Part shown: positions 1 through 51,187 of the stretch, piece after piece
How the letters are laid out: each line of letters opens with the position of its first letter
Numbering within the stretch: the stretch's first letter is position 1
Assembly: GCF_000003605.2 (NCBI RefSeq)
Contig: NW_003126881.1
Coordinates: 1-51,187, forward strand
DNA length: 51,187 bases
Reading direction: 5' to 3'
From: Saccoglossus kowalevskii
Taxonomy: Eukaryota > Hemichordata > Enteropneusta > Harrimaniidae
Notes under the pieces: generated by a model
The model's input: only the letters and a program-made list of their open reading frames with translations
What the model was told of the DNA's origin: nothing
Databases searched by the model: none
Translations under genes and position numbers: made by a program

Positions 1-416
1 GGATAAGAAATTTGCGAAATTAAAGAGATAAGCTATTGATGTGCTGGATCAGATGACTCAGTCAATTAGACAGGAATTTGAGGATCTAGACATAAAACAC
101 CTTGTGGCACTATAAAAAAAACGCAAAATACTATTACATAAAATACCAACGAATAAGGCATGTGACATCGAATCACATAATTGCGGTCCGAGTCACATTG
201 TGTTCGTATGGCGATGCAATAATTGTGTGTTCTGCAAAATTGAACTGCTACACCTGTCACAGCCAAACATGCAACTATTTCAAGAATAAATTTAGCAGGT
301 GCAAATTCGCAAATTCGCAAATATGGGGATGTGCAGAACCCAACGACTTATTCAATTATCCAGGTAAATAGGAATTCGTAAAAAAATTAGATGGCACAGG
401 ATGAAGATGTACTTAA

Positions 417-473
417 GACTCCGTGGCCTAATGGATAAGGCGTCTGACTTCGAATCAGATGATTGCGGGGTCG
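417..473 (+). pseudogene. tRNA-Arg(UCG) pseudogene, T arm deleted
   Basis: The sequence is consensus to the variable loop (with A44 to T), then a 16-nt deletion joins GCGGGG directly to TCG. The T loop, B box and half of the acceptor strand are gone, so neither promoter nor fold can work. The same deletion recurs at 46030 and 46582. Confidence 0.9.
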
Positions 474-964
474 TATGGGCTGCTACGATTAAGTTTTCTG
501 CAAGATTGCACAAGAACACCAGCTGCACTCAATAAAAAAATACGTCGTGAATACTGTTAGCGGATAAGAATTTGCGAAATTAAAGAGATAACATTGATGT
601 GCTGGATCAGATGACTCAGTCAATTAGACAGGAATTTTAGGATCTAGACATAAAACACCTTGTGGCACTATAAAAAAAACGCAAAACACTATTACATAAG
701 ATACCAATGAATAAGGCATGTGACATCGAATCACTTAATTGCGGTCCCAGTCACATCGTGGTCGTATGGCGACGCAATAATTGTGTGTTCTGCAAAATTG
801 AACTGCTACACCGTCACAGCCAAACATGCAACTATTTCAAGAATAAATTCACCAGGTGCTAATTCGCAAATATGGGGATGTGCAGAACCCAACGACTTAT
901 TCAATTATCCAGGTAAATAGGAATTCGTAAAAAATTAGATGGCACAGGATGAAGATGTACTTAA

Positions 965-1036
965 GACTCCGTGGCCTAATGGATAAGGCGTCTGACTTCG
1001 AATCAGAAGATTGCGGTTCGAGTCCCGTCGGGGTGG
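965..1036 (+). pseudogene. tRNA-Arg(UCG), 72 nt, damaged T stem
   Basis: One G of the T stem is missing (GCGG-TTCGAGT) and C72 is G, so G1 has no partner. The anticodon arm is intact. Probably inactive. Confidence 0.75.
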
Positions 1037-1530
1037 TATTGGCTGCTACGATTTAGTTTTCTGCAAGATTGCACAAGAACACCAGCAGCACTCAATAAAA
1101 AATACATGGTGAATACTATTAGCGGATAAGAATTTGCGAAATTAAAGAGATAACATTGATGTGCTGGATCAGATGAGTCAGTCAATTATACAGGAATTTT
1201 AGCATCCAGACATATAAAACACCTTGTGGCACTATAAAAAAAACGCAAAATACTATTACATAAAATACCAACGAATAAGGCATGTGACATCGAATCATAT
1301 AATTGCGGTCCGAGTGACATTGTGGTCATATGGCGATGCAATAATTGTGTGTTCTACAAAATTGAACTGCTACACCTGTCACAGCCAAACATGCAACTAT
1401 TTCAAGAATAAATTTAGCAGGTGCAAATTCGCAAATATGGGGATGTGCAGAACCCAACGACTTATTCAACTATCCAGGTAAATAGGAATTCGTAAAAAAA
1501 TTAGATGGCACAGGATGAAGATGTACTTAA

Positions 1531-1603
1531 GACTCCGTGGTCTAATGGATAATGCGTCTGACTTCGAATCAGAAGATTGCGGGTTCGAGTCCCGTCGGGG
1601 TCG
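1531..1603 (+). tRNA. tRNA-Arg(UCG), D-stem variant
   Basis: C11 is T (wobble with G24) and G23 is T (mismatch with C12). The rest is consensus, including the B box and terminator. The D stem is weakened, so activity is uncertain. Confidence 0.65.
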
Positions 1604-1623
1604 TATGGGCTGCTACGATTTAG

Positions 1624-1627
1624 TTTT
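1624..1627 (+). terminator. RNA polymerase III T4 terminator (representative)
   Basis: TTTT in GATTTAGTTTTCTGC starts 21 nt after G73. The motif is kept after essentially every half A tRNA, and is five T at about 50637. The aligned position in half B reads GTGTTC, so only half A transcripts would stop here. Confidence 0.8.
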
Positions 1628-1759
1628 CTGCAAGATTGCACAAGAACACCAGCAGCACTCAATAAAAAAATACATGGTGAATACTATTAGCGGATAAGAA
1701 TTTGAGAAATTAAAGAGATAACATTGATGTGCTGGATCAGATGAGTCAGTCAATTATAC

Positions 1760-2054
1760 AGGAATTTTAGGATCTAGACATATAAAACACCTTGTGGCAC
1801 TATAAAAAAAACGCAAAATACTATTGCAACATAAAATACCAACGAATAAGGCATGTGACATCGAATTACATAATTGCGGTCCGAGTGACATTGTGGTCAT
1901 ATGGCGATGCAATAATTGTGTGTTCTGCAAAATTGAACTGCTACACCTGTCACAGCCAAACATGCAACTATTTCAAGAATAAATTTACCAGGTGCTAATT
2001 CGCAAATATGGGGATGTGCAGAACCCAACGACTTATTCAACTATCCAGGTAAAT
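1760..2054 (+). repeat. Half B of the dimeric unit, type B1 (representative)
   Basis: This 295-bp block aligns to half A along its length. AGGATCTAGAC aligns with AGGATGAAGAT, TTGTGGC with CCGTGGC, GAATAAGGC with GGATAAGGC, ATTGCGGTCCGAGT with ATTGCGGGTTCGAGT, GTTCTGCAAAATTG with TTTTCTGCAAGATTG, and GATGTGCAGAACCC with GATGTGCTGGATCA. Type B1 is marked by GTGACATTGTGGTCATAT followed by GGCGATGC. The block contains no intact gene. Confidence 0.88.
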
Positions 2055-2108
2055 AGGAATTCGTAAAAAAATTAGATGGCACAGGATGAAGATGTACTTA
2101 AGACCCCG

Positions 2109-2119
2109 TGGCCTAATGG
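2109..2119 (+). promoter_or_regulatory. Internal A box of tRNA-Arg (representative)
   Basis: TGGCCTAATGG at residues 8-19 matches the eukaryotic RNA polymerase III A-box pattern TRGYNNANNGG. It is present in most array copies. Copies with C12 to A, G10 to C or G19 changes have a damaged box. Confidence 0.85.
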
Positions 2120-2152
2120 ATAAGGCGTCTGACTTCGAATCAGAAGATTGCG

Positions 2153-2163
2153 GGTTCGAGTCC
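2153..2163 (+). promoter_or_regulatory. Internal B box of tRNA-Arg (representative)
   Basis: GGTTCGAGTCC at residues 52-62 matches the TFIIIC-binding B-box pattern GGTTCGANTCC exactly. T55C, C56T, C61T/G and G53A copies elsewhere in the array depart from it. Confidence 0.88.
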
Positions 2164-2358
2164 CGTCGGGGTCGTATGGGCTGCTACGATTTAGTTTTCT
2201 GCAAGATTGCACAAGAACACCAGCTGCACTCAATAAAAAAATACGTCGTGAATACTGTTAGCGGATAAGAATTTGCGAAATTAAAGAAATAACATTGATG
2301 TGCTGGATCAGATGACTCAGTCAATTTGACAGGAATTTTAGGATCTAGACACATAAAA

Positions 2359-2467
2359 CACCTTGTGGCACTATAAATAAAACGCAAAATACTATTACAT
2401 AAAATACCAACGAATAAGGCATGTGACATCGAATCACATAATTGCGGTCCGAGTCACATTGTGGTCA
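2359..2467 (+). pseudogene. tRNA-Arg pseudogene of half B (representative)
   Basis: About 109 nt align to the tRNA of half A. The 5' part CACCTTGTGGC matches GACTCCGTGGC, then about 40 nt of A-rich sequence interrupt the D arm. The 3' part restarts at AATAAGGC. The anticodon arm is a perfect hairpin, stem TGTGA (2422-2426) with TCACA (2434-2438) and loop CATCGAA, so the TCG triplet remains but U33 has become A33. One G of the T stem is missing, T55 is C and the T arm no longer pairs. Part of the acceptor still pairs (A2-T71, C3-G70, C4-G69). The TTTT terminator equivalent reads GTGTTC. A dead tRNA copy is the simplest reading. One such element is present in nearly every unit. Confidence 0.85.
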
Positions 2468-2677
2468 TATGGCGATGCAATAATTGTGTGTTCTGCAAAA
2501 TTGAACTGCTACACCTGTCACAGCCAAACATGCAACTATTTCAAGAATAAATTTAGCAGGTGCAAATTCGCAAAATCGCAAATATGGGGATGTGCAGAAC
2601 CCAACGACTTATTCAATTATCCAGGTAAAAAGGAATTCGTAAAAAAATTAGATGGCACAGGATGAAGATGTACTTAA

Positions 2678-2750
2678 GACTCCGTGGCCTAATGGATAAG
2701 GCGTCTGACTTCGAATCAGAAGATTGCGGGTTCGAGTTCCGTCGGGGTCG
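2678..2750 (+). tRNA. tRNA-Arg(UCG), B-box C61T
   Basis: C61 is T, giving a G53-U61 wobble and a B box ending TTC instead of TCC. Otherwise consensus. It is shared with the adjacent copy at 3249, which arose by duplication of one 571-bp unit. Confidence 0.7.
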
Positions 2751-3248
2751 TATTGGCTGCTACGATTTAGTTTTCTGCAAGATTGCACAAGAACACCAGC
2801 AGCACTCAATAAAAAAATACGTGGTGAATACTATTAGCGGATAAGAATTTGCGAAATTAAAGAGATAACATTGATGTGCTGGATCAGATGAGTCAGTCAA
2901 TTAGACAGGAATTTTAGGATCTAGACATATAAAACACATTGTGGCACTATAAAAAAAACGCAAAATACTATTACAACATAAAATACCAACGAACAAGGCA
3001 TGTGACATCGAATCACATAATTGCGGTCCGAGTGACATTGTGGTCATATGGCGATGCAATAATTGTGTGTTCTGCAAAATTGAACTGCTACACCTGTCAC
3101 AGCCAAACATGCAACTATTTCAAGAATAAATTTAGCAGGTGCTAATTCGCAAATATGGGGATGTGCAGAACCCATCGACTTATTCAATTATCCAGGTAAA
3201 TAGGAATTCGTAAAAAAATTAGATGGCACAGGATGAAGATGTACTTAA

Positions 3249-3321
3249 GACTCCGTGGCCTAATGGATAAGGCGTCTGACTTCGAATCAGAAGATTGCGG
3301 GTTCGAGTTCCGTCGGGGTCG
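3249..3321 (+). tRNA. tRNA-Arg(UCG), B-box C61T
   Basis: Identical to the copy at 2678, including C61T, and its flanks are also the same. It is a recent tandem duplicate. Confidence 0.7.
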
Positions 3322-3819
3322 TATTGGCTGCTACGATTTAGTTTTCTGCAAGATTGCACAAGAACACCAGCAGCACTCAATAAAAAAATACGTGGTGAAT
3401 ACTATTAGCGGATAAGAATTTGCGAAATTAAAGAGATAACATTGATGTGCTGGATCAGATGAGTCAGTCAATTAGACAGGAATTTTAGGATCTAGACATA
3501 TAAAACACATTGTGGCACTATAAAAAAAACGCAAAATACTATTACAACATAAAATACCAACGAACAAGGCATGTGACATCGAATCACATAATTGCGGTCC
3601 GAGTGACATTGTGGTCATATGGCGATGCAATAATTGTGTGTTCTGCAAAATTGAACTGCTACACCTGTCACAGCCAAACATGCAACTATTTCAAGAATAA
3701 ATTTAGCAGGTGCTAATTCGCAAATATGGGGATGTGCAGAACCCATCGACTTATTCAATTATCCAGGTAAATAGGAATTCGTAAAAAAATTAGATGGCAC
3801 AGGATGAAGATGTACTTAA

Positions 3820-3892
3820 GACTCCGTGGCCTAATGGATAAGGCGTCTGACTTCGAATCAGAAGATTGCGGGTTCGAGTCCCGTCGGGGTCG
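3820..3892 (+). tRNA. tRNA-Arg(UCG), consensus
   Basis: Exact array consensus; only a U4-G69 wobble in the acceptor. The 3' flank is TATGGGCTGC and the terminator is intact. Confidence 0.92.
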
Positions 3893-4396
3893 TATGGGCT
3901 GCTACGATTTAGTTTTCTGCAAGATTGCACAAGAACACCAGCAGCACTTAATAAAAAAATACGTCGTGAATACTGTTAGCGGATAAGAATTTGCGAAATT
4001 AAAGAGATAACATTGATGTGCTGGATCAGATAACTCAGTCAATTAGAAAGAAATTTTAGGATCTAGACACATAAAACACCTTGTGGCACTATAAAAAAAA
4101 AACGCAAAATACTATTACATAAAATACCAACGAATAAGGCATGTGACATCGAATCACATAATTGCGGTCCGAGTCACATTGTGGTCATATGGCGATGCAA
4201 TAATTGTGTGTTCTGCAAAATTGAACTGCTACACCTGTCACAGCCAAACATGCAACTATTTCAAGAATAAATTTAGCAGGTGCAAATTCGCAAATTCGCA
4301 AATATGGGGATGTGCAGAACCCAACGACTTATTCAATTATCAAGGTAAATAGGAATTTGTAAAAAATTAGATGGCACAGGATGAAGATGTACTTAA

Positions 4397-4469
4397 GACT
4401 CCGTGGCCTAATGGATAAGGCGTCGGACTTCGAATCAGAAGATTTCGGGTTCGAGTCCCGTCGGGGTTG
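4397..4469 (+). tRNA. tRNA-Arg(UCG), degenerate stems
   Basis: T29 is G (mismatch with A41), G49 is T (U-U with T65) and C72 is T (G1-U72 wobble). Three stems are weakened. Probably decaying. Confidence 0.55.
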
Positions 4470-4625
4470 TATGGGCTGCTACGATTTAGTTTTCTGCAAG
4501 ATTCCACAAGAACACCACCAGCACTCAATAAAAGAATACATGGTGAATACTATTAGCGGATAAGAATTTGCGAAATTAAAGAGATAACATTGATGTGCTG
4601 CATCAGATGAGTCAGTCAATTAGAC

Positions 4626-4720
4626 AGGAATTTTAGTATCTAGACATATAAAACACCTTGTGGCACTATAAAAATGGGGATGTACAGAACCCAACGACTT
4701 TTTCAATTATCCAGGTAAAT
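4626..4720 (+). repeat. Half B reduced to 95 bp by internal deletion
   Basis: Half B jumps from CTATAAAA straight to ATGGGGATGTACAG at about 4672, losing about 200 bp including the whole pseudo-tRNA body. The two flanking tRNA genes are only 371 bp apart as a result. The A-run probably gave the microhomology. Confidence 0.85.
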
Positions 4721-4767
4721 AGGAATTCGTAAAAAAATTAGATGGTACAGGATGAAGATGTACTTAA

Positions 4768-4840
4768 GACTCCGTGGCCTAATGGATAAGGCGTCTGACT
4801 TCGAATCAGAAGATTGCGGGTTCGAGTCCCGTCGGGGTCG
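4768..4840 (+). tRNA. tRNA-Arg(UCG), consensus
   Basis: Exact consensus with TATTGGCTGC flank and intact terminator. The 5' flank is shortened upstream by the half B deletion at 4626-4720. Confidence 0.92.
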
Positions 4841-5338
4841 TATTGGCTGCTACGATTTAGTTTTCTGCAAGATTGCACAAGAACACCAGCAGCACTCAAT
4901 ACAAAAATACATGGTGAATACTATTAGCGGATAAAAATTTGCAAAATTAAAGAGATAACATTGATGAGCTGGATCAGATGAGTCAGTCAATTATACAGGA
5001 ATTTTAGGATCTAGACATATAAAACACCTTGTGGCACTATAAAAAAAACGCAAAATACTATTGCAACATAAAATACCAACGAATAAGGCATGTGACATCG
5101 AATTACATAATTGCGGTCCCAGTGACATTGTGGTCATATGGCGATGCAATAATTGTGTGTTCTGCAAAATTGAACTGCTACACCTGTCACAGCCAAACAT
5201 GCAACTATTTCAAGAATAAATTTACCAGGTGCTAATTCGCAAATATGGGGATGTGCAGAACCCAACGACTAATTCAACTATCCAGGTAAATAGGAATTCG
5301 TAAAAAAATTAGATGGCACAGGATGAAGATGTACTTAA

Positions 5339-5411
5339 CACTCCGTGGCCTAATGGATAAGGCGTCTGACTTCGAATCAGAAGATTGCGGGTTCGAGTCC
5401 CGTCGGGGTCG
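5339..5411 (+). tRNA. tRNA-Arg(UCG), G1C
   Basis: The first base is C instead of G, so pair 1-72 is C-C. All other positions are consensus. Confidence 0.65.
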
Positions 5412-5567
5412 TATTGGCTGCTTCGATTTAGTTTTCTGCAAGATTGCACAAGAACACCAGCAGCACTCAATAAAAAAATACATGGTGAATACTATTAGCG
5501 GATAAAAATTTGCAAAATTAAAGAGATAACATTGATGAGCTGGATCAGATGAGTCAGTCAATTAGAC

Positions 5568-6255
5568 AGGAATTTTAGGATCTAGACATATAAAACACCT
5601 TGTGGCACTATAAAAAAACGCAAAATACTATTACAACATAAAATACCAACGAATAAGGCATGTGACATCGAATCACATAATTGCGGTCCGAGTTACATCG
5701 TGGTCGTATGGCGACGCAATAATTGTGTGTTCTGCAAAATTGAACTGCTACACCTGTCACAGCCAAACATGAAACTATTTCAAGAATAAATTCACAAGGT
5801 GCTAATTCGCAAATTCGATTTAGTTTTCTGCAAGATTGCACAAGAACACCAGCTGCACTCAATAAAAAAATACGTCGTGAATACTGTTAGCGGATAAGAA
5901 TTTGCGAAATTAAAGAAATAACATTGATGTGCTGGATCAGATGACTCAGTCAATTTGACAGGAATTTTAGGATCTAGACACATAAAACACCTTGTGGCAC
6001 TATAAAAAAAAAACGCAAACTACTATTACATAAAATACCAACGATAAGCATGTGACATCGAATCACATAATTGCGGTCCGAGTCACATAGTGGTCATATG
6101 GCGATGCAATAATTGTGTGTTCTGCAAAATTGAACTGCTACACCTGTCACAGCCAAACATGCAACTATTTCAAGAATAAATTTAGCAGGTGCAAATTCGC
6201 AAATATGGGGATGTGCAGAACCCAACGACTTATTCAATTATCCAGGTAAATAGGA
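5568..6255 (+). repeat. Fused unit with the tRNA gene deleted
   Basis: Half B starting at 5568 runs to GCAAATTCG and then joins, at about 5811-5820, the half A 3' flank GATTTAGTTTTCTGC. The 5' flank and the entire tRNA of one half A are missing, and a second half B follows from about 5960. Short TTCG/TACG homology at the junction fits slippage or unequal exchange. The neighbouring tRNAs are 960 bp apart. Confidence 0.85.
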
Positions 6256-6298
6256 ATTCGTAAAAAAATTAGATGGCACAGGATGAAGATGTACTTAA

Positions 6299-6371
6299 GA
6301 CTCCGTGGCCTAATGGATAAGGCGTCTGACTTCGAATCAGAAGATTGCGGGTTCGAGTGCCGTCGGGGTCG
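6299..6371 (+). tRNA. tRNA-Arg(UCG), B-box C61G
   Basis: C61 is G, which breaks the conserved G53-C61 pair and the B box. Flank TATTTGCTGC. The same variant recurs at 30269 and 42612. Confidence 0.6.
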
Positions 6372-6866
6372 TATTTGCTGCTACGATTTAGTTTTCTGCA
6401 AGATTGCACAAGAACACCAGCTGCACTCAATAAAAAAATACGTCGTAAATACTGTTAGCGAATAAGAATTTGCGAAATTAAAGAGATAACATTGATGTGC
6501 TGGATCTGATGAGTCAGTAAATTAGACAGGAATTTTAGGATCTAGACATATAAAAGACCTTGTGGTACTATAAAAAAAACGCAAAATACTATTACATAAA
6601 ATACCAACGAATGAGGCATGTGACATCGAATCACATAATTGCGGTCCGAGTGACATTGTGGTCATATGGCGATGCAATAATTGTGTGTTCTGCAAAATTG
6701 AACTGCTACACCTGTCACAGCCAAACATGCAACTATTTCAAGAATAAATTTAGCAGGTGCAAATTCGCAAATATGGGGATGTGCAGAACCCAACGACTTA
6801 TTCAATTATCCAGGTAAATAGGAATTCGTAAAAAAAATAGATGGCACAGGATGAAGATGTACTTAA

Positions 6867-6939
6867 GACTCCGTGGCCTAATGGATAAGGCGTCTGACTT
6901 CGAATCAGAAGATTGCGGGTTCGAGTCCCGTCGGGGTCG
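6867..6939 (+). tRNA. tRNA-Arg(UCG), consensus
   Basis: Exact consensus with TATTGG flank and intact TTTT. Confidence 0.92.
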
Positions 6940-7431
6940 TATTGGCTGCTACGATTTAGTTTTCTGCAAGATTGCACAAGAACACCAGCTGCACTCAATA
7001 AAAAAATACGTCGTAATACTGTTAGCGGATAAGAATTTGCGAAATTAAAGAGATAACATTGATGTGCTGGATCAGATGAGTCAGTCAATTAGACAGGAAT
7101 TTTAGGATCTAGACATAAAACACCTTGTGGCACTATAAAAAAACGCAAAACACTATTACATAAAATACCAACGAATAAGGCATGTGACATCGAATCACAT
7201 AATTGCGGTCCGAGTGACATTGTGGTCATATGGCGATGCAATAATTGTGTGTTCTGCAACAGTGAACTGCTACACCTGTCACAGCCAAACATGCAACTAT
7301 TTCAAAAATAAATTTACCAGGTGCAAATTCGCAAATATGGGGATGTGCAGAACCCAACGACTTATTCAATTATCCAGGTAAATAGGAATTCGTAAAAAAA
7401 ATTAGATGGCACAGGATGAAGATGTACTTAA

Positions 7432-7504
7432 GACTCCGTGGCCTAATGGATAAGGCGTCTGACTTCGAATCAGAAGATTGCGGGTTCGAGTCTCGTCGGG
7501 GTCG
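7432..7504 (+). tRNA. tRNA-Arg(UCG), C62T
   Basis: C62 is T, giving a G52-U62 wobble and a slightly altered B box. The fold is otherwise complete. Confidence 0.78.
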
Positions 7505-7660
7505 TACTTGCTGCTACGATTTAGTTTTCTGCAAGATTGCACAAGAACACCAGCTGCACTCAATAAAAAAATACGTCGTAAATACTGTTAGCGGATAAGA
7601 ATTTGCGAAATTAAAGAGATAACATTGATGTGCTGGATCAGCTGAGTCAGTCAATTAGAC

Positions 7661-7949
7661 AGGAATTTTAGGATCTAGACATAAAACACCTTGTGGCACT
7701 ATAAAAAAACGCAAAACACTATTACATAAAATACCAATGAATAAGGCATGTGACATCGAATCACATAATTGCGGTCCGAGTCACATCGTGGTCGTATGGC
7801 GACGCAATAATTGTGTGTTCTGCAAAATTGAACTGCTACACCTGTCACAGCCAAACATGCAACTATTTCAAGAATAAATTCACCAGGTGCTAATTCGCAA
7901 ATATGGGGATGTGCAGAACCCAAAGACATATTCAATTATCCAGGTAAAT
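7661..7949 (+). repeat. Half B, type B2 (representative)
   Basis: This subtype of the diverged half has GTCACATCGTGGTCGTATGG followed by CGACGC, CCAATGAATAAGG and TTCACCAGGTGCTAATTC. It alternates with B1 along the array and often carries the short 'GACATAAAACACC' leader instead of 'GACATATAAAACACC'. Confidence 0.82.
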
Positions 7950-7997
7950 AGGACTTCGTAAAAAAAATTAGATGGCACAGGATGAAGATGTACTTAA

Positions 7998-8070
7998 AAC
8001 TCCGTGGCCTAATGGACAAGGCGTCTGACTTCGAATCAGAAGATTGCGGGTTCGAGTCCCGTCCGGGTCG
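7998..8070 (+). tRNA. tRNA-Arg(UCG), acceptor variants
   Basis: G1 is A (no pair with C72), U20a is C, and G67 is C (C6-C67 mismatch). Two acceptor pairs are lost. Confidence 0.55.
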
Positions 8071-8562
8071 TATTGGCTGCTACGATTTAGTTTTCTGCAA
8101 GATTGCACAAGAACACCAGCTGCACTCAATAAAAAAATGCGTCGTGAATACTGTTAGCGGATAAGAATTTGCGAAATTAAAGAGATAACATTGATGTGCT
8201 GGATCAGATGAGTCAGTCAATTAGACAGGAATTTTACGATCTAGACATAAAACACCTTGTGGCACTGTAAAAAAACGCAAAACACTATTACATAAAATAC
8301 CAATGAATAAGGCATGTGACATCGAATCACATAATTGCGGTCCGAGTCACATCGTGGTCGTATGGCGACGCAATAATTGTGTGTTCTGCAAATTGAACTG
8401 CTACACCTGTCACAGCCAAACATGCAACTATTTCAAGAATAAATTCACCAGATGCTAATTCGCAAATATGGGGATGTGCAGAACCCAACGACATAGTCAA
8501 TTATCCAGGTAAATAGGAATTCGTAAAAAAAATTAGATGGCACAGGATGAAGATGTACTTAA

Positions 8563-8635
8563 TACTCCGTGGCCTAATGGATAAGGCGTCTGACTTCGAA
8601 TCAGAAGATTTCGGGTTCGAGTCCCGTCGGGGTCG
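8563..8635 (+). tRNA. tRNA-Arg(UCG), G1T G49T type
   Basis: The start reads TACTCCG and the T stem begins TCGGG, so pairs 1-72 and 49-65 are lost. The 3' flank has ACAAAAACATCAGC. The same combination occurs at 9139, 49404 and 49979. Confidence 0.6.
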
Positions 8636-9138
8636 TATTGGCTGCTACGATTTAGTTTTCTGCAAGATTGCACAAAAACATCAGCTGCACTCAATAAAAA
8701 AAATATGTCGTGAATACTGTTAGCGGATAAGAATTTGCGAAATTAAAGAGATAACATTGATGTGCTGGATCAGATGAGTCAGTCAATTAGACAGGAATTT
8801 TAGGATCTAGACATATAAAACACCTTGTGGCACTATAAAAAAAAAAACGCAATATACTATTACAACATAAAATACCAACGAATAAGGCATGTGACATCGA
8901 ATCACATAATTGCGGTCCGAGTGACATTGTGGTCATATGGCGATGCAATAATTGTGTGTTCTGCAACATTGAACTGCTACACCTGTCACAGCTAAACATG
9001 CAACTATTTCAAAAATAAATTTACCAGGTGCAAATTCGCAAATATGGGGATGTGCAGAACCCAACGACTTATTCAATTATCCAGGTAAATAGGAATTCGT
9101 AAAAAAAATTAGATGGCACAGGATGAAGATGTACTTAA

Positions 9139-9211
9139 TACTCCGTGGCCTAATGGATAAGGCGTCTGACTTCGAATCAGAAGATTTCGGGTTCGAGTCC
9201 CGTCGGGGTCG
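9139..9211 (+). tRNA. tRNA-Arg(UCG), G1T G49T type
   Basis: Same tRNA changes as the copy at 8563. This block is repeated at about 49.4-50.2 kb. Confidence 0.6.
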
Positions 9212-9711
9212 TATTGGCTGCTACGATTTAGTTTTCTGCAAGATTGCACAAAAACATCAGCTGCACTCAATAAAAAAATACGTCGTGAATACTGTTAGCG
9301 GATAAGAATTTGCGAAATTAAAGAGATAACATTGATGTGCTAGATCAGATGAGTCAGTCAATTAGACAGGAATTTTAGGATCTAGACATATAAAACACCT
9401 TGTGGCACTATAAAAAAAAACGCAACATACTATTACAACATAAAATACCAACGAATAAGGCATGTGACATCGAATCACAAAATTGTGGTCCGAGTCACAT
9501 TGTGGTCGTATGGCGATGCAATAATTGTGTGTTCTGCAAAATTGAACTGCTACACCTGTCACAGCCAAACATGCAACTATTTCAAAAATAAATTTACCAG
9601 GTGCAAATTCGCAAATATGGGGATGTGCAGAACCCAACGACTTATTCAATTATCCAGGTAAATAGGAATTCGTAAAAAAAATTAGATGGCACAGGATGAA
9701 GATGTACTTAA

Positions 9712-9784
9712 GACTCCGTGGCCTAATGGATAAGGCGTCTGACTTCGAATCAGAAGATTGCGGGTTCGAGTCCCGTTGGGGTCG
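9712..9784 (+). tRNA. tRNA-Arg(UCG), C66T
   Basis: C66 is T, giving a G7-U66 wobble. Otherwise consensus. The C66T mark is also found at 12519, where a recombinant copy begins. Confidence 0.8.
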
Positions 9785-10277
9785 TATTGGCTGCTACGAT
9801 TTAGTTTTCTGCAAGATTGCACAAGAACACCAGCTGCACTCAATAAAAAAATACGTCGTAAATACTGTTAGCGGATAAGAATTTGCGAAATTAAAGAGAT
9901 AACATTGATGTGCTGGATCAGATGAGTCAGTCAATTAGACAAGAATTTTAGGATCTAGACATAAAACACCTTGTGGCACTATAAAAAAACGCAAAGCACT
10001 ATTACATAAAATACCAATGAATAAGGCATGTGACATCGAATCACATAATTGCGGTCCGAGTCACATTGTGGTCGTATGGCGATGCAATAATTGTGTGTTC
10101 TGCAAAATTGAACTGCTACACCTGTCACAGCCAAACATGCAACTATTTCAAAAATAAATTTACCAGGTGCAAATTCGCAAACATGGGGATATGCAGAACC
10201 CAACGACTTATTCAATTATCCAGGTAAATAGGAATTCGTAAAAAAAATTAGATGGCACAGGATGAAGATGTACTTAA

Positions 10278-10350
10278 GACTCCGTGGCATAATGGATAAG
10301 GCGTCTGACTTCGAATCAGAAGATTGCGGGTTCGAGTCCCGTCGGGGTCG
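10278..10350 (+). tRNA. tRNA-Arg(UCG), A-box C12A
   Basis: C12 is A, so the D stem has an A12-G23 mismatch and the A box reads TGGCATAATGG. The 3' flank has the 15-nt deletion form CACTTAATAAATACTG. The variant is repeated at 11401 and 13084. Confidence 0.65.
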
Positions 10351-10833
10351 TATTGGCTGCTACGATTTAGTTTTCTGCAAGATTGCACAAGAACACCAGC
10401 TGCACTTAATAAATACTGTTAGCGGATAAGAATTTGCGAAATTAAAGAGATAACATTGATGTGCTGGATCAGATGAGTCAGTAAATTAGACAGGAATTTT
10501 AGGATCTAGACATATAAAACACCTTGTGGCACTATAAAAAAAAACGCAAAATACTATTACATAAAATACCAACGAATAAGGCATGTGACATCGAATCACA
10601 TAATTGCGGTCCGAGTGACATTGTGGTCATATGGCTATGCAATAATTGTGTGTTCTGCAAAATTGAACTGCTACACCTGTCACAGCCAAACATGCAACTA
10701 TTTCAAGAATAAATTTAGCAGGTGCAAATTCGCAAAGATGGGGATGTGCAGAACCCAACGACATAGTCAATTATCCAGGTAAATAGGAATTCGTAAAAAA
10801 AATTAGATGGCACCAGGATGAAGATGTACTTAA

Positions 10834-10907
10834 TACTCCGTGGCCCTAATGGATAAGGCGTCTGACTTCGAATCAGAAGATTTCGGGTTCGAGTCCCGTC
10901 GGGGTCG
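10834..10907 (+). pseudogene. tRNA-Arg(UCG), 74 nt, D-stem insertion
   Basis: An extra C gives GGCCCTAATGG in the D stem and A box. It also has G1T and G49T. Probably inactive. Confidence 0.6.
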
Positions 10908-11400
10908 TATTGGCTGCTACGATTTAGTTTTCTGCAAGATTGCACAAAAACATCAGCTGCACTCAATAAAAAAATACGTCGTGAATACTGTTAGCGGATA
11001 AGAATTTGCGAAATTAAAGAGATAACATTGATGTGCTGGATCAGATGAGTCAGTCAATTAGACAGGAATTTTAGGATCTAGACATAAAACACCTTGTGGC
11101 ACTATAAAAAAACGCAAAGCACTATTACATAAAATACCAATGAATAAGGCATGTGACATCGAATCACATAATTGCGGTCCGAGTCACATTGTGGTCGTAT
11201 GGCGACGCAATAATTGTGTGTTCTGCAAAATTGAACTGCTACACCTGTCACAGCCAAACATGCAACTATTTCAAAAATAAATTTACCAGGTGCAAATTCG
11301 CAAACATGGGGATGTGCAGAACCCAACGACTTATTCAATTATCCAGGTAAATAGGAATTCGTAAAAAAAAATAGATGGCACAGGATGAAGATGTACTTAA

Positions 11401-11473
11401 GACTCCGTGGCATAATGGATAAGGCGTCTGACTTCGAATCAGAAGATTGCGGGTTCGAGTCCCGTCGGGGTCG
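11401..11473 (+). tRNA. tRNA-Arg(UCG), A-box C12A
   Basis: Same C12A change and short 3' flank as at 10278. All other residues are consensus. Confidence 0.65.
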
Positions 11474-11952
11474 TATTGGCTGCTACGATTTAGTTTTCTG
11501 CAAGATTGCACAAGAACACCAGCTGCACTTAATAAATACTGTTAGCGGATAAGAATTTGCGAAATTAAAGAGATAACATTGATGTGCTGGATCAGATGAG
11601 TCAGTCAATTAGACAGGAATTTTAGGATCTAGACATAAAACACCTTGTGGCACTATAAAAAAACGCAAAACACTATTACATAAAATACCAATGATTAAGG
11701 CATGTGACATCGAATCACATAATTGCGGTCCGAGTCACATCGTGGTCGTATGGCGACGCAATAATTGTGTGTTCTGCAAAATTGAACTGCTACACCTGTC
11801 ACAGCCAAACATGCAACTATTTCAAGAATAAATTCACCAGATGCTAATTCGCAAATATGGGGATGTGCAGAACCCAACGACATATTCAATTATCCAGGTA
11901 AATAGGAATTCGTAAAAAAAAAATAGATGGCACAGGATGAAGATGTACTTAA

Positions 11953-12025
11953 TACTCCGTGGCCTAATGGATAAGGCGTCTGACTTCAAATCAGAAGATT
12001 TTGGATTCGAGTCCCGTCGGGGTCG
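11953..12025 (+). tRNA. tRNA-Arg-derived copy, anticodon UCA
   Basis: The anticodon loop reads CTTCAAA, so residues 34-36 are TCA, which would read the UGA stop codon. Further changes are G1T, G49T, C50T and G53A. They remove pair 1-72, damage the T stem and change B-box G53, so expression and charging are doubtful. The flanking A37-A38 and anticodon stem are intact. It is not a selenocysteine tRNA, since arm lengths are the ordinary arginine type. Confidence 0.6.
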
Positions 12026-12518
12026 TATTGGCTGCTACGATTTAGTTTTCTGCAAGATTGCACAAGAACATCAGCTGCACTCAATAAAAAAATACGTCGT
12101 GAATACTGTTAGCGGATAAGAATTTGCGAAATTAAAGAGATAACATTGATGAGCTGGATCAGATGAGGCAGTCAATTAGACAGGAATTTTAGGATCTAGA
12201 CATAAAAAACCTTGTGGCACTATAAAAAAACGCAAAACACTATTACATAAAATACCAATGATTAAGGCATGTGACATCGAATCACATAATTGCGGTCCGA
12301 GTCACATCGTGGTCGTATGGCGACGCAATAATTGTGTGTTCTGCAAAATTGAACTGCTACACCTGTCACAGCCAAACATGCAACTATTTCAAGAATAAAT
12401 TCACCAGATGCTAATTCGCAAATATGGGGATGTGCAGAACCCAACGACATATTCAATTATCCAGGTAAATAGGAATTCGTAAAAAAAAATAGATGGCACA
12501 GGATGAAGATGTACTTAA

Positions 12519-12591
12519 TACTCCGTGGCCTAATGGATAAGGCGTCTGACTTCAAATCAGAAGATTTCGGATTCGAGTCCCGTTGGGGTCG
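12519..12591 (+). tRNA. tRNA-Arg-derived copy, anticodon UCA, hybrid
   Basis: Residues 1-53 match the UCA type (G1T, G36A, G49T, G53A). C66T and everything downstream match the unit at 9712. The gene is therefore a recombinant with the switch between residues 53 and 66. The B box is GATTCGAGTCC, with G53 lost. Confidence 0.6.
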
Positions 12592-13563
12592 TATTGGCTG
12601 CTACGATTTAGTTTTCTGCAAGATTGCACAAGAACACCAGCTGCACTCAATAAAAAAATACGTCGTAAATACTGTTAGCGGATAAGAATTTGCGAAATTA
12701 AAGAGATAACATTGATGTGCTGGATCAGATGAGTCAGTCAATTAGACAAGAATTTTAGGATCTAGACATAAAACACCTTGTGGCACTATAAAAAAACGCA
12801 AAGCACTATTACATAAAATACCAATGAATAAGGCATGTGACATCGAATCACATAATTGCGGTCCGAGTCACATTGTGGTCGTATGGCGATGCAATAATTG
12901 TGTGTTCTGCAAAATTGAACTGCTACACCTGTCACAGCCAAACATGCAACTATTTCAAAAATAAATTTACCAGGTGCAAATTCGCAAACATGGGGATATG
13001 CAGAACCCAACGACTTATTCAATTATCCAGGTAAATAGGAATTCGTAAAAAAATTAGATGGCACAGGATGAAGATGTACTTAAGACTCCGTGGCATAATG
13101 GATAAGGCGTCTGACTTCGAATCAGAAGATTGCGGGTTCGAGTCCCGTCGGGGTCGTATTGGCTGCTACGATTTAGTTTTCTGCAAGATTGCACAAGAAC
13201 ACCAGCTGCACTTAATAAATACTGTTAGCGGATAAGAATTTGCGAAATTAAAGAGATAACATTGATGTGCTGGATCAGATGAGTCAGTAAATTAGACAGG
13301 AATTTTAGGATCTAGACATATAAAACACCTTGTGGCACTATAAAAAAAAACGCAAAATACTATTACATAAAATACCAACGAATAAGGCATGTGACATCGA
13401 ATCACATAATTGCGGTCCGAGTGACATTGTGGTCATATGGCTATGCAATAATTGTGTGTTCTGCAAAATTGAACTGCTACACCTGTCACAGCCAAACATG
13501 CAACTATTTCAAGAATAAATTTAGCAGGTGCAAATTCGCAAAGATGGGGATGTGCAGAACCCA
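12584..13563 (+). repeat. Block repeated from about 9777-10757 (offset 2806 bp)
   Basis: The block shares C66T, GACAAGAATTTT, AAAGCACTATTAC, ACATGGGGATATGCAG, the C12A tRNA and ATATGGCTATGC in the same order with the earlier segment. The offset equals five units, as expected for unequal crossing-over or conversion in register. Confidence 0.8.
13084..13156 (+). tRNA. tRNA-Arg(UCG), A-box C12A
   Basis: Copy of the 10278 gene at an offset of 2806 bp, with the same C12A and 3' flank. It lies inside the duplicated block at about 12584-13563. Confidence 0.65.
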
Positions 13564-13637
13564 ACGACTTATTCAATTATCCAGGTAAATAGGAATTCGT
13601 AAAAAAATTAGATGGCACAGGATGAAGATGTACCTAA

Positions 13638-13710
13638 GACTCCGTGGCCTAATGGATAAGGCGTCTGACTTCGAATCAGAAGATTGCGGGTTCGAGTCCC
13701 GTCGGGGTCG
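13638..13710 (+). tRNA. tRNA-Arg(UCG), consensus
   Basis: Exact consensus. The leader is GTACCTAA instead of GTACTTAA, and the 3' flank reads TATTTGCAGC and CTGCGCTCAATAAC. Confidence 0.9.
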
Positions 13711-14202
13711 TATTTGCAGCTACGATTTAGTTTTCTGCAAGATTGCACAAGAACACCAGCTGCGCTCAATAACAAAATACGTCGTAAATACTGTTAGCGG
13801 ATAAGAATTTGCGAAATTAAAGAGATAACATTGATGTGCTGGATCAGATGAGTCAGTCAATTAGACAGGAATTTTAGGATCTAGACATAAAACACCTTGT
13901 GGCACTATAAAAAAACGCAAAACACTATTACATAAAATACCAACGAATAAGGCATGTGACATCGAATCACATAATTGCGGTCCGAGTGACATTGTGGTCA
14001 TATGGCGATGCAATAATTGTGTGTTCTGCAAAATTGAACTGCTACACCTGTCACAGCCAAACATGCAACTATTTCAAGAATAAATTTAGCAGGTGCAAAT
14101 TCGCAAAGATGGGGATGTGCAGAACCCAACGACTTATTCAATTATCCAGGTAAATAGGAATTCGTAAAAAAATTAGATGGCACAGGATGAAGATGTACCT
14201 AA

Positions 14203-14275
14203 GACTCCGTGGCCTAATGGATAAGGCGTCTGACTTCGAATCAGAAGATTGCGGGTTCGAGTCCCGTCGGGGTCG
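14203..14275 (+). tRNA. tRNA-Arg(UCG), consensus
   Basis: Same gene and same unusual flanks as at 13638, 565 bp earlier. This half A is a recent tandem duplicate. Confidence 0.9.
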
Positions 14276-14770
14276 TATTTGCAGCTACGATTTAGTTTTC
14301 TGCAAGATTGCACAAGAACACCAGCTGCGCTCAATAACAAAATACGTCGTAAATACTGTTAGCGGATAAGAATTTGCGAAATTAAAGAGATAACATTGAT
14401 GTGCTGGATCAGATGAGTCAGTAAATTATACAGGAATTTTAGGATCTAGACATATAAAACACCTTGTGGCACTATAAAAAAAACGCAAAACACTATTACA
14501 TAAAATACCAACGAATAAGGCATGTGACATCGAATCACATAATTGCGGTCCGAGTGACATTGTGGTCATATGGCGATGCAATAATTGTGTGTTCTGCAAA
14601 ATTGAACTGCTACACCTGTCACAGCCAAACATGCAACTATTTCAAGAATAAATTTAGCAGGTGCAAATTCGCAAAGATGGGGATGTGCAGAACCCAACGA
14701 CTTATTCAATTATCCAGGTAAATAGGAATTCGTAAAAAAATTAGATGGCACAGGATGAAGATGTACCTAA

Positions 14771-14843
14771 GACTCAGTGGCCTAATGGATAAGGCGTCTG
14801 ACTTCGAATCAGAAGATTGCGGGTTCGAGTCCCGTCGGGGTCG
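14771..14843 (+). tRNA. tRNA-Arg(UCG), C6A
   Basis: C6 is A, giving an A6-G67 acceptor mismatch. Otherwise consensus. Confidence 0.7.
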
Positions 14844-15335
14844 TATTTGCTGCTACGATTTAGTTTTCTGCAAGATTGCACAAGAACACCAGCTGCACTC
14901 AATAAAAAAATACGTCGTAAATACTGTTAGCGGATAAGAATTTGCGAAATTAAAGAGATAACATTGATGTGCTGGATCAGATGAGTCAGTCAATTAGACA
15001 GGAATTTTAGGATCTAGACATAAAACACCTTGTGGCACTATAAAAAAACGCAAAACACTATTACATAAAATACCAACGAATAAGGCATGTGACATCGAAT
15101 CACATAATTGCGGTCCGAGTGACATTGTGGTCATATGGCGATGCAATAATTGTGTGTTCTGCAAAATTGAACTGCTACACCTGTCACAGCCAAACATGCA
15201 ACTATTTCAAGAATAAATTTAGCAGGTGCAAATTCGCAAAGATGGGGATGTGCAGAACCCAACGACTTATTCAATTATCCAGGTAAATAGGAAATCGTAA
15301 AAAAATTAGATGGCACAGGATGAAGATGTACCTAA

Positions 15336-15407
15336 GACTCCGTGGCCTAATGGATAAGGCGTCTGACTTCGAATCAGAAGATTGTGGGTTCGAGTCCCGC
15401 GGGGTCG
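15336..15407 (+). pseudogene. tRNA-Arg(UCG), 72 nt, T-stem deletion
   Basis: C50 is T and T65 is missing (CCCGCGGGG), so the T and acceptor stems are out of register. The short 3' flank form is present. Confidence 0.65.
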
Positions 15408-15884
15408 TATTTGCAGCTACGATTTAGTTTTCTACAATGTTGCACAAGAACACCAGCTGCACTTAATAAATACTGTTAGCGGATAAGAATTTGCGAAATT
15501 AAAGAGATAACATTGATGTGCTGGATCAGATGAGTCAGCAAATTATACAGGAATTTTAGGATCTAGACATATAAAACACCTTGTGGCACTATAAAAAACG
15601 CAAAACACTATTACATAAAATAACAATGAATAAGGCATGTGACATCGAATCACATAATTGCGGTCCGAGTCACATTGTGGTCGTATGGCGATGCAATAAT
15701 TGTGTGTTCTGCAAAATTGAACTGCTACACCTGTCACAGCCAAACATGCAACTATTTCAAGAATAAATTTACCAGGTGCAAATTCGCAAATACGGGGATG
15801 TGCAGGACCCAACGACTTATTCAATTATCCAGGTAAATAGGAATTCGTAAAAAATTAGATGGCACAGGATGAAGATGTACTTAA

Positions 15885-15957
15885 GACTCCGTCGTCTAAT
15901 GGATAAGGCGTCTGACTTCGAATCAGAAGGTTGCGGGTTCGAGTCCTGTCTGGGTCG
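15885..15957 (+). tRNA. tRNA-Arg(UCG), multiply changed
   Basis: G9C, C11T, A46G, C63T and G67T. G67T breaks the acceptor and G9C changes the A box. It shares G9C, C11T and G67T with the copy at 20866. Confidence 0.5.
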
Positions 15958-16456
15958 TATGGGCTGCTACGATTTAGTTTTCTGCAAGATTGCACAAGAA
16001 CACCAGCTGCACTCAATAAAAAAATACGTCGTAAATACTGTTAGCGGATAAGAATTTGCGAAATTAAAGAGATAACATTGATGTGCTGGATCAGATGAGT
16101 CAGTCAATTAGACAGGAATTTTAGGATCTAGACATATAAAACAGCTTGTGGCACTATAAAAAAAAACGCAAAATACTATTACAACATAAAATACCAACGA
16201 ATAAGGCATGTGACATCGAATCACATAATTGCGGTCCGAGTGACATTGTGGTCATATGGCGATGCAATAATTGTGTGTTCTGCAAAATTGAACTGCTACA
16301 CCTGTCACAGCCAAACATGCAACTATTTCAAGAATAAATTTAGCAGGTGCAAATTCGCAAATATGGGGATATGCAGAACCCAACGACTTATTCAATTATC
16401 CAGGTAAATAGGAATTCGTAAAAAAATTAGATGGCACAGGATGAAGATGTACTTAA

Positions 16457-16529
16457 GACTCCGTGGCCTAATGGATAAGGCGTCTGACTTCGAATCAGAA
16501 GATTGCGGGTTCGAGTCCCGTCGGGGTCG
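16457..16529 (+). tRNA. tRNA-Arg(UCG), consensus
   Basis: Exact consensus. The flank TATAGGCTGCTGCG marks a cassette also seen at 18600, 28590 and 40939. Confidence 0.92.
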
Positions 16530-17023
16530 TATAGGCTGCTGCGATTTAGTTTTCTGCAAGATTGCACAAGAACACCAGCTGCACTCAATAAAAAAATACG
16601 TCGTGAATACTGTTAGCGGATAAGAATTTGCGAAATTAAAGAGATAACATTGATGTGCTGGATCAGATGACTCAGTCAATTAGACAGGAATTTTAAGATC
16701 TAGACATATAAAACACCTTGTGGCACTATAAAAAAACGCAAAACACTATTACATAAAATACCAATGAATAAGGCATGTGACATCGAATCACATAATTGCG
16801 GTCCGAGTCACATCGTGGTCGTATGGCGACGCAATAATTGTGTGTTCCCAAAATTGAACTGCTACACCTGTCACAGCTAAACATGCAACTATTTCAAGAA
16901 TAAATTCACCAGGTGCTAATTCGCAAATATGGGGATGTGCAGAACTCAACGACATATTCAATTATTCAGGTAAATAGGAATTCGTAAAAAAAATTAGATG
17001 GCACAGGATGAAAATGTACTTAA

Positions 17024-17096
17024 AACTCCTTGGCCTAATGGATAAGGCGTCTGACTTCGAATCAGAAGATTGCGGGTTCGAGTCCCGTCGGGGTCG
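17024..17096 (+). tRNA. tRNA-Arg(UCG), G1A G7T
   Basis: Both ends of the 5' acceptor strand are changed (A1-C72 and U7-C66 mismatches). The same pair of changes occurs at 29155 and 41504, together with GATTGAACAAG downstream. Confidence 0.55.
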
Positions 17097-17252
17097 TATT
17101 GGCTGCTACGATTTAGTTTTCTGCAAGATTGAACAAGAACACCAGCTGCACTCAATAAAAAAATACGTCGTGAATACTGTTAGCGGATAAGAATGTGCGA
17201 AATTAAAGAGATAAAATTGATGTGCTGGATCAGATGAGTCAGTCAATTAGAC

Positions 17253-17476
17253 AGGAATTTTAGGATCTAGACATATAAAACACCTTGTGGCACTATAAAA
17301 AAAAAACGCAAAATACTATTACATAAAATACCAACGAATAAGGCATGTGACATCGTATCACATAATTGCGGTCCGAGTCACACTGTGGTCGTATGGCGAT
17401 GCAATAATTGTGTGTTCTAATTCGCAAATATGGGGATGTGCCGAACCCAACGACTTATTCAATTATCCAGGTAAAT
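17253..17476 (+). repeat. Half B with internal deletion of about 70 nt
   Basis: GTGTGTTCT joins AATTCGCAAATATGG directly at about 17417, so the segment from GCAAAATTGAAC to the CAGGTGCT region is lost. The same junction occurs at about 18493 and 32368. Confidence 0.85.
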
Positions 17477-17523
17477 AGGAATTGGTAAAAAAATTAGATG
17501 GCACAGGATGAAGATGTACTGAT

Positions 17524-17595
17524 GACTCCGTGGCCTAATGATAAGGCGTCTGACTTCGAATCAGAAGATTTCGGGTTCGAGTCCCGTCGGGGTCG
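17524..17595 (+). pseudogene. tRNA-Arg(UCG), 72 nt, D-loop G lost
   Basis: CTAATGATAAGG has lost one of the invariant G18/G19 pair needed for D-loop/T-loop contact and the A box. It also has G49T and an altered leader, TACTGATGACTCC. The deletion is shared with 32475. Confidence 0.6.
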
Positions 17596-18100
17596 TATTG
17601 GCTGCTACGATTTAGTTTTCTGCAAAATTGCACAAGAACACCAGCTGCACTCAATAAAAAAATACGTCGTGAATACTGTTAGCGGATAAGAATTTGCGAA
17701 ATTAAAGAGATAACATTGATGTGCTGGATCAGATGAGTCAGTCAATTAGACAGTAATTTTAGGATCTAGACATATAAAACACCTTGTGGCACTATAAAAA
17801 AAAAAGCAAAATACTATTACATAAAATACCAAGGAATAAGGCATGTGACATCGAATCACATAATTGCGGTCCGAGTCACATTGTGGTCATATGGCGATGC
17901 AATAATTGTGTGTGCTGCAAAATTGAACTGCTACACCTGTCACAGCCAAACATGCAACTATTTCAAGATTAAATTTAGCAGGTGCAAATTCGCAAATTCG
18001 AAAAATATGGGGATGTGCAGAACCCAACGACTTATTCAATTATCCAGGTAAATAGGAATTCGTAAAAAAATTAGATGGCACAGGATGAAGATGTACTTAA

Positions 18101-18173
18101 GACTCCGTGGTCTAATGGATAAGGCGTCTGACTTCGAATCAGAAGATTGCGGGTCCGAGTCCCGTCGGGGTCG
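18101..18173 (+). tRNA. tRNA-Arg(UCG), T55C C11T
   Basis: The T loop reads TCCGAGT, so U55 (normally pseudouridine, pairing with G18) is C and the B box is GGTCCGAGTCC. C11T leaves a wobble. Half B pseudo-tRNAs also have C at this place. Confidence 0.55.
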
Positions 18174-18329
18174 TATTGGCTGCTACGATTTAGTTTTCTG
18201 CAAGATTGCACAAGAACACCAGCTGCACTCAATAAAAAAATACGTCGTGAATACTGTTAGCGGAAAAGAATTTGCGAAATTAAAGAGATAACATTGATGT
18301 GCTGAGTCAGATGAGTCAGTCAATTAGAC

Positions 18330-18552
18330 AGGAATTTTAGGATCTAGACATATAAAACGCCTTGTGGCACTATAAAAAAAAACGCAAAATACTATTACAT
18401 AAAATACCAACGAATAAGGCATGTGACATCGAATCACATAATTGCGGTCCGAGTCACACTGTGGTCGTATGGCGATGCAATAATTGTGTGTTCTAATTCG
18501 CAAATATGGGGATGTGCCGAACCCAACGACTTATTCAATTATCCAGGTAAAT
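18330..18552 (+). repeat. Half B with internal deletion of about 70 nt
   Basis: Same GTGTGTTCT-AATTCGC junction as at 17417, here at about 18493. This is the second copy of the deleted form in this neighbourhood. Confidence 0.85.
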
Positions 18553-18599
18553 AGGAATTCGTAAAAAAATTAGATGGCACAGGATGAAGATGTACTTAA

Positions 18600-18672
18600 G
18601 ACTCCGTGGCCTAATGGATAAGGCGTCTTACTTCGAATCAGAAGATTGCGGGTTCGAGTCCCGTCGGGGTCG
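18600..18672 (+). tRNA. tRNA-Arg(UCG), G30T
   Basis: G30 is T, giving a U30-C40 mismatch in the anticodon stem. The flank is of the TATAGGCTGCTGCG cassette. Confidence 0.65.
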
Positions 18673-19164
18673 TATAGGCTGCTGCGATTTAGTTTTCTGC
18701 AAGATTGCACAAGAACACCAGCTGCACTCAATAAAAAAATACGTCGTGAATACTGTTAGCGGATAAGAATTTGCGAAATTAAAGAGATAACATTGATGTG
18801 CTGGATCAGATGACTCAGTCAATTAGACAGGAATTTTAAGATCTAGACATAAAACACCTTGGGGCACTATAAAAAAACGCAAAACACTATTACATAAAAT
18901 ACCAATGAATAAGGCATGTGACATCGAATCACATAATTGCGGTCCGAGTCACATCGTGGTCGTATGGCGACGCAATAATTGTGTGTTCGCAAAATTGAAC
19001 TGCTACACCTGTCACAGCTAAACATGCAACTATTTCAAGAATAAATTCACCAGGTGCTAATTCGCAAATATGGGGATGTGCAGAACTCAACGACATATTC
19101 AATTATTCAGGTAAATAGGAATTCGTAAAAAAAATTAGATGGCACAGGATGAAAATGTACTTAA

Positions 19165-19237
19165 AACTCCGTGGCCTAATGGATAAGGCGTCTGACTTCG
19201 AATCAGAAGATTGCGGGTTCGAGTCCCGTCGGGGTCG
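19165..19237 (+). tRNA. tRNA-Arg(UCG), G1A
   Basis: Only G1 is changed, giving an A1-C72 mismatch. The leader has GAAAATGTAC. Confidence 0.7.
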
Positions 19238-19732
19238 TATTGGCTGCTACGATTTAGTTTTCTGCAAGATTGCACAAGAACACCAGCTGCACTCAATAAA
19301 AAAATACGTCGTGAATACTGTTAGCGGATAAGAATTTGCGAAATTAAAGAGATAACATTGATGTGCTGGATCAGATGAGTCAGTCAATTAGACAGGAATT
19401 TTAGGATCTAGACATATAAAACACCTTGTGGCACTATAAAAAAAACGCAAAATACTATTACATAAAATACCAATGAATATGGAATGTGACATCGAATCAC
19501 ATAATTGCGGTCCGAGTCACATCATGGTCGTATGGCGACGCAATAATTGTGTGTTCTGCAAAATTGAACTGCTACACCTGTCACAGCCAAATATGCAACT
19601 ATTTCAAGAATAAATTTAGCAGGTGCAAATTCGCAAATATGGGGATGTACAGAACCCAACGACTTATTCAATTATCCAGGTAAATAGGAATTCGTAAAAA
19701 AATTAGATGGCACAGGATGAAGATGTTCTTCA

Positions 19733-19805
19733 GACTCCGTGGCCTAATGGATAAGGCGTCTGACTTCGAATCAGAAGATTGCGGGTTCGAGTCCCGTCGG
19801 GGTCG
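19733..19805 (+). tRNA. tRNA-Arg(UCG), consensus, altered leader
   Basis: The 73 nt are consensus. The leader is ATGTTCTTCA instead of ATGTACTTAA, and the 3' flank is GCTGTTACGACTTAG before an intact TTTT. Confidence 0.9.
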
Positions 19806-20302
19806 TATTGGCTGTTACGACTTAGTTTTCTGCAAGATTGCACAAGAACACCAGCTGCACTCAATAAAAAAATACGTCGTGAATACTGTTAGCGGATAGG
19901 AATTTGCGAAATTAAAGAGATAACATTGATGTGTGGATCAGATGAGTCAGTCAATTAGACAGGAATTTTAGGATCTAGACATATAAAACACCTTGTGGCA
20001 CTATAAAAAAAAACGCAAAATACTATTACAACATAAAATACCAACGAATAAGGCATGTGACATCGAATCACATAATTGCGGCCGGAGTCACATCGTGGTC
20101 GTATGGCGACGCAATAATTGTGTGTTCTGAAAAATTGAACTGCTACACCTGTCACAGCCAAACATGCAACTATTTCAAGAAGAAACTTAGTAGGTGCTAA
20201 TTCGCAAATATGGGGATGTGCAGAACCCAAAGACATATTCAATTATCCAGGTAAATAGGAATTCGTAAAAAATTAGATGGCACAGGATGAAGATGTACTT
20301 AA

Positions 20303-20375
20303 GACTCCGTGGCCTAATGCATAAGGCGTCTGACTTCGATTCAGAAGATTGCGGGTTCGAGTCCCGTCGGGGTCG
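20303..20375 (+). tRNA. tRNA-Arg(UCG), G19C A38T
   Basis: The D loop reads AATGCATA, losing the invariant G19 that pairs with C56. The anticodon loop ends GAT (A38T). The tertiary fold is likely impaired. Confidence 0.55.
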
Positions 20376-20865
20376 TATTGGCTGCTACGATTTAGTTTTC
20401 TGCAAGATTGCACAAGAACACCAGCTGCACTCAATAAAAAAATACGTCGTAAATACTGTTAGCGGATAAGAATTTGCGAAATTAAAGAGATAACATTGAT
20501 GTGCTGGATCAGATGAGTCAGTCAATTAGACAGGAATTTTAGGATCTAGACATAAAACACCTTGTGGCACTATAAAAAACGCAAAACACTATTACATAAA
20601 ATAACAATGAATAAGGCATGTGACATCGAATCACATAATTGCGGTCCGAGTCACATTGTGGTCGTATGGCGATGCAATAATTGTGTGTTCTGCAAAATTG
20701 AACTGCTACACCTGTCACAGCCAAACATGCAACTATTTCAAGAATAAATTTACCAGGTGCAAATTCGCAAATACGGGGATGTGCAGGACCCAACGACTTA
20801 TTCAATTATCCAGGTAAATAGGAATTCGTAAAAAATTAGATGGCACAGGATGAAGATGTACTTAA

Positions 20866-20938
20866 GACTCCGTCGTCTAATGGATAAGGCGTCTGACTTC
20901 GAATCAGAAGATTGCGGGTTCGAGTCCCGTCTGGGTCG
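20866..20938 (+). tRNA. tRNA-Arg(UCG), G9C C11T G67T
   Basis: G67T breaks pair 6-67, and G9C changes the A box. It is followed by TATGGGCTGC. Confidence 0.55.
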
Positions 20939-21433
20939 TATGGGCTGCTACGATTTAGTTTTCTGCAAGATTGCACAAGAACACCAGCTGCACTCAATAA
21001 AAAAATACGTCGTAAATACTGTTAGCGGATAAGAATTTGCGAAATTAAAGAGATAACATTGATGTGCTGGATCAGATGAGTCAGTCAATTAGACAGGAAT
21101 TTTAGGATCTGGACATATAAAAGACCTTGTGGCACTATAAAAAAAACGCAAAATACTATTACATGAAATACCAACGAATGAGGCATGTGACATCGAATCA
21201 CATAATTGCGGTCCGAGTGACATTGTGGTCATATGGCGATGCAATAATTGTGTGTTCTGCAAAATTGAACTGCTACACCTGTCACAGCCAAACATGCAAC
21301 TATTTCAAGAATAAATTTAGCAGGTTCAAATTCGCAAATATGGGGATGTGCAGAACCCAACGACTTATTCAATTATCCAGGTAAAAAGGAATTCGTAAAA
21401 AAATTAGATGGCACAGGATGAAGATGTACTTAA

Positions 21434-21506
21434 GACTCCGTGGCCTAATGGATAAGGCGTCTGACTTCGAATCAGAAGATTGCGGGTTCGAGTCCCGTCT
21501 GGGTCG
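21434..21506 (+). tRNA. tRNA-Arg(UCG), G67T
   Basis: There is a single change, G67T, with a C6-U67 mismatch. The B box is intact. Confidence 0.7.
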
Positions 21507-21662
21507 TATGGGCTGCTACGATTTAGTTTTCTGCAAGATTGCACAAGAACACCAGCTGCACTCAATAAAAAAATACGTCGTAAATACTGTTAGCGGATAA
21601 GAATTTGCGAAATTAAAGAGATAACATTGATGTGCTGGATCAGATGAGTCAGTCAATTATAC

Positions 21663-21959
21663 AGGAATTTTAGGATCTAGACATAAAACACCTTGTGGCA
21701 CTATAAAAAAACGCAAAACACTATTACATAAAATACCAATGAATAAGGCATGTGACATCGAATCACATAATTGCGGTCCGAGTCACATCGTGGTCGTATA
21801 GCGACGCAATAATTGTGTGTTCTGCAAAATTGAACTGCTACACCTGTCACAGCTAAACATGCAACTATTTCAAGAATAAATTCACCAGGTGCTAATTCGC
21901 AAATATGGGGATGTGCAGAACTCAACGACATATTCAATTATTCAGGTACTAAAGTAAAT
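21663..21959 (+). repeat. Half B, type B3 with a small 3' insertion
   Basis: Subtype B3 is like B2 but has GTATAGCGACGC and CACAGCTAAACATG, and usually ends AACTCAACGACATATTCAATTATTCAGG. This copy also has an extra TACTAAAG-like insertion next to the last GTAAATAGG, not seen in other units. B3 recurs mainly at 21.6-25.3 kb and 35.6-39.8 kb. Confidence 0.8.
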
Positions 21960-22007
21960 AGGAATTCGTAAAAAAAATTAGATGGCACAGGATGAAGATG
22001 TACTTAA

Positions 22008-22080
22008 GACTCCGTGGCCTAATGGATAAGGCGTCTGACTTCGAATCAGAAGATTGCGGGTTCGAGTCCCGTCGGGGTCG
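22008..22080 (+). tRNA. tRNA-Arg(UCG), consensus
   Basis: Exact consensus with intact terminator. It follows the half B with an 8-nt insertion. Confidence 0.92.
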
Positions 22081-22573
22081 TATTGGCTGCTACGATTTAG
22101 TTTTCTGCAAGATTGCACAAGAACACCAGCTGCACTCAATAAAAAAATACGTCGTAAATACTGTTAGCGGATAAGAATTTGCGAAATTAAAGAGATAACA
22201 TTGATGTGCTGGATCAGATGAGTCAGTCAATTAGACAGGAATTTTAGGATCTAGACATAAAACACCTTGTGGCACTATAAAAAATACGCAAAACACTATT
22301 ACATAAAATACCAATGAATAAGGCATGTGACATCGAATCACATAATTGCGGTCCGAGTCACATCGTGGTCGTATAGCGACGCAATAATTGTGTGTTCTGC
22401 AAAATTGAACTGCTACACCTGTCACAGCTAAACATGCAACTATTTCAAGAATAAATTCACCAGGTGCTAATTCGCAAATATGGGGATGTGCAGAACCCAA
22501 CGACTTATTCAATTATCCAGGTAAATAGGAATTCGTAAAAAAATTAGATGGCACAAGATGAAGATGTACTTAA

Positions 22574-22646
22574 GACTCCGTGGCCAAATGGATAAGGCGT
22601 CTGACTTCGAATCAGAAGATTGCGGGTTCGAGTCCCGTCGGGGTCG
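22574..22646 (+). tRNA. tRNA-Arg(UCG), T13A
   Basis: T13 is A, giving A13-A22 in the D stem. The leader has CACAAGATG and the 3' flank TTTTCAGCAAG. Confidence 0.7.
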
Positions 22647-23140
22647 TATTGGCTGCTACGATTTAGTTTTCAGCAAGATTGCACAAGAACACCAGCTGCA
22701 CTCAATAAAAAAATACGTCGTAAATACTGTTAGCGGATAAGAATTTGCGAAATTAAAGAGATAACATTGATGTGCTGGATCAGATGAGTCAGTCAATTAG
22801 ACAGGAATTTTAGGATCTAGACATAAAACACCTTGTGGCACTATAAAAAATACGCAAAACACTATTACATAAAATACCAATGAATAAGGCATGTGACATC
22901 GAATCACATAATTGCGGTCCGAGTCACATCGTGGTCGTATAGCGACGCAATAATTGTGTGTTCTGCAAAATTGAACTGCTACACCTGTCACAGCTAAACA
23001 TGCAACTATTTCAAGAATAAATTCACCAGGTGCTAATTCGCAAATATGGGGATGTGCAGAACTCAACGACATATTCAATTATTCAGGTAAATAGGAATTC
23101 GTAAAAAAAATTAGATGGCACAGGACGAAGATGTACTTAA

Positions 23141-23214
23141 GACTCCGTGGCCTAATGGATAAGGCGTCTGACTTCGAATCAGAAGATTGCGGGTTCGAGT
23201 CCCTGTCGGGGTCG
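23141..23214 (+). pseudogene. tRNA-Arg(UCG), 74 nt, T-stem insertion
   Basis: An extra T gives CCCTGTCGGGG in the 3' side of the T stem. The leader has GGACGAAG. Both marks recur at 39817. Confidence 0.65.
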
Positions 23215-23696
23215 TATTGGCTGCTACGATTTAGTTTTCTGCAAGATTGCACAAGAACACCAGCTGCACTTAATAAATACTGTTAGCGGATAAGAATTTG
23301 CGAAATTAAAGAGATAACATTGATGTGCTGGATCAGATGAGTCAGTAAATTATACAGGAATTTTAGGATCTAGACATATAAAACACCTTGTGGCACTATA
23401 AAAAAAAAACGCAAAATACTATTACATAAAATACCAACGAATAAGGCATGTGACATCGAATCACATAATTGCGGTCCGAGTGACATTGTGGTCATATGGT
23501 GATGCAATAATTGTGTGTTCTGCAAAATTGAACTGCTACACCTGTCACAGCCAAACATGCAACTATTTCAAGAATAAATTTAGCAGGTGCAAATTCGCAA
23601 ATATGGGGATGTGCAGAACCCAACGACTTATTCAATTATCCAGGTAAATAGGAATTCGTAAAAAAATTAGATGGCACAGGATGAAGATGTACTTAA

Positions 23697-23769
23697 GACT
23701 CCGTGGCCTAATGGATAAGGCGTCTGACTTCGAATCAGAAGATTGCGGGTTCGAGTCCCGTCGGGGTCA
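23697..23769 (+). tRNA. tRNA-Arg(UCG), discriminator A73
   Basis: All paired and loop positions are consensus, but residue 73 is A instead of G. The discriminator base can affect arginyl-tRNA synthetase recognition. A73 is also common among eukaryotic tRNA-Arg genes, so this copy could be active. Confidence 0.82.
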
Positions 23770-24246
23770 TATGGGCTGCTACGATTTAGTTTTCTGCAAG
23801 ATTGCACAAGAACACCAGCTGCACTTAATAAATACTGTTAGCGGATAAGAATTTGCGAAATTAAAGAGATAACATTGATGTGCTGGATCAGATGAGTCAG
23901 TAAATTATACAGGAATTTTAGGATCTAGACATAAAACACCTTGTGGCACTATAAAAAAACGCAAAACACTATTACATAAAATACCAATGAATAAGGCATG
24001 TGACATCGAATCACATAATTGCGGTCCGAGTCACATCGTGGTCGTATAGCGACGCAATAATTGTGTGTTCTGCAAAATTGAACTGCTACACCTGTCACAG
24101 CTAAACATGCAACTATTTCAAGAATAAATTCACCAGGTGCTAATTCGCAAATATGGGGATGTGCAGAACCCAACGACTTATTCAATTATCCAGGTAAATA
24201 GGAATTCGTAAAAAAATTAGATGGCACAAGATGAAGATGTACTTAA

Positions 24247-24319
24247 GACTCCGTGGCCTAATGGATAAGGCGTCTGACTTCGAATCAGAAGATTGCGGGT
24301 TCGAGTCCCGTCGGGGTCG
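24247..24319 (+). tRNA. tRNA-Arg(UCG), consensus
   Basis: Exact consensus. The leader has CACAAGATG, as in the units at 22574 and 37581. Confidence 0.92.
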
Positions 24320-24811
24320 TATTGGCTGCTACGATTTAGTTTTCTGCAAGATTGCACAAGAACACCAGCTGCACTCAATAAAAAAATACGTCGTAAATAC
24401 TGTTAGCGGATAAGAATTTGCGAAATTAAAGAGATAACATTGATGTGCTGGATCAGATGAGTCAGTCAATTAGACAGGAATTTTAGGATCTAGACATAAA
24501 ACACCTTGTGGCACTATAAAAAAACGCAAAGCACTATTACATAAAATACCAACGAATAAGGCATGTGACATCGAATCACATAATTGCGGTCCGAGTGACA
24601 TTGTGGTCATATGGCGATGCAATAATTGTGTGTTCTGCAAAATTGAACTGCTACACCTGTCACAGCCAAACATGCAACTATTTCAAGAATAAATTTAGCA
24701 GGTGCAAATTCGCAAATATGGGGATGTGCAGAACCCAACGACTTATTCAATTATCCAGGTAAATAGGAATTCGTAAAAAAATTAGATGGCACAGGATGAA
24801 GATGTACTTAA

Positions 24812-24884
24812 GACTCCGTGGCCTAATGGATAAGGCGTCTGACTTCGAATCAGAAGATTGCGGGTTCGAGTCCCGTCGGGGTCG
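24812..24884 (+). tRNA. tRNA-Arg(UCG), consensus
   Basis: Exact consensus with TATGGGCTGC flank and intact TTTT. Confidence 0.92.
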
Positions 24885-25376
24885 TATGGGCTGCTACGAT
24901 TTAGTTTTCTGCAAGATTGCACAAGAACACCAGCTGCACTCAATAAAAAAATACGTCGTGAATACTGTTAGCGGATAAGAATTTGCGAAATTAAAGAGAT
25001 AGCATTGATGTGCTGGATCAGATGAGTCAGTCAATTAGACAGGAATTTTAGGATCTAGACATAAAACACCTTGTGGCACTATAAAAAAGCGCAAAACACT
25101 ATTACATAAAATACCAATGAATAAGGCATGTGACATCGAATCACATAATTGCGGTCCGAGTCACATCGTGGTCGTATAGCGACGCAATAATTGTGTGTTC
25201 TGCAAAATTGAACTGCTACACCTGTCACAGCTAAACATGCAACTATTTCAAGAATAAATTCACCAGGTGCTAATTCGCAAATATGGGGATGTGCAGAACT
25301 CAACGACATATTCAATTATCCAGGTAAATAGGAATTCGTAAAACAATTAGATGGCACAGGATGAAGATGTACTTAA

Positions 25377-25449
25377 GACTCCGTGGCCTAATGGATAAGG
25401 CGTCTGACTTCGAATCAGAAGATTGCGGGTTTGAGTCCCGTCTGGGTCG
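25377..25449 (+). tRNA. tRNA-Arg(UCG), C56T G67T
   Basis: The T loop reads TTTGAGT. The near-invariant C56, which pairs with G19 and is critical in the B box, is lost. G67T also breaks the acceptor. Probably inactive. Confidence 0.5.
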
Positions 25450-25942
25450 TATGGGCTGCTACGATTTAGTTTTCTGCAAGATTGCACAAGAACACCAGCT
25501 GCACTCAATAAAAAAATACGTCGTAAATACTGTTAGCTGATAAGAATTTGCGAAATTAAAGAGATAACATTGATGTGCTGGATCAGTTGAGTCTGTCAAT
25601 TAGACAGGAATTTTAGGATCTAGACATAAAACACCTTGTGGCACTATAAAAAAACGCAAAACACTATTACATAAAATACCAATGAATAAAGCATGTGACA
25701 TCGAATCACATAATTGCGGTCCGAGTCACATCGTGGTCGTATGGCGACGCAATAATTGTGTGTTCTGCAAAATTGAACTGCTACACCTGTCACAGCCAAA
25801 CATGCAACTATTTCAAGAATAAATTCACCAGGTGCTAATTCGCTAATATGGGGATGTGCAGAACCCAACGACATATTCAATTATCCAGGTAAATAGGAAT
25901 TCGTAAAAAAAATTAGATGGCACAGTATGAAGATGTACTTAA

Positions 25943-26015
25943 GACTCCGTGGCCTAATGGATAAGGCGTCTGACTTCGAATCAGAAGATTGCGGGTTCAA
26001 GTCCTGTCGGGGTCG
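25943..26015 (+). tRNA. tRNA-Arg(UCG), G57A C63T
   Basis: The T loop reads TTCAAGT (A57 is a normal alternative), and C63T gives a G51-U63 wobble. The leader has CACAGTATG and the 3' flank TTTTCTGGAAG. The unit is repeated at 40373. Confidence 0.75.
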
Positions 26016-26506
26016 TATTGGCTGCTACGATTTAGTTTTCTGGAAGATTGCACAAGAACACCAGCTGCACTCAATAAAAAAATACGTCGTAATACTGTTA
26101 GCGGATAAGATTTGCGGAAATTAAAGAGATAACATTGATGTGCTGGATCAGATGAGTCAGTCAATTAGACAGGAATTTAGGATCTAGACATAAAACACCT
26201 TTGTGGCACTATAAAAAAACGCAAAACACTATTACATAAAATACCAATGAATAAGGCATGTGACATCGAATCACATAATTGCGGTCCGAGTCACATTGTG
26301 GTCGTATGGCGATGCAATAATTGTGTGTTCTGCAAAATTGAACTGCTACACCTGTCACAGCCAAACATGCAACTATTTCAAGAATAAAATTAGAAGGTGC
26401 AAATTCGCAAATATGGAGATCTGCAGAACCCAACGACTTATTCAATTATCCAGGTAAATAGGAATTGGTAGAAAAATTAGATGGCACAGGATGAAGATGT
26501 ACTTAA

Positions 26507-26579
26507 GATTCCCTGGCCTAATGGATAAGGCGTCTGACTTCCAATCAGAAGATTGCTGGTTTGAGTCCCGTCGGGCTCG
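26507..26579 (+). tRNA. tRNA-Arg-derived copy, anticodon UCC
   Basis: The loop CTTCCAA gives anticodon TCC, which would read the glycine codon GGA. Other changes are C3T, G7C, G51T, C56T and G70C, with three mismatches in acceptor and T stems and a lost B-box C56. Most likely a pseudogene. It has a sister copy at 31976. Confidence 0.55.
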
Positions 26580-27074
26580 TATGGGCTGCTACGATTTAGT
26601 TTTCTGCAAGATTGCACAAGAACACCAGCTGCACTCAATAAAAAAAATACGTCGTGAATACTGTTAGCGGATAAGAATTTGCGAAATTAAAGAGATAACA
26701 TTGATGTGCTGGATCAGATGAGTCAGTCAATTAGACAGGAATTTTAGGATCTAGACATATAAAACACCTTGTGGCACTATAAAAAAACGCAAAATACTAT
26801 TACATAAAATACCAACGAATAAGGCATGTGACATCGAATCACATAATTGCGGTCCGAGTCACATTGTGGTCATATGGCGGTGCAATAATTGTGTGTTCTG
26901 CAAAATTGAACTGCTACACCTGTCACAGACAAACATGCAACTATTTCAAGAATAAATTTAGCAGGTGCAAATTCGCAAAGATGGGGATGTGCAGAACCCA
27001 ACGACTTATTCAATTATCCAGGTAAATTGGAATTCGTAAAAAAATTAGATGGCACAGGATGAAGATGTACTTAA

Positions 27075-27147
27075 GACTCCGTGGCCTAATGGATAAGGCG
27101 TCTGACTTCGAATCAGAAGATTGCGGGTTCGAGTCCCGTCGGGGTCG
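27075..27147 (+). tRNA. tRNA-Arg(UCG), consensus
   Basis: Exact consensus with intact terminator. Confidence 0.92.
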
Positions 27148-27640
27148 TATTGGCTGCTACGATTTAGTTTTCTGCAAGATTGCACAAGAACACCAGCTGC
27201 ACTCAATAAAAAAATACGTCGTAAATACTGTTAGCGGATAAGAATTTGCGAAATTAAAGAGATAACATTGATGTGCTGGATCAGATGAGTCAGTCAATTA
27301 GACAGGAATTTTAGGATCTAGACATAAAACACCTTGTGGCACTATAAAAAACGCAAAACACTATTACATAAAATAACAATGAATAAGGCATGTGACATCG
27401 AATCACATAATTGCGGTCCGAGTCACATCGTGGTCGTATGGCGATGCAATAATTGTGTGTTCTGCAAAATTGAACTGCTACACCTGTCACAGCCAAACAT
27501 GCAACTATTTCAAGAATAAATTTACCAGGTGCAAATTCGCAAATACGGGGATGTGCAGGACCCAACGACTTATTCAATTATCCAGGTAAATAGGAATTCG
27601 TAAAAAAAAATTAGATGGCACAGTATGAAGATGTACTTAA

Positions 27641-27713
27641 GACTCCGTGGCCTAAAGGATACGGCGTCTGACTTCGAATCAGAAGATTGCGGGTTCGAGT
27701 CCTGTCGGGGTCG
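27641..27713 (+). tRNA. tRNA-Arg(UCG), D-arm changes
   Basis: T16A, A22C (mismatch with U13) and C63T. Leader CACAGTATG. Confidence 0.6.
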
Positions 27714-27869
27714 TATTGGCTGCTACGATTTAGTTTTCTGCAAGATTGCACAAGAACACCAGCTGCACTCAATAAAAAAATACGTCGTAAATACTGTTAG
27801 CGGATAAGAATTTGCGAAATTAAAGAGATAACATTGATGTGCTGGATCAGATGAGTCAGTCAATTAGAC

Positions 27870-27970
27870 AGGAATTTTAGGATCTAGATCAAGAATAAAT
27901 TCACCAGGTGCTAATTCGCAAATATGGGGATGTGCAGAACCCAACGACATATTCAATTATCCAGGTAAAT
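27870..27970 (+). repeat. Half B reduced to 101 bp by internal deletion
   Basis: GGATCTAGA joins TCAAGAATAAATTCACC at about 27889, removing the whole pseudo-tRNA. This brings the flanking tRNAs to 378 bp apart. It is independent of the 4626 deletion, because the endpoints differ. Confidence 0.85.
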
Positions 27971-28018
27971 AGGAATTCGTAAAAAAAATTAGATGGCACA
28001 GTATGAAGATGTACTTAA

Positions 28019-28091
28019 GACTCCGTGGCCTAATGGATAAGGCGTCTGACTTCGAATCAGAAGATTGCGGGTTCGAGTCCTGTCGGGGTCG
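28019..28091 (+). tRNA. tRNA-Arg(UCG), C63T
   Basis: Only C63T, a G51-U63 wobble. The fold and boxes are intact. Confidence 0.85.
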
Positions 28092-28589
28092 TATTGGCTG
28101 CTACGATTTAGTTTTCTGCAAGATTGCACAAGAACACCAGCTGCACTCAATAAAAAAATACGTCGTGAATACTGTTAGCGGATAAGAATTTGCGAAATTA
28201 AAGAGATAACATTGATGTGCTGGATCAGATGAGTCAGTCAATTAGACAGGAATTTTAGGATCTAGACATATAAAACAGCTTGTGGCACTATAAAAAAAAC
28301 GCAAAATACTATTACAACATAAAATACCAACGAATAAGGCATGTGACATCGAATCACATAATTGCGGTCCGAGTGACATTGTGGTCATATGGCGATGCAA
28401 TAATTGTGTGTTCTGCAAAATTGAACTGCTACACCTGTCACAGCCAAACATGCAACTATTTCAAGAATAAATTTAGCAGGTGCAAATTCGCAAATATGGG
28501 GATATGCAGAACCCAACGACTTATTCAATTATCCAGGTAAATAGGAATTCGTAAAAAAATTAGATGGCACAGGATGAAGATGTACTTAA

Positions 28590-28662
28590 GACTCCGTGGC
28601 CTAATGGATAAGGCGTCTGACTTCGAATCAGAAGATTGCGGGTTCGAGTCCCGTCGGGGTCG
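28590..28662 (+). tRNA. tRNA-Arg(UCG), consensus
   Basis: Exact consensus with the TATAGGCTGCTGCG flank. It is preceded by a half B with AACAGCTTG and GGGATATGCAG, exactly as before 16457. Confidence 0.92.
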
Positions 28663-29154
28663 TATAGGCTGCTGCGATTTAGTTTTCTGCAAGATTGCAC
28701 AAGAACACCAGCTGCACTCAATAAAAAAATACGTCGTGAATACTGTTAGCGGATAAGAATTTGCGAAATTAAAGAGATAACATTGATGTGCTGGATCAGA
28801 TGACTCAGTCAATTAGACAGGAATTTTAAGATCTAGACATAAAACACCTTGTGGCACTATAAAAAAACGCAAAACACTATTACATAAAATACCAATGAAT
28901 AAGGCATGTGACATCGAATCACATAATTGCGGTCCGAGTCACATCGTGGTCGTATGGCGACGCAATAATTGTGTGTTCGCAAAATTGAACTGCTACACCT
29001 GTCACAGCTAAACATGCAACTATTTCAAGAATAAATTCACCAGGTGCTAATTCGCAAATATGGGGATGTGCAGAACTCAACGACATATTCAATTATTCAG
29101 GTAAATAGGAATTCGTAAAAAAAATTAGATGGCACAGGATGAAAATGTACTTAA

Positions 29155-29227
29155 AACTCCTTGGCCTAATGGATAAGGCGTCTGACTTCGAATCAGAAGA
29201 TTGCGGGTTCGAGTCCCGTCGGGGTCG
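29155..29227 (+). tRNA. tRNA-Arg(UCG), G1A G7T
   Basis: Same two acceptor changes and GATTGAACAAG flank as at 17024 and 41504. It is followed by the short CACTTAATAAATACTG form. Confidence 0.55.
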
Positions 29228-29704
29228 TATTGGCTGCTACGATTTAGTTTTCTGCAAGATTGAACAAGAACACCAGCTGCACTTAATAAATACTGTTAGC
29301 GGATAAGAATTTGCGAAATTAAAGAGATAACATTGATGTGCTGGATCAGATGAGTCAGCAAATTATACAGGAATTTTAGGATCTAGACATATAAAACACC
29401 TTGTGGCACTATAAAAAACGCAAAACACTATTACATAAAATAACAATGAATAAGGCATGTGACATCGAATCACATAATTGCGGTCCGAGTCACATTGTGG
29501 TCGTATGGCGATGCAATAATTGTGTGTTCTGCAAAATTGAACTGCTACACCTGTCACAGCCAAACATGCAACTATTTCAAGAATAAATTTACCAGGTGCA
29601 AATTCGCAAATACGGGGATGTGCAGGACCCAACGACTTATTCAATTATCCAGGTAAATAGGAATTCGTAAAAAATTAGATGGCACAGGATGAAGATGTAC
29701 TTAA

Positions 29705-29777
29705 GACTCCGTGGTCTAATGGATAAGGCGTCTGACTTCGAATCAGAAGATTGCGGGTTCGAGTCCCGTCTGGGTCG
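29705..29777 (+). tRNA. tRNA-Arg(UCG), C11T G67T
   Basis: C11T is a wobble with G24, and G67T is a mismatch with C6. Confidence 0.62.
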
Positions 29778-30268
29778 TATGGGCTGCTACGATTTAGTTT
29801 TCTGCAAGATTGCACAAGAACACCAGCTGCACTCAATAAAAAAATACGTCGTAAATACTGTTAGCGGATAAGAATTTGCGAAATTAAAGAGATAACATTG
29901 ATGTGCTGGATCAGATGAGTCAGTCAATTAGACAGGAATTTTAGGATCTAGACATAAAACACCTTGTGGCACTATAAAAAACGCAAAACACTATTACATA
30001 AAATAACAATGAATAAGGCATGTGACATCGAATCACATAATTGCGGTCCGAGTCACATTGTGGTCGTATGGCGATGCAATAATTGTGTGTTCTGCAAAAT
30101 TGAACTGCTACACCTGTCACAGCCAAACATGCAACTATTTCAAGAATAAATTTACCAGGTGCAAATTCGCAAATACGGGGATGTGCAGGACCCAACGACT
30201 TATTCAATTATCCAGGTAAATAGGAATTCGTAAAAAAATTAGATGGCACAGGATGAAGATGTACTTAA

Positions 30269-30341
30269 GACTCCGTGGCCTAATGGATAAGGCGTCTGAC
30301 TTCGAATCAGAAGATTGCGGGTTCGAGTGCCGTCGGGGTCG
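30269..30341 (+). tRNA. tRNA-Arg(UCG), B-box C61G
   Basis: Same C61G and TATTTGCTGC flank as at 6299. The unit end AGCGAATAAG is also shared with that copy. Confidence 0.6.
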
Positions 30342-30835
30342 TATTTGCTGCTACGATTTAGTTTTCTGCAAGATTGCACAAGAACACCAGCTGCACTCAA
30401 TAAAAAAATACGTCGTAAATACTGTTAGCGAATAAGAATTTGCGAAAATTAAAGAGATAACATTGATGTGCCTGGATCTGATGAGTCAGTAAATTATACA
30501 GGAATTTTAGGATCTAGACATAAAAACACTTGTGGCACTATAAAAAAACGCAAAGCACTATTACATAAAATACCAATGAATATGGAATGTGACATCGAAT
30601 CACATAATTGCGGTCCGAGTCACATCGTGGTCGTATGGCGACGCAATAATTGTGTGTTCTGCAAAATTGAACTGCTACACCTGTCACAGCCAAACATGCA
30701 ACTATTTCAAGAATAAATTTAGCAGGTGCAAATTCGCAAATATGGAGATGTACAGAACCCAACGACTTATTCAATTATCCAAGTAAATAGGAATTCGTAA
30801 AAAAATTAGATGGCACAGGATGAAGATGTACTTAA

Positions 30836-30908
30836 GACTCCGTGGCCTAATGGATAAGGCGTCTGACTTCGAATCAGAAGATTGCGGGTTCGAGTCCCGT
30901 CGGGGTTG
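30836..30908 (+). tRNA. tRNA-Arg(UCG), C72T
   Basis: C72T leaves a G1-U72 wobble. All else is consensus. Confidence 0.8.
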
Positions 30909-31400
30909 TATGGGCTGCTACGATTTAGTTTTCTGCAAGATTGCACAAGAACACCAGCTGCACTCAATAAAAAAATACGTCGTGAATACTGTTAGCGGAT
31001 AAGAATTTGCGAAATTAAAGAGATAACATTGATGTGCTGGATCAGATGACTCAGTCAATTAGACAGGAATTTTAGGATCTAGACATAAAACACCTTGTGG
31101 CACTATAAAAAAACGCAAAACACTATTACATAAAATACCAACGAATAAGGCATGTGACATCGAATCACATAATTGCGGTCCGAGTCACATTGTGGTCGTA
31201 TGGCGATGCAATAATTGTGTGTTCTGCAAAATTGAACTGCTACACCTGTCACAGCCAAACATGCAACTATTTCAAGAATAAATTTACCAGGTACAAATTC
31301 GCAAATATGGGGATGTGCAGAACCCAACGACTTATTCAATTATCCAGGTAAATAGGAATTCGTAAAAAAATTAGATGGCACAGGATGAAGATGTACTTAA

Positions 31401-31473
31401 GACTCTGTGGCCTAATGGATAAGGCGTCTGACTTCGAATCAGAAGATTGCGGGTCCGAGTCCCGTCGGGGTCG
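31401..31473 (+). tRNA. tRNA-Arg(UCG), C6T T55C
   Basis: C6T is a wobble with G67. T55C removes the conserved U55 and alters the B box. Confidence 0.55.
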
Positions 31474-31975
31474 TATGCGCTGCTACGATTTAGTTTTCTG
31501 CAAGATTGCACAAGAACACCAGCTGCACTCAATAAAAAAATACGTCGTGAATACTGTTAGCGGATAAGAATTTGCGAAATTAAAGAGATAACATTGATGT
31601 GCTGGATCAGATGAGTCAGTCAATTAGACAGGAATTTTAGGATCTAGACATATAAAACACCTTGTGGCACTATAAAAAAACGCAAAATACTATTACATAA
31701 AATACCAAGGAATAAGGCATGTGACATCGAATCACATAATTTTGGTCCGAGTCACATTGTGGTCATATGGCGATGCAATAATTATGTGTTCTGCAAAATT
31801 GAACTGCTACTACTGTCACAGCCAAACATGCAACTATTTCAAGATTAAATTTAGCAGGTGCAAATTCGCAAATTCGCAAATATGGGGATGTGCAGAACCC
31901 AACGACTTATTCAATTATCCAGGTAAACAGGAATTGGTAGAAAAATTAGATGGCACAGGATGAAGATGTACTTAA

Positions 31976-32048
31976 GATTCCCTGGCCTAATGGATAAGGC
32001 GTCTGACTTCCAATCAGAAGATTGCTGGTTTGAGTCCCGTCTGGGTCG
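31976..32048 (+). tRNA. tRNA-Arg-derived copy, anticodon UCC
   Basis: Shares C3T, G7C, G36C, G51T and C56T with 26507 but has G67T and not G70C. The TTAG before the terminator is one T shorter. Probably a pseudogene. Confidence 0.55.
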
Positions 32049-32203
32049 TATGGGCTGCTACGATTAGTTTTCTGCAAGATTGCACAAGAACACCAGCTGC
32101 ACTCAATAAAAAAATACGTCGTGAATACTGTTCGCGGATAAGAATGTGCGAAATTAAAGAGATAAAATTGATGTGCTGGATCAGATGAGTCAGTCAATTA
32201 GAC

Positions 32204-32427
32204 AGGAATTTTAGGATCTAGACATATAAAACACCTTGTGGCACTATAAAAAAAAAACGCAAAATACTATTACATAAAATACCAACGAATAAGGCATGTG
32301 ACATCGTATCACATAATTGTGGTCCGAGTCACACTGTGGTCGTATGGCGATGCAATAATTGTGTGTTCTAATTCGCAAATATGGGGATGTGCCGAACCCA
32401 ACGACTTATTCAATTATCCAGGTAAAT
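32204..32427 (+). repeat. Half B with internal deletion of about 70 nt
   Basis: The junction at about 32368 is the same as at 17417, and CATCGTATCACATAATTG and ACACTGTGG are shared too. This marks a block copied between about 17.2-18.1 kb and 32.1-33.0 kb. Confidence 0.85.
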
Positions 32428-32474
32428 AGGAATTGGTAAAAAAATTAGATGGCACAGGATGAAGATGTACTGAA

Positions 32475-32546
32475 GACTCCGTGGCCTAATGATAAGGCGT
32501 CTGACTTCGAATCAGAAGATTTCGGGTTCGAGTCCCGTCGGGGTCG
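32475..32546 (+). pseudogene. tRNA-Arg(UCG), 72 nt, D-loop G lost
   Basis: Same G18/G19 deletion and G49T as at 17524, but the leader is TACTGAAGACTCC. It is a distant copy of the same unit. Confidence 0.6.
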
Positions 32547-33051
32547 TATTGGCTGCTACGATTTAGTTTTCTGCAAAATTGCACAAGAACACCAGCTGCA
32601 CTCAATAAAAAAATACGTCGTGAATACTGTTAGCGGATAAGAATTTGCGAAATTAAAGAGATAACATTGATGTGCTGGATCAGATGAGTCAGTCAATTAG
32701 ACAGTAATTTTAGGATCTAGACATATAAAACACCTTGTGGCACTATAAAAAAAAACGCAAAATACTATTACATAAAATACCAAGGAATAAGGCATGTGAC
32801 ATCGAATCACATAATTGCGGTCCGAGTCACATTGTGGTCATATGGCGATGCAATAATTGTGTGTGCTGCAAAATTGAACTGCTACACCTGTCACAGCCAA
32901 ACATGCAACTATTTCAAGATTAAATTTAGCAGGTGCAAATTCGCAAATTCGAAAAATATGGGGATGTGCAGAACCCAACGACTTATTCAATTATCCAGGT
33001 AAATAGGAATTCGTAAAAAAATTAGATGGCACAGGATGAAGATGTACTTAA

Positions 33052-33124
33052 GACTCTGTGGCCTAATGGATAAGGCGTCTGACTTCGAATCAGAAGATTG
33101 CGGGTCCGAGTCCCGTCGGGGTCG
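33052..33124 (+). tRNA. tRNA-Arg(UCG), C6T T55C
   Basis: Same changes as at 31401 and 44886. Confidence 0.55.
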
Positions 33125-33616
33125 TATGGGCTGCTACGATTTAGTTTTCTGCAAGATTGCACAAGAACACCAGCTGCACTCAATAAAAAAATACGTCGTG
33201 AATACTGTTAGCGGATAAGAATTTGCGAAATTAAAGAGATAACATTGATGTGCTGGATCAGATGAGTCAGTCAATTAGACAGGAATTTTAGGATCTAGAC
33301 ATAAAACACCTTGTGGCACTATAAAAAAACGCAAAACACTATTACATAAAATACCAACGAATAAGGCATGTGACATCGAATCACATAATTGCGGTCCGAG
33401 TCACATTGTGGTCATATGGCGATGCAATAATTGTGTGTTCTGCAAAATTGAACTGCTACACCTGTCACAGCCAAACATGCAACTATTTCAAGAATAAATT
33501 TACCAGGTACAAATTCGCAAATATGGGGATGTGCAGAACCCAACGACTTATTCAATTATCCAGGTAAATAGGAATTCGTAAAAAAATTAGATGGCACAGG
33601 ATGAAGATGTACTTAA

Positions 33617-33689
33617 AACTCCGTGGCCTAATGGATTAGGCGTCTGACTTCGAATCAGAAGATTGCGGGTTCGAGTCCCGTAGGGGTCG
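33617..33689 (+). tRNA. tRNA-Arg(UCG), G1A A21T C66A
   Basis: Pairs 1-72 and 7-66 are lost and the D-loop A21 is T. It shares G1A and C66A with 43177. Confidence 0.5.
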
Positions 33690-34194
33690 TATGGGCTGCT
33701 ACGATTTAGTTTTCTGCAAGATTGCACAAGAACACCAGCTGCACTCAATAAAAAAATACGTCGTGAATACTGTTAGCGGATAAGAATTTGCGAAATTAAA
33801 GAGATAACATTGATGTGCTGGATCAGATGAGTCAGTCAATTAGACAGGAATTTTAGGATCTAGACATATAAAACGCCTTGTGGCACTATAAAAAAAAACG
33901 CAAAATACTATTACATAAAATACCAAGGAATAAGGCATGTGACATCGAATCACATAATTGCGGTCCGAGTCACATTGTGGTCATATGGCGATGCAATAAT
34001 TGTGTGTGCTGCAAAATTGAACTGCTACACCTGTCACAGCCAAACATGCAACTATTTCAAGATTAAATTTAGCAGGTGCAAATTCGCAAATTCGAAAAAT
34101 ATGGGGATGTGCAGAACCCAACGACTTATTCAATTATCCAGGTAAATAGGAATTCGTAAAAAAATTAGATGGCACAGGATGAAGATGTACTTAA

Positions 34195-34267
34195 GACTCC
34201 GTGGTCTAATGGATAAGGCGTCTGACTTCGAATCAGAAGATTGCGGGTCCGAGTCCCGTCGGGGTCG
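34195..34267 (+). tRNA. tRNA-Arg(UCG), C11T T55C
   Basis: Same pair of changes as at 18101. The preceding half B has the same TTCGAAAAATATGG mark. Confidence 0.55.
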
Positions 34268-34761
34268 TATTGGCTGCTACGATTTAGTTTTCTGCAAGAT
34301 TGCACAAGAACACCAGCTGCACTCAATAAAAAAATACGTCGTGAATACTGTTAGCAGATAAGAATTTGCGAAATTAAAGAGATAACATTGATGTGCTGGA
34401 TCAGATGAGTCAGTCAATTAGACAGGAATTTTAGGATCTAGACATATAAAACACCTTGTGGCACTATAAAAAAACGCAAAATACTATTACATAAAATACC
34501 AATGAATATGGAATGTGACATCGAATCACATAATTGCGGTCCGAGTCACATCGTGGTCGTATGGCGACGCAATAATTGTGTGTTCTGCAAAATTGAACTG
34601 CTACACCTGTCACAGCCAAACATGCAACTATTACAAGAATAAATTTAGCAGGTGCAAATTCGCAAATATGGGGATGTACAGAACCAAACGACTTATTCAA
34701 TTATTCAGGTAAATAGGAATTCGTAAAAAAATTAGATGGCACAGGATGAAGATGTACTTAA

Positions 34762-34834
34762 GACTCCGTGCCCTAATGGATAAGGCGTCTGACTTCGAAT
34801 CAGAAGATTGCGGGTTCGAGTCCCGTCGGGGTCG
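34762..34834 (+). tRNA. tRNA-Arg(UCG), G10C
   Basis: G10C breaks the G10-C25 pair and makes the A box TGCCCTAATGG. The rest is consensus. Confidence 0.6.
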
Positions 34835-35328
34835 AATGGGCTGCTACGATTTAGTTTTCTGCAAGATTGCACAAGAACACCAGCTGCACTCAATAAAAAA
34901 ATACGTCGTGAATACTGTTAGCGGATAAGAATTTGCGAAATTAAAGAGATAACATTGATGTGCTGGATCAGATGACTCAGTCAATTAGACAGGAATTTTA
35001 GGATCTAGACATATAAAACACCTTGTGGCACTATAAAAAAACGCAAAATACTATTACATAAAATACCAACGAATAAGGCATGTGACATCGAATCACATAA
35101 TTGCGGTCCGAGTCACATCGTGGTCGTATGGCGACGCAATAATTGTGTGTTCTGCAAAATTGAACTGCTACACCTGTCACAGCCAAACATGCAACTATTT
35201 CAAGAATAAATTTACCAGGTACAAATTCGCAAATATGGGGATGTGCAGAACCCAACGACTTATTCAATTATCCAGGTAAATAGGAATTCGTAAAAAAATT
35301 AGATGGCACAGGTAGAAGATGTACTTAA

Positions 35329-35402
35329 GACTCTGTGGCCTAATGGATAAGGCGTCTGACTTCGAATCAGAAAGATTGCGGGTCCGAGTCCCGTCGGGGT
35401 CG
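35329..35402 (+). tRNA. tRNA-Arg(UCG), 74 nt, C6T T55C
   Basis: An extra A lies in the variable loop (CAGAAAGATT). C6T and T55C are also present. The leader reads CAGGTAGAAG instead of CAGGATGAAG. Confidence 0.5.
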
Positions 35403-35895
35403 TATGGGCTGCTACGATTTAGTTTTCTGCAAGATTGCACAAGAACACCAGCTGCACTCAATAAAAAAATACGTCGTGAATACTGTTAGCGGATAAGAAT
35501 TTGCGAAATTAAAGAGATAACATTGATGTGCTGGATCAGATGAGTCAGTCAATTAGACAGGAATTTTAGGATCTAGACATAAAACACCTTGTGGCACTAT
35601 AAAAAAACGCAAATTACTATTACATAAAATACCAATGAATAAGGCATGTGACATCGAATCACATAATTGCGGTCCGAGTCACATCGTGGTCGTATAGCGA
35701 CGCAATAATTGTGTGTTCTGCAAAATTGAACTGCTACACCTGTCACAGCTAAACATGCAACTATTTCAAGAATAAATTCACCAGGTGCTAATTCGCAAAT
35801 ATGGGGATGTGCAGAACTCAACGACATATTCAATTATTCAGGTAAATGGGAATTCGTAAAAAAAATTAGATGGCACAGGATGAAGATGTACTTAA

Positions 35896-35968
35896 GACTC
35901 CGTGGCCTAATGGATAAGGCGTCTGACTTCGAATCAGAAGATTGCGGGTTCGAGTCCCGTCGGGGTCG
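35896..35968 (+). tRNA. tRNA-Arg(UCG), consensus
   Basis: Exact consensus. The 3' flank is of the short CACTTAATAAATACTG form. Confidence 0.92.
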
Positions 35969-36449
35969 TATTGGCTGCTACGATTTAGTTTTCTGCAAGA
36001 TTGCACAAGAACACCAGCTGCACTTAATAAATACTGTTAGCTGATAAGAATTTGCGAAATTAAAGAGATAACATTGATGTGCTGGATCAGATGAGTCAGT
36101 AAATTATACAGGAATTTTAGGATCTAGACATATAAAACACCTTGTGGCACTATAAAAAAAAACGCAAAATACTATTACATAAAATACCAACGAATAAGGC
36201 ATGTGACATTGAATCACATAATTGCGGTCCGAGTGACATTGTGGTCATATGGCGATGCAATAATTGTGTGTTCTGCAAAATTGAACTGCTACACCTGTCA
36301 CAGCCAAACATGCAACTATTTCAAGAATAAATTTAGCAGGTGCAAATTCGCAAATATGGGGATGTGCAGAACCCAATGACTTATTCAATTATCCAGGTAA
36401 ATAGGAATTCGTAAAAAAATTAGATGGCACAGGATGAAGATGTACTTAA

Positions 36450-36522
36450 GACTCCGTGGCCTAATGGATAAGGCGTCTGACTTCGAATCAGAAGATTTCG
36501 GGTTCGAGTCCCGTCAGGGTCG
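36450..36522 (+). tRNA. tRNA-Arg(UCG), G49T G67A
   Basis: T-stem pair 49-65 and acceptor pair 6-67 are lost. The flank has an extra C (GGGCCTGC). Confidence 0.58.
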
Positions 36523-37016
36523 TATGGGCCTGCTACGATTTAGTTTTCTGCAAGATTGCACAAGAACACCAGCTGCACTCAATAAAAAAATACGTCGTGA
36601 ATACTGTTAGCGGATAATAATTTGCGAAATTAAAGAGATAACATTGATGTGCTGGATCAGATGAGTCAGTCAATTAGACAGGAATTTTAGGATCTAGACA
36701 TAAAACACCTTGTGGCACTATAAAAAAACGCAAATCACTATTACATAAAATACCAATGAATAAGGCATGTGACATCGAATCACATAATTGCGGTCCGAGT
36801 CACATCGTGGTTGTATAGCGACGCAATAATTGTGTGTTCTGCAAAATTGAACTGCTACACCTGTCACAGCTAAACATGCAACTATTTGAAGAATAAATTC
36901 ACCAGGTGCTAATTCGCAAATATGGGGATGTGCAGAACTCAACGACATATTCAATTATTCAGGTAAATAGGAATTCGTAAAAAAAATTAGATGGCACAGG
37001 ATGAAGATGTACTTAA

Positions 37017-37089
37017 GACTCCGTGGCCTAATGGATAAGGCGTCTGACTTCGAATCAGAAGATTGCGGGTTCGAGTCCCGTCGGGGTCG
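37017..37089 (+). tRNA. tRNA-Arg(UCG), consensus
   Basis: Exact consensus with intact terminator. Confidence 0.92.
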
Positions 37090-37580
37090 TATTGGCTGCT
37101 ACGATTTAGTTTTCTGCAAGATTGCACAAGAACACCAGCTGCACTCAATAAAAAAATACGTCGTAAATACTGTTAGCGGATAAGAATTTGCGAAATTAAA
37201 GAGATAACATTGATGTGCTGGATCAGATGAGTCAGTCAATTATACAGGAATTTTAGGATCTAGACATAAAACACCTTGTGGCACTATAAAAAAACGCAAA
37301 GCACTATTACATAAAATACCAACGAATAAGGCATGTGACATCGAATCACATAATTGCGGTCCGAGTCACATCGTGGTCGTATAGCGACGCAATAATTGTG
37401 TGTTCTGCAAAATTGAACTGCTACACCTGTCACAGCTAAACATGCAACTATTTCAAGAATAAATTCACCAGGTGCTAATTCGCAAATATGGGGATGTGCA
37501 GAACCCAACGACTATTCAATTATCCAGGTAAATAGGAATTCGTAAAAAAATTAGATGGCACAAGATGAAGATGTACTTAA

Positions 37581-37653
37581 GACTCCGTGGCCTAATGGAT
37601 AAGGCGTCTGACTTCGAATCAGAAGATTGCGGGTTCGAGTCCCGTCGGGGTCG
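37581..37653 (+). tRNA. tRNA-Arg(UCG), consensus
   Basis: Exact consensus, leader CACAAGATG, short 3' flank form. Confidence 0.92.
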
Positions 37654-38135
37654 TATTGGCTGCTACGATTTAGTTTTCTGCAAGATTGCACAAGAACACC
37701 AGCTGCACTTAATAAATACTGTTAGCGGATAAGAATTTGCGAAATTAAAGAGATAACATTGATGTGCTGGATCAGATGAGTCAGTAAATTATACAGGAAT
37801 TTTAGGATCTAGACATATAAAACACCTTGTGGCACTATAAAAAAAAAACGCAAAATACTATTACATAAAATACCAACGAATAAGGCATGTGACATCGAAT
37901 CACATAATTGCGGTCCGAGTGACATTGTGGTCATATGGCGATGCAATAATTGTGTGTTCTGCAAAATTGAACTGCTACACCTGTCACAGCCAAACATGCA
38001 ACTATTTCAAGAATAAATTTAGCAGGTGCAAATTCGCAAATATGGGGATGTGCAGAACCCAACGACTTATTCAATTATCCAGGTAAATAGGAATTCGTAA
38101 AAAAATTAGATGGCACAGGATGAAGATGTACTTAA

Positions 38136-38208
38136 GACTCCGTGGCCTAATGGATAAGGCGTCTGACTTCGAATCAGAAGATTGCGGGTTCGAGTCCCGT
38201 CGCGGTCG
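38136..38208 (+). tRNA. tRNA-Arg(UCG), G68C
   Basis: G68C gives a C5-C68 mismatch in the middle of the acceptor. Otherwise consensus. Confidence 0.65.
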
Positions 38209-38703
38209 TATGGGCTGCTACGATTTAGTTTTCTGCAAGATTGCACAAGAACACCAGCTGCACTCAATAAAAAAATACGTCGTGAATACTGTTAGCGGAT
38301 AATAATTTGCGAAATTAAAGAGATAACATTGATGTGCTGGATCAGATGAGTCAGTCAATTAGACAGGAATTTTAGGATCTAGACATAAAACACCTTGTGG
38401 CACTATAAAAAAAACCGCAAAATACTATTACATAAAATACCAACGAATAAGGCATGTGACATCGAATCACATAATTGCGGTCCGAGTCACATCGTGGTCG
38501 TATAGCGACGCAATAATTGTGTGTTCTGCAAAATTGAACTGCTACACCTGTCGCAGCTAAACATGCAACTATTTCAAGAATAAATTCACCAGGTGCTAAT
38601 TCGCAAATATGGGGATGTGCAGAACTCAACGACATATTCAATTATTCAGGTAAATAGGAATTCGTAAAAAAAATTAGATGGCACAGGATAAAGATGTACT
38701 TAA

Positions 38704-38776
38704 GACCCCGTGGCCTAATGGATAAGGCGTCTGACTTCGAATCAGAAGATTGCGGGTTCGAGTCCCGTCGGGGTCG
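38704..38776 (+). tRNA. tRNA-Arg(UCG), fully paired acceptor stem
   Basis: This is the second C4 copy (GACCCCG/CGGGGTC). All arms are fully paired except the ordinary G49-U65 wobble. The leader has GGATAAAG and the 3' flank is the short form, so it is not a copy of the unit at 2102. Confidence 0.95.
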
Positions 38777-39259
38777 TATTGGCTGCTACGATTTAGTTTT
38801 CTGCAAGATTGCACAAGAACACCAGCTGCACTTAATAAATACTGTTAGCGGATAAGAATTTGCGAAATTAAAGAGATAACATTGATGTGCTGGATCAGAT
38901 GAGTCAGTAAATTATACAGGAATTTTAGGATCTAGACATATAAAACACCTTGTGGCACTATAAAAAAAAAACGCAAAATACTATTACATAAAATACCAAC
39001 GAATAAGGCATGTGACATCGAATCACATAATTGCGGTCCGAGTGACATTGTGGTCATATGGCGATGCAATAATTGTGTGTTCTGCAAAAATTGAACTGCT
39101 ACACCTGTCACAGCCAAACATGCAACTATTTCAAGAATAAATTTAGCAGGTGCAAATTCGCAAATATGGGGATGTGCAGAACCCAACGACTTATTCAATT
39201 ATCCAGGTCAATAGGAATTCGTAATAAAATTAGATGGCACAGGATGAAGATGTACTTAA

Positions 39260-39332
39260 GACTCCGTGGCCTAATGGATAAGGCGTCTGACTTCGAATCA
39301 GAAGATTGCGGGTTCGAGTCCCGTCGGGGTCG
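39260..39332 (+). tRNA. tRNA-Arg(UCG), consensus
   Basis: Exact consensus. The preceding half B has one extra A (GCAAAAATTG) and GGTCAATAGG before the leader. Confidence 0.92.
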
Positions 39333-39816
39333 TATGGGCTGCTACGATTTAGTTTTCTGCAAGATTGCACAAGAACACCAGCTGCACTTAATAAATACTG
39401 TTAGCGGATAAGAATTTGCGAAATTAAAGGGGTAACATTGATGTGCTGGATCAGATGAGTCAGTAAATTATACACGAATTTTAGGATCTAGACATATAAA
39501 ACACCTTGTGGCACTATAAAAAAAAACACGCAAAATACTATTACATAAAATACCAAAGAATAAGGCATGTGACATCGAATCACATAATTGCGGTCCGAGT
39601 GACATCGTGGTCGTATAGCGACGCAATAATTGTGTGTTCTGCAAAATTGAACTGCTACACCTGTCACAGCTAAACATGCAACTATTTCAAGAATAAATTC
39701 ACCAGGTGCTAATTCGCAAATATGGGGATGTGCAGAACTCAACGACATATTCAATTATTCAGGTAAATAGGAATTCGTAAAAAAAATTAGATGGCACAGG
39801 ACGAAGATGTACTTAA

Positions 39817-39890
39817 GACTCCGTGGCCTAATGGATAAGGCGTTTGACTTCGAATCAGAAGATTGCGGGTTCGAGTCCCTGTCGGGGTCG
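39817..39890 (+). pseudogene. tRNA-Arg(UCG), 74 nt, T-stem insertion
   Basis: Same CCCTGTCGGGG insertion and GGACGAAG leader as at 23141, plus C28T (wobble with G42). Confidence 0.62.
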
Positions 39891-40372
39891 TATTGGCTGC
39901 TACGATTTAGTTTTCTGCAAGATTGCACAAGAACACCAGCTGCACTTAATAAATACTGTTAGCGGATAAGAATTTGCGAAATTAAAGAGATAACATTGAT
40001 GTGCTGGATCAGATGAGTCAGTAAATTATACAGGAATTTTAGGATCTAGACATATAAAACACCTTGTGGCACTATAAAAAAAAACGCAAAATACTATTAC
40101 ATAAAATACCAACGAATAAAGCATGTGACATCGAATCACATAATTGCGGTCCGAGTCACATCGTGGTCGTATGGCGACGCAATAATTGTGTGTTCTGCAA
40201 AATTGAACTGCTACACCTGTCACAGCCAAACATGCAACTATTTCAAGAATAAATTCACCAGGTGCTAATTCGCTAATATGGGGATGTGCAGAACCCAACG
40301 ACATATTCAATTATCCAGGTAAATAGGAATTCGTAAAAAAAATTAGATGGCACAGTATGAAGATGTACTTAA

Positions 40373-40445
40373 GACTCCGTGGCCTAATGGATAAGGCGTC
40401 TGACTTCGAATCAGAAGATTGCGGGTTCAAGTCCTGTCGGGGTCG
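40373..40445 (+). tRNA. tRNA-Arg(UCG), G57A C63T
   Basis: Same gene and TTTTCTGGAAG flank as at 25943. The half B before it shares GAATAAAGC and TTCGCTAATATGG. Confidence 0.75.
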
Positions 40446-40938
40446 TATTGGCTGCTACGATTTAGTTTTCTGGAAGATTGCACAAGAACATCAGCTGCAC
40501 TCAATAAAAAAATACGTCGTGAATACTGTTAGCGGATAAGAATTTGCGAAATTAAAGAGATAACATTGATGTGCTGGATCAGATGAGGCAGTCAATTAGA
40601 CAGGAATTTTAGGATCTAGACATAAAACACCTTGTGGCACTATAAAAAAACGCAAAACACTATTACATAAAATACCAATGATTAAGGCATGTGACATCGA
40701 ATCACATAATTGCGGTCCGAGTCACATCGTGGTCGTATGGCGACGCAATAATTGTGTGTTCTGCAAAATTGAACTGCTACACCTGTCACAGCCAAACATG
40801 CAACTATTTCAAGAATAAATTCACCAGATGCTAATTCGCAAATATGGGGATGTGCAGAACCCAACGACATATTCAATTATCCAGGTAAATAGGAATTCGT
40901 AAAAAAAAATAGATGGCACAGGGTGAAGATGTACTTAA

Positions 40939-41011
40939 TACTCCGTGGCCTAATGGATAAGGCGTCTGACTTCAAATCAGAAGATTTCGGATTCGAGTCC
41001 CGTCGGGGTCG
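40939..41011 (+). tRNA. tRNA-Arg-derived copy, anticodon UCA, hybrid
   Basis: The loop CTTCAAA gives anticodon TCA, with G1T, G49T and G53A as at 12519. C66 is normal and the 3' flank is TATAGGCTGCTGCG, the flank of the 16457 and 28590 cassette. The switch lies between residue 53 and the gene end. Expression is doubtful because of the G53A B-box change. Confidence 0.6.
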
Positions 41012-41503
41012 TATAGGCTGCTGCGATTTAGTTTTCTGCAAGATTGCACAAGAACACCAGCTGCACTCAATAAAAAAATACGTCGTGAATACTGTTAGCG
41101 GATAATAATTTGCGAAATTAAAGAGATAACATTGATGTGCTGGATCAGATGACTCAGTCAATTAGACAGGAATTTTAAGATCTAGACATAAAACACCTTG
41201 TGGCACTATAAAAAAACGCAAAACACTATTACATAAAATACCAATGAATAAGGCATGTGACATCGAATCACATAATTGCGGTCCGAGTCACATCGTGGTC
41301 GTATGGCGACGCAATAATTGTGTGTTCGCAAAATTGAACTGCTACACCTGTCACAGCTAAACATGCAACTATTTCAAGAATAAATTCACCAGGTGCTAAT
41401 TCGCAAATATGGGGATGTGCAGAACTCAACGACATATTCAATTATTCAGGTAAATAGGAATTCGTAAAAAAAATTAGATGGCACAGGATGAAAATGTACT
41501 TAA

Positions 41504-41576
41504 AACTCCTTGGCCTAATGGATAAGGCGTCTGACTTCGAATCAGAAGATTGCGGGTTCGAGTCCCGTCGGGGTCG
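41504..41576 (+). tRNA. tRNA-Arg(UCG), G1A G7T
   Basis: Third copy of the G1A G7T type, with GATTGAACAAG and the short 3' flank. Confidence 0.55.
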
Positions 41577-42618
41577 TATTGGCTGCTACGATTTAGTTTT
41601 CTGCAAGATTGAACAAGAACACCAGCTGCACTTAATAAATACTGTTAGCGGATAAGAATTTGCGAAATTAAAGAGATAACATTGATGTGCTGGATCAGAT
41701 GAGTCAGTAATTATACAGGAATTTTAGGATCTAGACATATAAAACACCTTGTGGTACTATAAAAAAACAACGCAAAATACTATTACATAAAATACCAACG
41801 AATAAGGCATGTGACAACGAATCACATAATTGCGGTCCGAGTGACATTGTGGTCATATGGCGATGCAATAATTGTGTGTTCTGCAAAATTGAACTGCTAC
41901 ACCTGTCACAGCCAAACATGCAACTATTTCAAGAATAAATTTAGCAGGTGCAAAATCGCAAATATGGGGATGTGCAGAACCCAACGACTTATTCAATTAT
42001 CCAGGTAAATAGGAATTCGTAAAAAAATTAGATGGCACAGGATGAAGATGTACTTAAGACTCCGTGGCCTAATGGATAAGGCGTCTGACTTCGAATCAGA
42101 AGATTGCGGGTTCGAGTCCCGTCGGGGTCGTATTGGCTGCTACGATTTAGTTTTCTGCAAGATTGAACAAGAACACCAGCTGCACTTAATAAATACTGTT
42201 AGCGGATAAGAATTTGCGAAATTAAAGAGATAACATTGATGTGCTGGATCAGATGAGTCAGTAATTATACAGGAATTTTAGGATCTAGACATATAAAACA
42301 CCTTGTGGTACTATAAAAAAACAACGCAAAATACTATTACATAAAATACCAACGAATAAGGCATGTGACAACGAATCACATAATTGCGGTCCGAGTGACA
42401 TTGTGGTCATATGGCGATGCAATAATTGTGTGTTCTGCAAAATTGAACTGCTACACCTGTCACAGCCAAACATGCAACTATTTCAAGAATAAATTTAGCA
42501 GGTGCAAAATCGCAAATATGGGGATGTGCAGAACCCAACGACTTATTCAATTATCCAGGTAAATAGGAATTCGTAAAAAAATTAGATGGCACAGGATGAA
42601 GATGTACTTAAGACTCCG
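41511..42618 (+). repeat. Two adjacent near-identical 554-bp units
   Basis: 41511-42064 and 42065-42618 share the rare marks GATTGAACAAG, GTCAGTAATTATACAG, GTGGTACTAT, AAACAACGC, GACAACGAATC and GCAAAATCGC. The boundary falls inside the tRNA after residue 7, because the first copy alone has G1A and G7T. Confidence 0.85.
42058..42130 (+). tRNA. tRNA-Arg(UCG), consensus
   Basis: Exact consensus, with the GATTGAACAAG flank of the preceding unit. Confidence 0.92.
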
Positions 42619-42684
42619 TGGCCTAATGGATAAGGCGTCTGACTTCGAATCAGAAGATTGCGGGTTCGAGTGCCGTCGGGGTCG
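42612..42684 (+). tRNA. tRNA-Arg(UCG), B-box C61G
   Basis: Third copy of the C61G type with TATTTGCTGC flank. Confidence 0.6.
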
Positions 42685-43176
42685 TATTTGCTGCTACGAT
42701 TTAGTTTTCTGCAAGATTGCACAAGAACACCAGCTGCACTCAATAAAAAAATACGTCGTGAATACTGTTAGCGGATAAGAATTTGCGAAATTAAAGAGAT
42801 AACATTGATGTGCTGGATCAGATGAGTCAGTCAATTAGACAGGAATTTTAGGATCTAGACATAAAACACCTTGTGGCACTATAAAAAAACGCAAAACACT
42901 ATTACATAAAATACCAACGAATAAGGCATGTGACATCGAATCACATAATTGCGGTCCGAGTCACATTGTGGTCATATGGCGATGCAATAATTGTGTGTTC
43001 TGCAAAATTGAACTGCTACACCTGTCACAGCCAAACATGCAACTATTTCAAGAATAAATTTACCAGGTACAAATTCGCAAATATGGGGATGTGCAGAACC
43101 CAACGACTTATTCAATTATCCAGGTAAATAGGAATTCGTAAAAAAATTAGATGGCACAGGATGAAGATGTACTTAA

Positions 43177-43249
43177 AACTCCGTGGCCTAATGGATAAGG
43201 CGTCTGACTTCGAATCAGAAGATTGCGGGTTCGAGTCCCGTAGGGGTCG
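43177..43249 (+). tRNA. tRNA-Arg(UCG), G1A C66A
   Basis: Both terminal acceptor pairs are lost (1-72 and 7-66). The flank has CTGCTATGATT. Confidence 0.52.
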
Positions 43250-43741
43250 TATGGGCTGCTATGATTTAGTTTTCTGCAAGATTGCACAAGAACACCAGCT
43301 GCACTCAATAACAAAATACATCGTGAATACTGTTAGCGGATAAGAATTTGCGAAATTAAAGAGATAACATTGTTGTGCTGGATCAGATGACTTAGTCAAT
43401 TAGACAGGAATTTTAGGATCTAGACATAAAACACCTTGTGGCACTATAAAAAAACGAAAAACACTATTACATAAAATACCAACGAATAAGGCATGTGACA
43501 TCGAATCACATAATTGCGGTCTGAGTCACATTGTGGTCATATGGCGATGCAATAATTGTGTGTTCTGCAAAATTGAACTGCTACACCTGTCACAGCCAAA
43601 CATGCAACTATTTCAAGAATAAATTTACCAGGTACAAATTCGCAAATATGGGGATGTGCAGAACCCAACGACTTATTCAATTATCCAGGTAAATAGGAAT
43701 TCGTAAAAAAATTAGATGGCACAGGATGAAGATGTACTTAA

Positions 43742-43814
43742 GACTCCGTGGCCTAATGGATAAGGCGTCTGACTTCGAATCAGAAGATTGCGGGTCCGAG
43801 TCCCGTCGGGGTCG
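43742..43814 (+). tRNA. tRNA-Arg(UCG), T55C
   Basis: Only T55C. Stems are complete but U55 and the B box are changed. Confidence 0.58.
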
Positions 43815-44317
43815 TATGGGCTGCTATGATTTAGTTTTCTGCAAGATTGCACAAGAACACCAGCTGCACTCAATAAAAAAATACGTCATGAATACTGTTA
43901 GCGGATAAGAATTTGCGAAATTAAAGAGATAACATTGATGTGCTGGATCAGATGAGTCAGTCAATTAGACAGGAATTTTAGGATCTAGACTTATAAAACA
44001 CCTTGTGGCACTATAAAAAAAACGCAAAATACTATTACATAAAATACCAAGGAATAAGGCATGTGACATCGAATCACATAATTTTGGTCCGAGTCACATT
44101 GTGGTCATATGGCGATGCAATAATTGTGTGTTCTGCAAAATTGAACTGCTACGCCTGTCACAGCCAAACATGCAACTATTTCAAGAATAAATTTAGCAGG
44201 TGCTAATTCGCAAATTTGCAAATATGGGGATGTGCAGAACACAACGACTTATTCAATTATCCAGGTAAATAGGAATTCGTAAAAAAATTAGATGGCACAG
44301 GATGAAGATGTACTTAA

Positions 44318-44390
44318 GACTCCGTGGCCTAATGGATAAGGCGTCTGACTTCGAATCAGAAGATTGCGGGTCCGAGTCCCGTTGGGGACG
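44318..44390 (+). tRNA. tRNA-Arg(UCG), T55C C66T T71A
   Basis: T71A gives an A2-A71 mismatch and C66T a wobble. T55C is also present. Confidence 0.5.
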
Positions 44391-44885
44391 TATGGGCTGC
44401 TACGATTTAGTTTTCTGCAAGATTGCACAAGAACACCAGCTGCACTCAATAAAACAATACGTCGTGAATACTGTTAGCGGATAAGAATTTGCGAAAATAA
44501 AGAGATAACATTGATGTGCTGGATCAGATGAGTCAGTCAATTAGACAGGAATTTTGGGATCTAGACATATAAAACACCTTGTGGCACTATAAAAAAAACG
44601 CAAAACACTATTACATAAAATACCAACGAATAAGGCATGTGACATCGAATCACATAATTGCGGTCCGAGTCACATTGTGGTCATATGGCGATGCAATAAT
44701 TGTGTGTTCTGCAAAATTGAACTGCTACACCTGTCACAGCCAAACATGCAACTATTTCAAGAATAAATTTACCAGGTACAAATTCGCAAATATGGGGATG
44801 TGCAGAACCCAACGACTTATTCAATTATCCAGGTAAATAGGAATTCGTAAAAAAATTAGATGGCACAGGATGAAGATGTACTTAA

Positions 44886-44958
44886 GACTCTGTGGCCTAA
44901 TGGATAAGGCGTCTGACTTCGAATCAGAAGATTGCGGGTCCGAGTCCCGTCGGGGTCG
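44886..44958 (+). tRNA. tRNA-Arg(UCG), C6T T55C
   Basis: Same changes as at 31401 and 33052. Confidence 0.55.
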
Positions 44959-45461
44959 TATGGGCTGCTACGATTTAGTTTTCTGCAAGATTGCACAAGA
45001 ACACCAGCTGCACTCAATAAAAAAATACGTCGTGAATACTGTTAGCGGATAAGAATTTGCGAAATTAAAGAGATAACATTGATGAGCTGGATCAGATGAG
45101 TCAGTCAATTAGACAGGAATTTTAGGATCTAGACATATAAAACACCTTGTGGCACTATAAAAAAAACGCAAAATACTATTACATAAAATACCAAGGAATA
45201 AGGCATGTGACATCGAATCACATAATTTTGGTCCGAGTCACATTGTGGTCATATGGCGATGCAATAATTGTGTGTTCTGCAAAATTGAACTGCTACGCCT
45301 GTCACAGCCAAACATGCAACTATTTCAAGAATAAATTTAGCAGGTGCAAATTCGCAAATTCGCAAATATGGGGATGTGCAGAACCCAACGACTTATTCAA
45401 TTATCCAGGTAAATAGGAATTCGTAAAAAAAGTAGATGGCACAGGATGAAGATGTACTTAA

Positions 45462-45534
45462 GACTCCGTGGCCTAATGGATAAGGCGTCTGACTTCGAAT
45501 CAGAAGATTGCGGGTCCGAGTCCCGTTGGGGTCG
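45462..45534 (+). tRNA. tRNA-Arg(UCG), T55C C66T
   Basis: Sister of the copy at 44318 without T71A. The following AATAAAACAATACG is shared. Confidence 0.55.
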
Positions 45535-46029
45535 TATGGGCTGCTACGATTTAGTTTTCTGCAAGATTGCACAAGAACACCAGCTGCACACAATAAAACA
45601 ATACGTCGTGAATACTGTTAGCGGATAAGAATTTGCGAAATTAAAGAGATAACATTGATGTGCTGGATCAGATGAGTCAGTCAATTAGACAGGAATTTTG
45701 GGATCTAGACATATAAAACACCTTGTGGCACTATAAATAAAACGCAAAATACTATTACATAAAATACCAACGAATAAGGCATGTGACATCGAATCACATA
45801 ATTTTGGTCCGAGTCACATTGTGGTCATATGGCGATGCAATAATTGTGTGTTCTGCAAAATTGAACTGCTACACCTGTCACAGGCAAACACGCAACTATT
45901 TCAAGAATAAATTTAGCAGGTGCAAATTCGCAAATATGGGGATGTGCAGAACCCAACGACTTATTCAATTATCCAGGTAAATAGGAATTCATAAAAAAAT
46001 TAGATGGCACAGGATGAAGATGTACTTAA

Positions 46030-46086
46030 GACTCCGTGGCCTAATGGATAAGGCGTCTGACTTCGAATCAGAAGATTGCGGGGTCG
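46030..46086 (+). pseudogene. tRNA-Arg(UCG) pseudogene, T arm deleted
   Basis: A 16-nt deletion joins GCGGGG to TCG, as at 417. The B box is absent. Confidence 0.9.
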
Positions 46087-46581
46087 TATGGGCTGCTACG
46101 ATTTAGTTTTCTGCAAGATTGCACAAGAACACCAGCTGCACTCAATAAAAAAATACGTCGTGAATACTGTTAGCGGATAAGAATTTGCGAAATTAAAGAG
46201 ATAACATTGATGTGCTGGATCAGATGACTCAGTCAATTAGACAGGAATTTTAGGATCTAGACATATAAAACACCTTGTGGCACTATAAAAAAAATGCAAA
46301 ATACTATTACATAAAATACCAACGAATAAGGCATGTGACATCGAATCACATAATAGCGGTCCGAGTCACATTGTGGTCATATGGCGATGCAATAATTGTG
46401 TGTTCTGCAAAATTGAACTGCTACACCTGTCACAGCCAAACATGCAACTATTTCAAGAATAAATTTAGCAGGTGCAAATTCGCAACTATGGGGATGTGCA
46501 GAACCCAACGACTTATTCAATTATCCAGGTAAATAGGAATTCGTAAAAAAATTAGATGGCACAGGATGAAGATGTACTTAA

Positions 46582-46638
46582 GACTCCGTGGCCTAATGGA
46601 TAAGGCGTCTGACTTCGAATCAGAAGATTGCGGGGTAG
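46582..46638 (+). pseudogene. tRNA-Arg(UCG) pseudogene, T arm deleted
   Basis: Same 16-nt deletion, plus C72A (GGGGTAG). It is adjacent to the 46030 copy. Confidence 0.9.
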
Positions 46639-47129
46639 TATGGGCTGCTACGATTTAGTTTTCTGCAAGATTGCACAAGAACACCAGCTGCACTCAATAA
46701 AAAATACGTCGTGAATACTGTTAGCGGAAAAGAATTTGCGAAATTAAAGAGATAACATTGATGTGCTGGATCAGATGACTCAGTCAATTAGACAGGAATT
46801 TGAGGATCTAGACATAAAACACCTTGTGGCACTATAAAAAAACGCAAAACACTATTACATAAAATACCAATGAATAAGACATGTGACATCGAATCACATA
46901 ATTGCGGTCCGAGTCACATCGTGGTCGTATGGCGACGCAATAATTGTGTGTTCTGCAAAATTGAACTGCTACACCTGTCACAGCCAAACATGCAACTATT
47001 TCAAGAATAAATTCACCAGGTGTTAATTCGCAAATATGGGGATGTGCAGAACTCAAAGACATATTCAATTATCCAGGTAAATAGGAATTCGTAAAAAAAT
47101 TAGATGGCACAGTATGAAGACGTACTTAA

Positions 47130-47208
47130 GACTCCGTGGCCTAATGGATAAGGCGTCTCACTCTGACTTCGAATCAGAAGATTGCGGGTTCGAGTCCCGT
47201 CGGGGTCG
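47130..47208 (+). pseudogene. tRNA-Arg(UCG), 79 nt, six-base insertion
   Basis: GTCTCACTCTGAC shows a 6-nt near-duplication at the 5' side of the anticodon stem. A normal anticodon arm can still form if the extra bases bulge out. T arm and B box are intact. The 3' flank is the left-end type ATGGTGAATACTATT. Confidence 0.6.
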
Positions 47209-47706
47209 TATTGGTTGGTACGATTTAGTTTTCTGCAAGATTGCACAAGAACACCAGCTGCACTCAATAAAAAAATACATGGTGAATACTATTAGCGGAT
47301 AAGAATTTGCGAAATTAAAGAGATAACATTGATGTGCTGGATCAGATGAGTCAGTCAATTAGACAGGAATTTTAGGATCCAGACATATAAAACACCTTGT
47401 GGCACTATAAAAAAAACGCAAAATACTATTACAACATAAAATACCAACGAATAAGGAATGTGACATCGAATCACATAATTGCGGTCCGAGTGACATTGTG
47501 GTCATATGGCGGTGCAATAATTGTGTGTTCTGCAAAATTGAACTGCTACACCTGTCACAGCCAAACATGCAACTATTTCAAGAATAAATTTACCAGGTGC
47601 TAATTCGCAAATATGGGGATGTGCAGAACCCAACGACTTATTCAACTATCCAGGTAAATAGGAATTCGTAAAAAAATTAGATGGCACAGGATGAAGATGT
47701 ACTTAA

Positions 47707-47769
47707 GACTCCGTGGCCTAATGGATAAGGCGTCTGACTTCGAATCAGAAGATTGCGGGGTCGGGGTCG
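47707..47769 (+). pseudogene. tRNA-Arg(UCG) pseudogene, 10-nt T-arm deletion
   Basis: GCGGGG is followed by TCGGGGTCG. The T loop and 5' half of the B box are missing, with different endpoints from the 16-nt deletions. Confidence 0.88.
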
Positions 47770-48260
47770 TATGGGCTGCTACGATTTAGTTTTCTGCAAG
47801 ATTGCACAAGAACACCAGCTGCACTCAATAAAAAAATACGTCGTGAATACTGTTAGCGGATAAGAATTTGCGAAATTAAGAGATAACATTGATGTGCTGG
47901 ATCAGATGACTCAGTCAATTAGACAGGAATTTGAGGATCTAGACATAAAACACCTTGTGGCACTATAAAAAAAACGCAAAATACTATTACATAAAATACC
48001 AACGAATAAGGCATTTGACATCGAATCACATATTGCGGTCCGAGTCACATTGTGTTCGTATGGCGATGCAATAATTGTGTGTTCTGCAAAATTGAACTGC
48101 TACACCTGTCACAGCCAAACATGCAACTATTTCAAGAATAAATTTACCAGGTGCTAATTCGCAAATATTGGGATGTACAGAACCCAACGACTTATTCAAT
48201 TATCCAGGTAAATAGGAATTCGTAAAAAAATTAGATGGCACAGGATGAAGATGTACTTAA

Positions 48261-48333
48261 GACTCCGTGGCCTAATGGATAAGGCGTCTGACTTCGAATC
48301 AGAAAATTGCGGGGTCGAGTCCCGTAGGGGTCG
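48261..48333 (+). tRNA. tRNA-Arg(UCG), G45A T54G C66A
   Basis: The T loop starts GTC instead of TTC, losing U54 and the reverse-Hoogsteen pair with A58. C66A breaks pair 7-66. Probably inactive. Confidence 0.48.
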
Positions 48334-48837
48334 TATGAGCTGCTACGATTTAGTTTTCTGCAAGATTGCACAAGAACACCAGCTGCACTCAATAAAAAAA
48401 TACGTCGTGAATACTGTTAGCGGATAAGAATTTGCGAAATTAAAGAGATAACATTGATGTGCTGGATCAGATGAGTCAGTCAATTAGACAGGAATTTTAG
48501 GATCTAGACATATAAAACGCCTTGTGGCACTATAAAAAAAAACGCAAAATACTATTACATAAAATACCAACGAATAAGGCATGTGACATCGAATCACATA
48601 ATTGCGGTCCGAGTCACACTGTGGTCGTATGGCGATGCAATAATTGTGTGTTCTGCAAAATTGAACTGCTACACCTGTCACAGCCAAACATGCAACTATT
48701 TCAAGATTAAATTTAGCAGGTGCAAATTCGCAAATTCGGAAATATGGGGATGTGCAGAACCCAACGACTTATTCAATTATCCAGGTAAATAGGAATTCGT
48801 AAAAAAATTAGATGGCACAGGATGAAGATGTACTTAA

Positions 48838-48910
48838 GACTCCGTGGCCTAATGGATAAGGCGTCTGACTTCGAATCAGAAGATTGCGGGTTCGAGTCCC
48901 GTCGGGGTCG
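48838..48910 (+). tRNA. tRNA-Arg(UCG), consensus
   Basis: Exact consensus with TATGGGCTGC flank and intact terminator. Confidence 0.92.
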
Positions 48911-49403
48911 TATGGGCTGCTACGATTTAGTTTTCTGCAAGATTGCACAAGAACACCAGCTGCACTCAATAAAAAAATACGTCGTGAATACTGTTAGCGG
49001 ATAAGAATTTGCGAAATTAAAGAGATAACATTGATGTGCTGGATCAGATGAGTCAGTCAATTAGACAGGAATTTTAGGATCTAGACATATAAAACACCTT
49101 GTGGCACTATAAAAAAACGCAAAATACTATTACATAAAATACCAATGAATATGGAATGTGACATCGAATCACATAATTGCGGTCCGAGTCACATCGTGGT
49201 CGTATGGCGACGCAATAATTGTGTGTTCTGCAAAATTGAACTGCTACACCTGTCACAGCCAAACATGCAACTATTACAAGAATAAATTTAGCAGGTGCAA
49301 ATTCGCAAATATGGGGATGTACAGAACCAAACGACTTATTCAATTATTCAGTAAATAGGATTTCGTAAAAAAATTAGATGGCACAGGATGAAGATGTACT
49401 TAA

Positions 49404-49476
49404 TACTCCGTGGCCTAATGGATAAGGCGTCTGACTTCGAATCAGAAGATTTCGGGTTCGAGTCCCGTCGGGGTCG
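49404..49476 (+). tRNA. tRNA-Arg(UCG), G1T G49T type
   Basis: Same tRNA and ACAAAAACATCAGC flank as at 8563. Confidence 0.6.
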
Positions 49477-49978
49477 TATTGGCTGCTACGATTTAGTTTT
49501 CTGCAAGATTGCACAAAAACATCAGCTGCACTCAATAAAAAAAATACGTCGTGAATACTGTTAGCGGATAAGAATTTGCGAAATTAAAGAGATAACATTG
49601 ATGTGCTGGATCAGATGAGTCAGTCAATTAGACAGGAATTTTAGGATCTAGACATATAAAACACCTTGTGGCACTATAAAAAAAAACCGCAACATACTAT
49701 TACAACATAAAATACCAACGAATAAGGCATGTGACATCGAATCACATAATTGCGGTCCGAGTGACATTGTGGTCATATGGCGATGCAATAATTGTGTGTT
49801 CTGCAACATTGAACTGCTACACCTGTCACAGCCAAACATGCAACTATTTCAAAAATAAATTTACCAGGTGCAAATTCGCAAATATGGGGATGTGCAGAAC
49901 CCAACGACTTATTCAATTATCCAGGTAAATAGGAATTCGTAAAAAAAATTAGATGGCACAGGATGAAGATGTACTTAA

Positions 49979-50051
49979 TACTCCGTGGCCTAATGGATAA
50001 GGCGTGTGACTTCGAATCAGAAGATTTCGGGTTCGAGTCCCGTCGGGGTCG
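49979..50051 (+). tRNA. tRNA-Arg(UCG), G1T C28G G49T
   Basis: As at 9139 but also C28G, a G28-G42 mismatch in the anticodon stem. Half B has the same C28G change together with G42C, so this copy has half of that paired exchange. Confidence 0.55.
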
Positions 50052-50543
50052 TATTGGCTGCTACGATTTAGTTTTCTGCAAGATTGCACAAAAACATCAG
50101 CTGCACTCAATAAAAAAATACGTCGTGAATACTGTTAGCGGATAAGAATTTGCGAAATTAAAGAGATAACATTGATGTGCTGGATCAGATGAGTCAGTCA
50201 ATTAGACAGGAATTTTAGGATCTAGACATAAAACACCTTGTGGCACTATAAAAAAACGCAAAGCACTATTACATAAAATACCAATGAATAAGGCATGTGA
50301 CATCGAATCACATAATTGCGGTCCGAGTCACATTGTGGTCGTATGGCGACGCAATAATTGTGTGTTCTGCAAAATTGAACTGCTACACCTGTCACAGCCA
50401 AACATGCAACTATTTCAAGAATAAATTTAGCAGGAGCAAATTCGCAAATATGGGGATGTGCAGAACCCAACGACTTATTCAATTATCCAGGTAAATAGGA
50501 ATTCGTAAAAAAAATAGATGGCACAGGATGAAGATGTACTTAA

Positions 50544-50616
50544 GACTCCGTGGCCTAATGGATAAGGCGTCTGACTTCGAATCAGAAGATTGCGGGTTCG
50601 AGTCCCGTCGGGGTCG
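50544..50616 (+). tRNA. tRNA-Arg(UCG), consensus, T5 terminator
   Basis: Exact consensus. The downstream terminator is TTTTT rather than TTTT. Confidence 0.92.
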
Positions 50617-51107
50617 TATTGGCTGCTACGATTTAGTTTTTCTGCAAGATTGCACAAGAACACCAGCTGCACTCAATAAAAAAATACGTCGTAATACTGT
50701 TAGCGGATAAGAATTTGCGAAATTAAAGAGATAACATTGATGTGCTGGATCAGATGAGTCAGTCAATTAGACAGGAATTTTAGGATCTAGACATAAAACA
50801 CCTTGTGGCACTATAAAAAACGCAAAACACTATTACATAAAATAACAATGAATAAGGCATGTGACATCGAATCACATAATTGCGGTCCGAGTCACATTGT
50901 GGTCGTATGGCGATGCAATAATTGTGTGTTCTGCAAAATTGAACTGCTACACCTGTCACAGCCAAACATGCAACTATTTCAAGAATAAATTTAGCAGGTG
51001 CAAATTCGCAAATATGGGAATGTACAGAACCCAACGACTTATTCAATTATCCAGGTAAATAGGAATTCGTAAAAAAATTAGATGGCACAGGATGAAGATG
51101 TACTTAA

Positions 51108-51181
51108 GACTCCATGGCCTAATAGAAAAGGCGTAATGACTTCGAATCAGAAGATTGCGGGTTCGAGTCCCGTCGGGGTCG
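51108..51181 (+). pseudogene. tRNA-Arg(UCG), 74 nt, degenerate last copy
   Basis: G7A, G18A and U20a to A, plus an insertion giving GCGTAATGAC in place of GCGTCTGAC, which breaks the anticodon stem. The T arm and 3' acceptor strand are consensus. The next bases, CATTGA, differ from the usual TATTGG, then the window ends. Confidence 0.6.
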
Positions 51182-51187
51182 CATTGA

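Follow-up and report, generated by a model that had tools for sequence, protein, structure and literature searches.

The DNA analysed here is probably a tandemly amplified, concertedly evolving nuclear tRNA-Arg(UCG) family, one of several single-isoacceptor arrays in its genome, in which most copies are individually dispensable. Its repeat unit is a dimer of a half carrying a tRNA gene (A) and a half carrying a tRNA relic (B). Rearrangement junctions are shared between units, near-identical units occur across contigs, and overall diversity is equal in gene and spacer.

Extent of the array and state of its genes

The window, i.e. the whole 51,187-bp contig that was analysed, is filled by head-to-tail units and has no flank (Table 1). 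Decomposition with nhmmer gave a unit consensus of 565 bp and 91 unit starts plus one partial first unit, and hence ~92 units. This agrees with the sequence-only reading, which had counted ~92 head-to-tail units of ~565–571 bp. Unit starts were spaced 548–578 bp apart in 84 of 90 intervals; the six off-size intervals measured 371, 378, 499, 499, 500 and 960 bp. The same array fills two further contigs, for a total of ~104 kb and 185 units, and all three contigs (C1937, C237 and C3006) start and end within it. For counts over units we dropped the 17 of 185 that fell outside 540–580 bp, which left 168 full-length units over the three contigs.

Table 1. Positions of the array and of representative features in the window
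Feature	Position	Strand	Remarks
Tandem array	1..51187	+	~92 units of ~565 bp; ARAGORN, Rfam and nhmmer
B-half tRNA relic of the unit preceding 2102	1841..1899	+	Lacks box A, the box B consensus and a recognisable 5' acceptor arm
Representative full unit	2102..2677	+	Unit boundaries from decomposition
tRNA-Arg(TCG) gene, A half of unit 2102..2677	2102..2174	+	Rfam tRNA score of 72.6 bits, the shared top value for the window
Probable Pol III terminator (TTTT)	2195..2198	+	~20 nt past the tRNA; from sequence
Shortened 371-bp unit	4397..4767	+	Same junction once in C237
960-bp unit with internal duplication	5339..6298	+	Junction between unit positions 477 and 85, also found once in C237
tRNA copy with anticodon TCA (ARAGORN: SeC)	11953..12025	+	Three broken stem pairs
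Shortened 499/500-bp unit, one of three in the window	17024..17523	+	The other two begin at 18101 and 31976; C3006 has this junction three times
Shortened 378-bp unit	27641..28018	+	Same junction twice in C237, once in C3006

Of the 86 tRNAs that ARAGORN predicted in the window, 81 were Arg(TCG); all 86 lie on the plus strand. The other five calls (three SeC, one Gly and one Gln) coincide with unit starts and represent mutated versions of this Arg gene. The Rfam tRNA model gave 91 window matches above its gathering score. A gene was scored as fully intact if it combined a cloverleaf, box A, box B, the anticodon TCG and a T4 run. The motifs used for boxes A and B are those that we assume for Pol III genes, and the TTTT run is presumably the terminator; such a run followed within 40 nt downstream of the tRNA in 167 of the 168 full-length units. 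All features expected of a functional tRNA-Arg(UCG) gene were present in 61 of 168 units by these sequence criteria. The earlier claim of one tRNA gene per unit therefore holds by position, but a fully intact gene was found in only 26 of the 84 full-length units of the window (27 of 84 under a looser rule without the terminator). The commonest tRNA allele, carried by 44 of 168 units, is a perfect tRNA. The pool also includes copies with a UGA-reading anticodon, in one of which the cloverleaf is intact.

The dimeric unit and its dispersed relative

The A and B consensus sequences aligned with a score of 119, whereas the best of 300 dinucleotide shuffles reached 40. Outside the tRNA, where the sequence-only reading had allowed that its proposed A-B dimer might fail to align above background, the score was 59 (shuffle maximum 41; 0 of 500 shuffles reached 59). 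Identity at aligned positions was 46/59 in the tRNA part and 109/170 outside it. The phylogeny of the halves that had been suggested as a check gave the same picture: when 168 pieces of each half, taken from the three contigs, were placed in one tree, a single branch with support 1.0 split all A from all B. The unit is thus a true dimer, with halves that fall into distinct clades and whose similarity extends past the tRNA. As in a higher-order dimeric satellite, two diverged half-units alternate and have been amplified together. Neither box A nor box B was found in the B half of any of the 168 units. A larger higher-order repeat was rejected: no collinear run of at least three units at ≤1.2% difference was present within any contig, and one was present between contigs. 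The three contigs could be partly diverged haplotypes, though only this 3-unit stretch is collinear at that threshold.

Exact matches to a 31-base Arg(UCG) pattern numbered 106 in the readable genome, and 105 of these lay within the three array contigs. A dispersed, well-formed tRNA-Arg(UCG) gene with flanks unlike the array unit explains the one remaining match. The A consensus differs from this gene at positions 5 and 68 only, which pair with each other, so that the changes compensate; the part of B that aligns with the gene matches it at 81%. The near-identity of the A consensus to the dispersed gene, while B decayed, reflects long-term constraint on A. A search for B-half DNA gave 187 first-look candidates, near the 185 units, and all 40 of the 187 that were scored lay in array contigs. 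Neither viral_contigs nor genome_contigs had a match to a spacer pattern, but these collections consist of viruses and prokaryotes and are thus little informative. In a plasmid search, 2 kb of the window matched 16 bacterial records, but the matches were short and, by their query positions, were read as tRNA matches.

Diversity among copies

Diversity was 0.0338 in the tRNA and 0.0347 in the rest of the unit (permutation P=0.485). Alleles that break a stem pair numbered 28, compared with 24.3 expected from the spacer spectrum, and 14 of them were present in at least two units (13.6 expected). No double compensatory changes were found in 20 pairs across 168 units. Hence neither copy-level constraint nor selection against broken copies is clear in the arrayed genes. 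There were weak hints of residual constraint. Pair-keeping alleles exceeded expectation (14 versus 7.8; in at least two units, 9 versus 4.1), diversity in the B relic (0.052) exceeded that in the A tRNA, and a split by CpG context gave nominally lower diversity in the tRNA than in the rest, both at CpG sites (raw values 0.057 versus 0.090) and at others (0.027 versus 0.030). In the opposite direction, distinct alleles per site were more numerous in the tRNA (0.918) than in the rest (0.638). The perfect commonest allele could reflect recent amplification and not array-level selection. A 40-bp stretch at unit positions 373–412 had low diversity (permutation P=0.01; 0.05, 0.05 and 0.02 with widths of 30, 60 and 73, uncorrected).

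Units differed by ~5% on average, and nearest neighbours within a contig by ~1.5–2.1%. The median distance to the nearest relative was 19 units in C1937, 10 in C237 and 5.5 in C3006, compared with 25, 18 and 7.3 in shuffled order; the fractions of shuffles with distances as low were 0.047, 0.001 and 0.185, respectively. Adjacent units were slightly more alike than distant ones. Local homogenisation is present but weak.

Other arrays, alternative explanations and meaning

We examined 57 pieces from 55 contigs of the same genome, six of them numbered adjacent to array contigs and the others arbitrary. After 20 contigs with <450 readable bases were left out, single-isoacceptor tRNA arrays were found in 4 of the 35 remaining (Ser, His, Glu and Ile). 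One of the 35, C3200 (L068), has one tRNA-Pro in ~500 readable bases and was not scored as an array. A genome-wide tRNA search, in which 63 of 25,204 first-look candidates were scored, added Thr and Cys arrays and probably Trp (two Trp genes 462 bp apart). Another 11 of the 35 contigs consisted to at least 90% of tandem repeats, with no predicted tRNA over the stretch read. Of 15 spacer pairs compared between arrays, 2 outscored all 30 of their mononucleotide shuffles, with margins of 1 and 2 points; the sequence used for Ser was short. The spacers of different isoacceptor arrays are therefore not clearly alike, and the tRNA gene is their common factor. Comparison of unit halves gave 118 for Thr (shuffle maximum 23) and 25 for Ile (24); when the tRNA was compared with the rest in one unit from each of eight arrays, only Arg and Thr exceeded shuffles. 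The mitochondrial contig of this genome looks bilaterian and not cnidarian-like.

The view that the array is exceptional gains support neither from these findings nor from the large tRNA arrays and clusters described, in the excerpts considered here, for Hydractinia, Nematostella and teleosts. In Hydractinia, whose genome is rich in tandem repeats, tRNA arrays contain from tens to hundreds of copies, and the array studied here is of that kind, with many head-to-tail copies, similar spacers and other tRNA arrays in the genome. Hydractinia is a cnidarian, however, and its copies are nearly identical or highly similar whereas units here are ~5% apart; the excerpt does not mention a gene-plus-relic dimer (PMC11067881). 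For Nematostella and teleosts, very large tDNA numbers, clusters of at least 50 and homogeneous clusters as a class are reported, but at survey level and, in the sections used, with no description of repeat-unit structure (PMC2888827). The Arabidopsis SYY cluster likewise has tandem tDNA repeats including tRNA-like pseudogene copies, and redundancy with dispersed genes, but it is from a plant, with two isoacceptors per unit and tissue-specific expression (PMC12308677, in part), and has 27 units (PMC12652284, in part). According to the extract of PMC2652664, the tandem arrays of the protist Entamoeba are homogenised by what is ascribed to concerted evolution; they differ in having ≤5 tRNA genes per unit, mostly uniform units and nearly all tRNA genes arrayed. 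The human 1q23.3 tRNA VNTR is also a tandem tRNA repeat in an animal, but with a 7.3-kb unit, five tRNA genes, 9–43 units per allele and a CTCF site (PMC4041453, portion consulted).

Selection of the array for more CGA/CGN-decoding tRNA, e.g. in secretory tissue, would fit the 61 units that look functional and the hints of residual constraint, and has a precedent in the proposal made for the SYY cluster (PMC12308677, in part). We consider it unlikely, since several isoacceptors are arrayed, which does not indicate a special need for Arg, and there is no clear selection against broken copies; the tDNA survey, as excerpted, also argues that variation in tDNA copy number is not explicable by codon usage (PMC2888827). 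CGA-decoding supply by the array is possible, but not needed for the pattern, because a dispersed well-formed gene exists and copy-level constraint in the array is not clear.

A mainly chromosomal role of the array (centromere, pericentromere or heterochromatin), in which the tRNA would be a passenger, is improbable. The dimeric unit of satellite-like size, the equal overall diversity of gene and spacer, the contig ends inside the array and the frequency of non-tRNA tandem repeats are consistent with such a role, but the tRNA gene, and no spacer, is what the arrays have in common. Moreover, the observed/expected CpG ratio in the array was 1.01–1.03; CpG is not depleted, so there is no sign of heavy germline methylation, and animal centromeres are as a rule larger than ~104 kb. 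Similarly poor is the case for a selfish tRNA-derived element without gene function, be it a tRNA SINE or a satellite: the copies do decay near-neutrally, but the dispersed copies expected of a SINE were not seen in the pattern search, the lone outside match is explained by a well-formed tRNA gene whose flanks differ from the unit, and the consensus is a complete tRNA followed by a T run. An assembly artefact, or a repeat collapsed or expanded in assembly, would suit contigs that begin and end within the array but is very improbable given the ~5% mean unit difference, the lack of long collinear duplication between or within contigs, the variants and junctions common to multiple units and the like organisation of other tRNAs, and the Hydractinia authors, in the excerpt, argue against artefact for their own arrays (PMC11067881).

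For the amplified, concertedly evolving gene family that we favour, we propose that tandem duplication of a tRNA gene with its spacer (~280 bp) was followed, in the second copy, by loss of the 5' acceptor arm, of the two internal promoter boxes and of the T-run terminator. The pair of gene and relic would then have become the amplification unit, spreading by unequal exchange and/or conversion. Intact copies (~1/3) would be transcribed by Pol III to yield ordinary tRNA-Arg(UCG). Redundancy would let single copies largely drift, and the intact consensus may persist via turnover or array-level selection.

Such arrays have been described before in other animals, and the Arg array and its sister arrays are added cases. 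They contribute satellite-scale tRNA arrays of several isoacceptors in an animal that looks non-cnidarian. We tentatively suggest that, in a bilaterian-looking animal and independently of cnidarians, much of the tRNA gene complement may now reside in satellite-scale arrays, where selection would keep an intact fraction only and single copies would drift like satellite monomers. With approximately equal gene and spacer diversity among copies, and an A consensus that remained a perfect tRNA while its paired B decayed, the array offers a measurable case of array-level versus copy-level selection.

Extent and anatomy of the tRNA-Arg(UCG) array

The genome comprises 572 Mb in 4,830 contigs, of which C1937 in full is the window. 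ARAGORN predicted 86 tRNAs in the window, all on the + strand; 81 were Arg(TCG) and the other five were mutated, miscalled copies. Rfam gave 91 tRNA matches, likewise all on the + strand, and decomposition into units yielded 91 unit starts and a partial first unit, with 84 of the 90 start-to-start intervals measuring 548–578 bp. The same array runs end to end through contigs C237 (36,627 bp) and C3006 (16,305 bp), and the three contigs hold 185 units, 168 of them full-length. A 31-base Arg(UCG) pattern had 106 exact matches in the readable genome, 105 of which were in these contigs; the remaining one is accounted for by a dispersed tRNA-Arg(UCG) gene on C3484, whose sequence contains the pattern and lies outside the matches listed. 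Genome-wide counts cover the readable part only, as many stretches read N.

Each unit is a dimer with a tRNA gene in its A half and a decayed relic in its B half (see table). The alignment of the two halves spans tRNA and spacer and scores well over shuffles, with identity at 46/59 aligned positions in the tRNA part and 109/170 outside it. A tree built from 168 pieces of each half has a single branch (support 1.0) with every A piece on one side and every B piece on the other. Sampled pairs had a mean identity of 0.970 for A with A, 0.962 for B with B and 0.723 for A with B. TTTT follows within 40 nt 3' of the tRNA in 167 of the 168 full-length units. A T4 run was found in one of the 168 B halves, and the box A and box B motifs in none. 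Measured over 40 bp, diversity along the unit is lowest in the B half, at positions 373–412 (permutation p 0.01, uncorrected).

Features and contigs described in the text
Feature	Location	Source
tRNA	Consensus unit 1–73	565-bp consensus
TTTT	Consensus unit position 94	565-bp consensus
tRNA relic, B half	Consensus unit about 305–363	
TCA-anticodon tRNA copies	Window 11953–12025, 12519–12591, 40939–41011; five units of C237	
Ser(AGA) tRNA array	C500 (L024)	Contig sample
His(GTG) tRNA array	C2500 (L028)	Contig sample
Glu(CTC) tRNA array	C3111 (L048)	Contig sample
Ile(AAT) tRNA array	C550 (L057)	Contig sample
Thr(TGT) tRNA array	C4103 (L072)	tRNA-family search
Cys(GCA) tRNA arrays	C926, C682, C4368 (L078–L080)	tRNA-family search
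Trp(CCA) gene pair, 462 bp apart	C4826 (L082)	tRNA-family search
Tandem-repeat contigs without predicted tRNA	L017 (C1936), L031, L037, L039, L041, L054, L058, L062, L065, L069, L071	

Turnover and constraint among the copies

The average difference between units is about 5%, and neighbours tend weakly to resemble each other. Fourteen unit pairs differed by ≤0.35%; 11 of them span two contigs and one consists of adjacent units. Four unusual junctions seen in the window turn up again in C237, C3006 or both. Such close between-contig pairs and recurring junctions would be expected from unequal exchange and conversion acting throughout a single large array. Collinearity between contigs at ≤1.2% difference was confined to one three-unit stretch, so none of the array contigs simply duplicates another; they may be diverged haplotypes.

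Mean pairwise diversity was 0.0338 in the tRNA vs 0.0347 in the rest of the unit (permutation p 0.485), and distinct derived alleles per site were more numerous in the tRNA (0.918) than elsewhere (0.638). Against expectations from the spacer spectrum, we observed 28 pair-breaking alleles (24.3 expected), 14 pair-keeping alleles (7.8) and 25 loop alleles (21.1); for alleles present in at least two units the counts were 14 (13.6), 9 (4.1) and 11 (11.5), respectively. No tRNA stem pair carried a double compensatory change. By our own criteria, 61 of 168 units were intact, 26 of them among the 84 that the window contributes. Single copies thus largely drift, under weak constraint at most. Counting against full neutrality are the lower diversity of the tRNA than of the rest in both CpG (0.0566 vs 0.0904) and non-CpG (0.0274 vs 0.0303) contexts, the higher diversity of the B relic (0.0517) than of the A tRNA, and the surplus of pair-keeping alleles.

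Over longer time, the array consensus is still a perfect tRNA, differing from the C3484 gene only at the mutually pairing positions 5 and 68; the B half is 81% identical to that gene across the aligned part. Array-level selection and repeated re-amplification out of intact copies would each fit both time scales.

The anticodon was other than TCG in 11 of the 168 full-length units, eight of them carrying TCA, predicted to pair with UGA. Stem pairs are broken in seven of the TCA copies; the eighth, on C237, retains all 20 pairs checked.

Other arrays and a mitochondrial contig

We sampled 55 other contigs by arbitrary number, six of them adjoining the array contigs by number; 35 had at least 450 readable bases, and four of these were single-isoacceptor tRNA arrays. 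A tRNA-family search, in which 63 of 25,204 first-look candidates were scored, added the Thr and Cys arrays and the Trp genes on C4826, a probable further single-isoacceptor array. Unit length, taken from one unit per array in eight arrays, was 237–680 bp. Among these units, only those of Arg and Thr had further tRNA-like copies above shuffles. The Thr unit contains two additional tRNA-Thr-like stretches and, judged by that similarity, is a second instance of gene-plus-relic organization. Spacers compared between arrays showed no clear likeness. At least 90% of the stretch read was tandem repeat without predicted tRNA in 11 of the 35 readable contigs; in C1936 a 42-bp repeat occupies 10 kb.

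COX1 was located once, on a 17-kb contig (C4830, L083) in which TGA is Trp. Open frames nearby read as nad1 and cox2, the latter with added support, and cox1 lies on the opposite strand to both. AGG is absent from all three, and ATA often occupies cox1 positions where isoleucine is usual. Predicted tRNA-Leu, -Gln and -Ala genes adjoin COX1, unlike in Hydractinia mitochondria, which have one tRNA-Met and one tRNA-Trp only (PMC11067881). The animal is therefore probably bilaterian, although C4830 could be a foreign mitochondrial contig.

Relation to known tRNA arrays

Hydractinia has tRNA arrays of tens to hundreds of copies (PMC11067881). Nematostella has >17,000 tRNA genes and pseudogenes, with 89% of tDNAs clustered (PMC2888827), and Entamoeba (PMC2652664), Arabidopsis (PMC12308677) and the human 1q23.3 repeat (PMC4041453) are further cases of tRNA arrays. 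The tRNA-Arg(UCG) array therefore belongs to a known kind. What seems less usual here is the gene-plus-relic dimer and the near-neutrality of single copies.
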